NCBI RefSeq assembly: GCF_024362485.1
Contig: NZ_CP101456.1
Location: 3,720,001 to 3,784,000 of the forward strand
Direction of reading: 5' to 3'
Length of the DNA stretch: 64,000 nucleotides
DNA from: Natronobeatus ordinarius
GTDB taxonomy: Archaea; Halobacteriota; Halobacteria; Halobacteriales; Natrialbaceae
Shown here: positions 1 through 64,000 of the stretch, piece by piece
Position numbering within the stretch: position 1 is the first letter of the stretch
How the letters are laid out: each line of letters opens with the position of its first letter
Program-made: the position numbers and the translations under genes
Notes under the pieces: generated by a model
Told to the model about the DNA's origin: nothing
Database searches by the model: none
The model's input: the letters and a program-made list of their open reading frames with translations, nothing else

Positions 1-1125
1 GGCGGCCTCCTCGACCCCGAGGTCGTCGCGGCGAAGCGCGAGGAAGGGAAGTACCGCGGCGTCCAGCCCAGCGTCATCATCGAACCCGGCGTCAGCGGTT
101 CGGACTGGACCGACCGACAGCGATCCGACCGCGAGGCGCTCGCGGACCGTCCCCGCGACGACGTCGACGAGTTACCCGAGCACCTGCGCGCACAGCTCCG
201 GGAAGACGGCACCGTTCGCGCCTACCTGGCGACGGATTCCTCCGGGCAGGGCCACCAGACGCTCGTCTCACAGCTGCTCGCGGACGAACTCGAGCTCCTC
301 CCGAGCGACATCGAGGTCGACTACCTCGACAGCGTCGACGCGCCGACCGAGTACGGCAGTGCGGCCTCGCGGATGGCCGTCATGCTCTCGGGAGCGACCG
401 TCGGCGTCGCCGAGGCGCTGATCGAGGCCCTCGAGGCGGTCGCGGCCGACCACTGGGAGGTCTCGACCGACGAGGTCGCCTACCGCGACGGCCAGGTCGA
501 GCGAGCAGACGGGAGCGACACGCTCTCTCTCACCGAGCTGGCTGCGATCGACGCTGAGGGCGAGAAACGACGGACCCACGTGAGCTACAACTACGACCAC
601 CCCGCGACCGACTTCGAAGAGTTCGACGACGCCTTTTCCCAGAAGCTGCCGGTCTACCCGACCGCCGCCTTCGGCGCGAACGCGCCGATCGTCGAGGTCG
701 ACGTCAACACCGGCGAGGTCGACATTCTCAAGTTCTACACCGTCCGCGACTGCGGCACGATGCTCAACCCGATGATCGTCGAAGGGCAAGCCCACGGCGG
801 GATCGCCCAGGGCGTCGGCGCGGCCTTACTCGAGGAGTTCGGCTACGAGGAGAACGGCCAGCCCCAGGCGATCACGCTGTTCGACTACCTGCTCCCCTCG
901 ATCGAGAACGTGCCGGAGATCGAGATGGAACACACCGTGACGCCGTCGCCGTTCACCGTCACCGGGGCGAAAGGCGTCGGTGAAGGGGGGATGATCGACG
1001 CGCCCGCGAGCATCGCCACCTCGATCAACGCCGCGCTGGAACCGCTCGAGGTCGACGCGCCCGCAGACCAGATTCCGGTCTCGCCGGCCCACCTCCGGTC
1101 GAAGCTTCGCGAGGAACGCCAGTAG
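1..1125 (+). CDS. Xanthine dehydrogenase/CO dehydrogenase-family molybdenum-binding subunit, C-terminal part
   Basis: The frame is open from base 1, so the gene enters from outside the window and only the last 374 residues are visible. This is the large subunit of a molybdenum hydroxylase, which carries the molybdopterin cofactor and hydroxylates a carbon next to nitrogen (purines, pyrimidines, N-heterocycles) or oxidises aldehydes or CO. Visible family signatures are the cofactor-binding GQGHQT stretch near visible residue 85 and KGVGEGG near the C-terminus, whose Glu aligns with the catalytic base of xanthine dehydrogenases. The active-site loop that separates CO dehydrogenase from hydroxylases lies upstream, so the substrate cannot be read. 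The FAD subunit and CoxG lie convergently just downstream; no iron-sulfur subunit is visible and it is probably upstream of the window. Confidence 0.9.
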   Translation, partial: GGLLDPEVVAAKREEGKYRGVQPSVIIEPGVSGSDWTDRQRSDREALADRPRDDVDELPEHLRAQLREDGTVRAYLATDSSGQGHQTLVSQLLADELELLPSDIEVDYLDSVDAPTEYGSAASRMAVMLSGATVGVAEALIEALEAVAADHWEVSTDEVAYRDGQVERADGSDTLSLTELAAIDAEGEKRRTHVSYNYDHPATDFEEFDDAFSQKLPVYPTAAFGANAPIVEVDVNTGEVDILKFYTVRDCGTMLNPMIVEGQAHGGIAQGVGAALLEEFGYEENGQPQAITLFDYLLPSIENVPEIEMEHTVTPSPFTVTGAKGVGEGGMIDAPASIATSINAALEPLEVDAPADQIPVSPAHLRSKLREERQ

Positions 1126-1295
1126 CGTCGCTTCAGTAGCGCTCTATCGGCACAGCCGTACACACTTTCTCGGCGTTTCACTCGACTGTATTCGTTGCCG
1201 GGAGGCCGTTCGGCTCGAGCGTGCCGACGTCGCGTCTCAGGAGCCGCTCGCTCGTGTTACAGCGGTGCCCGCTTCCGGGCGAAAAGGTGGTTAAT

Positions 1296-1823
1296 TCAGT
1301 CGTCCGACTCTGACGCGGCGCTCTCGTCCTCGACGGCGGGTTCGTCGTCGGGGGCGGCCTCGAGTTCGGAGACGGCCTCGACGCCCTCGTCTGCTTTCGC
1401 CTGCATGTCGGCGAAGAATTTTCCGACGAGGCGGTTGGTGACGCTCTTGAGTGCGCGGCCGCCGAAGCTGGCGATCGTCCCGGAGACGTCGGCGGTCGCC
1501 GACCAGACGACCGTCGTGCCGTCGCCGTTGTCCTCGAGGACCATCTCGGCCGTGGTCTCGAACTCGTTTCGCGGCGCGTGGCCGACGGCCGTCATCTCGA
1601 GCCGTTCGGGGTGCTCCGCGGCGGTGACGACGACGTCGACGTCGAACTCGGGTTTGACGCTGCCGACGCCGACGGCCATCACGGCCTCGATCTCGTGGGG
1701 TGATTGCAGCGTCATCTCCTTACACCCCGGGGCGCACGACGCCAGCACGTCGGTGTCCGTGAAGTACGCCCACAGCTCTTCTTTCGACTGCTCCATCTCG
1801 TTTTCGCCGGTAAATTCTAACAT
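1296..1823 (-). CDS. CoxG-like SRPBCC-family protein
   Basis: This 175-aa protein matches the CoxG/SRPBCC (START-like) family in its opening MLEFTGENEMEQSKEELW and in a central region typical of CoxG (GVGSVKPEFDVDVVV). CoxG proteins accompany molybdenum hydroxylases and are linked to maturation or membrane recruitment of the enzyme. The last ~30 residues form an acidic, low-complexity tail. The start codon lies inside the end of the FAD-subunit gene (7-bp overlap), so the two are co-transcribed and probably translationally coupled. The gene converges on the Mo-subunit gene across a 170-bp gap. The family call is firm; the exact role is inferred from context. Confidence 0.85.
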   Translation of the reverse strand: MLEFTGENEMEQSKEELWAYFTDTDVLASCAPGCKEMTLQSPHEIEAVMAVGVGSVKPEFDVDVVVTAAEHPERLEMTAVGHAPRNEFETTAEMVLEDNGDGTTVVWSATADVSGTIASFGGRALKSVTNRLVGKFFADMQAKADEGVEAVSELEAAPDDEPAVEDESAASESDD

Positions 1824-2713
1824 TGGTCGGTAGTTGCGCGTTCGTAGGACGTTTCGAGCGAGCGCTTGGCGTACTCGCCGGCCACTTCCTCTTTGTACTC
1901 GCGGTCTGCGTGCATCTCCCCTTCGGGATCGACTGCGTCCGTGACGGTCGCCGCGACCTCGGTAAGCAGTTCGCTCGAGAGCGGTTCGCCCTCGACGGTC
2001 GACTCTGCGTCCTCGACTCGCAACGGAACGTCCGAGGCGTTCGCGAGCGCGATCCGGGCGTCCTCGACGACTGGCTCGTCGGCGGACGGATCGTCGACGC
2101 GAACGGCCGTCGCCGCGCTGACCGTCGGAAACGTCTGGGAGGCGCGCTTGAGCTCGAGGAACGTCATGCCGGTCCGATCGGTCGGGAACGGTTCCGTCGG
2201 GACCGAAACGCGTTCGATGAGTTCGCCCTCGCGCAGGTCCGTGAACATGTACGCGATGAAGTAGTCGCTCACGGGAACCGTCCGGATTCCCTCGACAGAG
2301 CGCAGCGTCAGCGTTCCCTCGAGCGCCAGCAGCGCCGCCGGGTAGTTCCCCGCCGGGTCGGCCTCGCCGATGCTGCCCCCGATCGTCCCCTGGTTGCGGA
2401 CCGACGGGCCGGCGATCTGTTCGGCGGCCGCTGGAAGCATTGGCAGGGTCGTCGCGAGCCGCTCGGAGCGCTCGATGGTCCGGTGGGTCGTCATCGCGCC
2501 GAGTTCGACCGCGTCGTCGGTCACGTCGATGCCGACGAGTTCGTCGACGCCCCCGAGGTCCACGAGGTGATCGGGCGTCGCGAGCCGGTTCGCCATCACG
2601 ATGCCGAGTGACTGATTGCCCGCGAGGAGTTCGGCGTCCTCGAGTTCTGCGAGCAGCTCGACGGCCTCCTGGGCGGTCTCCGGTCGGTGGTAGGTAAACG
2701 GTGCTGGTTTCAT
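1817..2713 (-). CDS. FAD-binding subunit of a molybdenum hydroxylase (CoxM/XdhB type)
   Basis: This 298-aa protein is the flavin subunit that passes electrons from the iron-sulfur subunit to the acceptor. The FAD-binding signatures are AGNQSLGIVMANRLATP near residue 31 (family: AGGQSL-type) and TIGGSIGEADPAGNYPAA near residue 110 (family: TxGGN-type), followed by the CO dehydrogenase flavoprotein C-terminal domain. Length is normal. The start is an ATG preceded by GGTGA four bases upstream, which fits the haloarchaeal anti-Shine-Dalgarno. An upstream 34-codon reading frame ends on this start (ATGA overlap). The gene forms an operon with coxG and presumably functions with the Mo subunit encoded on the opposite strand. 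Confidence 0.9.
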   Translation of the reverse strand: MKPAPFTYHRPETAQEAVELLAELEDAELLAGNQSLGIVMANRLATPDHLVDLGGVDELVGIDVTDDAVELGAMTTHRTIERSERLATTLPMLPAAAEQIAGPSVRNQGTIGGSIGEADPAGNYPAALLALEGTLTLRSVEGIRTVPVSDYFIAYMFTDLREGELIERVSVPTEPFPTDRTGMTFLELKRASQTFPTVSAATAVRVDDPSADEPVVEDARIALANASDVPLRVEDAESTVEGEPLSSELLTEVAATVTDAVDPEGEMHADREYKEEVAGEYAKRSLETSYERATTDQC

Positions 2714-2814
2714 GATCTCACCGGGCTGTCGCGGTCGAGGGACGCCGGTCGCTGCGCAGTTGACGGGCGTCGGTCGCTCTCACCGCGATGCCGGGTACTG
2801 GTACACGTGCTCAT
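2710..2814 (-). CDS. Possible 34-aa leader ORF upstream of the FAD subunit
   Basis: An ATG at 2814 opens a 34-codon frame, beginning MSTCTSTRHRGESD, that terminates in an ATGA overlap with the FAD-subunit start at 2713. A GGTGA Shine-Dalgarno for the downstream gene lies inside it. A TATA-like ctattag (minus-strand reading) sits at 2851-2857. The product is rich in Ser and Arg and not acidic, unlike normal haloarchaeal proteins, so it may be a translated leader rather than a functional protein, or chance. Confidence 0.35.
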   Translation of the reverse strand: MSTCTSTRHRGESDRRPSTAQRPASLDRDSPVRS

Positions 2815-2868
2815 AGATTACACGGATAGTCTCTCTTTTCTCCAATCCTACTAATAGCTGTTGTTGAA

Positions 2869-2916
2869 CCGTGCCACGGTGACGTCGCTATTGTCGACCC
2901 GTGCCACGGTGACGTC
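2869..2916. promoter_or_regulatory. Paired palindromic operator (two 18-bp copies, 30-bp spacing)
   Basis: The 18-mer ccgtgccacggtgacgtc occurs exactly at 2869-2886 and 2899-2916. Each copy contains the hyphenated palindrome CCGTG-C-CACGG, and the first extends to ACCGTGCCACGGT. The 30-bp period places both copies on nearly the same helix face, as expected for a cooperative dimeric regulator. The copies lie directly upstream of the TATA-like box at 2851-2857, so the FAD-subunit/coxG operon is the likelier target. Confidence 0.6.
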
Positions 2917-3085
2917 TAACTCGACTCACACGACGGGACTGACCTGACGCACACGACGGCAGGCTCGAGAGTGGACGGCAGGGGGTGGCGGCGAACAGCG
3001 GATCGAGGGTGGACGGCAAGGGGTGACGGCGAGTCAGCCGTTCCCGTGCCGTCGTCAGTTCGCGCCAATCGATCCCCTTTACGTA

Positions 3086-3095
3086 GGTTTAAGTG
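3086..3095 (+). promoter_or_regulatory. TATA box of the cyclase-family gene
   Basis: ggtttaagtg is centred 27 bp before the ATG at 3118, the classic haloarchaeal spacing for a leaderless transcript starting at or next to the start codon. Confidence 0.6.
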
Positions 3096-3117
3096 AGGTG
3101 CCGGGTATGTTCTGGGC

Positions 3118-3876
3118 ATGCTCGACGGCTACGAGATGTACGATCTGACACAGCCGTGGTCACAGGACACACCGGCGTGGCCGACGTACGACAACCCGAA
3201 AGTCTGGTACGAGAAGAGCCTCGACACGGAGAAGGTCAACGGCCAGAAGATCGAGTTCATGAACCACACCGGCACGCACCTCGATGGCGAGAAACACTTC
3301 GTCGCCAGCGGCCGGGACATCGAACAGGTCGGTCTGGACGAACTGGTCGGCGACGGCGTCGTCGCGGACATCTCCGATCACGTCGGCGACTACGACGTCT
3401 ACACGAGTGAGATGATCGAGGAGGTCTGTGACGTCCGCAAGGGAGACATCCTCTTCATCCACACGGGCTTCCAGGAGTACGCCTGGCACACGGAGAACGC
3501 AGATCCCCACCGCTACTTCTGCAAGCATCCCGGCCCGAACGCGGAGTTCGCCGAGTGGTGCAAGGAGATGGAGATCAACTACCTCATCCTCGACTGTGGC
3601 AGCGCGGACCACCCGATGAACACGGTCATCCGTGACGTCCGTCCCGAACTCGCCGAGGAAGCCGCGGACCACCTCGGCGTCAACGACTTAGACGAGATCT
3701 TCCCCCCGGAAGGCTACCAGCTCATGCACACCGAGCTCTTCCCGGAGGGCATCATCCACGTCGAGAACGCGCAGGTCCCCGAGGAGCTGCTGAACGAGCG
3801 CGTCCAGATCGGGACCTTCCCGTGGCGCTTCCGCGGCGGCGAATCGAGCGTCTGTCGCTGCGTCGCGTTCGAGTAA
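3118..3876 (+). CDS. Cyclase-family metal-dependent hydrolase (kynurenine formamidase-like fold)
   Basis: This 252-aa protein belongs to the cyclase/KynB-like family, cytosolic metal-dependent amide or lactam hydrolases that include arylformamidase and isatin hydrolase. The metal-binding signature HTGTHLDGEKHF lies at residues ~43-54 (family HxGTHxDxxxHF). The family C-terminal pattern is present as GGESSVCRCVAFE. Length is typical. The start is supported by a TATA box 27 bp upstream. It sits beside molybdenum-hydroxylase genes and a nucleobase permease, suggesting hydrolysis of a cyclic amide or formamide intermediate, but the substrate is not readable. It stands alone as a transcript, with a T-run at 3897-3901 after its stop. 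Confidence 0.85.
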   Translation: MLDGYEMYDLTQPWSQDTPAWPTYDNPKVWYEKSLDTEKVNGQKIEFMNHTGTHLDGEKHFVASGRDIEQVGLDELVGDGVVADISDHVGDYDVYTSEMIEEVCDVRKGDILFIHTGFQEYAWHTENADPHRYFCKHPGPNAEFAEWCKEMEINYLILDCGSADHPMNTVIRDVRPELAEEAADHLGVNDLDEIFPPEGYQLMHTELFPEGIIHVENAQVPEELLNERVQIGTFPWRFRGGESSVCRCVAFE

Positions 3877-3896
3877 GCCGACCGATCGACTCGCCG

Positions 3897-3901
3897 TTTT
3901 T
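3897..3901 (+). terminator. Oligo-T termination signal after the cyclase gene
   Basis: A run of five T follows a GC-rich stretch 21 bp after the stop codon, matching the T-run terminators of archaea. Confidence 0.35.
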
Positions 3902-4072
3902 GGCCGGCTGCGACGGTGACGGGCCAGACGCTCCGTAGATACCGACGAACCAGCCAGCTACCGATATACGGAATCGAGAAAGCGGTGGACGATAGCGAGC
4001 GTCGCCCGCTCTCGAGGCACCCTCGAAAACTGTCCGCTCGCATCTGGACCGACGGCGTCGCCGGTTACGTCG

Positions 4073-4498
4073 TCACCGAACGACGAGCGTCGGGACGGGC
4101 GACCGCCGGACGACCTTCTCCGCGACGCTCCCGAGGAGCACGCGGGCGACGCCGTCGCGCCCGTGGCTCCCGATGACGATCAGGTCGTAGCCGTCGTCCT
4201 CGACGTACTTGGTGATCACCCGCTCGGGCCGACCCTGGCCGCGCTCTCCCCTGACGTCGACGCCGTGTTCGTCACCGAGTCGCTTCGCCTCCTCGAGTAC
4301 CTCACTCGCCTGCGCTTCGGCTGCCTCGTCGTCCGGGAGGTCGCCCGTCATGCCGGAAAACGTCCCGAGGTCGCCCAGCCCGTACTCGAGGACGTGTAAC
4401 GCGGTGATCGTGGCGTCTGGGAAGCTCTCGATCGCGTAGGTCAGCGCCTCAGTCGACCGCTCCGAACCGTCAACCGGTACCAAGATTTGCTCTGGCAT
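4073..4498 (-). CDS. Universal stress protein (UspA family)
   Basis: This 141-aa protein has the UspA fold: an N-terminal ILVPVDGSERSTEAL strand-loop and a C-terminal ATP-binding motif IGSHGRDGVARVLLGSVAEK (family G2xG9GS). The final VRRSPVPTLVVR is standard. The frame stays open upstream, but the ATG at 4498 is chosen because MPEQILVPVDGS is the usual family start and a TATA-like sequence (aaatatag region, 4519-4530) lies 27 bp upstream. Such proteins bind ATP and respond to stress. It is transcribed divergently from the alcohol dehydrogenase gene and shows no functional link to its neighbours. Confidence 0.93.
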   Translation of the reverse strand: MPEQILVPVDGSERSTEALTYAIESFPDATITALHVLEYGLGDLGTFSGMTGDLPDDEAAEAQASEVLEEAKRLGDEHGVDVRGERGQGRPERVITKYVEDDGYDLIVIGSHGRDGVARVLLGSVAEKVVRRSPVPTLVVR

Positions 4499-4518
4499 GG
4501 CACACGATACGCACAGGG

Positions 4519-4530
4519 GGGAAATATAGC
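4519..4530 (-). promoter_or_regulatory. TATA box of the UspA gene
   Basis: Read on the minus strand, gctatattt is centred about 27 bp upstream of the ATG at 4498, consistent with a leaderless transcript. Confidence 0.5.
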
Positions 4531-4640
4531 TTTCCCGATAGACGGGGACGAATCCTCGCGTTCGAGGTCGTTCCCCCACGAGACCGGTGGCTGCCCGACC
4601 GAGGAGCAACGCTTTGAGTCAGGAGCGAGAACGGTTCGAC

Positions 4641-5678
4641 ATGGAAGCCTGTGTACTCGAAGAGTGGGGCGGCCAGCTGACAGTCGAGACGGTTCCGGAC
4701 CCCGAACCGGGGCCGGAGGAGGTCCGCGTCGACGTCCGCGCCTGCGGGGTAACGCGGACGATCGAGAACGCGATCCAGGGCGGTCTCGCGGACGACCCTG
4801 CGCTCACACCGCGCATCCCTGGCCACGAGTTTGCCGGGGTCGTCGATGCGGTCGGCGAGAACGTGGAGGGGATTCGTCCGGGCGACCGGGTGATGACGTA
4901 CTTCTACCTGACCTGTGGCGAGTGTGACGCCTGTCGGCGTGGGGAGACGAACCAGTGTACGAACTTCGGCGGCTGGTACGGCGTCCACTGCGACGGTGCG
5001 TACGCCGAGCGGGCCGTGGTCCCGGCGTCGAACGTCCTTCCCCTGCCGGACGGGACGAGTTTCGCCGCGGGCGTCATCGCCACCGACGGGCTCGCGACGC
5101 CGCTGCACGTCTGCCGGCGGGCCTCGGTCACCGACGCCGACACAGTCCTCGTGATCGGTGCCGCCGGCCGGATCGGCATCCACCTCTCTCAGCTCGCCGC
5201 CCTCCGAGGGGCACAGGTCCTGGCTGCCGACGTCGACGACGAGCGCCTCGAGTTCGTCGACTCGGTGACGGGAAGCGCCGTCGAGCCGATCGACGCCCGT
5301 GGCGACGGGTTCGCCGACCGGCTGCGGGAGGCGACGCCCCACGGCGACGGGCCGACCGTCGTCGTCGACACCGTCGGCGACCTCGAGACGCTCCGGGCCG
5401 CCTGGGAGGCGCTGGGAATGGGTGGTCGCGTGGTCTCGCTGACCACTCACCACGACCGGGCGTTCGCCCCGCTGTTGAAGGAGTTCGTCGTCAAAGAGGC
5501 GACGCTGCTCGGCTCGCGACACGCGACGAAAGACGAGGTCGTCCGGGCCGCCCGACTGCTCGGCGACGGTCGAATCGAGCCGATCGTCACCGACCGCGTC
5601 GGCCTCGCGGACGTCCCGGCCGTCCACGAGCGGATTCGCTCGGGAGAGACGTTCGGAACGATCGTCCTCGAGCCGTAA
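4641..5678 (+). CDS. Zinc-dependent medium-chain alcohol dehydrogenase
   Basis: This 345-aa MDR-family oxidoreductase has an N-terminal GroES-like domain with the structural-zinc cluster CGECDACRRGETNQC (about residues 93-107), the substrate/metal motif GHEFAGVVDAVGENV, and a Rossmann domain with VIGAAGRIGIHLSQ followed by an Asp-rich strand end (VLAADVDDERL), which suggests NAD preference. The ATG at 4641 is preferred over the upstream in-frame ATG because MEACVLEEWGG is the usual N-terminus. It converges on the nucleobase permease with a 33-bp gap. It could reduce or oxidise an aldehyde arising from nucleobase catabolism, but the substrate is not determinable. Confidence 0.92.
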   Translation: MEACVLEEWGGQLTVETVPDPEPGPEEVRVDVRACGVTRTIENAIQGGLADDPALTPRIPGHEFAGVVDAVGENVEGIRPGDRVMTYFYLTCGECDACRRGETNQCTNFGGWYGVHCDGAYAERAVVPASNVLPLPDGTSFAAGVIATDGLATPLHVCRRASVTDADTVLVIGAAGRIGIHLSQLAALRGAQVLAADVDDERLEFVDSVTGSAVEPIDARGDGFADRLREATPHGDGPTVVVDTVGDLETLRAAWEALGMGGRVVSLTTHHDRAFAPLLKEFVVKEATLLGSRHATKDEVVRAARLLGDGRIEPIVTDRVGLADVPAVHERIRSGETFGTIVLEP

Positions 5679-5711
5679 CCGGGCTGCAAAAAGACTGGAT
5701 CGCTCGGACGA

Positions 5712-7085
5712 TTACGACGTTCGCTCGGTGTCTTCGACCTGCGTGACGCCCTGTCGGTCGCCGCCCTCGCGTGGGAGGATCGCGTTCAGGACGAGTGCGG
5801 TGACCCCACCGACGAGCAGTCCGGAGCCGACGAGGACCTGCAGGTCGCCGGGGAGTTGCTCGAGCGCCGCGGGCCTGACCTCGACGCCGACGCCGAGGAC
5901 GACCGAGACGGCGACGATCGTCAGGTTGCGGCGGTTCAGGTCGACCGATTCGGAGACGATTCGGAGCCCGATCGAGAAGATCATGCCGAAGAGGACGACC
6001 GCCGCGCCGCCGAGGACGGGATTGGGCATCGCCGCGACGAGGGCGGCGACTTTCGGGATCAGCCCGAGGACGACGAGAAAGACGCCGCAGATGCCGACGA
6101 CGAACTTGCTCGCGACGCCGGTGAAGCCGATCAGCCCGACGTTCTGGGAGAAGGAGGTGTTCGGGAAGGCGTTGAACAGTCCAGCGAACATGCTCATGAA
6201 GCCGTCGGCGTACAGGCCGCCGCGCATCTCCTCGGTGGTCGCCCGTCGCCCGACCGTCCCGGTCGTCCCCTCGACGTCACCGATCGTCTCGATCGACGTG
6301 ACGACGTAGGCGAACGCCGCGATCAGGATCGCGCTCGGGTGGAACTCGACGCCGTACTCGAGGGGCATCGGGATCGCGATCCAGCCCGCGTTGCCGACAC
6401 CCGAGAGGTCGAGCAGGCCGAGCGGAACGGCGACCAGGTAGCCGAGTACGACCGCGATCAATACGCTCGAGATCGACAACAGCCCGTCGAAGTACTGGTT
6501 GAGGCCGATCGCGACGGCGAAGACGAGTCCGGCCAGCGCGAGGTTCTCGAAGTTCCCGTACGTCGGCGCGCCGGGGCCACCGGCCGAGTAGTCGATCGCC
6601 ACAGGAATCAGCGTCAGCCCGACGAGCATCACGACGGTTCCGGTCACCAGCGGCGGGAAGAACCGTCGGAGATCGTCGTAGAAGTAGCCGATCACGATCT
6701 CGAGTGGCGCGGCGACGATCACCGCGCCGAAGATGGCGGCGAGCCCGAACGTCGTCCCGATGTCGATCAACGGGGCGACGAAGATGGCGCTCGTCCCCAT
6801 CACGATCGGCAGGCGCGCACCGACCGGACCGATCGAGTACACCTGTACGATCGTCGCGATACCGGCGACGAGCAGCGCCATCTGGACGATGAACGTCGTC
6901 TCGGCCGGCTCGAGGCCGATCGCGCCGGCGATCACCAGCGGCAGGGCGACCGTCGAGAGGAACATCGCCAGCAGGTGTTGAATCCCGAGTGGAATCGCCT
7001 CGGAGAGGGGTGGTTCGTCGTCGATATCGTATTCGATGAGCGGCGCATCCGCTCTGGCGGACGCTGCACTGTCAGCATCACTCAT
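5712..7085 (-). CDS. NCS2-family nucleobase permease (uracil/xanthine type)
   Basis: This 457-aa polytopic membrane protein (about 14 hydrophobic segments after an acidic N-terminal tail) belongs to the nucleobase:cation symporter-2 family. The carrier signatures are ETIGDVEGTTGTVGRR, containing the substrate-binding Glu of TM8, and FSQNVGLIGFTG, the TM10 NxG motif. It most likely imports uracil, xanthine, urate or a related base. The ATG at 7085 is chosen over 7112 because a TATA-like ctaaata lies ~32 bp upstream. The MFS gene diverges from the same intergenic region. A second NCS2 permease lies at 17190, so two carriers of different specificity serve this region. Confidence 0.92.
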   Translation of the reverse strand: MSDADSAASARADAPLIEYDIDDEPPLSEAIPLGIQHLLAMFLSTVALPLVIAGAIGLEPAETTFIVQMALLVAGIATIVQVYSIGPVGARLPIVMGTSAIFVAPLIDIGTTFGLAAIFGAVIVAAPLEIVIGYFYDDLRRFFPPLVTGTVVMLVGLTLIPVAIDYSAGGPGAPTYGNFENLALAGLVFAVAIGLNQYFDGLLSISSVLIAVVLGYLVAVPLGLLDLSGVGNAGWIAIPMPLEYGVEFHPSAILIAAFAYVVTSIETIGDVEGTTGTVGRRATTEEMRGGLYADGFMSMFAGLFNAFPNTSFSQNVGLIGFTGVASKFVVGICGVFLVVLGLIPKVAALVAAMPNPVLGGAAVVLFGMIFSIGLRIVSESVDLNRRNLTIVAVSVVLGVGVEVRPAALEQLPGDLQVLVGSGLLVGGVTALVLNAILPREGGDRQGVTQVEDTERTS

Positions 7086-7110
7086 ATGGTGGATGATACC
7101 GTGAAACCCC

Positions 7111-7123
7111 ATCTATTTAGTTT
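7111..7123 (-). promoter_or_regulatory. TATA box of the first NCS2 permease
   Basis: Minus-strand aaaactaaatag lies about 30 bp upstream of the ATG at 7085. Confidence 0.5.
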
Positions 7124-7179
7124 TTACCGGAACTCACGGGTGAGCTACACGATTCGCCTAGCTCGTGGATTCGTCGCAA

Positions 7180-7188
7180 CACATATGT
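7180..7188 (+). promoter_or_regulatory. TATA-like box of the MFS gene
   Basis: cacatatgt is centred 28-29 bp before the chosen ATG at 7213, supporting that start over the in-frame ATG at 7165. Confidence 0.45.
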
Positions 7189-7212
7189 CCGTCTACCGGA
7201 CTAGTCGTCACA

Positions 7213-8376
7213 ATGGCTGGTACGACGTCGACGACTCGAGAACCGACGGCGATTCCGTGGCTGGCGGTGGGGTCCGTCGGCGTCGGCCTGTTCGGGCTCG
7301 GGCTGGCCGTCGGCGGCTACGGCGCGTACGTCTCGTTGCTCATCGCTCGCGGCGTCTCCCCCGACGCCGCGGGCTTTGGCATGTCGCTGTTCTTGCTCGG
7401 TCAGTTGCTCGCGGTCGTCCCGGCGGATCGACTGACGCGCACGCGGTCGGTCGAACGGGTCGCCGGCCTCGGACTCGTCCTCGCCGGCGTCGGCATCGCC
7501 ATCGGCGCCGTCCCGGCGCTCGAGCCCACCTACGTCTCCCGGTTCGTGCTCGGCCTCGGACAGGGAGCAGCGTTCGTGGCGGGGATGAAGTACGTCGGCC
7601 AGCGAACGAGCGGGGCCGATACCGCGACTGCACAGGGGATGCTCGGGGCGCTTTTTACCCTCGGACTCGCGATCGGCCTGGCGGCCGCGCCGGTCGCGGT
7701 CTCGACGCTCGGACCCGCGATTCCGGCGGGGCTCTCGAGCGCCGTCGCCGTCGTCGGTGGTGCGCTGACGGTCCGGCTGGCGCCGGTCTCGGCGAGTGCG
7801 AGGCCGCCACTCCGAACCTACCTCGAGCCCTTTACCACCGCAGGCGGCCTCGCGCTCGGCCTCGGAAACATGGCCACCTTCGGTTTCCTGATGGTGGCCG
7901 CGACGTGGTACGCGGAGCTACTCGAGGGCGCGGCGATGCCGGCGACGGCCGTGCTCGTCGGGTTCGCGCTGGCGACCGTTCTCGGTCGCGGACTGGGTGG
8001 CTGGCTCTCGCGGGGCTACGGCGAACGGGCGACCGTGGCGGGGACGCTCCTCGGGCTGTCGATCGTCCTCGGTGGGCTCGCAGCGGCGATTTCGGTCGAC
8101 TCCGCGATCGGCATCGGACTCGCCCTCGTCGCGACGGGTTTCGGGTTCGGCATTCCGTTCGGCCCGCTGTTCAGCCTCGCCTTCTCCGAACTCGCCGACG
8201 ACCCGGGCGTGACGCTCTCGGGGATGTTGCTCGTCGGCAACGGCGGCGCGCTCGCTTACCCGTGGCTCGTCGGGTGGCTGCTGGCGGCGACGGCCGGGTA
8301 CGCCGCCGGTTTCGCGGCAATGGCGGCCACCGTCGCGGCGATCTGGCTGCTCTGGCTGCTGGCGATCGGTCGGTGA
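7213..8376 (+). CDS. MFS transporter
   Basis: This 387-aa integral membrane protein has twelve hydrophobic segments and the usual six-plus-six MFS layout with a basic cytoplasmic loop after TM2 (ADRLTRTRSVERV). The first segment starts around residue 15. The sequence does not identify a substrate. It is transcribed divergently from the NCS2 permease and converges on a CocE/NonD hydrolase, so it may import a nucleoside, ureide or amide, or export a product. The ATG at 7213 is supported by a TATA-like box; the upstream in-frame ATG would add 16 unlikely residues. Confidence 0.88.
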   Translation: MAGTTSTTREPTAIPWLAVGSVGVGLFGLGLAVGGYGAYVSLLIARGVSPDAAGFGMSLFLLGQLLAVVPADRLTRTRSVERVAGLGLVLAGVGIAIGAVPALEPTYVSRFVLGLGQGAAFVAGMKYVGQRTSGADTATAQGMLGALFTLGLAIGLAAAPVAVSTLGPAIPAGLSSAVAVVGGALTVRLAPVSASARPPLRTYLEPFTTAGGLALGLGNMATFGFLMVAATWYAELLEGAAMPATAVLVGFALATVLGRGLGGWLSRGYGERATVAGTLLGLSIVLGGLAAAISVDSAIGIGLALVATGFGFGIPFGPLFSLAFSELADDPGVTLSGMLLVGNGGALAYPWLVGWLLAATAGYAAGFAAMAATVAAIWLLWLLAIGR

Positions 8377-8454
8377 CCGACCGACGACCGGGGGTGAGAA
8401 AACTGCGTAGGGGGACTCGAAGGATAGTGCTCGTCGAAACGAGCGACTACGCTC

Positions 8455-10374
8455 TCAGCGCGGCTGGATCGGCAGTTCGACGTGCGTCGGGTGCGTCGCG
8501 TCGTGGTGGACGGTGTTGGTCGCCACCCGGAACTCGTCGTCGCCGTACAGCGGACCGCCGGTGTTCGGGTTGACGTCGAAGCGCGGCCAGTTCGACGAGG
8601 AGATGTCGAGGCGGATGCGGTGGCCCGCCTTGAAGTGGTTCGCGGTGTCGTAGGGCTCCATGTAGAACTCGTAGACCTCCCCGGACTCGAGCAGGTCGGG
8701 TTCGTCGCGGTAGCCCCGGTAACGGCCCCGGCAGATCGAGTCCGAGAGGTTCAGCGCGTAGCCGTCGGGGGACTCCTCGCTCTGTGGGTACTCGTCGATC
8801 AGCTTCGCCGTGAAGTCGGTGTCCTCGCCGTCGGTCGAGCCGTAGACGCGCACCCGAATCGGGCCGGCGATCTCGACGGGTTCCTCGAGCGGCGGCGTCC
8901 GGAAGACGAGCACGTCGTCCCGATCGGCGAGTGGGCCGTACGGCGGCGAGGCGCCGTAGGTGTCCTCGTCGGTGCGCTGGTCGTAGCCGCCGCGGCCGGC
9001 GAAGTCGATGATGTTCCGATCGCCGAGCGGGTAGGCACCGACGGGCTCGTCGCGGGGCTCGTAGGTCAGGTACGAGGAGGTGTTCCCGCCGATCGTCGGC
9101 ACCGGATCGCTGGGGTCGAACTCGAAGCTGGTCGCGTCGTCGTCGGCTTCGGGTTCCTCGCGCGAGAGCGTGCCGTCGCCGTGAGCGTAGAACGACGTCA
9201 TCTCGGTCCCCTCGGGTGGCCACGCCTCGGCGCTGCGCCACTCGCCGCCGTGGAACAGCCGGCCGTCGTCGGTCCGGTGGCCGTCGCCGGTCCCCATCAG
9301 GAAGTACTCCACGCGCGGGCGGTCCCAGGTGTCTTCTCCTTTCAGGTAGTGATCGAAGAAGGCCAGGCGCGTCTCGCGGTACTTTCTGACAGCGTCCTCG
9401 CCGAACGCGAGGTCGCCGGCCGTGGGGTGCTCCCAGGTCAGCGGCGGGAACAGCAAGGCCTCGCTGTGGTCGTGGCCGCCGGGCAGCCGCGCGAGGTGGG
9501 TCCACGGCCCCAGCAGGAGGTAGTGGTCAGACTCCTTGCGATCTCCCAGCCCCCGGAAGTTGTCGCAGGTCGCGCCGGTGTACGAGTCGTAGAGCCCACC
9601 AGCGTACACGGTGGGGACGTCCGCCGACTCGTCGTAGTAGCGTTCGAAGTTGAGCCCCGGATTCTGCCAGAGTTCGTCGCTCGCGCTCCCGGTCTCCATG
9701 ATGTCGAACGCCCACTCCTCGTAGCCGGGGAGTTCGGCGAGGGCAGTCTCCCCGCGCTGTATGGGGCCGTCGGCGAACACCTCGCGGACGTCGACGTCGG
9801 CGAAGTGCTGCTGGACGTCGGGGTCAGCGAGCGACTCGTGGGCGAAGCCCGCCCCGAGGGTGAACGCCCAGGAGAGCCACCGCTGCTCGAAGGCGCCGTT
9901 GTGCCGGAACGTCTTCTTCCGGCCGTTCGCGGCTCCCATGTTGACGAACATGCCGGCGAGGCCGTCGGGATCCTGCGTCGCCAGCGCGTTCTGCACCCAG
10001 GCGCCGTAGGACGTCCCGAGCGTCGCGACCTGGCCGTCGCAGTAGGGCTGCTCGGCGAGCCACTCGACGGTGTCCGCGCCGTCTTCGGCCTCGTTGGCGT
10101 GGATGTAGAACTCGCCCTCGCTGCCGAACCGTCCGCGGACGTCCTGGATGGCGATGACGTAACCGCGGGAGGCGTACCACTCGCCGTGACGGAGGCGGCC
10201 GCCAGTCCGATCGTACGGCGTCCGATCGAGGAGCGCGGGTTTCGGTTCGTCGATCGGTTCGCCGGTATCCGGGTCCGCGGGTCGGTAGACGTCCGTCGCG
10301 AGTCGAACGCCGTCTCGCATCTCCACCATCACGTTCAACTCCGCGTGGACGGCGTACGCTGGATCTGCAGTCAT
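8455..10374 (-). CDS. CocE/NonD-family alpha/beta hydrolase
   Basis: This 639-aa protein belongs to the CocE/NonD (X-Pro dipeptidyl-peptidase S15-like) serine hydrolases, which cleave esters, amides or acyl-peptides. The N-terminal VEMRDGVRLATDVYRP and DRTPYDRT motifs, the nucleophile elbow LGTSYGAW near residue 125, the LGPWTH region carrying the catalytic His, and the C-terminal jelly-roll domain (IRLDISSSNWPRFDVNPNTG) are all present. Length is normal. The ATG at 10374 is preferred over a TTG nine bases upstream because taatagttta at 10400-10409 provides a leaderless promoter. No signal peptide, so cytosolic. The substrate is unknown. Confidence 0.9.
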   Translation of the reverse strand: MTADPAYAVHAELNVMVEMRDGVRLATDVYRPADPDTGEPIDEPKPALLDRTPYDRTGGRLRHGEWYASRGYVIAIQDVRGRFGSEGEFYIHANEAEDGADTVEWLAEQPYCDGQVATLGTSYGAWVQNALATQDPDGLAGMFVNMGAANGRKKTFRHNGAFEQRWLSWAFTLGAGFAHESLADPDVQQHFADVDVREVFADGPIQRGETALAELPGYEEWAFDIMETGSASDELWQNPGLNFERYYDESADVPTVYAGGLYDSYTGATCDNFRGLGDRKESDHYLLLGPWTHLARLPGGHDHSEALLFPPLTWEHPTAGDLAFGEDAVRKYRETRLAFFDHYLKGEDTWDRPRVEYFLMGTGDGHRTDDGRLFHGGEWRSAEAWPPEGTEMTSFYAHGDGTLSREEPEADDDATSFEFDPSDPVPTIGGNTSSYLTYEPRDEPVGAYPLGDRNIIDFAGRGGYDQRTDEDTYGASPPYGPLADRDDVLVFRTPPLEEPVEIAGPIRVRVYGSTDGEDTDFTAKLIDEYPQSEESPDGYALNLSDSICRGRYRGYRDEPDLLESGEVYEFYMEPYDTANHFKAGHRIRLDISSSNWPRFDVNPNTGGPLYGDDEFRVATNTVHHDATHPTHVELPIQPR

Positions 10375-10399
10375 CGTCTCCAAGAGGGAGGTCGAAGGG

Positions 10400-10411
10400 G
10401 TAATAGTTTAC
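10400..10411 (-). promoter_or_regulatory. TATA box of the CocE/NonD hydrolase
   Basis: Minus-strand gtaaactatta lies ~27-30 bp upstream of the ATG at 10374. Confidence 0.5.
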
Positions 10412-10467
10412 TCCCGAACACCGGTTCCAAAATGCGAACCGCGACCGAACCGTGAGTTCGACGACCG

Positions 10468-12318
10468 CTACTGGAACGCCGTCAGCCCCAGCCGCTCGAG
10501 CGTCTCGCTCGTCGGGGCACCGTCGTCGCCCCAGCCTCTGAAGTCGTAGTACTCCTCGAGCATCGACTCGAGTTCTTCGGGCGGGCAGTGCATCCCTTCG
10601 GCGGGACCGTCGGGGATCGGTTCGTGCAGCACCCGGTGGGGGAGGGTGTCGGACTCGCGATCGGCGACGCCGCGCTCGACGTTGATCAGCCGTTCCAGGT
10701 TGTAGATCCGCTCGCCGATCGCTTCGACCTCGTCTGTCGTCAGCTCCCAGCCCGTCGCCGCGGCGATGGCGTCGCGGTAGCGCTCGGTGATCGCTTTCCC
10801 CCAGCCCCCTTCGCTGACGAACCGACACTGGGTCAGCGAATCGCCGAGGGCGGTGAAGTGCTGGGAGCGAGCGGCGAAGACGGCCGTGCCGTCGGTCGTC
10901 TCGTCGTACTCGCCGCCGTACTGGCGCGTCGGCCGCGTATCGTGGTGAGAGCCCCCGCGGGTCGACGTCGCGTAGCCGATGCTCATCCCCTTCAGCCCGC
11001 GCGGGGAGTGGGCGGCGAACTCGAGGCCTTTCGCTCCGTGGAGGTAACGCTTGGCGTCCTCGTCGAGCTCCGCGGCGAAGCGGAACGAGCCCTCGGCGAG
11101 GGCGTCGCCGATCCCCTCGCGGGCGGCCGTCTCGCAAGCGAGGTCGACCAGGCCCTCGGCGTCGCCGAACTCGAGGTGAGGCGAGGCGTCGGCTTCGAGC
11201 AGTCCCTTCTCGTAACACTCGCGCGCGAAGGCGACGGTGACGCCCCAGCTGATCGTGTCCATCCCCAGCCGGTCACAGCGGTCGTTCGCCTTCATCACCC
11301 GCTTGACGTCGTGGACCTCCTGCATCGTCGCCGTCCCGAAGAGGCTCTCGAACTCGGGGATCTTCGCGTCGGTGATGCCCTCGGATTCGACGGTGACGTG
11401 TTTCCCACAGCGGACTGCGCAGTTGGCACAGGTCGTGTGCTCGGTGACGTACTCGGCCTCGAGGGTCTCGCCACTGATCCGCTCGGCGAGCTCGGGGTCG
11501 GTCTGCTCGTACTGGTTGTTTCGCCAGCCGAGTTTCCCCATCTCGTTGATCGGGTTCACGAGGCCGGCCGTGCCGTACTCCTGGAGCATCTCCGTCTCAG
11601 CCATCAGCGGCCGCATCCGACTGATGGTCAGTTCCCGGAACGCATCCTCGCGGGCGACGGTCGGCTCGAACGAGCCCTCCCGCACCGCGACCGCCTTGAC
11701 GCCCTTCGAGCCGAGGACGGCGCCGGCACCGCCCCTGCCGGCGACGCCCTCGCGGTCTCGGCCTTTGTGCACGAGGCAGGCGTAGCGAACCAGGTTCTCC
11801 CCGGCGGGGCCGGCCGCGATCACGTGGACGTCGTCGTCGCCGTCTTCCTCGCGCTCGCGGACGGCCTCGCAGCTCTCGTAGGTGTCCATCCCCTCGAGGT
11901 CGGGCGCGGGAACGACCGACGCGCCGTCCTCGTCGACCAGGACGTACGAGCACTCCTCGGCCGCGCCGTGGAGGACGATCGTCTCGAAGCCGGTGGTCTT
12001 CTGGGCTCGCGGGAACGTCCCGCCGAAGGTACTGTCGAAGAAGCCGTTCGTCATCGGGCTGACGAAGCCGACGATTCCGCGACTCGTACTCTGAAACGCC
12101 GTCGCGTTCATCGGCCCGACGGCGAAGACGACGACGTTCTCGGGGTCGAACGGGTCGGCCGACGGCGGGACGTGTTCGGCAACCTGTGCCGCCGCGAAGC
12201 CGTTGCCACCGAGCAAGGCTCTGGCGCGACCGGGGTCAATCAGCTCGCGCTCCGCCTCCCCCGAGTCGAGGTGAACGTGGAGGATCTCGCCGCCGTAGAC
12301 TGGTGGGAGCTCGCTCAT
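10468..12318 (-). CDS. Aldehyde:ferredoxin oxidoreductase, tungsten-containing
   Basis: This 616-aa enzyme is of the AOR family, which oxidises aldehydes to carboxylates with ferredoxin as acceptor using a tungsten bis-pterin and one 4Fe-4S cluster. The first three cluster cysteines are CANCAVRC near residue 296 and the fourth fits DSLTQCRF near residue 500. The N-terminal GGNGFAAAQV and SPMTNGFFDSTFGG motifs are standard AOR cofactor contacts. It starts 4 bp after the aminotransferase stop, so the pair is one operon. An aminotransferase making an aldehyde such as malonate semialdehyde, followed by an aldehyde oxidase, is an attractive pairing, but the substrate is inferred. Confidence 0.92.
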   Translation of the reverse strand: MSELPPVYGGEILHVHLDSGEAERELIDPGRARALLGGNGFAAAQVAEHVPPSADPFDPENVVVFAVGPMNATAFQSTSRGIVGFVSPMTNGFFDSTFGGTFPRAQKTTGFETIVLHGAAEECSYVLVDEDGASVVPAPDLEGMDTYESCEAVREREEDGDDDVHVIAAGPAGENLVRYACLVHKGRDREGVAGRGGAGAVLGSKGVKAVAVREGSFEPTVAREDAFRELTISRMRPLMAETEMLQEYGTAGLVNPINEMGKLGWRNNQYEQTDPELAERISGETLEAEYVTEHTTCANCAVRCGKHVTVESEGITDAKIPEFESLFGTATMQEVHDVKRVMKANDRCDRLGMDTISWGVTVAFARECYEKGLLEADASPHLEFGDAEGLVDLACETAAREGIGDALAEGSFRFAAELDEDAKRYLHGAKGLEFAAHSPRGLKGMSIGYATSTRGGSHHDTRPTRQYGGEYDETTDGTAVFAARSQHFTALGDSLTQCRFVSEGGWGKAITERYRDAIAAATGWELTTDEVEAIGERIYNLERLINVERGVADRESDTLPHRVLHEPIPDGPAEGMHCPPEELESMLEEYYDFRGWGDDGAPTSETLERLGLTAFQ

Positions 12319-12322
12319 CCGA

Positions 12323-13660
12323 TCACGCCTCCATCGCCGCGTCGGCGTGCTCGAGGGCGTCGTCGATCGCGTCGATCGCCTCGTCGACGTCCTCGCGGGT
12401 GATCGTCAACGGCGGCGCGATGATCAACGTGTTGATCATGTTCGCGAGGTAGACGCCGTTTTCGCCGGCGCGAGCGGCCACCTCGTCGACGACCGTGGTC
12501 TCCGGGGAGAGCTTGTCCGAGCGCACGCCGAAGGGTTCGCGACGGTCGCTGCGTTTCGTCAGCTCGATTCCCCTGAACAGCCCGACGCCGCGGACCTCGC
12601 CGACGCTCGGGTGGGCGGCCGAAAGTTCCTCGAGTCGGTCGCCGAGATACGCACCGATTTCGGCCGCGTGCTCGATCAGGTTCTCTTCCTGGTAGGTTTC
12701 GACGGCGGCCAGCCCCGCCGCGCAGGCCACCGGATGGCCGGCGTAGGTGTGGCCGTGACAGAACATGTGTTCCTCGAAGTGGTCGGCGATCTCCGGGGTG
12801 ACGATCGTCCCTCCGAGCGGGGCGTACGCGCCCGTCAACCCCTTGGCCATCGTCATGATGTCCGGCGTGACGTCGAACAGGTCACAGCCGAACCACTCGC
12901 CGGTTCGGCCGAAGCCGCTCATCACCTCGTCGCAGATGAGCAACGCCCCGTGATCGTGGGCGATCTCTTTCAGCCGCGGAAGATACTCCGCTGGTGGCAC
13001 GAGAATTCCGTTCGAACCGACGACCGGCTCGACCAGCACCGCGGCGACGGTGTCGCCCTCGAGCATCAGCATCTCGTCTATGTACTCGAGGCTCTCCATC
13101 GGCTCGAGCGTCGAGCCGTAGGCGTAGGGGTCCGGTGCCTTGATCGTCCCCGGAATGCCCGGCTCCGCTTCGAGTCGGCGTGGATCGCCGGTGACGCTGA
13201 TCGAGCCGTAGGTCGCGCCGTGGTAGGAGCGGTACCGGGAGACGATCTTCTGTTTGCCCGTGTACATGCGGGCGATCTTGATCGCGGCCTCGACGGCCTC
13301 GGTGCCGCTGGTCGAGAAGAACGTCTTCGAGAGCGATCCGGGGGTGACTTCGGCGAGTTTCTCGCCGAGTCGCGCCCGCGCCTCGGTCGTGTAGCCCGGC
13401 GCGATGTAGGCGGTCTCACGAGCCTGGTCGGCGATGGCGTCGGCGACCCGGTCCGCCGAGTGGCCCAGGTTCGAACACATCAACTGTCCCGAAACGTCGA
13501 GGTACTCGGTTCCGTCCGCCGTCTCGAACCGGTTCCCGTCGGCGCCGACCACCTGCGTCGGCTGCACCTGCTTTTGATACGACCACGTCCCGAACACGTG
13601 TTTCTTATCCAGCCGCTCGAGTTGATTCCCTTCGTCGCCCGAACCGGATCGGTCCGTCAT
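12323..13660 (-). CDS. Class III aminotransferase (beta-alanine/omega-amino acid type)
   Basis: This 445-aa PLP-dependent enzyme of the class III (omega-aminotransferase) group moves an amino group from beta-alanine, GABA or a related amine to an oxoacid, giving an aldehyde. Visible motifs are FFSTSGTEAVEAAIK for the cofactor phosphate, ICDEVMSGFGRTGEWF with the pyridine-binding Asp, and TMAKGLTGAY with the Schiff-base Lys. The ATG at 13660 (MTDRSG) is chosen over an upstream in-frame ATG. Downstream is the aldehyde oxidoreductase at 4 bp; divergently upstream is the dihydropyrimidinase-like gene. With the M20 carbamoylase this gives the set needed to take a dihydropyrimidine to beta-alanine and onward. 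Confidence 0.9.
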   Translation of the reverse strand: MTDRSGSGDEGNQLERLDKKHVFGTWSYQKQVQPTQVVGADGNRFETADGTEYLDVSGQLMCSNLGHSADRVADAIADQARETAYIAPGYTTEARARLGEKLAEVTPGSLSKTFFSTSGTEAVEAAIKIARMYTGKQKIVSRYRSYHGATYGSISVTGDPRRLEAEPGIPGTIKAPDPYAYGSTLEPMESLEYIDEMLMLEGDTVAAVLVEPVVGSNGILVPPAEYLPRLKEIAHDHGALLICDEVMSGFGRTGEWFGCDLFDVTPDIMTMAKGLTGAYAPLGGTIVTPEIADHFEEHMFCHGHTYAGHPVACAAGLAAVETYQEENLIEHAAEIGAYLGDRLEELSAAHPSVGEVRGVGLFRGIELTKRSDRREPFGVRSDKLSPETTVVDEVAARAGENGVYLANMINTLIIAPPLTITREDVDEAIDAIDDALEHADAAMEA

Positions 13661-13785
13661 GGTGGTTCGAGTAGTCGGTTCGGTACAATCAATCTTGTGT
13701 ACCCTGGTATCACACATCCCGTGAGGGCGGCCGGGTGAGCGGTTTCGAAGGCGTCGTCGACTGCCGTACCCTTCGGCTGGGACAA

Positions 13786-13795
13786 ACGTTTATCG
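13786..13795 (+). promoter_or_regulatory. TATA box of the dihydropyrimidinase-like gene
   Basis: acgtttatcg is centred 28 bp before the ATG at 13819, indicating a leaderless transcript and deciding against the in-frame ATG at 13735. Confidence 0.6.
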
Positions 13796-13818
13796 TTCCC
13801 TCACTCGTTGTCGGCCGC

Positions 13819-15201
13819 ATGGTTGACACTGTTATACACGGCGGGGCCGTCGTGACGCCGACGGAGACCGTCGAGGCCGACGTCGCCATCGACGGCGAAC
13901 GGATCGCTGCGGTCGGCGACCCTGACTCGATGCCCGACGCCGACCGCGTCGTCGACGCCACTGGAAAACTCGTGCTGCCCGGCGTCGTGGACCCACACGT
14001 CCACATCGACGACATGTTCTCGATCGACACCTACGAGACGGCCACCAGGGCGGCGGCGCTCGGGGGAACGACGACGTACATCGATTTCGCCTGGCAGGCC
14101 TGGATCGGCGACCTCAGCCCGTGGGACGAAGAGGGGACGCTGCTCGAGGGAATCGAGCGAAAACGGGAGAAAGGAGCCGGCGCGGTCGTCGACTACGGCC
14201 TCCATGGTGCAATCACGCGCGCGGACGAGGCGGTGCTCGAGGAACTCGAGGCCGTCGTCGAGGCTGGGGTGCCGTCGATCAAGCTGTTCACCGCCTACGA
14301 GATCGGCCTCGAGAACGGGTTCATGGATCGGGTGTTCAACCGGTTAGCCGACCTGGACGCGTTCGCCGTGCTCCACACCGAAGAGGGAACGATCTGTGAC
14401 GAACGGACCGAACGCTTCCAGCGCGAGGGCAAGGGCGATCCGGAGTGGTACCCCCGGTCGCGGCCGGATTACGCCGAGGCGATCGCGGCCGAGGCGGCGG
14501 CGCGGATGGCGATGGAGGCGGGCTGTCGGTACTACGGCATCCACACCTCCTGTCGGAAGTCGGCGGAGGTGCTCGCCCGGTATCGCGAACAGTACGGCGA
14601 AGAGCGGCTGCGCGCTGAAACGTGCACCCACTACACGACGCTCGACGATTCGATCTTCGAAGAACTCGGCCACCTCCCGATGATCGCGCCGCCGATCCGG
14701 AAACCGGACGACGTCGAGGCCATGTTCGAACACCTGAAACGGGGAACGCTCGACGTCGTCTCGACGGACCACTGTGGCTACACCGAAGAGAGCAAACAGG
14801 TCACGAACTGGTGGGACAGCAAGTTCGGCGCGAACGCACTCCAGACGAACCTCCCGGTGTTCCACGACGAGGCGGTCAACCGGCGGGGCTTCTCCTATCC
14901 GTTCCTCGTCCGGGTCCTCTGTCGCAACCCGGCCCGGATCTTCGGGCTGCAGGACAAGGGAACGCTCGACCCCGGCACGGACGCCGACGTCGTCGTCTTC
15001 GATCCGACCGAGACGTACACCATCACGGCCGAGGAGAACGCCTCTGCTGCTGACTTCTCGATCTACGAGGGTCGGGAGGTAACTGGCCGGGTGAAACAGA
15101 CGTTCGTCCGCGGCGAACTCGTCGCCGACGACGGCGAGATCGTCGCCGAGGAGGGACACGGCCAGTTCCTCGAGCGCGAATCGACCGACTGGGACTGCTG
15201 A
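13819..15201 (+). CDS. Dihydropyrimidinase/D-hydantoinase-family amidohydrolase
   Basis: This 460-aa cyclic amidohydrolase opens dihydrouracil, hydantoin, allantoin or a similar ring to an N-carbamoyl acid. The binuclear metal ligands are visible: DPHVHID near residue 55, the carbamylated-Lys segment SIKLFTAYE near residue 154, LHTEEG near 184, IHTSC near 240 and STDHC near 315. Length is standard. The ATG at 13819 is supported by a TATA box; the frame extends upstream but without family similarity. The M20 carbamoylase that would act on its product converges 22 bp downstream. Dihydropyrimidinase and allantoinase cannot be separated by eye. Confidence 0.9.
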   Translation: MVDTVIHGGAVVTPTETVEADVAIDGERIAAVGDPDSMPDADRVVDATGKLVLPGVVDPHVHIDDMFSIDTYETATRAAALGGTTTYIDFAWQAWIGDLSPWDEEGTLLEGIERKREKGAGAVVDYGLHGAITRADEAVLEELEAVVEAGVPSIKLFTAYEIGLENGFMDRVFNRLADLDAFAVLHTEEGTICDERTERFQREGKGDPEWYPRSRPDYAEAIAAEAAARMAMEAGCRYYGIHTSCRKSAEVLARYREQYGEERLRAETCTHYTTLDDSIFEELGHLPMIAPPIRKPDDVEAMFEHLKRGTLDVVSTDHCGYTEESKQVTNWWDSKFGANALQTNLPVFHDEAVNRRGFSYPFLVRVLCRNPARIFGLQDKGTLDPGTDADVVVFDPTETYTITAEENASAADFSIYEGREVTGRVKQTFVRGELVADDGEIVAEEGHGQFLERESTDWDC

Positions 15202-15223
15202 GCGGCCGCGGCCGATCCGCCGC

Positions 15224-16468
15224 CTACGGGTCGAACTCTGCGCCGGCGAGCCGGCAAACCGCGTTCGCGAGGGTGTTCGCCCCGCTGTAACAGTCCTCCC
15301 AGCTGGTGTACTCGTCCTCGTTGTGGCTCTTCCCGTCCTCGCTGACCGTGAATACCATGCTCGTGTCACACACGTCGGTCATGTGGACGGCGTCGTGGCC
15401 GGCTCCGCTGTAAAGGCGCATGCTGTCGAGTTCGAGGTCGTCGGCGGAGCTCTGGACGGCGTCGATACACGCGTCCGAAAAGTCGACGCTGGCCGACCGG
15501 TGGCGCTCTTCCCACTCCCAGTCGACGCCTTCGCGCTCGGCGGCGGCCGCCGCTTCGGCGAGAACCCGTGCTTTCGCCTCCTCGACGATCTCGTCGTCCG
15601 GGTCCCGGAAGCCGAACGTGATCGTCACCTCGTCGGGGATGATGTTGATCGAGTTCGGCTCGACGTCCACGTAGCCGACCGTGCCGACCGTGCGCTCGCC
15701 GAGCGTGCCCGGAATCCGGCGCACCTGGGTGATCACGTCGGCGGCGGCGACGAGCGCGTCGTTTCGGAAGTGCATCGGCGTCGGCCCGGAGTGATCGGCC
15801 TCGCCGTAGAAGGTGATCGCCCCCCAGAAAAAGCCCACGACGCCCGTGACGACGCCGACGTCCGTCTCGTTCAACTCGAGGTACGGTCCCTGCTCGACGT
15901 GGAGCTCGAGGTAGGCCTCGTATTCCTCCTGTGGTTCGGCGGGGAGGTCGCCCCGGTAGCCGATGCGCTCGAGTTCGTCGACCAGCCGGACACCGTCGGC
16001 GTCGGTCCGCTCGTACTCGGTCTCGAGGTCGTGTGCGCCGACCCAGACGCCACTGCCTTGCATCGCCGGCTGGAAGCGCGAGCCCTCCTCGTTGGTCCAG
16101 TTGACGATCTCGATCGGGTGGTCGGTCTCGATGCCCTCTTCCTCGAGTGTCCGGAGGAGCTCGAGCGGCGCGATCACGCCCAGCGCGCCGTCGTAGATGC
16201 CGCCGAAGGGCTGGGAGTCGAGGTGTGAGCCGACCAGCACCGGCGCGGCGTCCGGGTTCGTTCCTTCACGCCGACCGAACATATTCCCGAACTCGTCGAC
16301 GCGAACCGGAATCTCGAGCGCCTCGAGCTGGTCGCGAAACCAGTCGCGAATCTCTCTGTCCTCCTCAGAGAGCGCGAGTCGGTGGAGCCCGCCGCCGTCG
16401 GTCGCGCCGATCTCGGCCTGTTCGGTCATCGTCTCGACGAAGCGGTCGCGCTCGAGAGTCAGTGACAT
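15224..16468 (-). CDS. M20-family N-carbamoyl-amino acid / allantoate amidohydrolase
   Basis: This 414-aa Zn-dependent amidase hydrolyses N-carbamoyl amino acids (for example N-carbamoyl-beta-alanine) or allantoate, releasing ammonia and CO2 or a ureide. Metal and catalytic motifs in order are GSHLDSQPFGGIYDG near residue 80, NWTNEEGSRF near 119, ELHVEQGPYLE near 187, AGHDAVHM near 350 and SHNEDEY near 375, where the final His is a ligand. The ATG at 16468 is chosen because minus-strand cttaaga at 16490-16496 lies ~25 bp upstream. The gene converges on the hydantoinase-like gene, the enzyme expected to supply its substrate. Confidence 0.9.
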   Translation of the reverse strand: MSLTLERDRFVETMTEQAEIGATDGGGLHRLALSEEDREIRDWFRDQLEALEIPVRVDEFGNMFGRREGTNPDAAPVLVGSHLDSQPFGGIYDGALGVIAPLELLRTLEEEGIETDHPIEIVNWTNEEGSRFQPAMQGSGVWVGAHDLETEYERTDADGVRLVDELERIGYRGDLPAEPQEEYEAYLELHVEQGPYLELNETDVGVVTGVVGFFWGAITFYGEADHSGPTPMHFRNDALVAAADVITQVRRIPGTLGERTVGTVGYVDVEPNSINIIPDEVTITFGFRDPDDEIVEEAKARVLAEAAAAAEREGVDWEWEERHRSASVDFSDACIDAVQSSADDLELDSMRLYSGAGHDAVHMTDVCDTSMVFTVSEDGKSHNEDEYTSWEDCYSGANTLANAVCRLAGAEFDP

Positions 16469-16558
16469 ACGTCTCCCTCCCACGGAATTTTCTTAAGTGT
16501 TACCCGGGTGCTCACTCGAGAACCGCATCGTCGGTCGGGAGCGGCCGGTCCGAACGAA

Positions 16559-16568
16559 CGTATTTATA
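16559..16568 (+). promoter_or_regulatory. TATA box of the VOC-family gene
   Basis: cgtatttata is centred ~27 bp before the ATG at 16590, a near-ideal leaderless promoter. Confidence 0.65.
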
Positions 16569-16589
16569 CTGACGGACGGAGAACCTCGT

Positions 16590-16964
16590 ATGGACGTTAT
16601 TCACACCGCCATCTGGGTATCGGACCTCGAGGAGACGGCTGCCTTTTACGAGGACGTGCTGGGACTCGAGTTCCAGTCTGAGTTCACCGGCGACGACGGC
16701 GTCGTCAACTACTACGTCGGCACCGAGGACGGGGCCGACCTCCAGTTCAAGTACGATCCGGACGGCAAGTCGGCCGGCCCGCCCGCCGGCATCGACCACG
16801 TCGCACTCGCGGTCGACGACGTCGACGCCGAGTTCGACCGGGTGCTCGAGGCCACGGACCCGCCGGTCGTTCTCGAGCCGACGACAGTCGAGGCGGCGAA
16901 CGCCCGGGTGGCGTTCCTCGAAGACCCCGCGGGGTACGTGGTCGAACTCGTCGAGTATCAGTGA
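16590..16964 (+). CDS. VOC-family (glyoxalase/bleomycin-resistance fold) protein
   Basis: This 124-aa single-domain vicinal-oxygen-chelate protein shows both beta-alpha-beta modules: MDVIHTAIWVSDLEETAAFY at the N-terminus and GIDHVALAVDD near residue 68, ending FLEDPAGYVVELVEY. His5, His71 and the C-terminal Glu occupy the usual metal-ligand positions. It resembles lactoylglutathione-lyase-like proteins by length and pattern, but VOC proteins catalyse many reactions and no substrate can be assigned. It is a monocistronic leaderless gene beginning 121 bp from the divergent carbamoylase start. Confidence 0.88.
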   Translation: MDVIHTAIWVSDLEETAAFYEDVLGLEFQSEFTGDDGVVNYYVGTEDGADLQFKYDPDGKSAGPPAGIDHVALAVDDVDAEFDRVLEATDPPVVLEPTTVEAANARVAFLEDPAGYVVELVEYQ

Positions 16965-17083
16965 GCAGTCCCAGAGGACAGTGGCCGGTTACCGTCTGAA
17001 TCGGTAACGATTTTCGTATCCGAACCTCTCACTGGGTGTACACGCGGTCGAAAATCTCGCCGACTGAACTCATTCTGAGCGGT

Positions 17084-17092
17084 ACATTTATG
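17084..17092 (+). promoter_or_regulatory. TATA box of the second NCS2 permease
   Basis: acatttatg predicts a transcript start near 17115. Since the ATG is at 17190, the mRNA has an unusually long leader of ~75 nt for this organism. Confidence 0.5.
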
Positions 17093-17120
17093 TGGGTGGT
17101 ATTGGTTTTTGTGTTCATGT

Positions 17121-17151
17121 CTGTGCGAAATGTGACCACATTCACGCACAG
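17121..17151 (+). promoter_or_regulatory. Inverted repeat in the permease 5' leader
   Basis: CTGTGCG (17121-17127) pairs with CGCACAG (17145-17151), and AATGTG (17129-17134) with CACATT (17137-17142), giving 13 paired bases with a small internal bulge. It lies at or just after the predicted transcript start, so it could be a repressor operator or an RNA hairpin controlling the nucleobase permease. Confidence 0.55.
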
Positions 17152-17189
17152 CACGCCCGGCGAAGGACTGGGCACACCAAACTGATACC

Positions 17190-18764
17190 ATGACTGATAA
17201 ACGCGATACCACGGATTCACTCGAGACCGACGGGGGAACGCCTTCCCGGGAGGAGGCCTCTTTCGTCGAGTACGGCATCGACGACAAACCACCACTCGGC
17301 GAGTCGATCTTCCTCGGAGTACAGCACTACCTGACGATGATCGGCGCGACCGTCGCGATTCCGCTGATTCTGGCGGGAATCATGGAGATGCCTCCCGCCG
17401 AAACCGCACGGCTCGTCGGGACGTTCTTCGTCGTCTCCGGGATCGCTACGCTCTTACAGACGACGGCCGGGAACCGGTATCCGATCGTCCAGGGTGGGAC
17501 GTTCGCCCTGCTCGCGCCGGCGATCGCCGTCATCGTCGCGATGGGTGCATCCTGGGAGGCGACGATCCTCGAACTTCAGGGGGCGATCATCGCGGCTGCG
17601 GCCATACAGGTCGTAATCGGCTACGTCGGCCTGCTGGGGAAGCTGAAGTACTACCTCTCGCCGGTCGTCATCGCGCCGGTGATCGTCCTCATCGGCCTGT
17701 CGCTGGTCGGCGTCGGCGACGTCACCCGTCCGGACCAGAACTGGTGGCTCCTCGGGCTGACGCTCTTTCTCATCATCCTGTTCTCGCAGTACCTCGACCA
17801 GTACAACCGGTACGCCAGGCTGTTTCCGGTTCTGCTCGGGCTCGCCAGCGCGTGGCTCATCGCTGCAGCGCTGACGTTCGCTGGCGTGTACACCCAGGAA
17901 TCGCACGAAGGTCTCGGCTACATCGACACGTCGCTCATGACCGAGGCACCGCTGATCCAGCCGATCACGCCGTTCCAGTGGGGCATCCCCGAGTTCACGC
18001 TCGCGTTCGCCGTGGGGATGTTCGCCGGCGTCGTCGCCTCGATGATCGAGAGTCTCGGTGACTACTACGCCGTCGCTCGCATCTCCGGGCTCGGTGCGCC
18101 GAGCGAGAAACGCATCAACCACGGTATCGGCATGGAGGGTATCGGGAACATCATCGCCGGCATCATGGGTACCGGCAACGGGTCGACGTCCTACGGTGAG
18201 AACATCGGTGCGATCGGGATCACCGGCGTCGCCTCCCGATACGTGGTACAGATCGGCGCGATCGTCATGCTCATCGTCGGCTTCTTCGGCCCGTTCGGTG
18301 CGCTGATCACGTCGATCCCGGGACCGATCGTCGGTGCGCTGTACATCGCCATGTTCGGCCAGATCGCGGCGATCGGCCTCTCGAACCTCAAGTACGTCGA
18401 CCTCGACGCCTCCCGTAACGTCTTCATCATCGGGATCGCGCTCTTCCTCGGCCTGGCGATGCCGATCTACATGGACAACGTCGGCGGTGCAGCCCAGTTC
18501 CAGGACATCGCCGAAGGCGCGGCGCTCATCGGTCCGGTCCTCGGTATCGAACTCGTCTCTGACACCATCTTCGTCATCGGTTCGACGACGATGGCCGTCG
18601 GTGGGATCGTCGCGTTCGTCCTCGACAACACCATCCGCGGGACCCGCGAAGAACGCGGTCTCGCCCAGTGGGAGCACATCACCGAGGACGAAGACGAGTT
18701 CCAGACGTTCTTCGAGCGGATGGGCTCCGGCGGTGACAAACCCGCAGCCGGCCGCGCCGACTGA
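17190..18764 (+). CDS. NCS2-family uracil/xanthine permease
   Basis: This 524-aa membrane protein with about 14 hydrophobic segments carries the NCS2 signatures SMIESLGDYYAVARISG (TM8 substrate-binding Glu) and SYGENIGAIGITG (TM10 NxG motif), plus QGGTFALLAP in TM3. It is longer than the first permease in this window because of an acidic C-terminal tail of ~50 residues. It likely symports uracil, xanthine or urate. The start follows a 75-nt leader with an inverted repeat, in contrast with the mostly leaderless genes around it, suggesting regulated expression. A T-run follows the stop. Confidence 0.93.
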   Translation: MTDKRDTTDSLETDGGTPSREEASFVEYGIDDKPPLGESIFLGVQHYLTMIGATVAIPLILAGIMEMPPAETARLVGTFFVVSGIATLLQTTAGNRYPIVQGGTFALLAPAIAVIVAMGASWEATILELQGAIIAAAAIQVVIGYVGLLGKLKYYLSPVVIAPVIVLIGLSLVGVGDVTRPDQNWWLLGLTLFLIILFSQYLDQYNRYARLFPVLLGLASAWLIAAALTFAGVYTQESHEGLGYIDTSLMTEAPLIQPITPFQWGIPEFTLAFAVGMFAGVVASMIESLGDYYAVARISGLGAPSEKRINHGIGMEGIGNIIAGIMGTGNGSTSYGENIGAIGITGVASRYVVQIGAIVMLIVGFFGPFGALITSIPGPIVGALYIAMFGQIAAIGLSNLKYVDLDASRNVFIIGIALFLGLAMPIYMDNVGGAAQFQDIAEGAALIGPVLGIELVSDTIFVIGSTTMAVGGIVAFVLDNTIRGTREERGLAQWEHITEDEDEFQTFFERMGSGGDKPAAGRAD

Positions 18765-18779
18765 CTGACCACCGCGGTA

Positions 18780-18785
18780 TTTTTT
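18780..18785 (+). terminator. Oligo-T terminator after the permease
   Basis: Six consecutive T residues occur 16 bp after the stop codon, following a GC-rich stretch. Confidence 0.45.
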
Positions 18786-18832
18786 CGAGAGAGGCAGAAA
18801 CGTTCAAGAGCCGCCCGCACCCAGTGGCGGGC

Positions 18833-19306
18833 ATGCCGAGCAGACAGGGGCTAGAGCTCGACCGCGGCGAGCGGCTCCACTACCGTGGATCGCTCCGAGA
18901 CGGGAGAGAGATCGCCATCACCGAGTACCGTCTGCTCGTTCGCTCAGACGATCAGCTCACGAGCGTTCCCTACACGAACGTCAGCGAAGTCACCAACGAG
19001 TCGTTCGACTGGTTTCTCACCATCCTCAGCGGCGCGCTCGTGCTCTTTGGACTCTACGGACTGGGGCAGAATCCACTCATCGGCATCGGATTCATCCTCG
19101 CCGGTCTCTGGAGCATCCATCGAACCTACCGCCACCGGGACCGGGTCCGCATCCACACGCACAGCCAGGCGAAACCAGTCGAGGTCTTCCCCGAAGACGT
19201 CGAGACGCTGTACGACGAACTCGAGTCGGCTCTCGACGCGGTTCGAGAGGAGCGCGACGAGGAGGGGCCGGTCGGCGACGAAGCGGGCGACGAAGAGCGC
19301 GAGTGA
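18833..19306 (+). CDS. Membrane protein with PH-like domain, hypothetical
   Basis: This 157-aa protein begins with a beta-rich stretch (LHYRGSLRDGREIAITEYRL) resembling bacterial PH-like domains, followed by two adjacent hydrophobic segments (about residues 60-97: FLTILSGALVLFGLYGLG and IGIGFILAGLW), a basic strand, and an acidic C-terminal tail. It is probably a small two-span membrane protein with a cytoplasmic domain. The ATG at 18833 is preferred over a GTG nine bases upstream. It sits alone between the permease and the CoA-transferase operon. Function unknown. Confidence 0.7.
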   Translation: MPSRQGLELDRGERLHYRGSLRDGREIAITEYRLLVRSDDQLTSVPYTNVSEVTNESFDWFLTILSGALVLFGLYGLGQNPLIGIGFILAGLWSIHRTYRHRDRVRIHTHSQAKPVEVFPEDVETLYDELESALDAVREERDEEGPVGDEAGDEERE

Positions 19307-19424
19307 GAGCCGCGCGATCGAATCGCTCCGGCGTTCACCCGGTTCGCTCGAGGCCGTCTCCGGGGTCGGCGACTCCACCGATAGCAAGGTTTTTGACTGG
19401 GTGCCGTAATTGTCACCACACTCC

Positions 19425-20645
19425 ATGGACAGCGGAGACCACATCCTCGACGGCGTGAGAGTCGTCGATCTGACGACGTTCGTGACTGGCGGCTTCTGTT
19501 CACTGATGCTCGCGAATCAGGGGGCAGAGGTGATCAAAGTCGAGCGACCCGGTGCGGGTGACGACAACCGTCACTCCGGCCCGCCGTTCGTTGAGGGCCA
19601 GTCGCCGTACTTCTGGACGGTCAACTACGGCAAGAAAAGCGTCGAACTCGACCTCAAGAGTGCGGCCGGACGCGAGGCGCTCTACGACCTGGTGAGCGAG
19701 GCGGACGTCTTCCTCCAGAACTACCGGCCGGGAACCGCAGCACGGCTCGACGTCGACGAGGAGACGATCCGATCGCACAACGAAGAGATCGTCTACTGTG
19801 CCATTTCGGCGTTCGGCCAGACCGGCCCGTGGCGCGAACGTCCTGGCTACGACCTGATGATCCAGGGGATGAGCGGCATCATGAGCGTGACCGGCGAGGC
19901 CGACGGCCGGCCGGTCAAAGTCGGTCTGCCGATGACGGACCTCATCACCGCCATGTGGGCTGCCTTCGGCATCTCGAACGCGCTCTACCGTCGCGAACGC
20001 ACGGGTGAGGGCGAGTACATCGACCTCGGCATGCTCGAGTCGGCGCTCCCGTGGCTCACCAAGCAGGCCGGCAAGGTGTTCGCCGGCGAGTCCCCCTCGC
20101 GCATGGGCACCAAAGACCCCGTCCTCGCGCCGTACCAGACGTTCGAGACCGCCGACGGCTACCTCAACGTCGCCTGCCTCAACCAGAAGCTCTGGCGGGG
20201 GATGTGCACGGCAATTGGCCGCGCCGAACTCATCGAGGACGAGCGATTCGAGACCAACGCTGATCGGGTCGAGCACATGGACGAACTCGGGGCCGAACTC
20301 GAGACGACGTTCCGGGAGCGAACGACCGACGAGTGGATCGACCTCCTCCTCGAGGACGCCGGAATCCCGGCCGGACCGGTGCTCGAGCCCGAGGACGCCC
20401 TCTACAACGAACAGACCGACGCCCGCGAGGCTGTGACGTCGATGGATCACCCCGAGTGGGGCGAGATCCCCGTCGTCGAACACCCGCTCAAGTACGGCCG
20501 TTCGGACAGCGGCTTCCAGGGGCCACCGCCGGCGCTCGGCGAGCACAACCGGAGCGTCTTCCGGGCGCTCGGCTACACCGAAGACGAACTCGACGAACTC
20601 GCCGAGCGCGGTGCCTTCGGCGAGGAGCACACGCGTGAGGACTGA
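19425..20645 (+). CDS. CaiB/BaiF family (class III) CoA-transferase
   Basis: This 406-aa class III CoA-transferase moves CoA between carboxylic acids by way of an aspartyl-CoA anhydride. The N-terminal LDGVRVVDLTTFVTGGFCS and GAEVIKVERPGAGDD motifs and the catalytic-Asp segment RPGYDLMIQGMSG near residue 150 are present, followed by the standard C-terminal ring-closing region. The ATG at 19425 is used because MDSGDHILDGVRVVDL is the family start. It overlaps the thiolase-like gene (start 20635), so it heads a three-gene operon with the thiolase-fold and DUF35 proteins. The operon logic is activation of an acid to a CoA ester, then cleavage or condensation. Confidence 0.92.
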   Translation: MDSGDHILDGVRVVDLTTFVTGGFCSLMLANQGAEVIKVERPGAGDDNRHSGPPFVEGQSPYFWTVNYGKKSVELDLKSAAGREALYDLVSEADVFLQNYRPGTAARLDVDEETIRSHNEEIVYCAISAFGQTGPWRERPGYDLMIQGMSGIMSVTGEADGRPVKVGLPMTDLITAMWAAFGISNALYRRERTGEGEYIDLGMLESALPWLTKQAGKVFAGESPSRMGTKDPVLAPYQTFETADGYLNVACLNQKLWRGMCTAIGRAELIEDERFETNADRVEHMDELGAELETTFRERTTDEWIDLLLEDAGIPAGPVLEPEDALYNEQTDAREAVTSMDHPEWGEIPVVEHPLKYGRSDSGFQGPPPALGEHNRSVFRALGYTEDELDELAERGAFGEEHTRED

Positions 20646-21780
20646 GGTCTCCGTCGCCGGCGTTGGGATGACCAGGTTCGCCCGCGAGCACGACGCGAGC
20701 GCCGTCGAACTGGCCGAACGGGCGGCCTGGCGCGCGCTTTCCGATGCGGGGCTGTCGCCGGCGTCGCTCGAGTCGGTCCACGTCGGCAACATGGCGGCCG
20801 AGGCGTTCGCGGAACGAACCGGGATCGAAAACGCACTCTGTGGCGCGCTGGGGCTCGAGGGCGTGACGGCCGACCGCGTCGAGAACACGAGTGCAAGCGG
20901 GGCGAGCGCGCTGCTCCGGGCGGTCGACGCGATCCGGGCTGGACGCTCGGAGACGGCCCTCGTCGTCGGCGTCGAAACGATGTCGAAAGCCGACACCGAC
21001 GTCGCGACGGAGGTCATCAGCCGACTCGTCCACGGCCGGGAGTACGACCAGGGACTCACGCTCCCGTCGTTCGCCGGCCTGACCGCCGATCACTACCTCC
21101 GGACCTTCGACGCCGATCCGGACGCGCTCGCGGCCGTCGCGGTCAAGAACCACCGGAACGCCGCCGCGAACCCGTACGCGCAATTCCAGCGGACGATCAC
21201 GGTGGAGGAGGCGCGAGCCTCGCCGCCCGTCGCCGAGCCGTTGCGACTGTACGACTGTTGCCCCACGGGCGACGGTGCCGCCGCGATCGTCCTCTCTGGT
21301 GCGGACGGTCCCGTTCAGGTCGCCGCCGTCGCCGGTGCGACCGGGACGCACGCGGTCGCCGAACGGCCGGATCCACTCGAGATAGAAAGCGTCTCTCGCG
21401 CAGGCGCGCGAGCGATGGCCGCCGCCGACGTCACGCAGGACGACGTCGACGTCGCCTGCATCCACGACGCGTTCACGATCCTCGAGCTGCTCGAACTCGA
21501 GGAGCTGGGCTTCTACGAGCGCGGGGAGGCCTGGAACGCGACGCTCGAGGGGCGAACCGACCTCGACGGCGAGCTTCCGGTCAACCCCGGTGGCGGGCTC
21601 AAGGCGCGGGGTCACCCCCTCGGTGCGACCGGCGTCTCACAGGTGATCGAACTCGTCTGGCAGCTTCGGGGTGACGTCCCCGGCGACCGATCGCCGGTCG
21701 AGGGCGCTCGAGTGGGGCTCGCGCTCAACGTCGCGGGCTTCGGAAACAACGCAATCTGTACGATCGTGGAGGCGGCATGA
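20635..21780 (+). CDS. Thiolase-fold (SCP2-like) protein lacking the nucleophilic Cys
   Basis: This 381-aa protein has the SCP2/archaeal thiolase fold: TEVSVAGVGMTRFAREH at the N-terminus, HDAFTILELLELEELGF and GGGLKARGHPLGATG with its active-site His. At the nucleophile position, where active thiolases have a Cys in a CxSG-like context, the sequence reads ENTSASGASAL, so Cys appears replaced by Ser. Together with the adjacent DUF35 gene this recalls Ltp2-type retro-aldolases, which act as thiolase-fold/DUF35 complexes. The start is a GTG overlapping the CoA-transferase stop by 11 bp; the earlier in-frame GTG at 20611 is less likely. Product: an acyl-CoA lyase or a non-canonical acyltransferase. 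Confidence 0.85.
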   Translation: MRTEVSVAGVGMTRFAREHDASAVELAERAAWRALSDAGLSPASLESVHVGNMAAEAFAERTGIENALCGALGLEGVTADRVENTSASGASALLRAVDAIRAGRSETALVVGVETMSKADTDVATEVISRLVHGREYDQGLTLPSFAGLTADHYLRTFDADPDALAAVAVKNHRNAAANPYAQFQRTITVEEARASPPVAEPLRLYDCCPTGDGAAAIVLSGADGPVQVAAVAGATGTHAVAERPDPLEIESVSRAGARAMAAADVTQDDVDVACIHDAFTILELLELEELGFYERGEAWNATLEGRTDLDGELPVNPGGGLKARGHPLGATGVSQVIELVWQLRGDVPGDRSPVEGARVGLALNVAGFGNNAICTIVEAA

Positions 21781-22139
21781 CCGCTCGAGACGATCCGGCC
21801 GTCCCCGTCGATCACGCGTTCGTCTGTGAGGCGTGTGCGAGCCGGTGGTACTACACCCGCGAACGGTGTCCCGACTGCGGCGCCGACGACGTGGCGACCG
21901 AACGGCTCCGGACTGGTCGCGTGCTGGCGACGACGACCGTCCACGCGACGCCGCCCGACGTGAGAACGCCGAACTCGCTGGGGCTCGTCCGCTTCGACGA
22001 CGTCACCCTCATCGCCCAGCTCGCAGACGACTCGACCGAAGCGGGTGACGCAGTCGAGTTCGGCGATTCGGCCGTCCTCCGGGACGGCGATCCGTCGACT
22101 GACGGTCCGCGGCTCGTTCGGGCCGATCCTCGCGACTGA
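21777..22139 (+). CDS. DUF35 Zn-ribbon / OB-fold protein, partner of the thiolase-like protein
   Basis: This 120-aa protein has a rubredoxin-like zinc ribbon (CEAC near residue 17 and CPDCGADD near residue 31) followed by an OB-fold of about 70 residues. DUF35 proteins bind thiolase-fold enzymes and help present the CoA substrate, both in the archaeal thiolase/HMG-CoA synthase complex and in Ltp2-type aldolases. It overlaps the thiolase stop by 4 bp (ATGA), so the two are translationally coupled and almost certainly form a complex. It is the last gene of the CoA-transferase operon. Confidence 0.88.
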   Translation: MTARDDPAVPVDHAFVCEACASRWYYTRERCPDCGADDVATERLRTGRVLATTTVHATPPDVRTPNSLGLVRFDDVTLIAQLADDSTEAGDAVEFGDSAVLRDGDPSTDGPRLVRADPRD

Positions 22140-22427
22140 GGGTGCCTCACACCTGATGGGTGTGTTGAACCGATAGCGACCGTCCGGTTCGACGTCCGGT
22201 CGTCGCGCGACGGCCTTCGATCGCCCGACGATCGAGGTGCTCGCGATCATCGGTACGCCGTCGAATCGGACACATCCACGCTCGTCGGCCACGACGCCGA
22301 TAGAAACGAGTTGGCTGGCCATTTCTGAATCGAATTAATTGACGAATGAGTGTTTTATGGATCAGAGATTGCAGATATTTCACTGTTACAAATCCTTTTG
22401 TCGTCGTTCGCCAAACGGACGGTCGTC
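22140..22427. other. Intergenic region before the urease operon
   Basis: The ~290 bp between the DUF35 stop and the urease leader ORF become AT-rich from ~22320 (gaattaattg, tgttttatgg, gatatttcactg) and hold the promoter area of the operon. Short reading frames here are highly basic and not haloarchaeal in character. No gene is supported. Confidence 0.5.
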
Positions 22428-22490
22428 ATGCCGACACTCGAGCACGGTGCACACGAACGATTCCCGCTGGCGGAGGCGATCCGTGGCTGA
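22428..22490 (+). CDS. 20-codon leader ORF of the urease operon
   Basis: ATG at 22428 opens a 20-codon frame that starts [12 protein letters not shown] and stops at 22490. Its end overlaps the ureB GTG at 22483 by 8 bp, and it contains a full GGAGG Shine-Dalgarno (22472-22476) six bases before that GTG. A TATA-like ccttttg (22394-22400) is ~30 bp upstream of the ATG, consistent with a leaderless start. It may be a leader peptide coupling ribosomes into ureB; no homology is recognised. Confidence 0.5.
22472..22476 (+). promoter_or_regulatory. Shine-Dalgarno deciding the ureB start
   Basis: GGAGG is placed six bases before GTG at 22483, fixing that codon as the ureB start instead of the upstream in-frame ATG at 22339, which would add a basic 48-residue extension foreign to UreB. 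Confidence 0.65.
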
Positions 22491-22884
22491 CGACGTCGTT
22501 CCCGGCGAACTGTTCCGGGCGAGCGACGACGTCCGGATCAACGCGGGGCGCGAGACGGCGTCCGTCACCGTCGAAAACACGGGCGACAGGCCGGTCCAGG
22601 TCGGCTCGCACGTCCACTTCTTCGAGGTGAATCCGGGCCTCGCGTTCGACCGCGAGGCCGCCTACGGGATGCGCCTGAACGTCCCTGCGGGAACCTCGGC
22701 CCGGTTCGAACCCGGCATCGAGCGCGACGTCGAACTGGTCGCCATCGGCGGCGACCGGATCGTTTACGGGATGGGCGGGCTGGTGAACGGCCCGCTCGAC
22801 GACCCGGACGCGAAGGCGCGGGCGCTCGAGCGAGCCCGAACAGGTGGCTATCTGGGGGCCGACCACGCGGAGGACGACCGATGA
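22483..22884 (+). CDS. ureB: Urease subunit beta
   Basis: This 133-aa protein is the small beta subunit of urease, which joins UreA and UreC in the cytosolic nickel enzyme that hydrolyses urea to ammonia and carbamate. Family sequence is continuous from [20 protein letters not shown] through [19 protein letters not shown] to [20 protein letters not shown] at 22483 with an upstream GGAGG is the start. The last ~25 residues form a haloarchaeal extension. It overlaps ureC by 4 bp and is the first structural gene in ureB-C-A-G-D-E-F. Confidence 0.95.
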
Positions 22885-24632
22885 CGCGTGACGTTCCCCG
22901 GCGGACGTACACGGACCTCTACGGGCCGACCGAGGGCGATCGGGTTCGGCTGGGTGATACGAACCTCCTCGCGAAAATCGAGGTCGACCACGGTGTTCCC
23001 GGCGAGGAGGCCGTCTTCGGCGGCGGGAAGACGATGCGCGACGGGCTCGGAATGCAGTCGGGCGTCACCCAGGCCGAGGGAGCACTCGACTGGGCGTTTA
23101 CGAACGTCGTGGTGATCGACCCGATCCTCGGCGTTCGGAAGGGCGACGTCGGCGTCCGCAACGGCGAAATCGTCGGCGTCGGGAAGGCCGGAAACCCCGA
23201 CACGATGGACGACGTCGACATGGTGATCGGCCCGAGCACCGACACGATCCCGGCCGACGGGCTGATCGCCACGCCCGGGGGGTTCGACATCCACGTCCAT
23301 TTCAACAGCCCACAGCTCGTCGAACACGCGCTCGCGGGCGGAATCACGACGATGTTCGGCGGCGGCTTCGGCGGCGGCGCCACCACGTGCACGCCCGGCC
23401 CGACCAACGTAAAACGGTTCCTCCAGGCTGCCGAGGCCTGGCCCGTCAACGTCGGTTTTTACGGCAAGGGCAACGCCAGCAAACCCGACGCCCTCTCCGA
23501 ACAGGTCGAGGCCGGCGTCTGCGGCCTGAAACTCCACGAGGACTGGGGCTCGACGCCCGCGGCGATCGACACCTGCCTCGAGGTCGCCGACGAAGAGGAC
23601 GTCCAGGTCTGTATCCACACGGACACCCTCAACGAGTCGGGCTTCGTCGAACACACCTTCGACGCCATCGACGGCCGGACGATCCACACCTTCCACATCG
23701 AGGGCGCCGGCGGCGGCCACGCCCCGGACGTCCTCGAGCTCGTCGGCCACGAGCACATGCTGCCCTCCTCGACGAACCCGTCGATGCCCTACACCGTCAA
23801 CACCTTCGACGAGCACCTCGATATGGTGATGGTTTGTCACCACCTCAACCCCGACGTCCCCGAGGACGTCGCCTTCGCTGAGTCACGTATCCGCGCCGAA
23901 ACGATCGCCGCCGAGGACGTCCTCCACGACACCGGCGCCATCTCGATGATGACCTCCGACTCCCAGGCGATGGGTCGGCAAGCCGAGGTCGTCTCGCGGA
24001 CCTGGCAGACCGCCCACAAGATGAAGGCCCAGCGCGGCCCGCTGCCGGAAGACGAGGGCACGGGCGCGGACAACGCCCGCATCCGACGGTACGTCGCCAA
24101 GTACACGATCAACCCCGCGATCACGGCGGGGATCGACGACTACGTTGGCTCGCTCGAGGCCGGCAAACTCGCCGACCTCGTGCTGTGGGACCCCGCCTTC
24201 TTCGGGGTCAAACCGAAGGTCGTCATCAAGGGCGGCTTCCCCGTCTGGAGCGAGATGGGCGAGGCCAACGGTTCGCTGATGACCTGCGAGCCGATCATGC
24301 AGCGCGAACGCGCCGGGGCCCAGGGACGGGCCCGCCACGACCTCTCGATCACGTTCGTCAGCGAGGCAGCCCACGAGGCCGACGTCGGCGAGGCCTACGA
24401 CCTGAAAACGCCCGTCCGCCCGGTTCGCGGGACCCGTGAGGTCAGCAAGGCCGACATGGTCGCGAACGACGCCTGTCCCGACGACATCGAGATCGATGCC
24501 CAGACGTTCGAGGTCTCGATCAGCGAGGAGCAAAGCTCCTCGAGCGATCGGACATCGTCCGATAACGACGGCGAACCGGTAACCTGCGATCCGGTCGAGG
24601 AAGTCCCCCTCGCCCAGCGATACCTCCTGTAA
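22881..24632 (+). CDS. ureC: Urease subunit alpha (catalytic)
   Basis: This 583-aa protein is the catalytic subunit with the dinickel centre. Ligands and active-site residues are all visible: GGFDIHVHF (His pair) near residue 134, GLKLHEDWG with the carbamylated Lys near 214, [11 protein letters not shown] near 244, [13 protein letters not shown] near 270, the mobile-flap Cys in MVCHHL near 317 and [12 protein letters not shown] with the metal Asp near 357. A Ser/Asp-rich insertion (near residues 551-562) precedes the C-terminal end, an acidic halophilic decoration. It overlaps ureB by 4 bp and ureA follows after 2 bp. Expected to be fully active. Confidence 0.97.
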
Positions 24633-24634
24633 CG

Positions 24635-25024
24635 ATGAATCTCACCCCCAAAGAACGAGAACGACTCACGATCTTCATGGCCGCAGAGCTCGCGAGACGC
24701 CGCAAAGAACGTGGCGTGAAGCTGAACCACCCCGAATCGGTCGCCTACATTGCCGACTGGGTCTGTGAGGGCGCACGCGAGGGCACGTCCGTCTCCCAGC
24801 TTCGCGAGGAAGCCACGCGACTGCTCACCCGCGAAGACGTGATGGATGGTGTCCCCGAGCTGGTCGACATGGTCCAGGTCGAGCCCGTCTTCCCCGACGG
24901 GACGAAGCTCGTGACCGTCCACGACCCCATCCGGGCTGACAGCCGCGAACAGCTCGAGGACGCCCTCGAAGAACCGCCGACGAGGCCGGGAACGACTGCC
25001 GACGCCGACGAGGTGACCGACTGA
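24635..25024 (+). CDS. ureA: Urease subunit gamma
   Basis: This 129-aa protein is the gamma subunit: [20 protein letters not shown] at the N-terminus, [20 protein letters not shown], and [18 protein letters not shown] close to the family C-terminus, plus a ~28-residue acidic extension. It helps form the (UreABC)3 oligomer. It starts 2 bp after ureC and overlaps ureG by 1 bp. The subunit order B-C-A, with gamma last, differs from the usual bacterial A-B-C order but is common in haloarchaea. Confidence 0.96.
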
Positions 25025-25644
25025 TGGGCTACCGCGACGTCGCCAAGGTCGGCCTCGGCGGCCCGGTGGGCTCCGGGAAGACGGCGCTCGTGAAACGACT
25101 CGTCCCCGAACTCGTCGACCGCGGCTACGAGGTCGGCGTGATCGCCAACGACATCATGACCCAGGAGGACGCCGACGTCCTCCGGAAGTCGTTCGCGGAC
25201 GTCCTGCCCGAGGACCTGGTCCGCGGCGTCGAAACCGGCGCCTGCCCCCACACGGGCATCCGCGAGGACCCCTCGATGAACCTCGCGGCCATCGACGAGT
25301 TCACCGCGTGGCACCCCGACCTCGACGTCGTCGTGATCGAGAGCGGCGGTGACAACCTCGCGGCGACGTTTAATCCCGAACTCGCCGACTACTTCCTGTT
25401 CGTCATCTCGGTCGCCGAAGGCGAGGACATTCCCCGCAAACGGGGTCCCGGCGTCACCCAGGCCGACCTGCTCGTGATCAACAAGACCGACCTCGCTCCC
25501 TACGTCGACGCCGACCTCGAGGTGCTCGAGCGCGACGCCGCCGCCGTCCGCGGCGACGATCCGTTCACCTTCACGAACTGCAAGAGCGGCGAGGGGGTCG
25601 AGGAGGTGCTCGAACACGTCGAACGGGAGGTGCTGTTCGCGTGA
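25024..25644 (+). CDS. ureG: Urease accessory GTPase UreG
   Basis: This 206-aa SIMIBI GTPase drives nickel insertion into urease. The P-loop is GGPVGSGKT at residue ~12, the nickel-binding CPH motif occurs as [15 protein letters not shown] near 74, the switch/Walker B region is [13 protein letters not shown] near 105 and the base-specificity motif is NKTD near 157. Length is normal. It overlaps ureD by 4 bp (GTGA). It acts with UreD, UreE and UreF encoded next in the same operon. Confidence 0.96.
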
Positions 25645-26549
25645 GCGCAGCGCAGATACCTTCGGCCTTTCGGACCTACGGCGAGGAGACTTTGCCCCAG
25701 GCCCCCGCGGCGGGCCCCGGCAAACGGGGCGTCCTCGAGGCCACCCTCGCCCGCGAACCCGGCGGCCGGACCCGGCTCGTTCGGGACCGCGTCGAGGTTC
25801 CCTACCACCTCACGGGGACGCTCGAGACCGACCCCGCCCCGGGGATGACGACCCTCTGTGCCCAGGAGCCGACGGGTGGGGTTGCCCAGGGCGACCGCCA
25901 CCGCCTCGCCGTCGACGCCCGCGATCGCGCCCGCGTCCACGTCACGACCCAGAGCGCGACGAAAGTCCACAGCATGACCGCCAACTACGCCCACCTCGAG
26001 GCGCGGTTGCGCGCCGGGCCGGGGGCCCACCTCGAGTACCTGCCGGGGCCGACGATCGTCAACGAGGACGCCCGCTGTCTCGGCACGACCCGCGTCGACC
26101 TCGCCGCGGACGCCACGGTGATCGTGAGCGACGTGCTCGTCCCCGACGGGCTGAGCGAGCACGAGCCGTTCTCGTTCGACCACTACCACGCGAGCCTCGA
26201 AGCCCGGGTGGAGGGCGACCTCGTCTGTGCCGACGCCGTCGACCTGCGCCCGGCCGAGCGCGATCCCAGGGACCCGGCCAGCGTCGGCGAGTACGGCGTC
26301 GTCGGGACGCTGTACGCCCTTTCGCCGTCGGTCGACGCCGAGGTGCTGGCCGACCGGCTCCACGAGCGGGTCGCCAGCCGGGAGGACGTCCTCGCCGGCG
26401 CATCGAGGCTCCCCCACGGTGCGGGCGCCAGCGTCCGCGTCCTCGGAACTCGCGCGACGGACGTCGAGGCCGCCGTCAGGGCCGCCTGGGACGAGACGCG
26501 ACTCGAGGTACTGGGCGTCGGCACGCCGGCCGACCGGAGGGTGCCGTGA
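25641..26549 (+). CDS. ureD: Urease accessory protein UreD (UreH)
   Basis: This 302-aa chaperone scaffolds the UreD-UreF-UreG complex on apo-urease and provides the nickel tunnel. The family pattern is visible in [12 protein letters not shown] near residue 102, [16 protein letters not shown] near 132 and [19 protein letters not shown] near 175. The start is GTG, overlapping the ureG stop. Sequence conservation is lower than for the structural subunits, as is usual for UreD. It overlaps ureE by 4 bp. Confidence 0.93.
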
Positions 26550-27208
26550 GACGCGTCGACGGCGTCCTCGGGAACGTTCGTGAGGATTCCAAACTCGCAA
26601 AACGGCGCGAGGAGCACGAAGAGCGCGGCACGCTCGAGCGCGTCGTCCTCGCCGCGGGCGAGCGCAAGAAGTCCCGCCTGCGGACGAGCACGGACGCCGG
26701 CACGGATCTCGGCGTCCTCGTCGACAGGCCGGCGCTCGAGGCCGGCGACGTCCTCCTGTGTGAGGACGAGCGGATGGTCGTCGTCGCGTTCGAGCCACGC
26801 GAGGTGCTGGCGCTCGAGTTGCCCAACCCCTCACCTAACGCCCTCGCCGCCGCCGTCGAGCTGGGCCATCGCGTCGGCAACCAGCACTGGGACCTCGCGG
26901 TCGAGGACGGCGTCGTCTACGTACCGCTCGAGGCTGATCGCCACATCGTCGAGCGGGTCGTCGACGACGACTTCCCGGACGCACACCACTGGGTCGAGCG
27001 GGTGGACGCCGAGCTGTTCCTCGCCGACGGCGGCGAGGGCGAACTCGACGCGGGCCACCAGCACGGGCACGGTCATAACCACGACCATGACACTCAGCAC
27101 AGCCACGGTAACGACACCCAGCACAGTCACGGCAACGACACCCAGCACAGTCACGGCCACGGCGACCAGCCCGAACGCGACCACACGCACCACGACCATG
27201 GCCACTGA
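26546..27208 (+). CDS. ureE: Urease accessory metallochaperone UreE with His-rich tail
   Basis: This 220-aa protein delivers nickel. The N-terminal peptide-binding and central metal-binding domains run to about residue 166 (LGHRVGNQHWDLAVEDG near 106 contains the conserved metal-site His). The last ~50 residues are His-rich and include three 8-residue repeats of the type DTQHSHGN, encoded by three 24-bp tandem copies, ending DHTHHDHGH. Such tails store several nickel ions. Start is GTG, overlapping ureD by 4 bp. ureF begins inside its 3' end. Confidence 0.94.
   Translation: MRRVDGVLGNVREDSKLAKRREEHEERGTLERVVLAAGERKKSRLRTSTDAGTDLGVLVDRPALEAGDVLLCEDERMVVVAFEPREVLALELPNPSPNALAAAVELGHRVGNQHWDLAVEDGVVYVPLEADRHIVERVVDDDFPDAHHWVERVDAELFLADGGEGELDAGHQHGHGHNHDHDTQHSHGNDTQHSHGNDTQHSHGHGDQPERDHTHHDHGH
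27089..27160 (+). repeat. Three 24-bp tandem repeats in the UreE His tail
   Basis: Units 27089-27112, 27113-27136 and 27137-27160 each encode D-T-Q-H-S-H-G-(N/H). Units two and three differ at one base, pointing to recent slippage that changes nickel-binding capacity in frame. Confidence 0.85.
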
Positions 27209-27923
27209 CCCCGCGTCGTTCCTCACCGCCCTCCGGCTCGCGGACTCCTTCCTGCCCGTCGGCACGTACACGGCGTCCTACGGGATCGAACAGTACGTCA
27301 ACGAGGGTCGTCTCGAGGACGCCGACGCCCTGTGTGACCTCCTCGAGGGCTACCTCCGGCGAATCGTCGGCCCCGTCGACGTCGTCGCGCTGTCCAACGC
27401 CCACGCCGCGAGCGCGGCGGGTGACCTCGAGCACCTGCTCGCGACCGACGAACGGCTGCACGCGGTGACGCTCCCGGCGGAGTTTCGCCGGAGCGCGACG
27501 CTGGCGGGTGAGGGACTGCTCGCGCTGTTCGACTCGGTCGTCGGGGCGGCCGAACCGGACACCACGGACGACGGGGCGACCCTGCCGGCGGCGTACGCCG
27601 CGGCCGTCGAGGCGGGCGAGACGCCGGGCAGCTATCCCGTCGTGCTTGGACTCTCGACCGCCGCAGCCGGTATCCCTCGAACGGACGCCTGCCTGCTCGG
27701 CGCGTACACGTTCGTCACCGAAACGCTGGGGGCCGCCCAGCGGCTCGGCCGGTTCGGCCACACCGAGATCCAGCACGTCCTCTCGGCGCTGCTCCCCGTC
27801 GTCGAGGCCGTCTGCGACCGCTACGTCGACGCCGACCTCGAGACGATGGGCTCGTTCGCGCCGCTGGCCGACGTCATGGGCATGCGTCACGAACGCGCCG
27901 ACGTTCGCCTGTTCACGAGCTAG
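27198..27923 (+). CDS. ureF: Urease accessory protein UreF
   Basis: This 241-aa all-helical protein joins UreD and UreG for urease activation. The family start FLTALRLADSFLPVGTYTAS is followed by SYGIEQYVNEGRLEDADAL, and the C-terminal GRFGHTEIQHVLSALLP and GSFAPLADVMGMRHE are diagnostic. ATG at 27198 is chosen because it immediately precedes the family N-terminus; the frame is open further upstream in a shadow of ureE. It overlaps ureE by 11 bp and is the last gene of the operon. No nickel or urea transporter gene follows. Confidence 0.94.
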   Translation: MATDPASFLTALRLADSFLPVGTYTASYGIEQYVNEGRLEDADALCDLLEGYLRRIVGPVDVVALSNAHAASAAGDLEHLLATDERLHAVTLPAEFRRSATLAGEGLLALFDSVVGAAEPDTTDDGATLPAAYAAAVEAGETPGSYPVVLGLSTAAAGIPRTDACLLGAYTFVTETLGAAQRLGRFGHTEIQHVLSALLPVVEAVCDRYVDADLETMGSFAPLADVMGMRHERADVRLFTS

Positions 27924-28402
27924 CCGACCACGAGCGTTCGCCGACGGCGTCGTGGCATACTTTACTATTAGCAGCACTGTATATGATACTGGTAAGACTG
28001 GTGGTGAACACCGTCGGTAGCCGTCGGCGGGTGTCTCAGTGCTGGTGACGCGATGGTGCCGTTCGAAACACCACCCTGGCTGGCGGATCGGGTCGGACGT
28101 TGAACGGTGCGCTCGGCTCAGGTGGCGCTACCGGCTTGAGGCGCCCGAACGCCGACGCGTCACCCCTCGAGCGAGTCGCAACGCTGTTGGCTGGCGTCGA
28201 CTCGAGTGTCCCGACTCTCCGGCCTCGAGCGTCTTCTAGCGAACACCTGAATATAAAATTTGTAATCATTTGAGGGAATTGTGTCTTATCTCACCTATTT
28301 CGTACGTGCCGACGGTCAGCCAGTAGCGTCCCAACGAGATACCGGTCGCATCGAACGCCGCGTTCGAGACGGGACCGCTCCGGCTGCACCCGGCCTCGAG
28401 GC
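27924..28402. other. Convergent intergenic region after urease
   Basis: The 480 bp between ureF and the oppositely oriented DUF7553 gene hold only short frames with non-haloarchaeal composition. Two AT-rich patches stand out: 27958-27990 (tactttactattag) and 28246-28310 (aatataaaatttgtaatcattt). They look promoter-like but serve no recognised gene. Confidence 0.45.
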
Positions 28403-28687
28403 TCAGGCGCCGGCGAGCTCCTCGCGGTAGGACTCGGCGTGCTCGAGCGCCCGGTCGATCTCCGTTTCCGTCTCCCCCTCGGCTCGGTCGCGCGCCTGCC
28501 GGAGGGTGTTCAGGTGACCGTCCAGGACGGCGTGGTCCGGCTCGCGGTCCGCCGCCGTCAGTTCGGCGAACGCACCGGCCGTCTCACGGAGGTCGTCGCG
28601 GACGTCGTCGGCCGCCGTCTCGACGGCGCGCTCGAGTTCGGTCCTGGCTCGCTGCAGTCGGTCTCGGGACACGTCGCGACCTACCAC
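28403..28687 (-). CDS. DUF7553-like small helical protein
   Basis: This 94-aa acidic, entirely helical protein, with a heptad-like pattern (RARTELERAVETAADDVRD), matches from memory the haloarchaeal DUF7553 family. No catalytic motif, signal peptide or membrane segment is present. The best available start is GTG at 28687; there is no internal Met. It is followed on the same strand by nothing but the urease gap, and the NTF2-like gene is 81 bp upstream. Function unknown. Confidence 0.6.
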   Translation of the reverse strand: MVGRDVSRDRLQRARTELERAVETAADDVRDDLRETAGAFAELTAADREPDHAVLDGHLNTLRQARDRAEGETETEIDRALEHAESYREELAGA

Positions 28688-28768
28688 GGCCCGCCTGAAA
28701 AACTGGTGGCTGGCACACGACGCGTCCGTTCCGGCTGTGGGTCGATCCGCTGGTCGGTCGACGTCCGT

Positions 28769-29260
28769 TCACTCGACGGGTCGGTGGTCAACGGGCGATT
28801 CGGTCTCGCCGAGCTGTCGTCGGAGGTGGTGCGTATCGAGGAGTTCCCATCGTTCGACGATGGCTCCGTTCTCGATGCGGTCGATCACGACGCGCTGGAC
28901 GTCGATGCGAGCACCCGTCGGTTCGATGCCCGCGAACGGCCCCTCGTGGGTTCCGGTCATCGTCAGGCGACCGACGACCTGCGGGCCGTCGACGACGAGG
29001 TCGTCGACCTCGAGGGTGAGGTCTGAGAATGCGGTTCGGTCCCGCCGAACGGACGCCTTCACCGCCTCGGGTCCGCGGATCGGAACCGGATCCCCGGCGA
29101 CGTGCATCACGACGTCGTGGCTGACGAGGTCGTCGACCACCTCGAGGCGTCCCTCGTTCACGACGTCGTCGACGAATCGGTAGAACAGCGCTTCGTTCTC
29201 GGTTCGACGGAGACGCAAGTACGGGTGCTCGTCCCCGCCCTGGGAGTGAGGTTCGGTCAT
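28769..29260 (-). CDS. NTF2-like / SnoaL-like polyketide cyclase family protein
   Basis: This 163-aa protein has the SnoaL-like alpha+beta cone pattern: an N-terminal helix (ALFYRFVDDVVNEGRLEVVD), the LVSHDVVMHVAGDPVPIRGPE hairpin, and the closing strands GTHEGPFAGIEPTGARID and IVERWELLDTHHLRRQLG. Members bind small hydrophobic molecules or act as epoxide hydrolases, isomerases or cyclases. The ATG at 29260 is supported by minus-strand tgtatagac at 29286-29294, ~27-30 bp upstream. No specific substrate can be assigned. Confidence 0.85.
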   Translation of the reverse strand: MTEPHSQGGDEHPYLRLRRTENEALFYRFVDDVVNEGRLEVVDDLVSHDVVMHVAGDPVPIRGPEAVKASVRRDRTAFSDLTLEVDDLVVDGPQVVGRLTMTGTHEGPFAGIEPTGARIDVQRVVIDRIENGAIVERWELLDTHHLRRQLGETESPVDHRPVE

Positions 29261-29606
29261 GGTGTTCCGGCCAGCTACTGGCCACCGTCTATACAGTGAA
29301 CTGATGGATGTAGGCACCTGGTGACGATCGTGCAACGGCCGGCGCTGTTGCAGCGCCTGCCGCTACTGCAGCCCCTGCATCGAACGCACTCGTCGAACGC
29401 ATCGTCCACACTGCGTTCCGTTCGAGCGGACGGTCAGGTTGCTACAGCCGGGACCCGCGCCGACGGACGCTACGGGACCCGCGCCCGCGGACGCTACGGG
29501 ACCCGCGCCCGCGGACGCTACGGGACCCGTGCTCCATCGCGGTCTCGGCGAACGTCGAGGCGTAGAACGCCTCGAGCCCGACCGAGAGGCCGATCTCCCC
29601 GCCCCA
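29261..29606. other. Intergenic region with tandem repeats
   Basis: This 345-bp gap between two minus-strand genes contains the promoter of the NTF2-like gene and a 24-bp tandem repeat at 29450-29529. Adjoining it, 29530-29600 read on the minus strand gives a coding-like stretch (GLSVGLEAFYASTFAETA) preceded by a stop, possibly a gene remnant. Confidence 0.4.
29450..29529. repeat. 24-bp tandem repeat, 3.3 copies
   Basis: Unit gggacccgcgcccgcggacg plus ctac repeats at 29450-29473, 29474-29497 and 29498-29521, with a partial copy to 29529. Units two and three are identical. A minus-strand frame through it would encode the octapeptide GPVASAGA, but no start or function is supported. Confidence 0.8.
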
Positions 29607-30314
29607 TCAGTCGAAGATCGCACTCCACCAGACGTCCGGTCCGGGCCCCGTCGGCGTCTGCAGGATCTCGGGCATCATCGCGGGGTCGAACGCGCCGTGT
29701 GGCGCCACGGCCAGGTGGACCTCCGCCTCCATCGGCCGCTCGAGCACCAGTCCCATCGGCTCACCGTCTTCCTCGTAGACGCCGGTCTCCCGCGAGACGA
29801 TACCGTTCAGCGTGAGGTCGGGGCCGTCGAAGACGTGGCCCGCGACGGCGAAGACGCCGCCGCCGGCCGGCTCGCCGAGATCCTCGCTGTCACAGCCGTC
29901 GACGCACTCGTCGGGGTAATCGAAGACGAACGCCCACAGCGAGAACGCCTCGAGGTCGCCCACCTCGTCGGTCCACCACTCGCCCTCGCGCTCGGGCGGC
30001 TCGCTCGGGTAGGTGTATGAACCGGGCTCCGGCGTCGGCATCGAGAGCGAAATCAGGAGATCGTGTTCGGTGCGGTGGATCGTCGCCCCGTTCTCGGCCA
30101 CGACGGGGCCGTCCGGCCCCTGGCCGACGACGTCGGCCGTCTCCGTGACGACCGCGGGTTCGGGGTCGGGTTCACGGTCGTCCGCCGGCTCGTCGTCGTA
30201 CTCGTCCCCATCACCGGCTGCCGAGCCGACGACACCCAGCGTCCCTACGCCGGCCGCTCCCGCTCGCAACACGGTCCGTCGCGAGACGTCGTTCGGAGTC
30301 GACTCCTCGTTCAT
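29607..30314 (-). CDS. Tat-exported hypothetical protein
   Basis: This 235-aa protein starts with a twin-arginine signal (SRRTVLRAGAAGVGTLGVVG, residues 11-30), so it is exported folded, and continues with an acidic Pro/Glu/Asp linker and a globular part of ~170 residues containing two close cysteines (DECVDGCDSED). No known domain is recognised. It starts 7 bp after the methyltransferase stop, so the two form an operon, which may tie it to metalloid or thiol chemistry, but this is only contextual. Confidence 0.75.
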   Translation of the reverse strand: MNEESTPNDVSRRTVLRAGAAGVGTLGVVGSAAGDGDEYDDEPADDREPDPEPAVVTETADVVGQGPDGPVVAENGATIHRTEHDLLISLSMPTPEPGSYTYPSEPPEREGEWWTDEVGDLEAFSLWAFVFDYPDECVDGCDSEDLGEPAGGGVFAVAGHVFDGPDLTLNGIVSRETGVYEEDGEPMGLVLERPMEAEVHLAVAPHGAFDPAMMPEILQTPTGPGPDVWWSAIFD

Positions 30315-30321
30315 CGGACGC

Positions 30322-31089
30322 TCACCGCTTGCGTGCGCCGAGTTCGATGCTCTTTACGCCGTACTTCTGGCAGGCGCCCTGTGCCTGCTCTGAGGTAAAT
30401 TCGTAGTCGTTCTCCCGGACCTCCTCGACCTCGAGGCCGACTGACTCGATCATCGACGTGTACTCGTCGACCTGTTCGGCCCCGCCGATGCAGGCCGCCC
30501 AGAGGTCCGCGTCGTTCTTGATGCTTCCTGGCATACGCGCCTCGCTGACGATGTCCGACATCGCCAGTCGTCCGCCCGGTTTGAGGACGCGCATCGTCTC
30601 CTCGAAGACGCGACCTTTCTCGGGGGAGAGGTTGATTACGCCGTTCGAGATGACGACGTCGAACGAGCCGTCCGAAACGGGCAGCTCCTCGATGTACCCA
30701 TGCTCGAAGGAGACGTTCTCGAATCCCCGCTCGTCGCGGAGCCGACGGCCGTTCTCGAGTTGCTCGTCGGTCATGTCGAGGCCCGTCACGCTCCCCGTGT
30801 CGCCGACGTGGAGCGCGGCGACGAAGGCATCCATCCCCGAGCCGCTGCCGAGGTCGAGGACGGCCTCGCCCGGTTGCAGGCCGGCGAGGTCGAAGTGGTA
30901 GCCGACGCCGGCGAACGAGTCGACCGCCGCCTGTGGGACCCGGTCGAGATCCTCGGGGTCGTAGCCGAGGCGTTCGGCCAGCTCACGGCCCGTCTCGAAG
31001 TGGAACTCCTCGTCGGGCGACTCGGCGACGTCCCGGTAGACCTCCTTGACCTCTCGCTCGAGTTTCTCGACGTCGAGTGACTCACTCAT
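30322..31089 (-). CDS. SAM-dependent methyltransferase, ArsM-like
   Basis: This 255-aa class I methyltransferase has motif I VLDLGSGSGMDAFVAA near residue 76, post-I GLDMTDEQLE near 103, and PGGRLAMSDIVSE near 171. Overall pattern and two cysteines in AACIGGA (~193) and GACQKYG (~240) resemble arsenite methyltransferase ArsM. The two N-terminal cysteines typical of many ArsM proteins are absent: the start is highly acidic without Cys. It may methylate arsenite or another thiophilic substrate. The ATG at 31089 has GGTGA six bases upstream, inside a 30-codon upstream ORF that ends on this start. Confidence 0.82.
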   Translation of the reverse strand: MSESLDVEKLEREVKEVYRDVAESPDEEFHFETGRELAERLGYDPEDLDRVPQAAVDSFAGVGYHFDLAGLQPGEAVLDLGSGSGMDAFVAALHVGDTGSVTGLDMTDEQLENGRRLRDERGFENVSFEHGYIEELPVSDGSFDVVISNGVINLSPEKGRVFEETMRVLKPGGRLAMSDIVSEARMPGSIKNDADLWAACIGGAEQVDEYTSMIESVGLEVEEVRENDYEFTSEQAQGACQKYGVKSIELGARKR

Positions 31090-31178
31090 CGTCGGTCACC
31101 GCCGGGCGTCTCCGGGTGGATTCGTCCGATACACTGTACGATTCGCTCCTCGCTCGTGGGTTCGTCAGTAGTGGTCAT
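31086..31178 (-). CDS. Small 30-aa ORF coupled to the methyltransferase
   Basis: ATG at 31178 opens a 30-codon frame starting MTTTDEPTSEERIVQCIGRI that ends with an ATGA overlap on the methyltransferase start. The first 15 residues are acidic in haloarchaeal style and one Cys is present. The Shine-Dalgarno of the next gene lies inside it. It is probably translated, as a leader or small regulator; no family recognised. Confidence 0.45.
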   Translation of the reverse strand: MTTTDEPTSEERIVQCIGRIHPETPGGDRR

Positions 31179-31359
31179 GGTGTCTCTCCCGCGTGTGAGA
31201 GACGCGCGCCAGTGTCATGTATGCAGCTTGTGATATCCGTGCAGGTGGTGACGGATGGTCACCTGGTGACCAACGGTACCGGTTAGCGTACAGGCTTTCG
31301 AGCGCCGTTACGGATCTCGCTTGAGCGATGTCGAACCCACTACCGATCGAGCGGGCTGT

Positions 31360-32001
31360 TCAATCGTCGGTCGACGCAGCGACGATTCGTTCGAAGTTCT
31401 CGAAGACCCGAGGGGCGTTCACGTCGTCGTAGGTGTGGCCGGTCTCGGTCCAGCCGAAGTCTTCGGCGACCCGATCACGGACGTCCGGCGTGAACTCGGG
31501 ATGGAACTGAATCGTCCACAGCGGGGCCTCCCGGTGACGGGTCCCGAACGCGTGGTAGTAGTCCGTCGAGGCGATCACCTCGAGGTCGTCGCCGGGCTCG
31601 GTGACGACGTCGCCGTGGGCCACCGGGACGACGGGTGAGACGCCCTCGAACAGCGGGTCGTCGGCGAACTCGACCTCGACGAGCTGACTGCGGAGCCCGA
31701 CGTGCTCGACCGTCCCGCCGAGGGCCGTACTGACGACCTGGTGGCCGAAGCAGACGCCGAGGGTCGGCACCTCACGCTCGATGAGTTCGCGGACGAACGC
31801 CTCTTGCACCTCGATCCACGGCCGGTCGTCGGCCTCGTAGACGCCCGCCGTCGAGCCACTGAGCACGACGCCGTCGACGGCCTCGAGGTCGGGACGTTCG
31901 TCCCGAACGTAGTCGACCTCGGGTCCAGAAAAGTAGCTCGCGAGTGCGTCGCAATGGTATGCACAGTCGAGGTTGACCTCGTTTCTGACGACGGCGATCA
32001 T
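31360..32001 (-). CDS. Class I glutamine amidotransferase (GMP synthase subunit A-like)
   Basis: This 213-aa triad glutamine amidotransferase has the nucleophile elbow GVCFGHQVVS near residue 82 and the His/Glu pair in IQFHPEF near 166; VVLSGSTAGVYEAD near 45 forms the oxyanion region. It resembles stand-alone GMP synthase-like amidotransferases of haloarchaea, but no synthetase partner is adjacent, so the ammonia acceptor is unknown. It is leaderless: minus-strand ttttatc at 32024-32030 lies 26 bp before the ATG. Confidence 0.88.
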   Translation of the reverse strand: MIAVVRNEVNLDCAYHCDALASYFSGPEVDYVRDERPDLEAVDGVVLSGSTAGVYEADDRPWIEVQEAFVRELIEREVPTLGVCFGHQVVSTALGGTVEHVGLRSQLVEVEFADDPLFEGVSPVVPVAHGDVVTEPGDDLEVIASTDYYHAFGTRHREAPLWTIQFHPEFTPDVRDRVAEDFGWTETGHTYDDVNAPRVFENFERIVAASTDD

Positions 32002-32022
32002 CGTCGATACGTTCTCGCCGGA

Positions 32023-32030
32023 CGATAAAA
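32023..32030 (-). promoter_or_regulatory. TATA box of the amidotransferase gene
   Basis: Minus-strand ttttatcg is centred about 26 bp upstream of the ATG at 32001. Confidence 0.55.
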
Positions 32031-32059
32031 TCGTTGTCGGCGCCGGCTCGAGACGGCGA

Positions 32060-33004
32060 TCAGCGAGTCCAGTAAGTCATCGGCGGGTCCGGCCGGGCCA
32101 CGAAGCAGAAGCTCGTGAACTCGTAGTGCTCGATGATCGCTTTGGCGGTCTCGGCGTCGTCCTTCTCGTCGAAGATGAGGAGTGCCCTGCGCCCCGAATT
32201 GACCCGCCAGCGGCCGCCGCTGATCTCCTCGATGGCCAGGTCCGTTGGGTCGACGCCGATGCAGTCCTCACCGCCGGCTGGAGCACTCGACGCGGACGGT
32301 GCGTCCCCGTCGGTGAGCCAGTAGGTCATCGGCGGGTCCGGTCGGGCCACGAAGCAGAAGCTCGTGAACTCGTAGTGCTCGAGGATCGCTTTGGCGGTCT
32401 CGGCGTCGTCCTTCTCGTCGAAGACGAGTAGTCCACTGCGCCCCGAATTGACCCGCCAGCGGCCGCCGCTGATCTCCTCGATGGCCAGGTCCGTTGGGTC
32501 AATGCCGATGCAGTCCTCGCTGAACGGTGGTTCTGGATCGTCTTCTTCGTCCCCGTTTTCGTCCGTCTCATCGTCCGGATCGTCTTCTTCGTCCTCGTTT
32601 TCGTCCGTCTCACCGTCCGGATCGTCTTCTTCCTCCCCGCTTTCGTCCGTCTCGTCGTCCGGATCGTCTCCCTCGTCGTCAGGGTCGTCCATCTTGCCTT
32701 CAGCTGTCTCGCCCTCGTCGTCGAGATCGTCGTCCTCGCCTTCGGGCCCCTCCGGGTCGGCTGCACCGTTACCTTCGCCCCTCACCTCCTCGGTGGCGTC
32801 GCCTTCGGGATCGTCGTCCGAGCCGAAACCGACCTCGAAACCGTCGTCGTCGAGCTCGAAGGTACACCCGGCGAGCGCCGTGGCACCCGTCGTCGCGACG
32901 ATGCCGAGGAGCTGCCGACGGTCGACGGAGCCGGTGTTCGGGCTCCCTCGTCCGTCTCTCTTTTCTCCATCTCCTGTCCGTTCGAACTGGTTCTCAGTGG
33001 GCAC
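32060..33004 (-). CDS. Tat lipoprotein with two near-identical C-terminal domains
   Basis: This 314-aa protein has a twin-arginine signal ending in a lipobox (DRRQLLGIVATTGATALAGC, residues 28-47), so it is exported and lipid-anchored outside the membrane. A ~110-residue acidic low-complexity stalk of Asp/Glu repeats follows. Two ~65-residue domains come next, each starting EDCIG(I/V)DPTDLAIEE and ending FCFVARPDPPMTYW, almost identical to each other. From memory, similar single domains ending in VGRPDPxMxYW occur in bacterial and plant proteins of unknown function. Each domain has two cysteines. Likely a cell-surface protein; function unknown. Confidence 0.8.
   Translation of the reverse strand: MPTENQFERTGDGEKRDGRGSPNTGSVDRRQLLGIVATTGATALAGCTFELDDDGFEVGFGSDDDPEGDATEEVRGEGNGAADPEGPEGEDDDLDDEGETAEGKMDDPDDEGDDPDDETDESGEEEDDPDGETDENEDEEDDPDDETDENGDEEDDPEPPFSEDCIGIDPTDLAIEEISGGRWRVNSGRSGLLVFDEKDDAETAKAILEHYEFTSFCFVARPDPPMTYWLTDGDAPSASSAPAGGEDCIGVDPTDLAIEEISGGRWRVNSGRRALLIFDEKDDAETAKAIIEHYEFTSFCFVARPDPPMTYWTR
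32069..32519. repeat. ~200-bp intragenic direct repeat (domain duplication)
   Basis: Segments 32069-32269 and 32320-32519 are almost identical over ~200 bp and encode the two C-terminal domains of the lipoprotein. Few, mostly silent, differences indicate a recent duplication or gene conversion. Confidence 0.85.
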
Positions 33005-33070
33005 CGTGATCGAAGAATCTATCAGAGCGGACTAATGAACGTTTTCTGTACGCCGATACTGTTGGAAATT

Positions 33071-33081
33071 CTTTAATAAGG
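33071..33081 (+). promoter_or_regulatory. TATA box of uvrB
   Basis: ctttaataagg predicts transcription from ~33105, leaving a ~45-nt leader before the GTG at 33151. Confidence 0.5.
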
Positions 33082-33150
33082 GCGAGGCCGACGTCACAGA
33101 AAAAGAGACACCGAGGCCATCAAGTGCCTCCACTGCATACGGACTCCACC

Positions 33151-35208
33151 GTGAGCGACACTCGAGGCCCCCTGCAGCCGGACCGTCCAGACGCCGCCAC
33201 GCCGTTCGAGGTCGACGCGCCCTTCGAGCCCGCGGGCGACCAGCCCGAAGCGATCGAGCAGCTCGCGGCGGGGTTCGAGTCGGGCATGGAAGCACAGACG
33301 CTGCTCGGCGTGACGGGTTCGGGCAAGACCAACACCGTCTCGTGGCTGATCGAGGAGGTCCAGCAACCGACGCTCGTCATCGCCCACAACAAGACGCTGG
33401 CTGCGCAACTGTACGAGGAGTTCCGGAACCTCTTTCCGGAAAACGCCGTCGAGTACTTCGTCTCTTATTACGACTACTACCAGCCCGAGGCCTACGTCGA
33501 GCAGACGGACACCTACATCGACAAGGACGCCTCGATCAACGACGAGATCGATCGGCTGCGCCACTCCGCGACCCGCTCGCTGCTGACCCGCGACGACGTC
33601 ATCGTCGTCGCCTCCGTCTCCGCCATCTACGGCCTCGGTGACCCGCGCAACTACGAGGGGATGGCGATGCGACTCGAGGTCGGCGAAGAGGTCGGCCGTG
33701 AAGAACTGCTGAAACGGCTCGTGAACCTCAATTACGAGCGCAACGACGTCGACTTCTCTCAGGGGACGTTCCGGGTACGCGGCGACACCATCGAAATCTT
33801 CCCGATGTATGGCCGCTACGCCGTCCGCGTCGAGTTCTGGGGCGACGAAATCGATCGGATGCTCAAGGTCGACCCCCTCGAGGGTGAGGTGAAAAGCACC
33901 GAACCCGCCGTGCTCGTCCACCCGGCAGAACACTACTCGCTTCCGGAAGAGCGACTCGAGCGCGCGGCCGCGGAGATCCGGTCGGATCTCGACTCCCGGA
34001 TCAGCTACTTCGAGCGCAAAGGCGATCTGATCGCCGCTCAACGTATCGAAGAACGAACGACGTTCGACCTCGAGATGATCGAGGAGACGGGCTACTGTTC
34101 GGGCATCGAGAACTACTCGGTCTACCTCGACGACCGCGAACCCGGCGACACGCCCTACACCCTGCTCGATTACTTCCCCGAGGACTTTCTCACCGTCGTC
34201 GACGAGTCCCACGTCACCCTCCCCCAGATCCGCGGCCAGCACGCGGGCGATAAGTCCCGCAAGGACTCGCTGGTCGAGAACGGCTTCCGGCTCCCGACGG
34301 CGTACGACAACCGGCCGCTCACCTTCGAAGAGTTCGAGGAGAAGACCGACCGGACGCTGTACGTGAGCGCGACGCCGGCAGCGTACGAGCGCGAGGAGAG
34401 CGAGCAGATCGTCGAGCAGATCGTTCGCCCGACCCACCTCGTCGACCCCGCTGTCGATGTCGCGCCCGCGACGGGACAGATCGAGGACTTACTCGAGCGC
34501 ATCGACGAGCGGATCGACCGCGACGAGCGCACCCTCGTCACGACGCTCACCAAGCGGATGGCCGAGGACCTCACGGAGTACCTCGAGGAAGCCGGCGTCG
34601 ACGTCGCGTATATGCACGACGAGACGGATACCTTAGAACGCCACGAGATCATCCGCTCGCTTCGGTTAGGAGAGATCGACGTGCTCGTGGGGATCAACCT
34701 GCTCCGGGAGGGACTGGACATCCCCGAGGTCTCGCTCGTAGCGATCCTCGACGCCGACCAGGAGGGGTTCCTCCGCTCGGAGACCACTCTGGTCCAGACG
34801 ATGGGTCGCGCGGCGCGAAACGTCAACGGCGAGGTGATCCTCTACGCCGACGACCCCTCGAACGCCATGGAGTCGGCGATCGAGGAGACCCAGCGTCGTC
34901 GGCGTATCCAGCAGGAGTTCAACGCAGAACACGGCTACGAACCCACCACGATCCAGAAGGAGGTCGGCGAGACGAACCTCCCGGGGAGCAAGACCGACAC
35001 CTCGAGCGTCTCCGGCCGGGACCTCGAAGACGAGAGCGAGGCCGCCCGCTACGTCGCCGAACTCGAGACGCGGATGCGGGAGGCGGCGAACAACCTCGAG
35101 TTCGAACTCGCGGCGGACATCCGCGACCGGATCCGCGAGGTGCGCGAGGAGTTCGACCTCGAGGGTGAGGAGGACGAGGGCGTCGCCCCGCCGACCGAGG
35201 AATTCTGA
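33151..35208 (+). CDS. uvrB: Excinuclease ABC subunit B
   Basis: This 685-aa DNA-damage recognition helicase of nucleotide excision repair has Walker A GVTGSGKT near residue 48, HNKTLAAQL, the damage-gripping beta-hairpin region [19 protein letters not shown] near 102, the DEAD-like [11 protein letters not shown] near 350, helicase motif [10 protein letters not shown] near 548 and a C-terminal UVR domain ([18 protein letters not shown]) for UvrC binding. GTG at 33151 is chosen because [12 protein letters not shown] is the usual haloarchaeal N-terminus; another GTG lies 27 bases upstream. uvrA and uvrC are not in the window. Confidence 0.96.
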
Positions 35209-35312
35209 GGGTGGCGATCGAAGCCGGTGGCGGGTTCATTCTCTGGCGCAGCCCGGCACCGCGTTGCTGGTAGCCGACGCAGCGCACGCTCGAGAGTTCG
35301 TCGTCGTTCCTG

Positions 35313-35435
35313 CTATAGTAGCCACTGAAAGTCATTGCACACCTGCTCGCGATCAAGCGGCCAGAACTGGCAGCGTAAGCCAGTTCTGGCCGCCTCACTG
35401 CGAGCAGTGTGTAACCCGTTTCAGTTGTTACTATA
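35313..35435. mobile_element. Palindromic MITE-like element
   Basis: A nearly self-complementary 123-bp unit: the left end ctatagtagccactgaaag and the right end (inverted) tatagtaacaactgaaacgg match over ~58 bp with mismatches, meeting at GCGGCCAGAACTGGC arms around a 7-nt loop. CCTG flanks both sides (35309-35312 and 35436-35439), a possible target duplication. It has no coding capacity, so it must rely on a transposase elsewhere; it resembles the palindrome-associated elements of haloarchaea. Confidence 0.75.
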
Positions 35436-35960
35436 CCTGACCACCCCCTTCGACCCAGGATCGACGGTCGTCGTCGAATCGCCGAGATGGTGAGCGGTCG
35501 ACGATTCCCGCCGGCCGACGACAGCGCCACCCGAACACGGTCGTCGGCCTCGTTCGTGGAGAAACCGACCACCGAGTCTGTAGCTCGAGGTTACTTTCAG
35601 GTAACCTTGCCGGTGACGTTGCGGTAAGTTTTGGTTATTAGTAATCTCCTTTCCCATCCACAGTATCTGCAGAACCGTCCTGGAATTGACGCACGTTCAG
35701 AGGGAAGATGAACGCACATCACATCAACGCACGCGGCTATTCACGGCAGTCCAACCCACCACCGAGAAATCGAGAGCCATCGGGCGAAACGAACACGAAC
35801 GCACGAACCGTCGAACAGTCGGGACGACCAGGTCACGCCGCTCGCTCGAGCGGGTGGAAACGTACGCCATGGGTGGGTTCGACGGGCCTGAAAAACGCGG
35901 CCCGTGATCGGTCGGACGGCTTCCCGATGAGTTCCGACTCGAACTTATGTACTATTATAC

Positions 35961-35977
35961 AGCAAAAATATATTTGT
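35961..35977 (+). promoter_or_regulatory. Promoter of the giant-protein operon
   Basis: agcaaaaatatatttgt is the strongest TATA-like sequence in the window and predicts transcription from ~35997, giving a ~50-nt leader. Upstream is also AT-rich (tgtactattatac). No other promoter is apparent within the 26 kb that follow. Confidence 0.6.
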
Positions 35978-36007
35978 CCTTGCCCGAATCGTGACCTCGT
36001 TCGCACT

Positions 36008-36026
36008 GTTTCTTTCGGAGAGAAAC
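36008..36026 (+). promoter_or_regulatory. Leader hairpin before the PKD gene
   Basis: GTTTCT (36008-36013) and AGAAAC (36021-36026) pair around a 7-nt loop in the predicted 5' leader, 15 bases ahead of a GAGGT Shine-Dalgarno-like sequence preceding ATG 36049. Confidence 0.45.
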
Positions 36027-36048
36027 GGGGCGATCTCGAGGTCACAGG

Positions 36049-39000
36049 ATGACTGCAGGGCCACAGAACGAGGATGCGCCCCATCGGACGAGCGGATGGT
36101 ACGGTCACGGTCGGGCCACGCGAACCGCGATCGCGGCAGTCGCCCTGATCGTGTGCGTAGCGCTCGCGGTCGGCTTCGTCGGCGGCGTGTCGACCCAGAC
36201 GGACGACTTCAGGTGGGCGCCGACGGAGCCGACAGTCGGCGAGCCGGTGACCTTCGACGTGAGCGGCTACGACGCCGACGGCGACCAGTACAGGTGGTGG
36301 TTCGGCGACGGCGAAACCGCCGAGACCGACGGCCCGTCCGTCCAGCACACCTACGAGGAGGCCGGCACGTACACCGTTTCGTTCGCAACGGATGGCGCGC
36401 GCGACTACACCGAGATCGTCGTCTCGGAGCCGCAGTCACCGACCGCCGCGTTCGACTGGGAACCCGATCAGCCGACCGCCGGCCAGACGGTAACCTTCGA
36501 CGCGAGCGACTCGACGTCGCCCAACGGCGAGATCGAACGCTACCGGTGGCTCTTCGAAGGCGGTGGATACGGCGACTGGCAGACGGAGTCGACGACCACC
36601 TACACGTTCGAAACGGCCGGGATGCACGTCGTCGGACTCGAGGTCGAAGACGAGGCTGATCAGCGAGATTCGTACGCGACGGAAGCGTTCCAGATCGAAG
36701 AGCCACAGTCGCCAACTGCGGCGTTCGAGTGGACGCCACCACAACCGATCGCCGGCCAGGCGGTAACCTTCGACGCGAGCGACTCGACGTCGCCCAACGG
36801 CGAGATCGAACGCTACCGGTGGCTCTTCGAAGGCGGTGGATACGGCGACTGGCAGACGGAGTCGACGACCACCCACACGTTCGAAACGGCCGGAATGCAC
36901 GTCGTCGGACTCGAGGTCGAAGACGAGGCTGGCCAGCGAGATTCGTACGCGACGGAAGCGTTCCAGGTCGGGGAGCCACAGTCGCCGACCGCCGTGGTCG
37001 ACTGGGAACCCGATCAGCCGATCGTCGGCGAGACGGTGAGCTTCGACGCGAGCGACTCGACGTCGCCGAACGGCGAGATCGTCGAGTACCGATGGGACGT
37101 AACCGGAGACGGTTCGCTCGACGACGTGACGACCGAGCCGACGATCAGCCACACCTACGACGAGGAGGGCGGCGTTGTGATCGGGCTCGAGGTCGAAGAC
37201 GAGGTCGGTCAGACGGCAGACACCGGTGCCGAGTTCTCCGTGGCGCCTGCGGAAACCCCACCTCCAGAGCCCGACGAACCGATCGCCCGCTGTACGATCG
37301 AACCGACGACCGTCGGCGTCGGCGAGACAGTCGTCGTCGACGCGAGCGCCTCGGCGGACGCGGACGCGATCAGCGTCGACTTCCAGGGCGACGGGCAGTG
37401 GGACGTGAGGTGGGCCGACGCGTTCGTCCACGAGACGAGTTTCGACGAGCCCGGGACGTACGAGCCGGTCGTGCGCGCGTGGGGCGAACTGGAACGCCAC
37501 GACGACGTCACGTGTCCCACCGTGACGGTCGAGGACGAGCCGGCTGACGACTTTCCTGGAACTGGGGAAGATACTGACGAGCCGTCGGACGACCGCCCGG
37601 GAACTGAGGAAGGTGACGACGCTGAGGACTCTCCGGTGGACGACGCTGAGGACTCTCCGGTGGACGACGCTGAGGACCCACCGGCGGACGACGCTGAGGA
37701 CCCGCCGTCAGACGACGAAGCGGAGTCGATCGTCCCACCACCGATCCGGGACAATCTGGGCCTCGTCGCGATTGGCTTACTGACGCTTCTCGGACTCGGA
37801 TGGGCCGCGATCAGCGGCCCGCTCGGTGGCGGCGGCTCGAGCGGTTCGGGCGGCCGGCCGACGCCGATGCCGAAATCGCCAGGTGGCGGCGACGAACCGG
37901 CACGGTACGAAACCGGCGTGGTCACGCTCCCGACGGCCGGCGGCCCCGTCTCCGTCACCGACGTCGGATTCGAACCGGACCTGCTCGTGTTCACGGCGAC
38001 GACCGCGGATGCGACCGACGGCGACGTCGCGTCCGATCGAACGGTCGGCTGGACCCAGGGGATCGCGGTGCAAGGGGAAGATACCCTCGAACAGCACGCC
38101 GTCACCGTCGCCGACGACGCCCGGAGCACCGAGCGAGGGACCTGCGGAACGAGTACCGGTGACGCGTTCGAACTCGCCGTTCACGGCGACCGTTCGCTGG
38201 GGACGCTCCAGGGTTCGGTTACGGCGATGACCGACGACGGATTCGACCTCACGGTGCGGACGACTGGATCCGACGCCGCGATCGACGGGCAGGTCCGGCT
38301 CCTCTACCAGGCGTTCGCCACGGGGACAGCACTCGACGTCGACGCCGGCACGTTCCTGACGCCGACGGAACCCGGGCGCCAGCACGTCCCGCTGGACATC
38401 GACGCCAGCGTCGTGACGCTCGCGACGTCGACCGCCGTCGGGGGGCTCGGGGAGACCTGGACCACCGATCGGTCGATCGGCGTCTCGATGGGGGCGGCGG
38501 CGAGTCCCGGCGCGGCCGCCGACGGTGGTCCGACGGACGCTCGTGCGGCCGAGACGGATGGTGGCCTCCTCGAGCAGGCCGTCTGGAGCGCGAGCGTCTG
38601 GCCCGGCCGATCGAACGACGCCGCCGCCCGGTGTGGGACCGACGGCGCGCTCGCCCTGTGTTACCAGGACGGCGACCGGATCGCCGGCCGGACGACCGCG
38701 ACGGTTACCGGACTGGGCGAGCGCCTCGAGCTCCAGTTCGATCGGACCTACAGCGGCCCCCACAAGATCGACCCGACCGGTGCCCACCCGGTGCAGTACC
38801 TCGCAATCGACGCGGGTGAGCTGACGCCCGCCGTCGGCGCGGTCCGGCTGCCGGCACCCGACGAGACGCTGGCGGTCGACTGCGGGTTCGAACCCGGCCT
38901 GATCGAGGTGACGACGAGCCGGTCGGCGGCGCTCGACCACGCCCGTCACACCGGCGACGTCCCCTTTGGCTGGGCGACGGGAACCGCGATCGTCCGCGAC

Positions 39001-39792
39001 GGCGTCCTGGCCCAGTACGCGCTCTCCGGGGCCGGGAGCGTTCCCGATCCCGATATCGACCTCGACTCGTTCGACGTCGCCGAACCCGCCGATGCCGGCG
39101 GTGCGTCGACGGCCGGCGAGGTCGGCCCGGTCGTGGCGACGCCGGGCGTGGCGTCCGGAGCGGTCGACGTCGATCCGGACGCGATCGCAGATCGCCTGCC
39201 GGAGGGATTCGAGCCGACCGCTGCGGGACCGGGAACCGATGACGACGAGGACTCGGCGGAGGCGATCGGCGACGTCCTCGAGGACCCCTCCGACGTGGAG
39301 CTGACCGACGGCGGAACCGACGAGGCGATCGAACCTGCCGTCGGCGACGGGCTCGAGTTATCGGACGACGCCAGGGATCGGCTCGAACCCGACACCGGCC
39401 CGGGACTCGATCCGTCGATCGACCCTGGTCCAGACCTCGGCGACCGGACCGCCGACGACGGGACCGACGAATTCGATTCGGCGGCGCCGACGCCGCCGGG
39501 TGATGGCCACGTCGCTTCGACGCTCGCGGTCGACGACGACGGCGAGATCGTCGGTCGGGACACGGTTCGCGTCGCGTCCGTCGACTCGAGCGGATTCGCA
39601 CTCGCCGTTGAGGGTCTGCGCGTCACTGATCACGATCGCTCGGCCGAGGCACGGCCGTACGTCTGGTACCGGGCGTGGCCGACAACGGGGGCGGGAACAC
39701 GAGAATTCGATTCAGCTATGAGCAAAGTATCAAACGAGACCGAGGAGAACCGACCGGAACACCGCGATGCCACCGAAGGGGGTGTGCGATGA
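36049..39792 (+). CDS. Membrane-anchored PKD-repeat protein with large C-terminal repeat region
   Basis: This 1247-aa protein heads the giant-protein operon. A hydrophobic segment (residues ~24-47) is followed by four PKD (Ig-like) domains at ~52-400, of which the second and third are nearly identical at 91-aa period, and a fifth diverged one to ~495. An acidic repeated linker (DDAEDSP-type) leads to a second hydrophobic segment (~570-588) and a Gly/Ser hinge. The C-terminal ~650 residues contain about three copies of a beta-rich module (GFEPDLLVFTA and GFEPGLIEVTT are equivalent strands), the last split by an acidic insertion. If both hydrophobic segments span the membrane, the PKD part is outside and the modules inside. 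The module recalls domains of phage-like structural proteins. It overlaps the next gene by 4 bp. Confidence 0.8.
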   Translation: MTAGPQNEDAPHRTSGWYGHGRATRTAIAAVALIVCVALAVGFVGGVSTQTDDFRWAPTEPTVGEPVTFDVSGYDADGDQYRWWFGDGETAETDGPSVQHTYEEAGTYTVSFATDGARDYTEIVVSEPQSPTAAFDWEPDQPTAGQTVTFDASDSTSPNGEIERYRWLFEGGGYGDWQTESTTTYTFETAGMHVVGLEVEDEADQRDSYATEAFQIEEPQSPTAAFEWTPPQPIAGQAVTFDASDSTSPNGEIERYRWLFEGGGYGDWQTESTTTHTFETAGMHVVGLEVEDEAGQRDSYATEAFQVGEPQSPTAVVDWEPDQPIVGETVSFDASDSTSPNGEIVEYRWDVTGDGSLDDVTTEPTISHTYDEEGGVVIGLEVEDEVGQTADTGAEFSVAPAETPPPEPDEPIARCTIEPTTVGVGETVVVDASASADADAISVDFQGDGQWDVRWADAFVHETSFDEPGTYEPVVRAWGELERHDDVTCPTVTVEDEPADDFPGTGEDTDEPSDDRPGTEEGDDAEDSPVDDAEDSPVDDAEDPPADDAEDPPSDDEAESIVPPPIRDNLGLVAIGLLTLLGLGWAAISGPLGGGGSSGSGGRPTPMPKSPGGGDEPARYETGVVTLPTAGGPVSVTDVGFEPDLLVFTATTADATDGDVASDRTVGWTQGIAVQGEDTLEQHAVTVADDARSTERGTCGTSTGDAFELAVHGDRSLGTLQGSVTAMTDDGFDLTVRTTGSDAAIDGQVRLLYQAFATGTALDVDAGTFLTPTEPGRQHVPLDIDASVVTLATSTAVGGLGETWTTDRSIGVSMGAAASPGAAADGGPTDARAAETDGGLLEQAVWSASVWPGRSNDAAARCGTDGALALCYQDGDRIAGRTTATVTGLGERLELQFDRTYSGPHKIDPTGAHPVQYLAIDAGELTPAVGAVRLPAPDETLAVDCGFEPGLIEVTTSRSAALDHARHTGDVPFGWATGTAIVRDGVLAQYALSGAGSVPDPDIDLDSFDVAEPADAGGASTAGEVGPVVATPGVASGAVDVDPDAIADRLPEGFEPTAAGPGTDDDEDSAEAIGDVLEDPSDVELTDGGTDEAIEPAVGDGLELSDDARDRLEPDTGPGLDPSIDPGPDLGDRTADDGTDEFDSAAPTPPGDGHVASTLAVDDDGEIVGRDTVRVASVDSSGFALAVEGLRVTDHDRSAEARPYVWYRAWPTTGAGTREFDSAMSKVSNETEENRPEHRDATEGGVR
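36464..36990 (+). repeat. Tandem 273-bp PKD-domain duplication
   Basis: The segment starting near 36491 (taaccttcgacgcgagcgac) recurs at 36764 with the same order of bases over ~200 bp and only scattered changes, encoding two almost identical 91-aa PKD domains. A third, more diverged copy follows at ~37030. Confidence 0.85.
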
Positions 39793-42314
39793 CTGGTACG
39801 CTTCCCAAGGCCTACGAGTGTGTTATCGACCGAAACGGGGACTATCGGGGGCACTTGATGGGCTGGAGACAGCGGCAAGCCTCCGAGCCACACAAGATCG
39901 CTCTCTGGACGGTACTTCGGGACGTTGTTTACACGAGCGCTCGAGAGGACTGGGGGCTCACTCATGGACCGGACGATTATCGAACTGAGATGCCCAGTTT
40001 TCCTGATCTCATGGAAGAGCTAGGTGAACCCTCTGGGACATCCGATATTACCGTAGATGAACTCACGGAGTATCTCATGCTCGAAACGGAGTACGAGGGG
40101 CCAAGCGATTTCATCGAGTTCGGCACCTCGCTGAGCGAGGATCGATTACCGCTGATGAACTCCGCCAGTGAACTCGTCGATTCGCTCTCGGGGCCGACGA
40201 CGTACAAAGACGACGAGGTGAACTTTCCCGAGACGTTCGCCGAAGATTCGAACTATACGAGGCGACTCCGGGTTCTGAACCAGGTGCTCGCCGGAATCGG
40301 ATTCAGCAGTCCCGGCGAAGGCTTCGTGGCCGAGCAGCTCGCGAGAGCGTACAGGGGCCACGACCCGGTTTTCGACCCATTCGAGATGCTGAGTCCACAG
40401 CCATACGAACTCGTCGATCCGCCATACAATTTCACACCCGTCACCGAGGCGATGGAGGACCCGACACGCGGCGTCGCGTCGGTATCGGCCGTCTCGCGGG
40501 AGACTCTTGGGCATATTTGCTTTTTCTTCAATCAGATGATGTCCGGTCTCGTTCTACTGATGGAATACGACGAAATGGAGTCCGTCTATGTATTTCAGGG
40601 TCAGGGGCAAGTGTTCAACGACACGGAGATCGCCAACATCGTCAACAACTTTCTATCGCGCTTTTTCGCGCTGTTTTTCGGCCCCGAGCAGGAGTTAGAA
40701 GATGTAGACGGCCTGGGAACGTTCGTCGACTTCGACCTCGCTGCGTATTTCGAAGACGACGGCCTTCGAAAGCAGGACCTCGATGCGGCCTCGGAGGATC
40801 TTCGGGGACTGTTGCGAACCGTCCAACGGATCCGGACCGTGATCACGACGTCGATTCCCGAGGAAATCGAGGTAGACGACGATGGGAACCCGCTCGGAAA
40901 CGCCCACAAGGCTGGCTCGGATGTTGCGTCGTTTGTCGATAAGATCACCACCGGTGGCGGGTTCCACTCACACAGGATAACGAGCGCGATCGTCTACGCG
41001 TTCTCGCTCACGGCGCTTCTCGGGAGCGTGATCGAAACCAACGACAGATTCGAGATCGAACTGCAACAAGAGTGGGACGTCGATGATTGGGTCGACCTCT
41101 GTGATAACATTCAGTCAGTCATCGACTACAGTGCGGTCGATGAGATGAAGGAGCTGATCCAGGAAGGTGCAATCGATTCCTCGGCGGAGTCGAAACCGCT
41201 ATTCGTGGACACCGACACCGATTCTGGTCCCAAATCTTTGAGCGGAGCACAGAAGATTCAAGTCGCGTCGAAATTGGCCGAACCCGTATTTGCGGTCTTC
41301 GACCTCGTGCAAGCCTACTCCGGGATGCAATCTGCGAGTGACACCGGGGAATCCAGTGTCTTCCTCGGTCACGCGCTCGCCGGTGCGGGGGCGATTTCGG
41401 CGATTGCGATCTCGATGTACTCTATCGGCGCGGCGATGGCCTCGTCGGCACCGTTCCTCGTCGCCCTCGCGAGTTCGAACCCGGTTGGCTGGGTGGCCAC
41501 GGCCGGTTTGATCGCCGTGGGACTCGTCTCCTGGGCACTGATTACGTTCACGGGAGACCATCCGATTGAGATCTGGCTGCGAAACACTATCTTTGGCGAT
41601 AATTACGAAGAGGACCGGGTCTACAACGACCCCGAAGAGCCGACGTTTCGCGTCAACGATGCCACGCCGGCCGGAAAGAAACGTGACGAGGAGTATGCGG
41701 GGACGAACAAACCTCGGATGATCTCAGAGTACGTTTCGTTGACCAATCCACTGGGGTTTACGGAAAACGAAGCGACCATCACGCAGATAGACGACCCGAA
41801 AGGATCGTTCAAAGGGACGCTGAAGACCACCATTCCGCTTCCACACGGCCGATGGATGATGCTGTATCCCGTCATTGAGCTGCCGTCGAAGAATTACTTC
41901 GTTGGATACCCGTTAGAACAGGCGGACATCTCGGAAAACTGGATCCACATGATCATCCTCAGAAATCCCGAACACGACATCTCGGAAAACGTTCCCTCCG
42001 GCGACCCGAGCGTCAAGTTGAACTGCCGCTCGCTGACCTACGATATCGATCAGGGTGACGACTGGGGGTGTACCCTGGAGTTCTACGCCAATACGATCGA
42101 CATGACGTTCGGTATCCCGGAAGCGTATTTCGGTCCGAATCGCGACCACTACCTCGAATTGCTCGTCCTCGATCGACAGGTCGAACTCGAGGTTTCCAGA
42201 CTGATAGAGCAAGAGGGCTACGATGAGGCCAACGAGGTTCTCGAGGAGTTCCTCCTGACGAAGTTTCCGTACATTCGTCGTGAGCGCGTCCCCGTGACGT
42301 TAAACGTTGAGTGA
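39789..42314 (+). CDS. Putative membrane-inserting protein with VasX/BTH_I2691-like segment
   Basis: This 841-aa protein has no signal peptide. Residues ~1-520 are mixed helical. A long Gly/Ala-rich hydrophobic block (~525-585: HALAGAGAISAIAISMYSIG, then NPVGWVATAGLIAVGLVSWA) could form two or three membrane helices. It is directly followed by GDHPIEIWLRNTIFG, which strongly recalls the (D)xPLExWLxxCxFG motif after the hydrophobic block of VasX/BTH_I2691-type colicin-like type VI effectors. A beta-rich C-terminus (TLKTTIPLPHGRWMMLYPV) follows. Codons are visibly more AT-rich than in its neighbours. ATG at 39789 overlaps the PKD stop (ATGA); the upstream frame is a shadow. Function is inferred, not shown. 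Confidence 0.7.
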   Translation: MTGTLPKAYECVIDRNGDYRGHLMGWRQRQASEPHKIALWTVLRDVVYTSAREDWGLTHGPDDYRTEMPSFPDLMEELGEPSGTSDITVDELTEYLMLETEYEGPSDFIEFGTSLSEDRLPLMNSASELVDSLSGPTTYKDDEVNFPETFAEDSNYTRRLRVLNQVLAGIGFSSPGEGFVAEQLARAYRGHDPVFDPFEMLSPQPYELVDPPYNFTPVTEAMEDPTRGVASVSAVSRETLGHICFFFNQMMSGLVLLMEYDEMESVYVFQGQGQVFNDTEIANIVNNFLSRFFALFFGPEQELEDVDGLGTFVDFDLAAYFEDDGLRKQDLDAASEDLRGLLRTVQRIRTVITTSIPEEIEVDDDGNPLGNAHKAGSDVASFVDKITTGGGFHSHRITSAIVYAFSLTALLGSVIETNDRFEIELQQEWDVDDWVDLCDNIQSVIDYSAVDEMKELIQEGAIDSSAESKPLFVDTDTDSGPKSLSGAQKIQVASKLAEPVFAVFDLVQAYSGMQSASDTGESSVFLGHALAGAGAISAIAISMYSIGAAMASSAPFLVALASSNPVGWVATAGLIAVGLVSWALITFTGDHPIEIWLRNTIFGDNYEEDRVYNDPEEPTFRVNDATPAGKKRDEEYAGTNKPRMISEYVSLTNPLGFTENEATITQIDDPKGSFKGTLKTTIPLPHGRWMMLYPVIELPSKNYFVGYPLEQADISENWIHMIILRNPEHDISENVPSGDPSVKLNCRSLTYDIDQGDDWGCTLEFYANTIDMTFGIPEAYFGPNRDHYLELLVLDRQVELEVSRLIEQEGYDEANEVLEEFLLTKFPYIRRERVPVTLNVE

Positions 42315-42317
42315 GCC

Positions 42318-45300
42318 ATGACAGACACACCGGACCTATCCAACGGATCGACCGACCAACAGTTGTTCATCGCTGTATCGCGCGTCTTCGAACCGCTCGT
42401 CGAAGCCGGGGAAGCGGCCGCCAATGGCGAATACGAACCACTCGAACGGCTGCTCGAGTCGGTCGGTGTTCCCGCTGACAATCTCGAGGATACGTTCGAC
42501 GTAATCGCTGCGAACGCAGAGGCTGTCGCGGCCACCTGGGAGACGATCGATCAGGTCGTCGAGGGTGGTGAGTTGCCGCCGGTGTCCGAGCTTCGATCCC
42601 TCTTCGACGACGTCAGGGCCGCCGTCGTGTCGGTTCGTGACCTCGACAACGTCACCGTACCCGAGATCGATGGGGCGGACGTCGGTTCGCGACTGCTCGA
42701 TTACCTGTTGCTCACCTACCTGCGGCGATACCACGCCAGCGTGTACAACGGGCTCGCGATGGTCGGCGTCGTCATCGAGGGGGCCCCTGGAACGGTGGAT
42801 TTCACCGCCCTTCCGGACGTCCTCGAGGATCCCAATTCTGTCGTGGCTGACCTCGTAGCGTGGGGGTCAGACGACTTCGACGTCTACGTGCTTTTGTACT
42901 ACCTCAGGGAAATCCTCTGGAACTTGGGAATCCCGGCCTCGCTCTCGGAGTCCAACCCGGCGGTTGCCGCCCTGGCCAGCGTGAGCGAGGGAGACGACGA
43001 ATTCCCGATCGCCGTCGAGCAGGAACTTCGCATTCCGATCGTTCACGAGGTAACGGAGACTGGCGGCGTCGCGCTCTCGCTCGCGCTCGTCCCGTTACCG
43101 CCAACCAACGACGGTTTGCTCCCGGGCGTCGCCGTCGTTCCACTCGGGAACGCTAGCTTGAACGAGACGATTCCGCTCACCGACACCGTGACGTTCGACG
43201 CCGGGTTCAGCGCCGAGCAGGCCAACTGGGGGCTGACGATCCGTCCCGACGCTGAGGACGGGATTCGAGCCGAACTGGAATCGATCGGCGACGGGGAAGC
43301 GCCGACGACGGTTCATGGCGAGGCGGGCGTCACGATCGATTCTCATGAAGACGAAACGAAACGAACGCTCATCGGTGACTCCGACGGCAATCGACTGGCG
43401 ATCGGCCAGGTGTCAGTTCGCGCGAGCATCCGGTACGACGGTGACGAGCTCTCGATGGCGTTCGAGACGCCGACGACGGGATCGATCGTCCTCCAGCCCG
43501 ACGCGTTCGACGGCTTTCTGGCGAACGTCCTCCCCGGAGACGGCATCGATCACGACTTCGACGTGACCGTCGGCTGGTCCTCGAGCGAGGGGCTGTACTT
43601 CGAACGCGGAGGCACGTTGGAGACCTCGATCCCGCAGAACGCCTCGATCGGCCCCGTCACCTTCGAGGAGATACACCTCGCAGTCCGACCCGACGCCGAC
43701 GACGGGTCGGGTGCCGAGATCGACGAGGATTCTCGGACGATCCGGCTGACCGGGGCCGCCTCGGCGACGGTCGAGCTCGGCCCGGCGACGGGGACCATCA
43801 CGCGAATGGGAATGGACGCGACGCTCAGCTTCCCGGAGGACGCCCCGTTCCCGCCGGACCTCGACGTCGGTTTCAAGCCACCGGACGGCATCGGCCTCGC
43901 GATCGACTCCGGGCCGGTCTCCGGCGGCGGCTTCCTCGAGTTCGACCACGAGAACAACCGGTACGCGGGCGCGGTCCAGCTCCACGTCGGCGACCTGACG
44001 CTCAACGCGGTCGGGTTGCTGACGACGGAGCTACCCGACGGCGGCGACGGCTTCTCGCTGCTGGTGATCGTCGCGGGGGAGTTCACGCCGGTGCAACTGG
44101 GCTTCGGCTTCACGCTCAACGGTGTCGGCGGGCTGGTCGGCATCCACCGGTCGATGAAGAAGAAGCCGCTCCAGGAGGCGGTCGCGAGCGGCTCGCTCGA
44201 CTCCGTGCTCTTCCCGGAGGACCCGGTCGCCAACGCCCAGCGGATCATCACCGACCTGCGCGCCATCTTCCCGCCGACGCGGGACACGCACGTCTTCGGC
44301 CCGATGGTGCGACTGGGCTGGGGGACGCCGACGCTGATCACGGCCGACCTCGGGGTGGTCCTCGAGGTACCCTCGCTCAATATCGCCATCCTGGGGCGGC
44401 TGTCGGCACTGCTGCCCGACGACGTCGCGCCGCTGATCGAGCTCAACATGGACGTACTCGGCTTCGTCGACCAGGAGGCCCAGGAGGTCTCGATCGACGC
44501 CTCTCTCTTCGATTCACGGGTTCTCCAGTGGAGTCTGAGCGGCGACTTCGCCCTCCGAAGCGGCTGGGGCCAGAACCCGCGATTTATCCTCTCGGCGGGT
44601 GGCTTCCACCCCGAGTACGAGCCGCCGGGGACGTTCCCCGAACTCGACCGGGTGAAAGCGAGCATGGGCAAGCCCGACGACCGCATCTACGTCGAGCTCT
44701 CGGGGTACTTCGCGCTGACGACGAACACCGCCCAGGTCGGTGGCAAGGTCGACGCCGCGGCCACCGCCGGTTCGCTCGAGGCCGCCGGCACCATCTGGTT
44801 CGACGCCCTGTTCGAGTTCGACCCGTTTTTCTTCACGATCACCTTCGGCGTGAAGTTCTCGGTCACGTACAAGGGGAAGGGATTCAGCCTGACGGCGAAG
44901 GGAAAACTCGAGGGACCGTCGCCGTGGTACGTCGAGGGCCGCGTCGAGATCGATCTCAAGCTCAAGACGATCGGAAAGAGCTTCAGCGGGTCGATCGGCT
45001 CGGAAAGCGACGACGACGGCCTGCCGCCGGCGGACGTCATGTCGAAGCTCCTCGAGGAGCTCGAGCGCCCGGGCAACTGGAGCGCCCAGCGCCCCGCCGA
45101 CGCCGGCTCGCTGGTCACCGTCCGCGAACTCGACGAGCTGACCGCCCCCAGCACGGGTCCGGACGCGGACGACGACGCTGCCGAGCGCGTGCTCGTTCAC
45201 CCGCTCGGAACGATCTCGGTCCGCCAGACCGTCGTCCCGCTCGACTTCCGCATCGAGGTGTTCGGCAACGCCCGGCCGGCGACGGAGACGAAGTTCACGA

Positions 45301-46175
45301 TCGAAGGGGCCGCCGCCGAGGGCGAAGCCGACGCGCTCGAACTCGAAGGTGTCCTCGAGGAGCAGTTCGCCCCGGGTCAGTACCTCGATCTAACCGAGGA
45401 GGAGAAGCTCGACAGTCCGTCGTTCGAGTCGTTGCCGGCCGGGCGGACGGTCGAATCGGCCGGCGTCTTCAGAGGCGGCGACTCCGCGGAAGAACGCCTG
45501 CGAAACGCCCGGGAGGCGACGCTGTGTTACGAGACGTTCGTCGAGGACCGGCGGAAGGGCCACTGGGCGACGCCGCTGGCCGACCTCGGCCGTTTCAAGC
45601 AGTTGCCCGACGCGGAATCGTATCTGACCGAACCCGTCCGACTGGCGCAGGCGTTCGACGACGTGGGCGCGGTCGCGACCGCGAAGTCACGGGCCGTCGG
45701 GAAGCGCAAGTACGTCTCGCCGGTCGTGACGGCCGAGGCGACGACCGTCGACGCCGAGGCGGAACCGATGACGGCGACGGTCGACGTCGACGCCGAGACG
45801 GACACGCTGACCGTGACGGCCGGACCGGTCGTCGAGTCGGGTGACGTCGGGTCGGGCGATGCAGTGGTCGACGGACCGGGCGATGGCGACGCCGGTTCCG
45901 GGCGCCTCGAGTTCGACGAACGCTCGATCTCACAGACTGGCGAGGTGTCGTTCGAATCCGTGACTGGCGGATCGACGCTCTCGGTGGAGGAGGGGAGGTA
46001 CGTCCCCGTCGATTCGGCCGACATGACGCCGGCGCCCTTCGCCGAGGGGCCGGTCAGCAAGACCGCTGCCAGGCGGGCCATCGCCCGACACGTCCGGGCG
46101 AATCCGGCCGAGAAGGGTCGGTACCAGGTGGTCGAGCGCCGTCGCGTTCGCGCCACGACGGAGGGGATTCGATGA
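42318..46175 (+). CDS. DUF6603-like giant-operon protein
   Basis: This 1285-aa cytosolic-type protein (no signal peptide) has a helical N-terminus of ~200 residues, then a very long region of alternating beta strands. GFGFTLNGVGGLVGIHRSM (~595), GPMVRLGWGTPTLITADLGV (~660) and DPFFFTITFGVKFS (~836) match the DUF6603 domain from memory. The repeated amphipathic strands suggest an extended beta structure with a hydrophobic face. The last ~350 residues are acidic and Val/Thr-rich, ending in a basic segment (ARRAIARHVRANPAEKGRYQ). It starts 3 bp after the putative pore protein and overlaps the next gene by 4 bp. No enzymatic motif is visible. Confidence 0.75.
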   Translation: MTDTPDLSNGSTDQQLFIAVSRVFEPLVEAGEAAANGEYEPLERLLESVGVPADNLEDTFDVIAANAEAVAATWETIDQVVEGGELPPVSELRSLFDDVRAAVVSVRDLDNVTVPEIDGADVGSRLLDYLLLTYLRRYHASVYNGLAMVGVVIEGAPGTVDFTALPDVLEDPNSVVADLVAWGSDDFDVYVLLYYLREILWNLGIPASLSESNPAVAALASVSEGDDEFPIAVEQELRIPIVHEVTETGGVALSLALVPLPPTNDGLLPGVAVVPLGNASLNETIPLTDTVTFDAGFSAEQANWGLTIRPDAEDGIRAELESIGDGEAPTTVHGEAGVTIDSHEDETKRTLIGDSDGNRLAIGQVSVRASIRYDGDELSMAFETPTTGSIVLQPDAFDGFLANVLPGDGIDHDFDVTVGWSSSEGLYFERGGTLETSIPQNASIGPVTFEEIHLAVRPDADDGSGAEIDEDSRTIRLTGAASATVELGPATGTITRMGMDATLSFPEDAPFPPDLDVGFKPPDGIGLAIDSGPVSGGGFLEFDHENNRYAGAVQLHVGDLTLNAVGLLTTELPDGGDGFSLLVIVAGEFTPVQLGFGFTLNGVGGLVGIHRSMKKKPLQEAVASGSLDSVLFPEDPVANAQRIITDLRAIFPPTRDTHVFGPMVRLGWGTPTLITADLGVVLEVPSLNIAILGRLSALLPDDVAPLIELNMDVLGFVDQEAQEVSIDASLFDSRVLQWSLSGDFALRSGWGQNPRFILSAGGFHPEYEPPGTFPELDRVKASMGKPDDRIYVELSGYFALTTNTAQVGGKVDAAATAGSLEAAGTIWFDALFEFDPFFFTITFGVKFSVTYKGKGFSLTAKGKLEGPSPWYVEGRVEIDLKLKTIGKSFSGSIGSESDDDGLPPADVMSKLLEELERPGNWSAQRPADAGSLVTVRELDELTAPSTGPDADDDAAERVLVHPLGTISVRQTVVPLDFRIEVFGNARPATETKFTIEGAAAEGEADALELEGVLEEQFAPGQYLDLTEEEKLDSPSFESLPAGRTVESAGVFRGGDSAEERLRNAREATLCYETFVEDRRKGHWATPLADLGRFKQLPDAESYLTEPVRLAQAFDDVGAVATAKSRAVGKRKYVSPVVTAEATTVDAEAEPMTATVDVDAETDTLTVTAGPVVESGDVGSGDAVVDGPGDGDAGSGRLEFDERSISQTGEVSFESVTGGSTLSVEEGRYVPVDSADMTPAPFAEGPVSKTAARRAIARHVRANPAEKGRYQVVERRRVRATTEGIR

Positions 46176-49100
46176 GCGACGACGCAACCTACACGTTCTA
46201 TCCGGTGGTCAGAGCGGGGCATCGACCAGGTAGCGAGTTCGACGGGGACGAGGGGTCGATTCCCGATAGCGGGGAGACGGCGGTGACGCTTTCGGTCACC
46301 GGCTACGACGACGATGATCGGGAGACCACCGAGGAGGCCGCGGTCGCCGTCCACGTCTACGGACCGGGCGACGTGACCGGCCTCGACGAGCGCCAGATCG
46401 TCAGGCGCGAGCCGACACCCCGGACGGACGCCTTCCCGCCCCGGCAGTTCCCCGTCGTCGAGTTCGACCGACCGGACCTGCCCTGGCTGTTCAGCCCCCA
46501 GCGCGCGGACGTCGCGGGTCGGGTCCACCCCTGGCTGTGTCTCGTCGTCGTCGACCGCGATCACCCGGACGTCTCCTACGCGGCCGTCGGTCCCGGGTCG
46601 CTTCCGGCGCTCGAGGCGCCGGTCTCCGAGCTACCTGATCCGGCCGAATCTTACCTCTGGGCGCACGCCCAGCACCTCGGCACACCCGGCGACGGCGCTG
46701 ACGTCCCGGCGATCGCTGCCGAGTCGACCCACTCGCGCTCGCGGTTGCTCTGTCCGCGGAACCTCGAGGCGAACACCCGCTATCGCGCGGCGGTCGTTCC
46801 GGTGTTCGAGCCGGGTCGACAGGCGGGGCTGGGTCGCGACCCCGACCCGACGAACGCGTTCGCCTGGGACGCCGAGTCTGGAACGGTCGAACTTCCAGTC
46901 TATGACTCCTGGACGTTCATCACCTCGCCCGAGGGAGACTTCGTCTCGCTCGCGACCGATCTCGAACCGGTCGTGCTCGGCCAGGACGTCGGCCGGCGGA
47001 CCGTCGACGTCAGCAAACCCGGGCCGACGGCGCTCAAGCGCCCGGGCGAGGGCGCAGAGAGCACGGTCGGTCTCGAGGGCGCCCTCGAGTCGCCCGCGGC
47101 CGCGGCGCTCTCAGATCCCTACGATCCCGACCTGGCCGACCGGCTCCGGTCGCTGCTCAACCGGTCGGAATCGCTCGACGAGGCGCTCCCGGAGGACGTC
47201 GTCGCCCCGCCGCTGTACGGGCAGTGGCACGCGAGCCGATCGGTCGTCGGCGCGGCCGACGCGTCCAACGCCGACTGGTTCGACCAGCTCAACGCCGACC
47301 CGCGCTACCGGATGGCCGCCGGCTTCGGGACGACCGTCGTGCAGGCCGAACAGGAACACCTGATGGCCGCCGCGTGGGAGCAGTTCGGCGACCTCCGGGA
47401 GGCCAACGGCTACCTCTGTCGGAGCCAGCTCGTCCGGGAGTCGCTCCGGACGACCTACGACCGAATCCGGACGAAGTCCCCCGGCCGACTCCTCCAGCTC
47501 TCCGGACCGATCCACCGACACGTCTTCGACGACCGGCTCGAGGGGACCGTCCACTCACACGTCGTGGGGACGACGACGCCCGTCGGGATGACGAACCCGA
47601 AATTCCGCGGACTCACGAACTCCCACGGACCGCTCGCCCGGCGCGACGGCGCCACGTTGGAGGCGATGGCGATCGCCACACGAATCGAGGAGGGGTTGGT
47701 CCCCGGGCAGACGCTGGATGCCGAATCGAAGGCCGTAGGATCCGAGACCGACACCGTAACCGATCACGACGGGGTTCACGAACTCGACCCCGAGGCGGGC
47801 GTCGGTGCCGAATTCGGCGGCGTCGATACGTCACTCGACCAGGATCTCGCGACGGGGCCGGTCGGCTGGAGTGCGCCGAGCTTCGGCGACGTCGGCGCAA
47901 CGGGCGCCGGCGGCCCGGGTGGGGCGAACGTGCTGGCGGTGACGGCCGGCAGCGAGGGGCCACAACTCCCGCCAGGGGTCCGCTCGGCCGATCCCGACGC
48001 CGATCCGGCCGACGAGCGCTACGAGTCGCGCGTCGCTCGCCACCGCGTGCTCGCGCTGTGTGAGAGCGTCGAACGCCACTGCCTCTCGGCACGCTCGGTC
48101 CTCTCCCGGCTCGAGCGAGCCGTCGACCGGCAAGAGCACGCGCAGGTGGTCGACCTCGTCCGGGCCGACCCCGATCCCTACCGTCGGGCCGCGAGCATCG
48201 TTCCGAACACGGTCGAGCCACTCTCACGGGCGCTCTCGAAGCTGCTGATCGAGCCGCGGCCGCCGACGGTGGCCGCCGAGCTGACGAGCGACGTGGCGGC
48301 CGACCTGTGTGACCGGCTGCGCGAGTCGGGCGACCGGCTCGAAGCCGCCGTCGAGGCGGCCCTCGAGGCGGCCGTCGAGGGACTCTCCGATCCGGAGGCG
48401 CCGCTCGACGCGGCGAGCCCGCCGCTGTCGTCCGCCACGACGACGATCTCGCGGATGATCGGCGTCGTCGACCGAATCCGGAGCATGGTCGCCATCGAGG
48501 CCGACGCAGACCCGACGATGGCGGGCGCCGAAGGTCCAACCGACGCCGACGGGATGGGTGCCGGGTTCTCGACGTCGATGCTCAAGAGCCAACAGTTCGG
48601 CCCCGCGCCGGGCGCAGAGCTGGCCCAGGCCGACCTCGAGGCGGTCACCGACGCCATCCTGACCGAGCTGGATCCCGACCGGGGCCTCCCGGCCGTCGTG
48701 GCCGATCGGCTGAACCTCCCCGCCATCCCGGACCGGCTCGACCCGCTCGAGCAGATCATGGCAGCGCCGTCGTTCGACCGGCCGATGTCCGAGTCGCTCG
48801 TCGACCTCGACCCCGAACACTTGCTACCCGGCGTAGGCGAGGTACCAGACGACAGCGTCGGGCTCGTGCAGACGAACCCGGCGTTCGTCGAGGCGTTCAT
48901 GGCCGGCTTGAACCACGAGATGGCCCGGCTGCTGCGCTGGCGTCGGTACCCGACCGACAAGCGCGGGACGTACTTCAGGCAGTTCTGGGACCACCGGGCG
49001 AGTCCCGACGTGGACACCCTCGAGGATATCGAGGAGCTGCACCGCTGGTCCGGTGCACTGGGATCGAACGACCTCGAGGGGGACGAGCAACCGACGGCCG

Positions 49101-49792
49101 TCCTCCTCGTTCGCGGTGAGTTACTCCGTCGGTACCCGAATACGATGATCTACGCGGCAAAAGCGACCGAGGACGCGACCGGAGCGATAGACGACTCAGA
49201 CCGAATCCCCGCGTTGCCCAACCTCTACGAGAACGTCGAGGAGGGCGATGCCCTCGACGACGAGAACGTGCGGTTTCCCGAGTTCAGCGGCTCACTCGGA
49301 GACGACGTCACGTTCTTCGGCTTCGACCTGACCGTGCCCGAAGCGCGAGCCGATCCGTACCACCTGCCGGAGGAGCCGGCGCCGGACGACCACGACGACG
49401 AGGGCTGGTTCTTCGTCATCGAGGAGCCGGCCGCCGACGTCCGGTTCGGCATGCTCGGCGGGGACGACGACGAGTCGATCGACCCGATCGCCGAGACGGG
49501 CGAGCACGTGGCCGTCGCCAACGAGCCCGGCTGGTACGACGGGATGAGCGACGACGACGGATCGGGCGTGAACCAGTCCGTCGAGTGGGGCAAGAACAGC
49601 GCGCACATGGCCCACCTCACCTGGCGTCGGCCGAGCCGCGTCGCGATTCACGCGAGCGAGCTGTTGCCCGATCCCGACGACGACAGTCCGTTCGTGATCG
49701 GGGAGATGCCCGAGTCGTTCGAACTCGCCGACGACCTCTCGTTCCTGACGTCACCCGGATCGACCTCGACTGACGGAGGTGTCGACGAATGA
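46172..49792 (+). CDS. Conserved giant-operon protein of 1206 aa, unnamed bacterial-type family
   Basis: The protein has no signal peptide or membrane segment. Blocks that I recognise from unnamed bacterial proteins are VVQAEQEHLMAAAWEQFGDL (~390), GLNHEMARLLRWRRYPTDKR near 912, RGTYFRQFWDH just after it, LLVRGELLRRYPNTMIYA near 979 and DDVTFFGFDLTVPEARADPY near 1045. The N-terminus (TYTFYPVVRAG) is beta-rich; the middle is helical with Asp/Gly insertions typical of haloarchaea. A GGAGG-type Shine-Dalgarno precedes the ATG, which overlaps the DUF6603 stop. It is invariably, in my recollection, near genes like the next two, suggesting a complex. Function unknown. Confidence 0.72.
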   Translation: MSDDATYTFYPVVRAGHRPGSEFDGDEGSIPDSGETAVTLSVTGYDDDDRETTEEAAVAVHVYGPGDVTGLDERQIVRREPTPRTDAFPPRQFPVVEFDRPDLPWLFSPQRADVAGRVHPWLCLVVVDRDHPDVSYAAVGPGSLPALEAPVSELPDPAESYLWAHAQHLGTPGDGADVPAIAAESTHSRSRLLCPRNLEANTRYRAAVVPVFEPGRQAGLGRDPDPTNAFAWDAESGTVELPVYDSWTFITSPEGDFVSLATDLEPVVLGQDVGRRTVDVSKPGPTALKRPGEGAESTVGLEGALESPAAAALSDPYDPDLADRLRSLLNRSESLDEALPEDVVAPPLYGQWHASRSVVGAADASNADWFDQLNADPRYRMAAGFGTTVVQAEQEHLMAAAWEQFGDLREANGYLCRSQLVRESLRTTYDRIRTKSPGRLLQLSGPIHRHVFDDRLEGTVHSHVVGTTTPVGMTNPKFRGLTNSHGPLARRDGATLEAMAIATRIEEGLVPGQTLDAESKAVGSETDTVTDHDGVHELDPEAGVGAEFGGVDTSLDQDLATGPVGWSAPSFGDVGATGAGGPGGANVLAVTAGSEGPQLPPGVRSADPDADPADERYESRVARHRVLALCESVERHCLSARSVLSRLERAVDRQEHAQVVDLVRADPDPYRRAASIVPNTVEPLSRALSKLLIEPRPPTVAAELTSDVAADLCDRLRESGDRLEAAVEAALEAAVEGLSDPEAPLDAASPPLSSATTTISRMIGVVDRIRSMVAIEADADPTMAGAEGPTDADGMGAGFSTSMLKSQQFGPAPGAELAQADLEAVTDAILTELDPDRGLPAVVADRLNLPAIPDRLDPLEQIMAAPSFDRPMSESLVDLDPEHLLPGVGEVPDDSVGLVQTNPAFVEAFMAGLNHEMARLLRWRRYPTDKRGTYFRQFWDHRASPDVDTLEDIEELHRWSGALGSNDLEGDEQPTAVLLVRGELLRRYPNTMIYAAKATEDATGAIDDSDRIPALPNLYENVEEGDALDDENVRFPEFSGSLGDDVTFFGFDLTVPEARADPYHLPEEPAPDDHDDEGWFFVIEEPAADVRFGMLGGDDDESIDPIAETGEHVAVANEPGWYDGMSDDDGSGVNQSVEWGKNSAHMAHLTWRRPSRVAIHASELLPDPDDDSPFVIGEMPESFELADDLSFLTSPGSTSTDGGVDE

Positions 49793-52700
49793 ACGCGGGA
49801 ACGGACGCTGGTGGCGACGCCAGCGAGGACCTGTACGCCGAGGCGGCGGCCGCACGGGAGCGGTGGCGCCGGAGCGACGACCTGCTCAACCGGGCCCGGC
49901 TCGTCCGGGAGGAACTGCTCGCGTTCGGCGACGCGGTCGACTGGATCGGCCACGGCGTCGACGACCTCTCGGCGGGATCGTCGATCCTCGCCGACCTCGA
50001 TTCGACGGAGCGGGCCGCCTGGGAGGCCGTCGAGGACGCCCTCGAGCGGTTCCAGCTCGAGTCCGACGAGCCCCGCGACGCGCTCGCGTTCCTCGTGGAG
50101 TCGGGCGAGGACAGCGAGCCGGCGCCGCTAACCGCGTTTTCGACCGAACACACGGTCGACGCGACCGTCGGCGCCCTCGTCGACGCCCTCGAAACCTACG
50201 CCGACGGCGGCCCGTGGGACGCGGTACCGGCGGCGCTCGCGGCCGTTCCGGCCGGCCCTGAACCGGTTCGGGACGCGGCCGAGCTGTTCGAGGCGGTCGC
50301 CGTCGCGGCGTTGCACGACCGGGTCGCCCAGCGTTCGCGCGTGCAGGACGCGATCGACGCGGCGACCGAGGCGGTCTACGACCCCGTGACGACCCTCGAG
50401 GAGCAGCCGATCGCGCTGTTTCCGGTCGGGATCGAGACGCGCTTCGTCGGCCCCGCGGATACCACGTCCGCCGAGGAGGACGAACTCTGGATCCGTCTCT
50501 ACCACGACGACGTCCACGCCCACACCCACGAGTTCGAGCTGACGACCGAGGAACGTCGGTCAGGAAAACGCTTCTGGGCGACGATGTGGCTCGCCGCCCA
50601 CCCCGACCCCGACGAGATCGAGTTCGACGCCGAGGGGACGTACCTCACCGAGCGGTTCCCGAACGACCCCGGCCTCCGCGAGATGCTCGCCGGAATCGAC
50701 CTCGATCGGTTTTCCAGTACACACGACGCACGCTACGACGAGCTCAAGTCCCGCGCCTGGGGGACGCTTGTCGACCGACTCGGCGAGGACCGGGCCGACT
50801 ACGTCGTCCACGCGCTCGCACCGACCGACCACGACGGCACCGACCTCGAGTACGCCCTCCTGACCCCACCCGAGCTGGGGCTACCCGACCTCGACGCGAA
50901 ATCGGCCGTCCCCGATGAGGTCGACCGCTCACCCCCCGAGACCGACGGCGAGTATCCCGGGCTCGCCTTCCCGGAGACGCCGTTGCGGAGCCAGCCCTGG
51001 ACGAAACAACCGATCGCGAAGTTGTTGCCCGACCGCTGGGTGGCCCTGCTCGAGTGGGAGCGTCCCGACGGCGAGACGGGCCGGAAGACGATCGCTGGCG
51101 AGCCGATCGAGGACCTCCTCCCGATCGGCCCGCGGGCGGAGCTCGAGGGCGACGGCGGCGGTCCGGACGACCCCGACGGCTCGGAGTGGACCGAGGAGAT
51201 CGAGGCGGCGTTCGAGGTGGGGATGGCGCTTCGCGTTCCGCTCGCGGCCCTGCCCGGCTACGACGATGCCCGCGGGATCGACCGGCTCGTCGTCGTCGGG
51301 GCGAAAGCGTCGATGGCGCCGGGTTCGACCGCCGAAGCGCTGACCGACCAACTCCGGAGCCACCAGTACACGAGCGGACTCTCGCTACTCTCGCCGGGGA
51401 CGGAGACGAACGTCGAGTCGGCCGATCCGGTGGGTGCCCTCGACGAGGATCCCGAGGCGATCGGCCCGCCGCGAGTCGCCGAGATGGACTTGAGCGACGG
51501 CGACCTCCTCGCCCGGGCGCTCGCGCTCGACACGAGCGACGGCCACCCCTTCGCCCACGTCCCCGGGGCGGACTCGACCGACCAGCTCGACGCCCGCCAC
51601 GCCAACTCCGCGCTCTGGCCCGCGACGCTCGGCTACACGCTCACGAACGTCCTGACGCCGAACGAGCTGATCGGCCTCGAGAGCATCTGGGACGGGGCGT
51701 CGAATCCGGTTCCGGGATTCGACGACGGGGAGACCGACCCCGCCGAGGCGCTGGCCTGGCTCGACGCCTACCGACGCCACTTCATCCGGTACGTCCGGGC
51801 GCGCGGCCCGTTCCCGACTCTCCGGGTGGGGTCCCAGCCGTACGGCCTCCTCCCGGTGACGGCGACCCACGACACCGAGACGGCGGTTCCGGCGCCGGAC
51901 CCGAACGTGGTGTCTGCGATCAAGAACCGAGCGCTGACGGTCCCCGAGGCGACCGACCAGGGCGTCCGAATGGCCTCGCTGGTCCAGGCCCAGGAGCTGT
52001 CGACCGAGGAGTTGCTCGAGGCCGACGCCGAGCCCGAAGCCCTGTACGAACACGACGTCGACCCGGTCGAGCTCCTCGAGGGCGGCGTGGAAGCGACGAC
52101 GATGCGCGAGCTGGGCGAGAACGTCGAGGAGCTGGCCGACCGGGGTGCAGAGCTCTCCCAGCTCGTGACCGCGGGGTTCGAAGTGGTGGAACTCGAGTCG
52201 GTCGGCGCGACCATCCGGGAGGTCATCGAGGCCGGGGCGAAGCCCCAACAAATTGCCCGGGCGGGCGCGACCGTGGCCCAGCTCGCCGGCGTCGACATTC
52301 CCGCCGAGGAACTCGTCAGAGCCGGCTTCACCGCCCGAGACGTGGTGTCGGCCGGCTTCACCGTCGCCGACGTCCTGCGCGGCGGGGCCCCGCCGAGCGC
52401 GCTCGCCGACGTCGGGCTCGACCGAGACACGCTCCGCCGGCTCGAGGCCCCGGCGGGGAGCCTGCGTGTCGCCGGCGTTTCGGCGGCGGACCTGCTCGAG
52501 GCGGGCTACACCGCCTCCGAGTTGCTCAACGGCGGCTTCGCCGAGGAGGAACTCGCGAACACCGGCATCTCGCTCGCTGACGTCGCCGACGTCGGACGAT
52601 CGGTCGCCGAGCTTGCGAACGAGGGCGTCACCGTCGACGGCCTGCGCGAGCGCGGCTTCGGTCCGGACGCCCTCCTCGAATCGGGGTACGGCCCGGACGC

Positions 52701-55700
52701 GCTGCTCGAGGCAGGCTACACCGTCGGCGAGTTGCTCGACGCCGAGGAGTCGGTCGACGCGCTGGTCGACGCTGGTGCGGACCTCGGCGCGCTGAAGGCG
52801 GCGGACGTGTCGGTGGCGGCGCTGGTCGACGCCGGCGCCGACCTCGAGACGCTTCGCGAGGCGGGGACGGGTGCTATGGAACTCGCCGAGACGGGCCTCG
52901 AGCCCGAGGAACTGGCCGACGCCGGCTACACGCCGGCGGAACTCGAGGCGGCCGGTCTCCCCGCCGAACCGGCCCGACCGGAAGCAGACGCCGAGGCGGA
53001 CGCAGCCGACGTTCCGTCGGTGCGGACGGTCGAGGTGACCGAACCGGTCGGGAAGGCCGAGCGCGACCTCTACGCGTTCGGGTTCGATCCCGCGACCTCG
53101 CGGACGCTCACGCTTGGCGGCGTCGGGGAGGCTGGCGGCGCGAACTACCTGCTGCACACCGGTCGCGAGCCCACCGGCGCGCAGACGACCGGCACGAAGA
53201 CGCTCGCCGACGAGACGGACCCGGTCGAGCCGACCGTCGATCCGGACGGTCTCCTCGACGGCGACCACGTCCACGATCGGGACGAGATCGATCCGGCCAT
53301 CGTCGACGCCGCCCGGTCCGCCGACGAGCTGGAGTCGGCTGTGGGAGAGTCGACGATGGCCGGATCGATTGGCGGCGAGACGATCGTCGACGTCCCGCAG
53401 GGCGTGATCGACGGCGACCTCGTCGTCCGGCGGCCCACGCCGACCGACGATCGGGTCGCCGACCGGATCGAGTCGCTCGTGACGTCGCTGCGGCCGCTGT
53501 GGAGCGAGGCCGCCGACGACCTCTCGTTCGCGTCGGGCGCGGACGACTGGTCCGTCCTGGACGCCCTGGAGCGAGAGGCGGTTTCCCGGGCGGCCCGCGT
53601 CGACGCTCGCGTCGCCCCGCAGCACTCGGCTGATAACGCCGGGGCGCTCAGGGCGTTCCTGACCGAGCGCGACCTCCACCAGTTCGATCCCCGACTCGCC
53701 CACCTGCCGCTCCAGCAGGTCGATGACGGCCCGCTGTTAGAGCCGCACGAGATCGTCGACGCCGACGTCGACGTCTTCCTCTCGATCCTCCGGGCAGAGT
53801 CCATCGAAGACCTGTGGACGCTCTCGTACGAGGCTGACCTGTCGCTGTTCCGGAGGTCGTCGACGAACGGGACCGGCTCGACCACGATCGACTCGTCCGG
53901 CTTCTCCGGTTCGCTGGCCGACGCGTGGGGAACGCTGCTCCCGGGATCACGCCGGGCGGCGCTGTACGCTGCCCTCGAGGAGGCGGACGATCCGGTCGGG
54001 TTGCTCGACGCCGTGTTGACCGACCCGGCTGGCGCGGGACCGGCCGGCGAGAAGCTGGAGACCGCGGCGGACTTCGCCGCGTCCTACGGCGACGCCGGCG
54101 TTCACCGGTCGCTCGCACGCGTCCTGTTACAGCACGGGCTGGTGCGCGAGTACCTCGAGGCGCGCGCTCGCCTGGGAATCGCGTTCGACGACCCGCCGGC
54201 GAGGCCGTTCGACTTCCTGCACTTCTCGAATCCAGCTCTCACGACGTACGTGACGGCCTACGACGACCTGATCCAGCCGACCGTCCCGGACCCCATCGTC
54301 GACGCCGTTTACGGGACGAGTTTCACTCAGTCCGGTGACGACGGCGACGACGATATCCCCACGGTCGACGTGGGCGAGCGCGACCTGACGAACGCGGAAT
54401 CGATCGACAGGACGGACCTCGACGAGGTGACGTTCACCTACGACGACGTCGACGCGGACGAGGAACCGGAGGGTGACCGACGAACGGACGGCGGATCCGA
54501 GGGCGGGGGTAACGATTCCGCCGACGGCGGGGGAACCGATCGCTCCGGGATGACCGTTTCGTTCGGCGTCCCGGAACTGGACGCGGCGGCCGTCGACACG
54601 AAGGCGAGTTCGCACTCGCTGGCGAAGACGGGCGCGCTCGCCGATGCAGCCAAATCCGTCGACGCCACTGGCGATACCGACGATGCAATCAAGGCCGACG
54701 ACACGGCCCGGCACACCGCCACCCAGTCGGCCTGGCCGGCTGGATCGGAGGAGTTGACCTACGGCGAGCACGTCCCCGCCGAGCCCCTGCTGGCGGACCT
54801 CTCCTACCGCGATCCCAGCTACGCCGACGTCCTGCGGACGATCGCGGCCGACGACGCGACCACGACCGGGCTCGATCCCCGACTCAGCGAGTTCACCGAC
54901 AGCCTCGCGCACGTACAGACGGTCGAGCCGGCGTCCCTCGCGACGCTGATCGGCGAGACCCTCGACCTGGCGAGCCACCGCCTCGACGCGTGGTGGACGT
55001 CGCTCGCGACCAAGCGGCTGTTCGAGCTGCGCGAGCACCAGCGACTCGGCACCGAGGCGTTCGACGCCTGGGACGTCGAGGGGTACGACCCGGACGAGAT
55101 CCTGGCGGGGCTCGACCCGTCGCTCGCGGGGGCGCTCGAGCTCGAGGTCGACGCCGGTGGCGACGAAGGGGACGGAAGTGACGCGGACGACCCGAGCGAG
55201 ATCGACGGCTTCGGCGCCGAACTGGCCGAGGGGGCCGAACCCGGCATCTACGTCGGCGGCTACGGCGTCGTCCACGATCTGTGCCCGACGCCCGAGGAGA
55301 CGCCGACGTACGTCCACGCCCCGTCCGTCCAGCAGGCCGAGACCGCGGCGCTCCTTCGAAGCGGCTACCTGGCCGGCGAGGACGACGAGGGGGCGAACCT
55401 CCTCGACGTAGACCTCTCGGCCGAGCGCGTCCAGGACGCCCGATGGCTCCTCCAGGGCGTCAGGCGCGGCCAATCTCTGGGAGAGCTACTGGGATACCGG
55501 TTCGAGCGTCGCCTCCACGAGGAGACGGTGAGTGCGACGGGGGAGAACCTGATGCAGTACCGGAAACCCCTTCGGGAGGCGTTCCCGGCCGTCCTCGGCT
55601 CGCTCGAGTACACCGACTCGCCGATCGACCCCGAGGAGGCAGCTCGGCGAGCCGAACTCGCGAAAAGCGACGTCGTCGACGGCTACCAGCTCGTTCGACA

Positions 55701-58700
55701 CTGGCACGAGGCGTATCCGTTCGGCTACGGCTCGGCGCTCCCGGACGACGGTGACGACGACGCCGACCCGGCGTACGTCGCCCTCGAGGCGATCGTCGAG
55801 GAGCTTCGAGACGACGTCGACGCCGTGAGCGACCTGCTGATCGCCGAGAGCGTCCACCAGCTGGGCAAGGGCGATGCCGACAGGGCGGGGCTCTCGCTCG
55901 AGGCGCTCTCGACGGGCGCCCACCTGCCGGAGCCCGAGGTCACGGCCCTGCCCCGGAGCGAGACGGGTCTGACCCACCGCGGGCTGGTCGTGCTCGAGGC
56001 CGACGAGTCCGATCCGGACGGCGCTGAGCCGCACCTGCGGGCGGTCGCCGAGCCCGCACTCGAGTCGTGGGCGTCGTCCCTGTTGCCGGAATCCGAGGAC
56101 GTCGGCTGTCGCGTCGTCTACGAGTGGACCGAGGGCGAGGACGGATCCGACCCGGCGGGCGAACCGGTCTTCCACGAAACGACGACGACGATGGCCGTCC
56201 TGGACCTGTCGGCCCTGGACGTGCTCGCCCTCGCCCAGGACGCCGAACGGGAGGGACAGTCTGAACTCGAGCGACGGTTCGCCTACCGGCTGCGCCGGGA
56301 CCGGCCCGCGGACGTCCCGCCAGACGCGTCGGTTTCGCTCACGCTCACCGATCCCGGTGACGCGGCGATCAGCGTCGCCGCGCTGATCGAGGCCGCACGG
56401 AGCCTGGCCAGTCTGATCGACGCCGGCCGGCCCGCCGACGGCGTCGACCTGGTCCACCCCGCCGATCCCGCGGACCCCGGCTTCGACGAGACCTCGGTCG
56501 ACGCGATCGAGGCGCGGGCGACGGCAGTCGAAACGACGCTGACGGCGCTCGAGGCGACGCTGATCGATCGGGTGACGCCCCTCGGCGTGGACGCGGAGAC
56601 GCTCCTGGCGGGCTCGAGTGAAGAGCCTGCGGGCGAGACGGGGACCGAAACCGGTGACGAGTCGACGGACGCCGGCGACGTCGACCCGATCGACGAAGAG
56701 GCGGCGCTGACGACCCGCGCCGACGCCGTCGGCGAGGCCCTCGATTCGGTCGCCGACGACGGGGTGCTTGCAGCCGTCGAGGAGGCGACGACGGCGCTCG
56801 AAACCGCCGACGTCTCCGGTGCGCTCGAGGCGCTCGCCGACGAGCTCCCCGCTGGCGTGACCGACGCAGCCAACGCGCGTGAGACGCACCTCGTGGTCGC
56901 CGAGGCGGATCAGGAGCTGGTCGGCGCGATCGGCCACGTCCCCCGTCCGCCGAAGGGTAGCCGTGGCGACGATGACGCTGCCGAAGCAGGTGACGGGAGC
57001 GAGTCCGATGGTGGTGACGGCAGTGGCGATGGCGGCGGCAGTGGCGACGTCGGGGGCGACAGCGGTGACGGCGGTGACGACGGTAACGGCGGTAGCGACG
57101 GTGGCGACGGCAGTAGCGATGATGACGGCGGTGACGGTGACGGCGGAGTCCGGTACCGGACCGTCGAGCTGCTCGATCCGGGGATTGGCGTTCCGGAGTG
57201 GGTGCTCTCGGAGGCGGCCGAGGCAGACGAGTCGGATGCCCTGGAGGGTTCCCTGTTCGAACTGGACGCCGTCGCGCGGCCCTCGATCGACCCTGATGCA
57301 CTCGCGGGGAGGCCCATCGATCCGACGGGTGGCTCCGGCGACGACGAGGGCGTGGACGACGCCGACAGTGCTGACGACGCAGACGCGGCCGACGACGCCG
57401 AGGACGAGGACCCCGACGACGGAACGGACGACTCGGTCGACCCAGTGATTCCGACGGTCGACGTCTACGTCTGGGGCGTCTCGGGCACGACGCCGTTCGC
57501 ACGCGTCACCACGGCCGACGTCGACGCCGGCCGGTTCGCGACCACCGTCGACTTCGACGACCTCGAGCCCGGTGCCCCGTTCTCGGTCGTCGCCGTGGCG
57601 GGCGGGACGATCGTCTACAGCGCGGCCGGTCGGGTGCTGGCGACCGGAGACGAGCCGGCACCGGATCCGGCTGGCGCGGTGGACGACGCACGCGACAGCC
57701 TCGGCGCCCTCTGCTGGCTGGCCGCCGTCCGCGAGTCACTTTCGCTCGAGGACGACGCGCCGACGCTCGCGGAGCTCGAGGCCGCCATCGAGGCGCTCGA
57801 CCTCGAGGCCGTCGCGGCCGAGGCCGCGGTGATCGAGACGAACTCGCCGGTGCTCACCGACGCCGACCGGGACGCCGTCGGGGCGCTCGCCGCCCTCGAC
57901 GCGGTGGAGCTCGCGGCCGTCGTCGACGCCTGCTGGGACCTGATCGACGTGGCGGTGGCCCTCGGCCTCGACGCGGCGTTCGACGTGTTCGGCTCGAGCG
58001 GGGGGCACGCCAGTGCCCGGATCGAGCCGGTACCCGGGTTCGAGGGTGTCGGCGACGTGCGCCGCCGGCTCCGACGGGTGGCGGCCGACGCGGCCGTCCT
58101 CCGGTCGTCGGCGCCGCCGCGTGCGCTCGCGTTCGACCAGCCGGTCGGCCACCTGGTGGCCGAGACGGTCGAGCCGACCGTCACGGCCCGAACGATCGAC
58201 GCGCTCGTCAACGCGCCGCCGTGGCTCGTCGGGGCGCTCGCCGACGTCGTCGACCGACCGACCCTGACGCTGGCGCGGCTCCAGGCGTGGGTGTTCGACG
58301 CCGACGGTTTCGCGTCGCTCGCCGCGAGCGGGTTCGAGGCCGACGGCGACGAGGGTGGGGCAGCGAGCGGTGGAGAGCCGAACCACCTGGCGGCCCTCGC
58401 CGACGACCTCGCGTCGATTGCGGGCGCGGTCGACGACCTCGAGACGTTGTTCGCCGGCGTGGCCGAGACGGAGCCGACGGCGGCGGCCGGCGACGCCCTG
58501 ATCGAACTGGCCGACGAACTCGACGAGCTGGCGGCGTCGCTCGACGACCCGTCCGACCTCGCCGACTGGGGGGCCGGAACGGGACCGAATCCGATCGACG
58601 CCACCGAGACGATCACCGACGACGCGGCCGTCGCGACCGAGGCGGTTTCGGCCGACCGCGCGCTGCTCGAGGCCGCCAGGGACGCCGACGGTGCGACCGC

Positions 58701-59763
58701 CCTGCGCCGGGCGGTCCTCGAGGGGCTCCGTGAGCCACTGCTCGCGGCCTCGTTCGCCGGCTTCTACGGGTCGGTGCCGGCGGCACCCGTCGGCGACGCG
58801 CGGGAGGACGAGCGCACCCTCCGTACCCAGGCGACGACACTGCTGGTCGAGCTCGACGAGCGCCTGACCGATGCAGCCGGGCTCGACCCGACGCACCCGT
58901 CGTACCCGACCGACCGGCCTCTCCCACAGCGCGTCGAGGACGGGCGCGAGCGACTGGCGATCTTGCTCGACGACGAGGTTCCGATCCTGGTGCCGTTCGG
59001 GCCGCCCAACGGTGGGGAACTGGCGCGAACGTTCGCGGAGACGGCGCCGCCGGCGTCGGCCGGCCCGCTCGCGGTGGAACGCTGGTTCCAGCGCGTCTCG
59101 CGCGTCCGGTCGCGGCCGGCGAAGCTGCGCGACGCGCTCAGCTACGCCGAGGCGCTGACCGGCGAGTTCGCCCGGGAGTTGACGGTCGGCCAGCTCCCCT
59201 TCCGGTCCGAGGACGACTGGATGGGCGCCGACGGCGTCGAGGTCGAGCGAGGACGGCTCTCGCTGGTCGCGCAGTTCGGCCCCGGCGTCGAACCGGCCGA
59301 CGTCGGCGGCCGGGTGACCGCGCTGTTCGTCGACGAGTGGGTGGAGACGGTGCCCGCCGAGACCGAGCGGACGGGGCTGGCGATCCAGTGTGACGATCCG
59401 GGCAACCGGCCGCCGCAGTCGATCCTGCTCGCGGTACCGCCCGAGGACGAAGAGTGGTCCCTCGGGGCGCTGTTCGGCGCGGTGACGGAGACGATGGCCT
59501 ACGCGCAGTACCGGTCGGTGGACCTCGACGACCTCGCGGCGGTCGAGGGTGCGCGCTCGCTGCTTCCCGGCCTCTACTTCCCGAACGACGGCCAGGAGCG
59601 ACCCGTCACGCCGTCGGTGAATTTCGACGTGATCGACTGGTACGATCGGTCCACCGACCCGCTGTTGCTCCCGAGGCACGTCTACGAGACGACGACGGTG
59701 CTCGAGGAGGTCCAGTTCATCGCCGACTCCCTCGAGGCCGACGACGCGGGTGATTCGCGATGA
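49789..59763 (+). CDS. 3324-aa giant conserved protein with decapeptide-repeat insertion
   Basis: This is the largest gene of the window. Ordered blocks: helical N-terminus; IALFPVGIETRFVG (~207); LLPDRWVALLEWERPDG (~412); LWPATLGYTLTNVL (~608) and ARGPFPTLRVGSQPYGLLPV (~672); a region of ~330 residues (732-1061) made of 10-residue repeats of the type (L)xxAGxTxxEL; acidic stretch ~1515-1580; SHRLDAWWTSLATKRLFELR (~1725); GIYVGGYGVVHDL (~1819); LLGYRFERRLH (~1900); a Gly/Asp linker (~2397-2455); and VDEWVETVPAETERTGLAIQ with PPQSILLAVPPEDEEW near the C-terminus. Except for the repeat and acidic parts, these blocks match unnamed bacterial proteins in my memory. No catalytic signature, signal or membrane segment. 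A GGAGGTG Shine-Dalgarno precedes its ATG. Confidence 0.75.
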   Translation: MNAGTDAGGDASEDLYAEAAAARERWRRSDDLLNRARLVREELLAFGDAVDWIGHGVDDLSAGSSILADLDSTERAAWEAVEDALERFQLESDEPRDALAFLVESGEDSEPAPLTAFSTEHTVDATVGALVDALETYADGGPWDAVPAALAAVPAGPEPVRDAAELFEAVAVAALHDRVAQRSRVQDAIDAATEAVYDPVTTLEEQPIALFPVGIETRFVGPADTTSAEEDELWIRLYHDDVHAHTHEFELTTEERRSGKRFWATMWLAAHPDPDEIEFDAEGTYLTERFPNDPGLREMLAGIDLDRFSSTHDARYDELKSRAWGTLVDRLGEDRADYVVHALAPTDHDGTDLEYALLTPPELGLPDLDAKSAVPDEVDRSPPETDGEYPGLAFPETPLRSQPWTKQPIAKLLPDRWVALLEWERPDGETGRKTIAGEPIEDLLPIGPRAELEGDGGGPDDPDGSEWTEEIEAAFEVGMALRVPLAALPGYDDARGIDRLVVVGAKASMAPGSTAEALTDQLRSHQYTSGLSLLSPGTETNVESADPVGALDEDPEAIGPPRVAEMDLSDGDLLARALALDTSDGHPFAHVPGADSTDQLDARHANSALWPATLGYTLTNVLTPNELIGLESIWDGASNPVPGFDDGETDPAEALAWLDAYRRHFIRYVRARGPFPTLRVGSQPYGLLPVTATHDTETAVPAPDPNVVSAIKNRALTVPEATDQGVRMASLVQAQELSTEELLEADAEPEALYEHDVDPVELLEGGVEATTMRELGENVEELADRGAELSQLVTAGFEVVELESVGATIREVIEAGAKPQQIARAGATVAQLAGVDIPAEELVRAGFTARDVVSAGFTVADVLRGGAPPSALADVGLDRDTLRRLEAPAGSLRVAGVSAADLLEAGYTASELLNGGFAEEELANTGISLADVADVGRSVAELANEGVTVDGLRERGFGPDALLESGYGPDALLEAGYTVGELLDAEESVDALVDAGADLGALKAADVSVAALVDAGADLETLREAGTGAMELAETGLEPEELADAGYTPAELEAAGLPAEPARPEADAEADAADVPSVRTVEVTEPVGKAERDLYAFGFDPATSRTLTLGGVGEAGGANYLLHTGREPTGAQTTGTKTLADETDPVEPTVDPDGLLDGDHVHDRDEIDPAIVDAARSADELESAVGESTMAGSIGGETIVDVPQGVIDGDLVVRRPTPTDDRVADRIESLVTSLRPLWSEAADDLSFASGADDWSVLDALEREAVSRAARVDARVAPQHSADNAGALRAFLTERDLHQFDPRLAHLPLQQVDDGPLLEPHEIVDADVDVFLSILRAESIEDLWTLSYEADLSLFRRSSTNGTGSTTIDSSGFSGSLADAWGTLLPGSRRAALYAALEEADDPVGLLDAVLTDPAGAGPAGEKLETAADFAASYGDAGVHRSLARVLLQHGLVREYLEARARLGIAFDDPPARPFDFLHFSNPALTTYVTAYDDLIQPTVPDPIVDAVYGTSFTQSGDDGDDDIPTVDVGERDLTNAESIDRTDLDEVTFTYDDVDADEEPEGDRRTDGGSEGGGNDSADGGGTDRSGMTVSFGVPELDAAAVDTKASSHSLAKTGALADAAKSVDATGDTDDAIKADDTARHTATQSAWPAGSEELTYGEHVPAEPLLADLSYRDPSYADVLRTIAADDATTTGLDPRLSEFTDSLAHVQTVEPASLATLIGETLDLASHRLDAWWTSLATKRLFELREHQRLGTEAFDAWDVEGYDPDEILAGLDPSLAGALELEVDAGGDEGDGSDADDPSEIDGFGAELAEGAEPGIYVGGYGVVHDLCPTPEETPTYVHAPSVQQAETAALLRSGYLAGEDDEGANLLDVDLSAERVQDARWLLQGVRRGQSLGELLGYRFERRLHEETVSATGENLMQYRKPLREAFPAVLGSLEYTDSPIDPEEAARRAELAKSDVVDGYQLVRHWHEAYPFGYGSALPDDGDDDADPAYVALEAIVEELRDDVDAVSDLLIAESVHQLGKGDADRAGLSLEALSTGAHLPEPEVTALPRSETGLTHRGLVVLEADESDPDGAEPHLRAVAEPALESWASSLLPESEDVGCRVVYEWTEGEDGSDPAGEPVFHETTTTMAVLDLSALDVLALAQDAEREGQSELERRFAYRLRRDRPADVPPDASVSLTLTDPGDAAISVAALIEAARSLASLIDAGRPADGVDLVHPADPADPGFDETSVDAIEARATAVETTLTALEATLIDRVTPLGVDAETLLAGSSEEPAGETGTETGDESTDAGDVDPIDEEAALTTRADAVGEALDSVADDGVLAAVEEATTALETADVSGALEALADELPAGVTDAANARETHLVVAEADQELVGAIGHVPRPPKGSRGDDDAAEAGDGSESDGGDGSGDGGGSGDVGGDSGDGGDDGNGGSDGGDGSSDDDGGDGDGGVRYRTVELLDPGIGVPEWVLSEAAEADESDALEGSLFELDAVARPSIDPDALAGRPIDPTGGSGDDEGVDDADSADDADAADDAEDEDPDDGTDDSVDPVIPTVDVYVWGVSGTTPFARVTTADVDAGRFATTVDFDDLEPGAPFSVVAVAGGTIVYSAAGRVLATGDEPAPDPAGAVDDARDSLGALCWLAAVRESLSLEDDAPTLAELEAAIEALDLEAVAAEAAVIETNSPVLTDADRDAVGALAALDAVELAAVVDACWDLIDVAVALGLDAAFDVFGSSGGHASARIEPVPGFEGVGDVRRRLRRVAADAAVLRSSAPPRALAFDQPVGHLVAETVEPTVTARTIDALVNAPPWLVGALADVVDRPTLTLARLQAWVFDADGFASLAASGFEADGDEGGAASGGEPNHLAALADDLASIAGAVDDLETLFAGVAETEPTAAAGDALIELADELDELAASLDDPSDLADWGAGTGPNPIDATETITDDAAVATEAVSADRALLEAARDADGATALRRAVLEGLREPLLAASFAGFYGSVPAAPVGDAREDERTLRTQATTLLVELDERLTDAAGLDPTHPSYPTDRPLPQRVEDGRERLAILLDDEVPILVPFGPPNGGELARTFAETAPPASAGPLAVERWFQRVSRVRSRPAKLRDALSYAEALTGEFARELTVGQLPFRSEDDWMGADGVEVERGRLSLVAQFGPGVEPADVGGRVTALFVDEWVETVPAETERTGLAIQCDDPGNRPPQSILLAVPPEDEEWSLGALFGAVTETMAYAQYRSVDLDDLAAVEGARSLLPGLYFPNDGQERPVTPSVNFDVIDWYDRSTDPLLLPRHVYETTTVLEEVQFIADSLEADDAGDSR
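51982..52971 (+). repeat. Decapeptide-repeat region inside the giant protein
   Basis: About 30 degenerate repeats of ten codons with consensus (D/E)LLxAGYTxx(E) encode residues ~732-1061. Regular Leu, Ala and Gly spacing (for example DLLEAGYTASELLNGGFAEE) indicates a solenoid-like stalk or binding surface inserted into an otherwise conserved family protein. Confidence 0.8.
56964..57150 (+). repeat. Gly/Asp/Ser low-complexity linker
   Basis: Repeats of ggtgacggcggtgac-like 9-15-bp units encode ~60 residues of Gly, Asp and Ser within the giant protein, a flexible acidic linker prone to slippage. Confidence 0.75.
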
Positions 59764-62066
59764 GCGCCGACTGGCCCCACTGGAGTCGCCTCGCGCCGAT
59801 CTCACGGAGTACGGATCTGGAGGAAGGGCTAGCCGGACGGGTTCACGATCCGCTCTGGCTGTTGAGCCGCCAGTGGCAGCTCGCCGAACTCCGTGGCGCG
59901 GACGCCGGGACGCCGGTCGACGTCGCGGTGCGGACCGAGCGGGACGCGCTCACCGCGGTCGAACTCCGCGGCGACGGCGAGGCCGGCGCGGCCGACGCGG
60001 TCGCCTACGACGGCGGCCCCCTGGAACCGCTCATCGAGCGGGAACCGGTGATGACGGGCGAGCGCGTCCCGACCGGTCGGCTCGCCGCGGAGGCGGGGAG
60101 CCAGTTCCGCCGGCTGCTCGCCTCGACGGGCGTCGGTGAGTACCCGGTCGCGGACTTCCCCGAGGAGTTCCACCTCGAGACGCCCGAGGAACCCATGGAG
60201 GCCGCGGACCGACGCTACTTCCGCGTGATGGACGGTCGAGCGCTCGACGGGGCAGCGATCTACGCCGCGCTGGCGGACGCCGTCGAGGATCTGGCGACGG
60301 TGGTCGAGGTCGACGACCCCGTCGACGCCTGGAACGGGGTGACGACGTCGGCGCTGCCACTGCCCGCGGGGGCCTCGCCCACCGACGAGTATCGCGATGC
60401 GGCGCTCGCGTACGCGGAGTGGTACCTGACGCTGTACGACGAGCCGGACGCCGAGACCGGGACGGCCTGGCGACCCACCCGCCTCGAGTACGACGCGGCG
60501 ATCCGGACCGGGGCGGGCGAGACCGCAGCTTCGTTCGACGTCTCGGCGTACCCCGGCGGTCGACTGGACCGCGACGCGTTCGTCCCCGGTGCCGACGCGC
60601 TGGCCGAGGGCGCGGACGACGGCAGTGACGAGCCGCCCGTCGAGCTCGATCCCTACGAGGCGGGCGGTCCCGACGGCAGTCCGGCGACCACGACTGACGA
60701 GTGCCACGGGCTTCCCACGATGGTGAATTTCCCCGGGATGCCCGACCGCCGGTGGTGGGAGTTCACCGACGCCAGCCTCGCGCTCTCCGAGCTCTCGGCC
60801 GACGGCGTCGGCCTCGCGAAGCTCCTCCTGCTCGAGTACGCCGTCGAGTTCGGTGCCGACTGGTTCACGATCCCGGTCGAGGCGCCGATCGGCTCGTTCG
60901 TTCGGATCACCGAGTGTACGGTCACCGACGTCTTCGGCGTCGAGCTGCCCGCCGAGCCGGTGACCGACGACTGGTGGCTCTACCGATCGGAGACGGAAGC
61001 GCACGACGAACCGGGGCTGTTGCTCCCGCCGACGCTGGCCGACGTGACCCGTGGCGACCCGATCGAGGAGGTCGTCATGGGGCGAGACGAGCTGGCGAAC
61101 CTCGTCTTCGCGCTCGAGCGCGTCGTCGAGGGACCGGCAGACGAGCCCGTCGACCGGACGGAGTTTCAGGTGCCGACGCTCGAGGTGGAGACCGTCCACA
61201 TGGCTGAGGATCCGGACCGGGAGTACGTCACGTTCACCAACCCGGGCGAAGACAGCTACGACCTGCGGAATCACGAGGTCCGGGCGGTCTTCGTCGAGAC
61301 CGAGGGCGAGCCCGGCGACGGGGCCCCGACCGTCCACGAGACGATCGAGCCGATCTTCTCGTTCGACGCCGTCGAACCCGAGCCGCCGGAGCTCGGGCCC
61401 GGTGAGTCGATCACGCTCTACACGGGCACCGCACCGAGCGAGGACGACTTCGGTGCCGGACTGGCGCTGTCGGTCTGGCACGAGGCGGACGCCGTCGACG
61501 TCTACGACACCGACCCCGATGCGCCCGGCGTCGCGGGTGGGTCGGGCGGTGCGTCGACCACGGAAGCGCTCGCCGTTCGGAAGCTCCTCACCCGCCCGGA
61601 CGCCGACGGCGGCTACCGGCTCTCGACGGCCGTCCCGCCGTACTGGTTCCCGTTCACGATGGACTACGATCCGGACGATCCGCCGACGTGGACCGACCCC
61701 GACGCGGCCTACCGGCTCACACAGGCCCTGTTGCTCGACGCCGACTCCCTCGACGCGCCGCTGACCGAGATTCCACGACCCGAGGGACTGATCCTCGCGC
61801 CCGATCCGGCGACGCTCCCCGCGGAGGATGAGACCGGAGACGACGGCGACGAACTCGACGACGACGCCACCTGGGTCGGGACAGACCGCCCGTACTGGAT
61901 CTACGAGGAGGAGGTCACTCGTAGCGGCGTAACCATCACCCGAACGTACCAGCTGGCGCGCTGGACGGACGGCACGACCCACCTCTGGTCCGGCCGCCGG
62001 ACCACCAACGGCGCGGGCGAACTCGCGAGCGGGCTCCGCTTCGACGTGCTCGAGGAGCTCGAGTAG
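59760..62066 (+). CDS. Giant-operon protein of 768 aa with lamin-tail-like insertion
   Basis: This last gene of the operon overlaps the 3324-aa gene by 4 bp (ATGA, with GGTGA upstream). Conserved blocks matching unnamed bacterial proteins are DPLWLLSRQWQLAELRGADA (~30), RWWEFTDASLAL (~333) and DWFTIPVEAPIGSFVRI followed by TVTDVFGVE (~367-390). Residues ~477-594 look like an inserted lamin-tail domain: REYVTFTNPGEDSYDLRNHE, LGPGESITLYTG and VWHEADAVDVYDTD. The C-terminus (YWIYEEEVTRSGVTITRTYQ) is beta-rich. No signal peptide or catalytic motif. Presumably part of one assembly with its upstream neighbours. Confidence 0.72.
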   Translation: MSADWPHWSRLAPISRSTDLEEGLAGRVHDPLWLLSRQWQLAELRGADAGTPVDVAVRTERDALTAVELRGDGEAGAADAVAYDGGPLEPLIEREPVMTGERVPTGRLAAEAGSQFRRLLASTGVGEYPVADFPEEFHLETPEEPMEAADRRYFRVMDGRALDGAAIYAALADAVEDLATVVEVDDPVDAWNGVTTSALPLPAGASPTDEYRDAALAYAEWYLTLYDEPDAETGTAWRPTRLEYDAAIRTGAGETAASFDVSAYPGGRLDRDAFVPGADALAEGADDGSDEPPVELDPYEAGGPDGSPATTTDECHGLPTMVNFPGMPDRRWWEFTDASLALSELSADGVGLAKLLLLEYAVEFGADWFTIPVEAPIGSFVRITECTVTDVFGVELPAEPVTDDWWLYRSETEAHDEPGLLLPPTLADVTRGDPIEEVVMGRDELANLVFALERVVEGPADEPVDRTEFQVPTLEVETVHMAEDPDREYVTFTNPGEDSYDLRNHEVRAVFVETEGEPGDGAPTVHETIEPIFSFDAVEPEPPELGPGESITLYTGTAPSEDDFGAGLALSVWHEADAVDVYDTDPDAPGVAGGSGGASTTEALAVRKLLTRPDADGGYRLSTAVPPYWFPFTMDYDPDDPPTWTDPDAAYRLTQALLLDADSLDAPLTEIPRPEGLILAPDPATLPAEDETGDDGDELDDDATWVGTDRPYWIYEEEVTRSGVTITRTYQLARWTDGTTHLWSGRRTTNGAGELASGLRFDVLEELE

Positions 62067-62164
62067 CCCGGCGACCGTTCCAGCGTCGAGGCCGACTCGT
62101 TACAGCGAAACGGTTCGTCGACCATTGCCGATCGACCGTCGTCCGGAGCGTATCGAGTCATGGA

Positions 62165-62647
62165 TCAGAGCTCGAGCGTGTAGACGGCTTCGGTGTACTC
62201 CTCGCCGCCGAGTTCGACTTCGGCCTCGTCGGTTCGCTCGAATCCCAGGCCCTCGTAGAACTCGCGGCTCGCCTCGTTCGACGCGAGATCCATCGCGCGC
62301 ATCCGGCGCATGTTGAAGTCCGCTAAGTCCTCGCGCAGGCGCTCGTGTAACGCCGCGCCGACCCCCTGTCGCTGGTGGTCGGGGTGGACGTACATCCGGA
62401 GGACGTCGCCCTCCTCCTCGGAGACGACGCCGTGGGTGAACCCCACGACCTCGCCGTCACGCTCGGCGACGAGCACCGCGGTGCCCGGCTTGTCGATCGC
62501 CCGCTCGAGCGCGTCGTCGGCGTACCACTCCTCGACGGTCTCGTCGATCGTCACCGCCTCGAGGTCGTCGTAGGCGTCGTGCCAGGCCGCACGGGCGACC
62601 TCCCGGATCGCCTCGCGGTCGGCCTCGGTTGCGGGTCGAATATCCAT
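62165..62647 (-). CDS. GNAT-family N-acetyltransferase
   Basis: This 160-aa protein has the GNAT fold with acetyl-CoA motif A as LRMYVHPDHQRQGVGAALHE (~87-106) and the following ASNEASREFYEGLGFERTDE motif B region. It transfers an acetyl group to an amine on a small molecule or protein N-terminus; the acceptor is not readable. ATG at 62647 (MDIRPATEAD) is the family start; an upstream in-frame codon would add nine residues. It converges on the giant-protein operon with a 98-bp gap and diverges from the DUF5810 gene. Confidence 0.9.
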   Translation of the reverse strand: MDIRPATEADREAIREVARAAWHDAYDDLEAVTIDETVEEWYADDALERAIDKPGTAVLVAERDGEVVGFTHGVVSEEEGDVLRMYVHPDHQRQGVGAALHERLREDLADFNMRRMRAMDLASNEASREFYEGLGFERTDEAEVELGGEEYTEAVYTLEL

Positions 62648-62735
62648 AACTCGAATCACGCTACAGAGTGACAAAGACGTTGGCCCGACGTGGATAGGCA
62701 GCGAGCCCGGAGCGGCCGAGAACGCCGGTCGTGGC

Positions 62736-62744
62736 CGTTATACG
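62736..62744 (+). promoter_or_regulatory. TATA box of the DUF5810 gene
   Basis: cgttatacg is centred 27 bp before the ATG at 62767, indicating a leaderless transcript and deciding that start over the in-frame codon at 62731. Confidence 0.6.
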
Positions 62745-62766
62745 ACCGGCGACCGTACCCGCACCC

Positions 62767-63168
62767 ATGGGATACGCCTGTCCGGTCTGCGGCGCAGCAC
62801 AGGCCGACGAGGTCCACCTCGCGAACCACCTCGGCGTCACGGCTTCGCTCGGCCGGGAGGACCACCTCGAGTGGCTCGCCGAGTACGCTCCCGACTGGGC
62901 CGACTGCGGCCCCGATGAGCTGGCCGCGCAGGTCGTCGAGCACGCGCCCGAGGTCGACACCCCCGAGCTCGAGGACGAGGACGGACACGCGGACGCGCCG
63001 CCGCTCGAAGCCGAACTCGCCCGACAGACGAGGTTACCGGGACGGGGCGAACTGACGACCCCGGAGGCGTCGACCGCCGAGACCGAGCGCGTCCTCGAGG
63101 AAGCCCGCGAGCTGACGCGGCGGATGCACGAGTCGGCGGCGGGTTCGGACGAAGACGAAAACGCGTAA
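62767..63168 (+). CDS. DUF5810-like zinc-finger protein
   Basis: This 133-aa protein opens with a C2H2-like metal site (CPVCGAAQADEVHLANHLGV, residues 5-24) and continues as an acidic helical protein ending EDENA. It matches, from memory, the haloarchaeal DUF5810 family, which is encoded next to DUF5809, as here (25-bp gap). The zinc finger suggests nucleic-acid or protein binding. No experimental function is known to me. Confidence 0.75.
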   Translation: MGYACPVCGAAQADEVHLANHLGVTASLGREDHLEWLAEYAPDWADCGPDELAAQVVEHAPEVDTPELEDEDGHADAPPLEAELARQTRLPGRGELTTPEASTAETERVLEEARELTRRMHESAAGSDEDENA

Positions 63169-63193
63169 CCCCTCGCGGCTCGAGGCCCCGGAC

Positions 63194-63604
63194 ATGCACA
63201 CCGTCGGAACGTTCGATCCCGAGTCGCTCGAGGAGGCCCGCGAGCAGTACGAGTCGGTCGCCCCCGCCGCGGGAACGGTCGTCCGTGAGGTCGCCCGCGC
63301 GATGGAATTCGACCGCGAGGAGTTCGGCGACCGCGTCACCGAGGACGTGATCGAGACCGCCCACGACGCCCTGTTCGCGAGCCTGCTCGCGGTCACCGTC
63401 AGCACGCGCGAGGAGTACGACGACTGGATCGAGGGCTACGACGGCGATGTGACCGAAGTGGGTCACGACCACGCCGCGAACGTCGTCTGGCACGCTGGCC
63501 CCGAGGACGAGGCGGTGGCGGCGACGTTCAACGACCAGGAGGAGGCCGCGGTCGCCACGCTTCGTCGACAGGCGTTCGGGCGGATCTACCGGGCTCGGTT
63601 CTAA
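63194..63604 (+). CDS. DUF5809-like protein
   Basis: This 136-aa acidic protein begins MHTVGTFDPESLEEAREQYE and ends RQAFGRIYRARF, matching from memory haloarchaeal DUF5809. It is helical at the N-terminus with a mixed C-terminal half containing HDHAANVVWHAGPEDEA. It follows DUF5810 with 25 bp between them and is presumably co-transcribed. No motif suggests catalysis. Confidence 0.75.
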   Translation: MHTVGTFDPESLEEAREQYESVAPAAGTVVREVARAMEFDREEFGDRVTEDVIETAHDALFASLLAVTVSTREEYDDWIEGYDGDVTEVGHDHAANVVWHAGPEDEAVAATFNDQEEAAVATLRRQAFGRIYRARF

Positions 63605-63661
63605 CAGCCTCGGGCCACCGCGCCCGAGGTTGTTTACCCGTGCCCGGTCACACGACTATCA

Positions 63662-64000
63662 TCAGTCGTCCGCGTTGTAGAGTTGCTCGTGGCCCTCGAG
63701 CCGGGCCATGAGTTCTCCGTGGATGTGTCCGTTCGAGCCGACGAGCTCCCGTCGTACTTTCTCTGCGTAAGCGTCGAACGGCGCCCCGCTCGAGTCGGTG
63801 ACCGTCGCGCCGGCCTCGCGGGCGATGAGGACGCCCGCCGCGACGTCCCAGGGGCGGGTGTCGTACTCCCAGACGGCGTCGGCGCTGCCGCTGGCCAGAT
63901 AACAGAGGTGGAGTGCGGCGGAGCCGAGTCGGCGGACGCCCCGGGTGTGTTCGTAGAAGTGAGCCAGGAAGCTTCCGTCTGGATCGTAGCCCGACATCAG
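63662..64000 (-). CDS. Inositol monophosphatase-family protein, C-terminal part
   Basis: The frame remains open through base 64000, so the gene begins outside the window and only the last 112 residues are seen. The family motif is present as WDVAAGVLIAREAGATVTD, whose Asp is a metal ligand in inositol monophosphatases and archaeal fructose-1,6-bisphosphatases. RRLGSAALHLCYLASGSAD just upstream is the usual preceding helix. Haloarchaea use such Mg-dependent phosphatases for inositol phosphate or fructose bisphosphate; the fragment does not decide between them. Confidence 0.88.
   Translation of the reverse strand: MMSGYDPDGSFLAHFYEHTRGVRRLGSAALHLCYLASGSADAVWEYDTRPWDVAAGVLIAREAGATVTDSSGAPFDAYAEKVRRELVGSNGHIHGELMARLEGHEQLYNADD

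Follow-up and report, generated by a model that had tools for sequence, protein, structure and literature searches.

Gene organization of the locus

The 64-kb window, i.e. the whole stretch of Natronobeatus ordinarius DNA analyzed here, contains three overlapping genes arranged head to tail, which encode a CaiB/BaiF family III CoA-transferase (CaiB), a Cys-less thiolase-like protein (THL), and a DUF35 (Zn-ribbon/OB-fold) partner (Table 1). THL overlaps CaiB by 11 bp if it starts at position 20635, from which the single-residue codon coordinates were also reckoned; an in-frame GTG at 20611 is an alternative upstream start. The overlap between THL and DUF35 is 4 bp (ATGA). CaiB, which the initial annotation had correctly placed ahead of THL, matches CoA_transf_3 (PF02515) at 1.5e-126 (422.9 bits against a cut-off of 23.3), THL matches Thiolase_N (4.6e-44) and Thiolase_C_1 (2.5e-40), and the DUF35 protein matches OB_ChsH2_C/PF01796 (9e-7). 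The urease genes that follow DUF35 also adjoin it at one orthologous locus, L101.

Table 1. Features of the window and their positions (position 1 is the first letter of the window).
Feature	Position	Strand	Basis or remark
NCS2 xanthine-permease-type transporter	5712-7112	-	nucleobase catabolism neighbour
CocE/NonD hydrolase	8455-10383	-	nucleobase catabolism neighbour
AOR	10468-12318	-	nucleobase catabolism neighbour
Class III aminotransferase	12323-13717	-	nucleobase catabolism neighbour
Dihydropyrimidinase-like gene	13816-15201	+	nucleobase catabolism neighbour
M20 amidohydrolase	15224-16483	-	nucleobase catabolism neighbour
Second NCS2 transporter	17190-18764	+	nucleobase catabolism neighbour
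MFS gene and VOC gene	inside 5712-18764		nucleobase catabolism neighbours
CaiB/BaiF family III CoA-transferase	19425-20645	+	PF02515; ORF open from 19410 (TTG)
THL, Cys-less thiolase-like protein	20635-21780	+	GTG start; Pfam, alignments, model, tree
Ser86 codon (ENTS86ASG, nucleophile Cys position)	20890-20892	+	alignment
Cys275 codon (ACIHDAF)	21457-21459	+	alignment counts
His277 codon (HDAF), kept	21463-21465	+	alignment
His327 codon (GHPLGATG), kept	21613-21615	+	alignment
DUF35 (Zn-ribbon/OB-fold) partner	21777-22139	+	PF01796 match, Zn Cys, model and fold comparison
Urease operon start (UreB, UreC, UreA, UreG)	22339-25644	+	downstream of DUF35

Active-site residues of THL

In a comparison with PDB sequences, the ENTSASG motif of THL aligns with EAACASG in 7YVY and 6ESQ and with NNNCSTG in SCP2 thiolase, which puts Ser86 in the place of the nucleophile Cys and confirms the Cys-to-Ser replacement that the initial annotation had read in ENTSASGASAL. 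In the structural model, Ser86 is predicted at the nucleophile elbow, immediately ahead of the helix.

We collected THL homologues from 35 loci on genome contigs and 30 from the same family (125 genomes searched), and added five rows from plasmid records (nine of the 13 matching records were examined). The resulting alignment has 81 rows, including 48 THL orthologues, of which 13 repeat a gene already present from another collection, leaving 35 distinct ones, and 20 relatives defined as Cys-bearing by the nucleophile Cys itself. His327 of the GHPLGATG motif, correctly described in that annotation as retained, is present in all 35 distinct orthologues. The His of the HDAF motif, His277, on which the same annotation was silent, is also kept (35/35).

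In thiolases, the acid/base Cys is found in the HDCF motif or is a C-terminal Cys. The HDCF position is occupied by Ala279 in every distinct THL orthologue, and Ala is also found there in 7 of the 20 Cys-bearing relatives. Two other histidines, His133 and His239, occur in 43 of 43 orthologue, paralogue, and Asgard rows and in none of the 20 Cys-bearing rows. Two Cys are particular to the orthologues: Cys275, which precedes the His of HDAF by two residues and is found in 35/35 distinct orthologues and in 17 of 18 further loci (Ser in L152), and Cys375, found in 35/35 and in 16 of the 17 further loci readable at that site (Ala in L138). Site 275 is Glu in all 20 Cys-bearing relatives as well as in a pan-haloarchaeal paralogue type, Asgard proteins, and the Sulfolobus protein ST0096 (4YZO). 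These two Cys of their own make the THL orthologues a distinct group inside a wider Cys-less clade.

Distribution of the Cys loss

Of the 35 distinct orthologues, 34 have Ser at site 86 and one (L105) has Asn; Ser is also found there in 18/18 further loci from the order search, one of which (L151) repeats the contig of L027. The absence of the Cys is therefore no chance event or sequencing error. Elsewhere, the site is Ser in the pan-haloarchaeal paralogue type (5/5 rows) and in ST0096, and Pro in the Asgard relatives (3/3), so that across the clade the site, judged from the alignment, seems to tolerate non-nucleophilic residues rather than to have fixed a new nucleophile. Pure loss of the Cys would not need a near-universal Ser in the orthologues, which speaks against part of the C-C lyase reading set out below.

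On a quick tree with long branches and without bootstrap, 57 Cys-less rows fall on one side (SH-aLRT 97), forming an archaeal clade of THL, the pan-haloarchaeal paralogue, Asgard proteins, and ST0096, and the fewest changes between Cys and non-Cys number two. On the same tree, two rows with Ala fall among those with Cys, and long branches set L037 (Ser) and L046b (Gly) apart. The loss of the Cys in THL is old and common to many relatives, which suggests that THL probably carries out another C-C bond reaction on CoA compounds. The pan-haloarchaeal paralogue seems to be near-universal in the family, as matches at E 1e-60 or better occur in 123 of the 125 genomes, a count that mixes paralogues.

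Structural model and comparison with known systems

The THL model (pLDDT 92.3) is closest in fold to the acetoacetyl-CoA thiolase 6ESQ (Z 61.5, rmsd 1.4, 378 residues aligned), followed by 7YVY from P. furiosus (57.2) and then by SCP2 thiolases; 4YZO scores 54.6. The stand-alone DUF35 partner (120 aa) has four invariant Zn Cys, C17, C20, C31, and C34 (C-x2-C-x10-C-x2-C, 9/9), and its model (pLDDT 82.7) gives Z 10 to 11.3 with the DUF35 chains of 7PXP, 6OK1, and 6ESQ. The pairing of a thiolase-fold gene with DUF35 across a 4-bp overlap, as first annotated, is thus well founded.

Two archaeal thiolases, 7YVY and the acetoacetyl-CoA thiolase of the ACAT/DUF35/HMGS complex (6ESQ, 6ET9), share with THL the fold, the HDxF motif, and the GHP His, and the complex also has a DUF35 partner. 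Nevertheless, they have the nucleophile Cys where THL has Ser, 6ESQ reads HDCF whereas THL and 7YVY read HDAF, and the complex contains HMG-CoA synthase where the THL operon has CaiB. The best PDB sequence match to THL is ST0096 of Sulfolobus tokodaii (4YZO, 2.4e-75), which belongs to the same clade but differs in having HDMA in place of HDAF, Ala at the position of His239, and no Cys275; on 4YZO and thiolases, the accessible parts of the literature yielded only a structural comparison. BbsAB benzoylsuccinyl-CoA thiolase (7PXP) also combines a thiolase with a Zn-ribbon/OB partner and is linked to a CaiB-type benzylsuccinate CoA-transferase, but in our alignment BbsB has the Cys (SACSAG) that THL lacks; 9FN0 is among the PDB matches of CaiB. 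The SCP2-thiolase-like protein TbSLP (5AB4-5AB7) is another Cys-less thiolase fold and, according to its PDB entry titles, binds malonyl-CoA and acetoacetyl-CoA; unlike THL, it has no DUF35 as far as the available sections of PMC12329534 describe it.

CaiB as partner of THL

The best PDB relatives of CaiB are SUGCT (9br6, 5.4e-81), the formyl-CoA transferase 10uh, and YfdE (4hl6); these nearest solved relatives act on dicarboxylates or on formate/oxalate. The Asp of its MTD motif, which we take to be the catalytic Asp, aligns with that of SUGCT. Among the 125 genomes of the family, THL occurs in 28 (E below 1e-130) and CaiB in 51 (E 1e-130 or better), with both in 28; among 392 genomes of the order, THL occurs in 48 (E 1e-115 or better) and CaiB in 142, with both in 46, the THL genomes without CaiB being G133 and G185. 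This co-occurrence gives Fisher p values of 3.1e-14 (family) and 1.3e-20 (order), in which kinship among genomes is ignored. On single contigs we count 43 pairs, 31 of them adjacent on the same strand and 12 separated by 0.2 to 20 kb. CaiB is a real functional partner of THL, and the gene linkage suggests that its product feeds THL.

CaiB is found without THL in 96 of 142 order genomes. Eight loci with 82-85% CaiB identity and one with 77% also have the nucleobase cluster with CaiB and lack THL, which means that CaiB does not require THL downstream of it in that setting. Replacement of THL by another enzyme in such clusters was considered, and nothing recognizable lies behind CaiB in L110-L118, where genes were called by a simple ORF score.

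Genomic contexts

Three catabolic contexts harbour the CaiB/THL/DUF35 module: nucleobase islands (A), IclR/TRAP-transporter loci (B), and deaminase/FAH loci (C). Context A comprises Mo-hydroxylase subunits, a cyclase-family protein, CocE, NCS2 permeases, a hydantoinase-like amidohydrolase, and MoeA, often also ADH and MFS. It surrounds THL in the window, at L081, L086, L088, L089, L091, and L101-L103, and, in other families, at L145-L149. L102 has the set of amidohydrolase, aminotransferase, and AOR, with no Mo-hydroxylase in the stretch. In G030 (L083, L084), the module is present with no context A genes within about 20 kb. Conversely, L110-L118 are context A islands that have CaiB with no THL nearby, one of the genomes, G041, having THL on another contig. 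Context B consists of IclR, MFS, a quinone reductase, a TRAP or TctABC transporter, a TPP enzyme, a second CaiB, and enoyl-CoA hydratase. Context C combines a COG0402-type deaminase (PRK08204 over cut-off) with an FAH-family protein, and a TetR regulator often accompanies them; 8 of the 18 order-search genomes have both deaminase and FAH, and one more has FAH alone.

Possible reactions of THL

The replacement of both thiolase Cys, by Ser86 and Ala279, together with the retention of His277 and His327, points to direct C-C cleavage rather than the acyl-enzyme cycle of thiolases. In PhlC, the C88S and C88A variants lost all activity, according to the available part of PMC6392133, which indicates that Ser is no simple replacement for Cys in this fold and, with both Cys lost, argues for a THL that works without acyl-enzyme. 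Judging from these residues, THL may be a CoA-thioester C-C lyase of this kind, partnered with DUF35 and CaiB, a reading that we prefer to its rivals and to which we give slightly less than an even chance. THL and DUF35 would form a thiolase-type heteromer acting on a CoA thioester made by CaiB, and the C-C bond would be cleaved directly by formation and stabilization of the CoA-thioester enolate; two oxyanion-hole-type histidines, His277 and His327, are kept.

For the group released by such a lyase, our first choice is CO2 from a malonyl-type CoA, since decarboxylation would be chemically simplest for an active site with histidines and without Cys, followed by a carbonyl from retro-aldol cleavage; each of the two is improbable when taken singly. 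In the accessible text of PMC12329534, TbSLP, which also lacks this Cys, is cited as having weak malonyl-CoA decarboxylase activity, and CtSal is described as having none. The MCD profile (PF05292) matched nothing in the genome and nothing in any control either, so its silence carries no weight.

Two sources of substrate were considered and rejected. The dihydropyrimidinase-like, M20 amidohydrolase, class III aminotransferase, and AOR genes of the window resemble the Haloferax volcanii model of uracil degradation, which leads through beta-alanine to malonate-semialdehyde (PMC6801745, as far as its available sections go), and this case was strengthened by the finding that no MMSDH in the genome exceeded the cut-off (best 284.5 against 448.5 bits). 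Nevertheless, the NCS2 transporter of the window fits the xanthine-permease model above cut-off, which argues against malonate from pyrimidines, no PreA exceeded the cut-off in the profile search, and these genes are absent from the other contexts. A purine route by uricase was set aside, as no uricase was found in the genome, with control matches obtained in H. volcanii and B. subtilis.

The initial annotation proposed that the operon performs CoA activation followed by retro-aldol cleavage of the type catalyzed by Ltp2. The first half stands in so far as co-occurrence identifies CaiB as the functional partner, but the assignment of the second to the Ltp2 type is not supported; other residues might still carry out a retro-aldol reaction. 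THL as an Ltp2/Sal-like retro-aldolase, splitting a beta-hydroxyacyl-CoA into a carbonyl compound and a shorter acyl-CoA, is in our view unlikely. Like THL, the steroid aldolases Ltp2-ChsH2(DUF35) (6OK1) and Sal-Shy(DUF35) (9MYR) join a thiolase fold without nucleophile Cys to DUF35, and His239 could serve as a new base. As described in the parts of PMC12329534 available to us, however, Ltp2, Sal, and TbSLP carry a Tyr (YDHF, YDCY, and YDCF, respectively), the nucleophile site of CtSal is Gly, and the Ltp2 and Sal aldolases are tied to hydratases through DUF35. THL has none of these features: His277 stands at the Tyr position in every distinct orthologue, site 86 is Ser, or Asn in L105, where CtSal has Gly, and no hydratase is fused or adjacent to THL, neither MaoC nor enoyl-CoA hydratase being among its annotated neighbours in the window. 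The retained GHP His, the Ala in place of the acid Cys, and the lower Z scores of Ltp2 (48.2) and Sal (47.6), compared to the acetoacetyl-CoA thiolases, also speak against it. The analogy with Ltp2 is therefore weak.

DpsC-type KAS III enzymes are Ser-dependent, and Ser86 might likewise be a nucleophile, making THL a Ser-dependent thiolase or acyltransferase. The near-invariance of Ser86 in the orthologues and further loci, its predicted place at the elbow, and the retained GHP His, which would activate it, are consistent with this, but Asn in L105, Pro in the Asgard relatives, and the inactive PhlC variant make us rather doubtful. Still less probable is that Cys275 or Cys375 has taken over the catalytic role and that THL would be Cys-dependent after all; their conservation and the Glu found at site 275 outside the orthologues fit this idea, and Ser in L152 and Ala in L138 do not. 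A non-catalytic THL, acting as CoA-binding or scaffold subunit for CaiB, would explain the tight linkage but is very unlikely, given that the thiolase core and its two catalytic His are fully conserved and that CaiB exists without THL.

Biological significance

Public databases annotate THL-type proteins as 'thiolase family protein', '3-ketoacyl-CoA thiolase', or 'acetyl-CoA acetyltransferase', names that the missing Cys makes doubtful for the whole clade; among open-licence papers, we found no study of the Cys-less THL class in haloarchaea. Returning to the C-C lyase reading, we tentatively propose that CaiB, THL, and DUF35 form a portable two-step module of haloarchaeal acid degradation, in which CoA transfer would be followed by direct C-C cleavage via a CoA enolate, with the HDAF and GHP histidines and the new His239 and Cys275. 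This module, with THL as a member of an ancient class of archaeal thiolases without the Cys, would be used in several nitrogen-heterocycle and dicarboxylate pathways. Once found, the reaction would give a name to 4YZO, a structure that has been solved and still awaits an explanation. Taken together with CaiB and the three contexts, it may also lead to a so far unmapped step in the breakdown of heterocycles or dicarboxylates by haloarchaea.

Residues at the cysteine site

Ser is not the only residue found at the thiolase nucleophile position. An orthologue of the Cys-less thiolase-like protein (THL) on a Halalkalicoccus plasmid carries Asn at this site; it adjoins a cytochrome P450 gene, and the family III CoA-transferase gene (CaiB) is absent from this stretch. 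The second thiolase copy in two of the collected loci, L016 and L020, belongs to another haloarchaeal type, with the motif EGCAAAG or EACAAAG, in which Cys is shifted by one residue and the usual site is Ala.

The organism's own genome encodes a THL paralogue with Ser at the Cys site (DQTSSSG) and HDMF as its HDxF motif. Its small DUF35-like partner seems to have lost the Zn ribbon, since no Cys occurs in the part of the sequence read. Most Natrialbaceae genomes seem to carry a paralogue of this kind.

Features of the loci compared
Feature	Location	Strand	Remark
THL orthologue, Asn at Cys site	L105:20001-21146		Halalkalicoccus sp. FCH27 plasmid
THL paralogue	L010:8869-10379 (C1:1598871-1600016 of the organism's genome)		48% identity
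Cyclase-family protein	window 3118-3876	+	86-96% identity across nucleobase islands
Small membrane protein	window 18824-19306	+	between NCS2 permease and CaiB
Locus with pan-haloarchaeal-type thiolase	L108:4702-13526		thiolase 47%; Halorubrum lacusprofundi pHLAC01

Gene neighbourhoods

Neither the PDB, at 1e-8, nor NCBIfam gave a match to the cyclase-family protein, which is better conserved than its neighbours across the nucleobase islands. Most of these islands also keep the small membrane protein (no Pfam or NCBIfam match) in the same position. Uricase is absent from the organism's genome, despite the xanthine-type permease, Mo-hydroxylase, hydantoinase/M20 genes and urease that window 1-18764 and this genome supply between them.

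On pHLAC01, the pan-haloarchaeal-type thiolase shares its locus with CaiB (61%) and with IclR, MFS and TRAP genes, the second THL context; the CaiB link therefore extends beyond the THL orthologues.

What the first reader, a model, noticed from the sequence alone, without database searches (positions are those of the whole stretch)
36049..62066. A 26-kb single operon of six giant proteins shared with bacteria but unnamed
Six co-directional genes (1247, 841, 1285, 1206, 3324, 768 aa) are joined by four ATGA overlaps and one 3-nt gap, behind a single strong promoter. Seen directly: overlaps, lengths, one double-hydrophobic PKD protein, and no signal peptides on the rest. From family memory: the last three carry blocks of unnamed bacterial giant proteins and the third is DUF6603-like. 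Inference: a membrane-attached intracellular assembly, with the PKD protein as anchor and the large proteins as scaffold. It carries no tail sheath, AAA ATPase, secretion ATPase, terminase or capsid gene, so it is not a known injection system or prophage.
Basis: partly seen in the sequence, partly recalled or inferred. Interest (0 to 1): 0.92.

Follow-up and report, generated by a model that had tools for sequence, protein, structure and literature searches.

The report
Giant-protein operon with swappable toxin
A salt-loving archaeon carries a 26-kb operon in which four giant proteins found together across many bacterial phyla and haloarchaea travel with one exchangeable gene, here a pore-forming-toxin-like protein and elsewhere a lipid- or protein-cutting enzyme, which points to an undescribed machine for handling or delivering harmful proteins.

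Summary
In detail: six co-directional genes, four ATGA overlaps and one 3-nt gap. The locus is a haloarchaeal genomic island between uvrB and a GNAT gene; five relatives have the empty site. The unit is not six equal subunits. It is a constant core, DUF6603-P5-P6-P7, conserved in order across haloarchaea and at least ten bacterial phyla, preceded by a cargo gene that changes between loci: PhoD or PLD phosphodiesterases, trypsin-like or subtilisin proteases, metallo-beta-lactamase, ferritin-like, or in haloarchaea P3. P3 relates distantly to the T6SS pore-forming effector family BTH_I2691/Tke5 and to colicin A (112, 113), and has lower GC than its neighbours. The N-terminal half of DUF6603 matches the cargo type; its core is predicted as a large amphipathic beta-sheet. 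There is no sheath gene in the haloarchaeal holders, no viral relatives in IMG/VR, and no paper naming DUF6603 in the library searched. Best reading: an undescribed cargo-effector module, DUF6603 being cargo adaptor and membrane-active sheet, P5-P7 the assembly. Delivery itself is inferred, not shown.

The parts
35942..35981 (+). AT-rich putative promoter of the operon
   Evidence: lowest-GC 40-mer (0.225) between uvrB and the first operon gene; inference
36049..39792 (+). P2: membrane PKD protein; segments 21-51 and 569-592 hydrophobic, four PKD matches between them, C-terminal 600-1226 domain. Accessory, not core
   Evidence: Pfam PKD, hydropathy; C-terminal part 57-66% identical in G032 and Natronosalvus, and also found inside P6 of Haloglomus, Halorientalis and Halobellus
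39789..42314 (+). P3: variable cargo slot; colicin/Tke5-like pore-forming-toxin-like protein
   Evidence: NF041559 BTH_I2691: P0003 E 8e-6, all 6 family members match, best 2.7e-10, P0003 far below the curated cut-off; profile to colicin A 1col E 7.4e-4; GC 0.565 against 0.67-0.72 in neighbours
41292..41603 (+). P3 hydrophobic hairpin plus following EEWL-x-FG-like motif (residues 502-605)
   Evidence: NCBIfam matched stretch, alignment A6, hydropathy
42318..46175 (+). P4: DUF6603 protein, core component
   Evidence: PF20248 E 4.9e-130
42318..43640 (+). P4 N-terminal half (residues 1-441): cargo-matched adaptor region
   Evidence: similarity follows cargo type at equal core divergence
43641..45401 (+). 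P4 DUF6603 core (residues 442-1028): large amphipathic antiparallel beta-sheet
   Evidence: AlphaFold2 model, pLDDT about 90 over 530-890; Foldseek/VIA to ApoB100 and porin barrels; two-faced strands
46172..49792 (+). P5: core component, no named family; conserved NHEM..LLWR.FPTD.RGTYFRQFWD-type block
   Evidence: no Pfam/NCBIfam/PDB match; found in 47 of 51 loci with enough flank
49789..59763 (+). P6: core component, largest protein; the archaeal form carries extra repeats
   Evidence: with P7 in 79 of 80 loci; no Pfam family other than the repeats
51925..52998 (+). P6 decapeptide repeats (residues 713-1070), DotG/IcmE-like; archaeal insertion
   Evidence: PF25296 E 1.8e-54; NF033900 E 1.3e-42 far below cut-off; BLAST hits only in archaeal P6
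57457..57636 (+). P6 BGTF-like surface domain (residues 2557-2616), weak
   Evidence: NF045517 E 6e-5, 23.1 bits against cut-off 40
59760..62066 (+). P7: core component; DPLWLL-RQWQ-E-GED motif
   Evidence: 415 relatives in genome contigs; alignments A1, A2
61170..61607 (+). lamin-tail domain inserted in archaeal P7 (residues 471-616)
   Evidence: VIA Z 11.3, rmsd 2.5 over 103 residues to lamin B1; Pfam LTD E 0.0068, below cut-off
33124..35208 (+). left border of the island: uvrB
   Evidence: Pfam UvrB domains; empty site in five relatives
62165..62674 (-). right border of the island: GNAT acetyltransferase
   Evidence: Pfam GNAT; adjacent to uvrB in relatives

Best explanation
The operon is a cargo-effector module. 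A constant four-protein core (DUF6603-P5-P6-P7) assembles a large non-contractile complex that holds one exchangeable toxic or hydrolytic protein encoded directly upstream; here that cargo is P3, a colicin/Tke5-like pore-former. Shown: the conserved gene order, the replacement of the cargo gene, the cargo-matched N-half of DUF6603, the DUF6603 core predicted as a large amphipathic beta-sheet, and P3's distant relationship to known pore-forming toxins. Inferred: the DUF6603 N-half binds the cargo; its beta-sheet engages or inserts into a membrane, or shields the hydrophobic cargo; P5-P7 build the shell or scaffold; surface-type accessory domains (PKD, LTD, FG-GAP, peptidoglycan-binding) help it dock on cell surfaces; and the complex acts on other cells, released by lysis or an unknown route because no part except P2 has a signal-like segment.
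For: Core order conserved across haloarchaea and at least ten bacterial phyla; 38/38 P7 genomes have DUF6603. P3, DUF6603 and P7 occur in exactly the same 3 of 61 relatives, though two of these three were used to build the P3 profile. Cargo slot in 36 classified loci: PhoD 15, P3-type 8, PLD 4, trypsin-like 3, subtilase 1, metallo-beta-lactamase 1, ferritin-like 1, DUF2515 1, unknown 2; abhydrolase fused to DUF6603 in Polyangium. Two modules in one genome carry different cargo (Natrinema, Nitrospira LK70, Streptomyces wedmorensis; 79). DUF6603 N-region follows cargo type: 0 of 5000 label shuffles reach the observed value. Cargo GC lower than DUF6603 in most loci. P3 to BTH_I2691 best E 2.7e-10 over the family and colicin A E 7e-4; Tke5 of that family is a pore-forming toxin (PMC12909789, 108). 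DUF6603 core beta-sheet with one hydrophobic face, against 1000 within-strand shuffles. The most conserved P7 segments (1-48, 331-354) are low-confidence in isolation, as expected for inter-subunit contacts.
Against: No experiment shows killing, secretion or complex formation. No immunity gene is evident. No signal peptides or exporter. Ferritin-like and PhoD cargo are not classical toxins. DUF6603 also occurs without P7 in about 20 of 150 Streptomycetaceae (114, 115), so it has other contexts. The cargo/adaptor permutation test is not corrected for phylogeny. ORFs were called by script, and about 12 further loci had no classifiable cargo. P5 and P6 were not structurally modelled.
Confidence: 0.6

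Rival explanations
1. Intracellular defence (abortive-infection-like) module: P5-P7 sense infection or damage and unleash the resident effector inside the cell (pore, phospholipase, protease).
For: No signal peptides; effector types resemble those known from defence systems (general knowledge); no immunity gene needed; patchy distribution, island location with empty sites.
Against: No PADLOC match for any core protein (only a weak LeoBC hit to the P3 hairpin); no NTPase, TIR, kinase or other signalling domain found; accessory domains are of surface type (PKD, LTD, FG-GAP, PG-binding).
Confidence: 0.2
2. Enzyme-holding scaffold or storage compartment (encapsulin- or metabolosome-like) with non-toxic housekeeping cargo such as phosphatases, proteases and ferritin-like proteins.
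For: Most slot occupants are intact-looking enzymes, and one is ferritin-like.
Against: P3 is related to pore-forming toxins, which makes little sense as a metabolic enzyme; the amphipathic DUF6603 sheet suggests membranes or lipid; cargo chemistry is unrelated between loci.
Confidence: 0.12
3. Surface or lipid-handling complex: DUF6603 works like a lipid-carrying beta-belt (ApoB or lipid-transfer type) and the upstream hydrolases process envelope lipids and proteins.
For: Foldseek top hit ApoB100 E 3e-6; VIA Z 16.2 to ApoB100 with rmsd 10; PhoD and PLD cargo are phosphodiesterases.
Against: The match is architectural only (8% identity, rmsd 10 A); proteases, metallo-beta-lactamase and a colicin-like pore do not fit lipid processing.
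Confidence: 0.08

Closest known systems
T6SS pore-forming effectors BTH_I2691 / Tke5 / Ptx2 (NCBIfam NF041559)
   Same: P3 has the hydrophobic segments followed by a long C-terminal part, and matches the family model over the hairpin region
   Different: P3 scores far below the family cut-off (24.6 against 150 bits); P0003 matches only model positions 743-837, so no MIX-domain match; no T6SS sheath in the genome
Colicin-type pore-forming domains (colicin A, S4)
   Same: P3 profile aligns to the helical pore domain ending in the hydrophobic hairpin, E 7e-4
   Different: no receptor-binding or translocation domains of colicins found; chromosomal operon; archaeal host
Polymorphic toxin / cargo-adaptor systems (T6SS Tap adaptors, Rhs, PMC3482391)
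   Same: constant machinery with exchangeable effectors and an adaptor part matched to the cargo
   Different: cargo is a separate upstream gene rather than a C-terminal fusion (except Polyangium); no immunity gene seen; core unrelated to Rhs, CDI, T6SS or T7SS families in the scans run
Haloarchaeal contractile injection systems (PMC11566945)
   Same: occur in haloarchaea, large gene cluster, toxin link
   Different: no sheath gene in the six haloarchaeal genomes searched; none of the core proteins matches a CIS or phage family
ApoB100 beta-belts and outer-membrane beta-barrels
   Same: long meandering amphipathic beta-sheet as in the DUF6603 core
   Different: 8% identity, rmsd about 10 A; present in archaea and Gram-positives that lack a classical outer membrane

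Membership tests
DUF6603 (PF20248) | profile score above the curated cut-off | tested here: met
   434.9 bits against cut-off 27, E 4.9e-130
BTH_I2691 T6SS effector family (NF041559), for P3 | profile score above the curated cut-off (150 bits) | tested here: not met
   24.6 bits, E 8.3e-6 for P0003; all six P3 members match, best E 2.7e-10
BTH_I2691 T6SS effector family (NF041559), for P3 | N-terminal MIX domain | tested here: inconclusive
   P0003 match confined to model 743-837 of 858; no structure of P3 predicted
BTH_I2691 T6SS effector family (NF041559), for P3 | pore formation in membranes | not testable with these tools
   needs expression and liposome or toxicity assay
Contractile injection system / T6SS / eCIS | tail sheath gene | tested here: not met
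   PF04984 and PF17482: none in G000 and five other haloarchaeal holders
Prophage / viral module | relatives in viral genomes, phage hallmark genes | tested here: not met
   0 relatives of P7 in IMG/VR; one unannotated, unverified faecal scaffold among 50,697 phage records; no meaningful PHROG match
Polymorphic toxin system | constant part with exchangeable toxin or effector | tested here: met
   cargo slot survey; that the constant part is a trafficking part is not shown
Polymorphic toxin system | cognate immunity gene next to the toxin | tested here: not met
   P3 and P4 are 3 nt apart; no small gene between; a distant or divergent immunity gene cannot be excluded
Type IVB secretion (DotG/IcmE) | full-length DotG model match | tested here: not met
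   146 bits against cut-off 750; match is confined to residues 713-1070, the decapeptide repeat
Known anti-phage defence systems (PADLOC) | profile match of core proteins | tested here: not met
   no match for P2, P4-P7 at E 0.01
Lamin tail domain, in P7 | Ig-like LTD fold | tested here: met
   VIA Z 11.3, rmsd 2.5, 103 residues to lamin B1

The most novel reading that the evidence does not exclude
DUF6603-P5-P6-P7 is a new class of non-contractile toxin-delivery machine, shared between haloarchaea and bacteria, in which a large amphipathic beta-sheet protein moves or inserts an exchangeable effector (here a colicin-like pore-former) into target membranes.
Probability: 0.42. Interest if true: 0.95.

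Novelty: categorically new. Interest (0 to 1): 0.82.

Why it matters
A four-protein machine present in haloarchaea and at least ten bacterial phyla, with 415 relatives found by one pattern scan of 84,980 species genomes (a lower bound), has no name, and DUF6603 appears in no paper of the library searched. If it carries toxins, it adds a kind of antagonism system and one of few effector systems known in archaea. The cargo slot also gives a way to find new effectors by position alone, as was done here for P3, and the cargo-matched DUF6603 N-region makes the adaptor idea directly testable.

Tried and rejected
(1) Phage or prophage origin: no relatives in IMG/VR, one unannotated faecal scaffold labelled phage in INPHARED, no meaningful PHROG hit. 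(2) Contractile injection system: no sheath in six haloarchaeal holders; 16 of 28 holder genomes overall have some sheath match, but none of the haloarchaeal ones. (3) Type IVB secretion through the DotG hit: only the decapeptide repeats match, and only the archaeal P6 insertion carries them in the BLAST test. (4) A conserved downstream partner: genes after P7 differ from locus to locus. (5) Sequence relatives in the PDB for P4-P7: none of note. (6) Target-site duplication at the island ends: only a 9-nt chance match. (7) Some ORFs upstream of DUF6603 in high-GC contigs were wrong frames (for example the 713-aa ORF of L102); replaced after a check by similarity. (8) Viral fold library with the P7 model: no convincing match. 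(9) The porin matches of DUF6603 were not taken as homology: Z about 14 but rmsd about 10 A.
Full report
WHAT IS THERE. The six genes exist exactly as described, with four ATGA overlaps and one 3-nt gap. The window lies on the 4.08-Mb contig of a 4.2-Mb haloarchaeal genome; the haloarchaeal placement follows from its relatives (Natronosalvus, Natrinema, Halalkalicoccus). I call the proteins P2 (1247 aa), P3 (841), P4 (1285), P5 (1206), P6 (3324) and P7 (768). An ORF at 35708-36052 has no family and is probably spurious. The operon sits between uvrB (33124-35208) and a GNAT acetyltransferase (62165-62674). In five relatives uvrB and the GNAT gene are only 1.6-3.2 kb apart without the operon, so this is a gained (or repeatedly lost) island. 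Among 61 haloarchaeal genomes only three carry it, and P3, DUF6603 and P7 are found in the same three (two of the three were used to build the P3 profile).

THE CONSERVED CORE. One scan of 84,980 species genomes with the P7 family found 415 relatives; the best 80 span Halobacteria, Nitrospira, Actinomycetota, Acidobacteriota, Pseudomonadota, Verrucomicrobiota, Bacillota, Cyanobacteria, Myxococcota, Bacteroidota, Balneolota and Spirochaetota. P6 is found with P7 in 79 of 80 loci, overlapping or within 60 nt in 75; with at least 9 kb upstream available, P6 is found in 51/51, P5 in 47/51 and DUF6603 in 33/51, the last limited by the 10-kb flank. All 38 genomes reached through P7 have DUF6603. The order DUF6603-P5-P6-P7 was also seen on plasmids of Halalkalicoccus, Halobellus, Salinigranum, Streptomyces, Rhizobium and Paraburkholderia. 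In 150 Streptomycetaceae, DUF6603 occurs in 33, P7 in 15 and both in 13, where 3.3 would be expected: P7 nearly always comes with DUF6603, but DUF6603 also has other contexts. IMG/VR has no relatives. P5-P7 have no Pfam family of their own, and none of the four core families has a PDB sequence relative of note.

THE VARIABLE SLOT. The gene directly upstream of DUF6603, usually overlapping or within about 50 nt, is not conserved. In 36 loci where it could be classified it is PhoD-like in 15, P3-like in 8 (haloarchaea), PLD in 4, trypsin-like in 3, and once each subtilase, metallo-beta-lactamase, ferritin-like and DUF2515, with two unknown. In Polyangium an alpha/beta-hydrolase is fused to DUF6603 itself. 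Active-site motifs of PhoD, the PLD HKD motif, the trypsin-type and the subtilase enzymes are visible in the sequences. The archaeon Salinigranum has a PhoD where its haloarchaeal relatives have P3, and single genomes hold two modules with different cargo (Natrinema gelatinilyticum, Nitrospira LK70, Streptomyces wedmorensis). Cargo genes are usually lower in GC than the DUF6603 gene beside them; in the window P3 is 56.5% against 66.9-72.1%, though amino-acid composition may add to this. About 12 further loci had no classifiable gene in the slot.

P3 IS TOXIN-LIKE. P3 proteins diverge very fast (window P3 against relatives about 20-25% over short stretches, while P4 is 39-54% over full length). 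All six aligned members match the NCBIfam model of the T6SS effector family BTH_I2691, best E 2.7e-10; the window protein is far below the curated cut-off. The P3 profile also matches the colicin A pore-forming domain (E 7.4e-4) and, weakly, colicin S4 (E 0.16), ending at the same hydrophobic hairpin. [quoted passage not shown] So P3 is most likely a distant pore-forming toxin, without the evidence to file it in that family.

DUF6603. An AlphaFold2 model of P4 residues 1-1140 (17 sequences) is confident over the core (about 530-890, pLDDT about 90): some 25 long antiparallel strands. Foldseek's best hit is ApoB100 (E 3.3e-6), then outer-membrane proteins; VIA gives Z 16.2 to ApoB100 and about 14 to porins, but with rmsd about 10 A, so this is shared architecture, not homology. 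The strands have one hydrophobic and one polar face (mean hydropathy +1.98 and -0.90; none of 1000 within-strand shuffles reaches the difference). Archaea and Gram-positives lack a classical outer membrane for a resident porin, so the hydrophobic face must meet lipid, cargo or a partner. The N-half of P4 follows the cargo: at equal core divergence, same-cargo pairs are two to three times more similar in the N-region, and none of 5000 label shuffles reaches the observed value. For example, Salinigranum P4 (PhoD cargo) resembles that of Leptolyngbya (PhoD) in its N-region more than those of its haloarchaeal relatives with P3, while the core shows the reverse. The shuffle test is not corrected for phylogeny.

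P7, P6, P2. The P7 model (pLDDT 75) contains a lamin-tail domain at 471-616 (Z 11.3) which is an archaeal insertion. The most conserved segments (residues 1-48 and 331-354) are low-confidence in isolation, which I read as surfaces that fold only against a partner (inference). Archaeal P6 carries decapeptide repeats like those of DotG. P2 occurs only in Natrialbaceae-type relatives, but its C-terminal domain recurs inside P6 of Haloglomus, Halorientalis and Halobellus, which ties it to the complex.

HOW IT MOST LIKELY WORKS. I propose that the DUF6603 N-half binds the cargo, the DUF6603 sheet is the membrane-active part, and P5-P7 form the assembly. Accessory domains found in different loci (PKD, LTD, BGTF, FG-GAP, peptidoglycan-binding) are mostly of the surface type, which favours action outside the cell, but no signal peptides, exporter or immunity gene were found. 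Release by lysis, as for extracellular injection systems, is one possibility. The intracellular defence reading remains open.

COMPARISON AND NOVELTY. No contractile sheath is present in the six haloarchaeal genomes with the module, unlike the haloarchaeal T6SS described in PMC11566945. There is no PADLOC match of the core, and no paper in the library names DUF6603. The logic (constant machine, exchangeable effector, cargo-matched adaptor) resembles polymorphic toxin and T6SS cargo systems, but the machine is unrelated to them as far as these tests reach. I therefore call the core categorically new and the cargo proteins members or relatives of known kinds. The weak points are that delivery is unproven and that P5 and P6 were not modelled.

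Noticed in passing
L118 (Leptolyngbya sp. PCC 7375) 3564-19000: Two modules in tandem: P5-P6-P7 directly followed by a PhoD gene and a second DUF6603; the genome has three DUF6603 genes in all.
   Followed up: partly
L013 (MT835531.1): A faecal 'Bacteriophage sp.' scaffold, unverified and unannotated, carries P6 and P7 relatives; with no relatives in IMG/VR it looks like a bacterial contig rather than a phage.
   Followed up: no
L048, L050, L051, L053, L054, L058, L072, L076, L077 between P5 and P6: Nitrospira loci have an extra co-directional gene of about 270-340 aa between P5 and P6 (850-920 nt gap).
   Followed up: no
Streptomycetaceae genomes: DUF6603 genes without P7 in about 20 of 150 genomes, often in longer ORFs: DUF6603 has a second, unexamined context.
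   Followed up: no
L034 219-5543 (Micromonospora P5): Actinobacterial P5 is fused to FG-GAP/VCBS-type repeats and a DUF3892 domain.
   Followed up: no
L128 3646-4929 (-), Natrinema gelatinilyticum copy 2: A 427-aa cargo-slot gene with GC 0.379 next to a DUF6603 gene of 0.580, no Pfam match: a candidate recently acquired, unknown effector.
   Followed up: no
L122 3726-4865 and L126 5327-6417: The GNAT gene beside uvrB is duplicated in tandem in two relatives.
   Followed up: no
window 35708-36052: A 114-aa ORF overlaps the P2 start by ATGA but spans the AT-rich putative promoter and has no family; probably spurious.
   Followed up: partly

What the first reader, a model, noticed from the sequence alone, without database searches (positions are those of the whole stretch)
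41371..41610. VasX/BTH_I2691-like pore-forming signature in an archaeal protein
A Gly/Ala-rich hydrophobic block of ~60 residues is directly followed by GDHPIEIWLRNTIFG, and then by a beta-rich region. The same arrangement, with a (D)xPLExWLxxCxFG motif, is what I remember for colicin-like type VI effectors. An archaeal counterpart inside a giant-protein operon would suggest an antagonistic or self-limiting membrane-permeabilising component.
Basis: partly seen in the sequence, partly recalled or inferred. Interest (0 to 1): 0.85.

Follow-up and report, generated by a model that had tools for sequence, protein, structure and literature searches.

The report
Archaeal VasX-like module in swappable slot
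A salt-loving archaeon carries a protein with the membrane-insertion end of a bacterial toxin family (VasX/BTH_I2691) described from type VI secretion, but here its gene sits in the swappable slot of an undescribed cluster of giant proteins shared by archaea and bacteria.

Summary
P0001 (841 aa, window 39789-42314 +) has hydrophobic segments at residues 523-590, then GDHPIEIWLRNTIFG (589-603), then a predicted beta region (about 655-840).

NCBIfam's BTH_I2691 profile hits residues 502-605 (E 8e-6). Ten of 13 divergent haloarchaeal homologues hit that profile and no other (best 1.9e-11). In reverse, a profile of the archaeal module finds Tke5 (9R8G), a BTH_I2691 pore-former, as best natural protein in the PDB (E 0.006), at the equivalent place.

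It is not a full member: score far below cut-off, no VasX N-terminal domain, no T6SS or CIS sheath in this genome, no adjacent immunity gene seen.

P0001 occupies the gene slot before DUF6603 in a cassette (X, DUF6603, P0005-, P0006-, P0007-type) found in haloarchaea and many bacterial phyla. Elsewhere slot X holds subtilase, PhoD, phospholipase D, M14, M64, galactose-oxidase-like or Het-C proteins, nearly all without signal peptides; slot type changes 17 times on the DUF6603 tree.

Best reading: P0001 is a membrane-inserting payload of an undescribed swap-cargo system. Module homology about 90% sure; pore-forming payload about 55%. Nothing was tested experimentally.

The parts
36049..39792 (+). 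P0003: signal/TM start, PKD domains, internal TM, C-terminal beta domains; first gene of the operon; present in some haloarchaeal cassettes only
39789..42314 (+). P0001: slot-X gene, VasX/BTH_I2691-like payload candidate, 841 aa
41292..41603 (+). residues 502-605: stretch matching NCBIfam NF041559 (BTH_I2691) profile positions 743-837
41355..41558 (+). three hydrophobic segments (residues 523-542, 545-562, 564-590)
41553..41597 (+). motif GDHPIEIWLRNTIFG (residues 589-603)
41751..42308 (+). predicted C-terminal beta region (about residues 655-840), Ig-like by weak structural match
42318..46175 (+). P0004: DUF6603 protein, long antiparallel beta sheet in the model
   Evidence: (PF20248 E 4.9e-130)
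46172..49792 (+). P0005: conserved cassette protein without a known family
49789..59763 (+). P0006: giant cassette protein (3324 aa) with decapeptide repeats (PF25296) and a weak haloarchaeal BGTF surface-domain match
59760..62066 (+). P0007: last cassette protein, weak lamin-tail-domain match

Best explanation
P0001 is the payload gene of a six-gene operon. Its C-terminal half contains a module homologous to the membrane-insertion module of VasX/BTH_I2691 pore-forming toxins. By analogy with Tke5, the Ig-like C-terminus would find a membrane, the hydrophobic helices would refold and insert, and small pores would depolarise the target. It would be exported or presented by a carrier made of the DUF6603 (P0004), P0005, P0006 and P0007 proteins, whose cargo slot holds other enzymes in other organisms. 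Shown here: module homology, domain order, the conserved cassette and its swapped slot. Inferred: that slot X is cargo, that it leaves the cell, that it forms pores, and that it serves antagonism.
For: BTH_I2691 profile hits P0001 (E 8e-6) and 10 of 13 homologues as the only family, best 1.9e-11; where positions are listed they fall in the same C-terminal part of the profile. Reverse search: profile of the archaeal modules finds Tke5 (9r8g_A 733-837, E 0.0058), the motif aligned on SPLELWASRSIFG. Same part order as Tke5. Among 24 cassette genomes only the two with a P0001-type gene match the profile. Slot X is variable and hydrolase-rich, with 17 changes of slot type on the DUF6603 tree; 55 of 59 slot candidates and P0004-P0007 lack a signal-like N-terminus.
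Against: P0001's own E-value is modest and chance matches near 3e-5 occur elsewhere in archaea, in other parts of the profile. Two of four motif-keeping shuffles still score weakly. The P0001 model is poor (pLDDT 49.7) and the fold searches did not list Tke5. No immunity-like small gene is seen in the operon or directly downstream, whereas VasX genes without the Rnf escape invariably have one (PMC12718326). No evidence of export or of a physical carrier.
Confidence: 0.57

Rival explanations
1. P0001 is a membrane anchor or docking subunit: the shared module inserts into the producer's own membrane and tethers the giant complex, without making a toxic pore.
For: No signal peptide, no immunity-like gene seen, stable co-operonic position; P0006 and P0007 carry surface-type domains by weak matches.
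Against: In most other cassettes the slot holds soluble enzymes with no hydrophobic module, so anchoring is not the slot's general job; P0003 already supplies TM segments in this operon; the module belongs to a pore-forming toxin family.
Confidence: 0.25
2. P0001 is an effector delivered by a contractile injection system encoded elsewhere in the genome, and its place beside DUF6603 is incidental.
For: Haloarchaeal CIS with toxin-immunity pairs exist (PMC11566945); two of 13 cassette genomes have a sheath gene.
Against: The window's genome and 10 other cassette genomes have no PF04984 sheath match and none of the 13 has VipB; all 13 P0001-type genes lie directly upstream of DUF6603.
Confidence: 0.06
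3. The resemblance is convergent: a Gly/Ala-rich hydrophobic stretch plus a short motif, with no common descent and no pore function.
For: Two of four motif-keeping shuffles score 15-17 bits; low-scoring chance hits exist in archaea.
Against: Ten of 13 homologues only 17-22% identical to P0001 hit, up to 1.9e-11; full shuffles never hit; the reverse search finds Tke5 at the corresponding position; a beta region follows in both.
Confidence: 0.1

Closest known systems
VasX / BTH_I2691 family T6SS pore-forming effectors (VasX, Tke5, Ptx2, Bte2)
   Same: Profile similarity in both directions over the last hydrophobic segments and the motif; order helical region, hydrophobic helices, motif, C-terminal Ig-like beta region (PMC12909789, PMC12718326)
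   Different: No MIX/VasX N-terminal domain detected, far below the family cut-off, no T6SS, no adjacent immunity gene seen, archaeal host; PMC12718326 reports VasX-type proteins from four bacterial phyla only
Haloarchaeal contractile injection systems (Halogeometricum borinquense T6SS, PMC11566945)
   Same: Haloarchaeal candidate weapon loci
   Different: No sheath gene in this genome, different genes, no downstream immunity partner seen
Polymorphic toxin systems (PMC3482391)
   Same: Conserved backbone with an exchangeable toxic or enzymatic part
   Different: Here a whole separate gene is exchanged rather than a C-terminal domain of one long protein; no immunity gene accompanies it in the window
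DUF6603 fold: ApoB100 lipid belt / large membrane beta barrels
   Same: Long antiparallel beta sheet: Foldseek E 1.7e-5 to ApoB100; VIA Z 14.2 (rmsd 11.0) to a porin, Z 12.2 (rmsd 6.4, 262 aligned) to FimD, Z 11.7 (rmsd 5.0, 222 aligned) to the type 9 translocon
   Different: Very low TM-scores and high rmsd; hosts such as haloarchaea, Streptomyces and Neobacillus have no outer membrane, and DUF6603 has no signal-like N-terminus

Membership tests
VasX/BTH_I2691 effector family | Similarity to the family profile near its C-terminal end (hydrophobic module plus motif) | tested here: met
   reverse search
VasX/BTH_I2691 effector family | Full-length score above the curated cut-off (150 bits) | tested here: not met
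   24.6 bits for P0001; none over cut-off in any genome searched
VasX/BTH_I2691 effector family | N-terminal MIX / VasX N-terminal domain for T6SS loading | tested here: not met
   No Pfam family at E<=1; BTH_I2691 profile matched only from position 743
VasX/BTH_I2691 effector family | Large helical region with predicted transmembrane segments | tested here: met
   hydrophobic segments, helical prediction to about residue 600 (low confidence)
VasX/BTH_I2691 effector family | C-terminal immunoglobulin-like beta sandwich | tested here: inconclusive
   beta strands 659-839 predicted; 654-841 aligns with Ig domains at Z about 5 on a weak model
VasX/BTH_I2691 effector family | Encoded with a T6SS and adaptor or VgrG | tested here: not met
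   no VipB in 13 cassette genomes; neighbours are the DUF6603 cassette
VasX/BTH_I2691 effector family | Adjacent immunity gene | tested here: inconclusive
   none evident by reading the window's operon and downstream genes; not searched for systematically in the homologues
VasX/BTH_I2691 effector family | Pore formation and depolarisation | not testable with these tools
   needs experiment
DUF6603 cassette (defined here) | Gene order X - DUF6603 - P0005-type - P0006-type - P0007-type on one strand | tested here: met
   window genes; same order in haloarchaea and in many bacterial loci
Contractile injection system / T6SS cluster | Sheath gene (PF04984 or VipB) in the genome | tested here: not met
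   none in G000

The most novel reading that the evidence does not exclude
A widespread, undescribed delivery system of giant proteins, neither T6SS nor CIS, carries interchangeable cargo proteins in archaea and bacteria; its DUF6603 core may be a lipid-associated, ApoB-like beta belt. In haloarchaea the usual cargo is a VasX-type pore-former, the first such module reported in archaea and outside type VI secretion.
Probability: 0.33. Interest if true: 0.93.

Novelty: new variant of a known kind. Interest (0 to 1): 0.8.

Why it matters
If right, a toxin module thought to be tied to type VI secretion has a non-T6SS home in archaea, and a gene cluster annotated almost entirely as hypothetical proteins becomes a candidate cargo-delivery system across archaea and many bacterial phyla. 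DUF6603 appears in no open paper in the library searched. The swapped slot gives a first testable handle: each cargo predicts what its carrier acts on.

Tried and rejected
phmmer and full-length profile searches of P0001, P0010 and A1 against PDB sequences gave nothing useful, nor did phmmer of the Haladaptatus homologue; only the focused module profile reached Tke5, where two designed helical proteins rank above it through repeated short matches. PADLOC gave only LeoBC at E 0.004 over the hydrophobic stretch and PHROGs nothing. Foldseek and VIA on the weak P0001 model did not list Tke5 or Ptx2, which is not evidence against; the viral structure library gave nothing significant. A phage origin of DUF6603 is not supported (no match). 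tblastn of P0001 against plasmids found nothing; tblastn of the L030 module found only haloarchaeal plasmids. Cargo fusion to DUF6603 in gut Bacteroidales was considered and dropped: the N-terminal extensions read as long amphipathic helices. A pantothenate kinase match in the slot-X set is probably a flanking gene. I did not collect reference VasX-family toxins from pathogen genomes for a profile-profile comparison; the NCBIfam profile and the PDB chain served instead.

Full report
What is there. The coordinates fall in P0001, an 841-residue gene (39789-42314 +). It is the second of six co-directional genes (36049-62066) that mostly overlap by four bases (ATGA), with a three-base gap before P0004. 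Residues 523-590 hold three hydrophobic segments, then GDHPIEIWLRNTIFG at 589-603, then a predicted beta region from about 655.

Is it VasX-like? NCBIfam's T6SS effector BTH_I2691 profile is the only family hit for P0001 (E 8.3e-6, residues 502-605 on profile positions 743-837). That alone would be thin: chance matches as good as 3e-5 occur in other archaeal genomes, though elsewhere in the profile. The family settles it. Searches of haloarchaeal genomes and of GTDB genomes anchored on DUF6603 gave 13 P0001-type proteins, the others 17-22% identical to P0001. Ten of 13 hit BTH_I2691 and nothing else, best 1.9e-11; where positions were shown they lie in the same profile region. Full shuffles of the segment never hit; motif-keeping shuffles reach at most 16.7 bits against 29.3. 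In reverse, a profile of the 13 archaeal modules hits chain 9r8g_A, Tke5 of Pseudomonas putida, at residues 733-837 (E 0.0058, best natural protein; two designed helical proteins rank above it), aligning SPLELWASRSIFG on the archaeal motif. In Tke5 the last predicted transmembrane helix is 781-803 and the Ig-like region 864-996 (PMC12909789). In P0001 the corresponding pieces are 564-590, the motif at 589-603, and about 655-840. The P0001 model is weak (pLDDT 49.7), but residues 654-841 align with immunoglobulin domains (Z about 5, rmsd 3.5, 113 residues), as expected for this family.

Is it a member? Not as the family is defined. The score is far below cut-off, nothing outside the C-terminal module matches, no VasX N-terminal domain is detected, there is no VipB in 13 cassette genomes and no sheath gene in the window's genome, and no adjacent immunity gene was seen. 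It may still work like one.

The surroundings. The operon is one instance of a cassette: X, DUF6603, P0005-type, giant P0006-type, P0007-type. It occurs in haloarchaea and in Bacteroidota, Chlorobiota, Streptomyces and other actinobacteria, Cyanobacteriota, Bacillota, Gemmatimonadota, Planctomycetota, a Myxococcales MAG and Pseudomonadota, also on plasmids, but not in the phage set searched. DUF6603 was found in 17 of 391 Halobacteria genomes. Of those 17, I count 11 with a P0001-type gene directly upstream; two more come from named genomes, Natrinema gelatinilyticum and Haladaptatus halobius.

The slot. Slot X is variable. Besides P0001-type genes it holds subtilase, phospholipase D, M14 carboxypeptidase, M64 peptidase, PhoD phosphatase, Het-C and galactose-oxidase-like proteins, NAL1-like proteases and several unnamed families. 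Fifty-five of 59 slot candidates, and P0004-P0007, have no signal-like N-terminus by a simple hydrophobicity test, although several of these enzyme families are normally secreted (my knowledge). On a DUF6603 tree the archaeal sequences form one supported set (SH-aLRT 96). Slot type clusters, but the tree needs 17 changes over ten types (minimum possible 9), and well-supported branches force at least three changes for the P0001 type. A P0001-type locus (L024) sits inside a set whose other members carry a different slot gene of about 420 aa.

How it most likely works. The simplest account is a carrier made of DUF6603, P0005, P0006 and P0007 with an exchangeable cargo gene. In most haloarchaeal cassettes found, the cargo is a VasX-type membrane-inserting protein that would depolarise a target. 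DUF6603 is predicted with fair confidence as a long antiparallel beta sheet (pLDDT 76.5). Its best fold resemblances are ApoB100's lipid belt and large membrane barrels, all with poor superposition. Many hosts lack an outer membrane, so a barrel is unlikely there; a lipid-associated belt is possible but speculative. That X is cargo, that it is exported and that it forms pores are inferences.

Rivals. A membrane-anchor role is the main rival, because no immunity gene was seen and no signal peptide exists; against it, most other cassettes carry a soluble enzyme in the same slot. Delivery by a contractile injection system is unlikely here: 11 of 13 cassette genomes searched, this one included, have no PF04984 sheath match. 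Convergence is disfavoured by the two-way profile evidence.

Noticed in passing
window 42318-46175; L028-L090: DUF6603 (PF20248), a family without any paper in the library searched, models as a long antiparallel beta sheet resembling ApoB100's lipid belt or giant membrane barrels, in organisms that mostly have no signal peptide on it.
   Followed up: partly
L070 5510-12166, L071 6482-12718, L082 6023-12787 (gut and rumen Bacteroidales): DUF6603 proteins of about 2100-2250 aa with roughly 1000-residue N-terminal extensions of long amphipathic helices; the slot-X set that includes them gives apolipoprotein-type Pfam matches.
   Followed up: partly
L029/L033 (Natrinema gelatinilyticum plasmid); L069; L082: Two cassettes or two DUF6603 genes in one record (in Natrinema with different slot-X genes), and in L082 the tail of one cassette directly before another.
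   Followed up: no
L106 (Streptomyces plasmid), L107 (Rhizobium plasmid): The cassette is bracketed by tyrosine recombinase genes, which suggests mobility; the Rhizobium copy lies near a CVNH-domain gene.
   Followed up: no
window 49789-59763, about residues 713-1070 of P0006: Decapeptide repeats (PF25296) that also resemble the DotG/IcmE repeat region (NF033900, E 1e-42, below cut-off).
   Followed up: no
L110 (G285), L111 (G315): Two cassette-bearing haloarchaea also have a contractile-sheath gene elsewhere in the genome.
   Followed up: no
L116-L119: Open frames of about 1800-1900 codons in other members of the phylum weakly match the middle (427-542) of the BTH_I2691 profile, and Methanosarcina acetivorans rings as a control; probably noise, but not examined.
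   Followed up: no
L034 1176-3557 (Nitrosomonas MAG): Slot X holds a Het-C-domain protein, a family named for fungal heterokaryon incompatibility.
   Followed up: no
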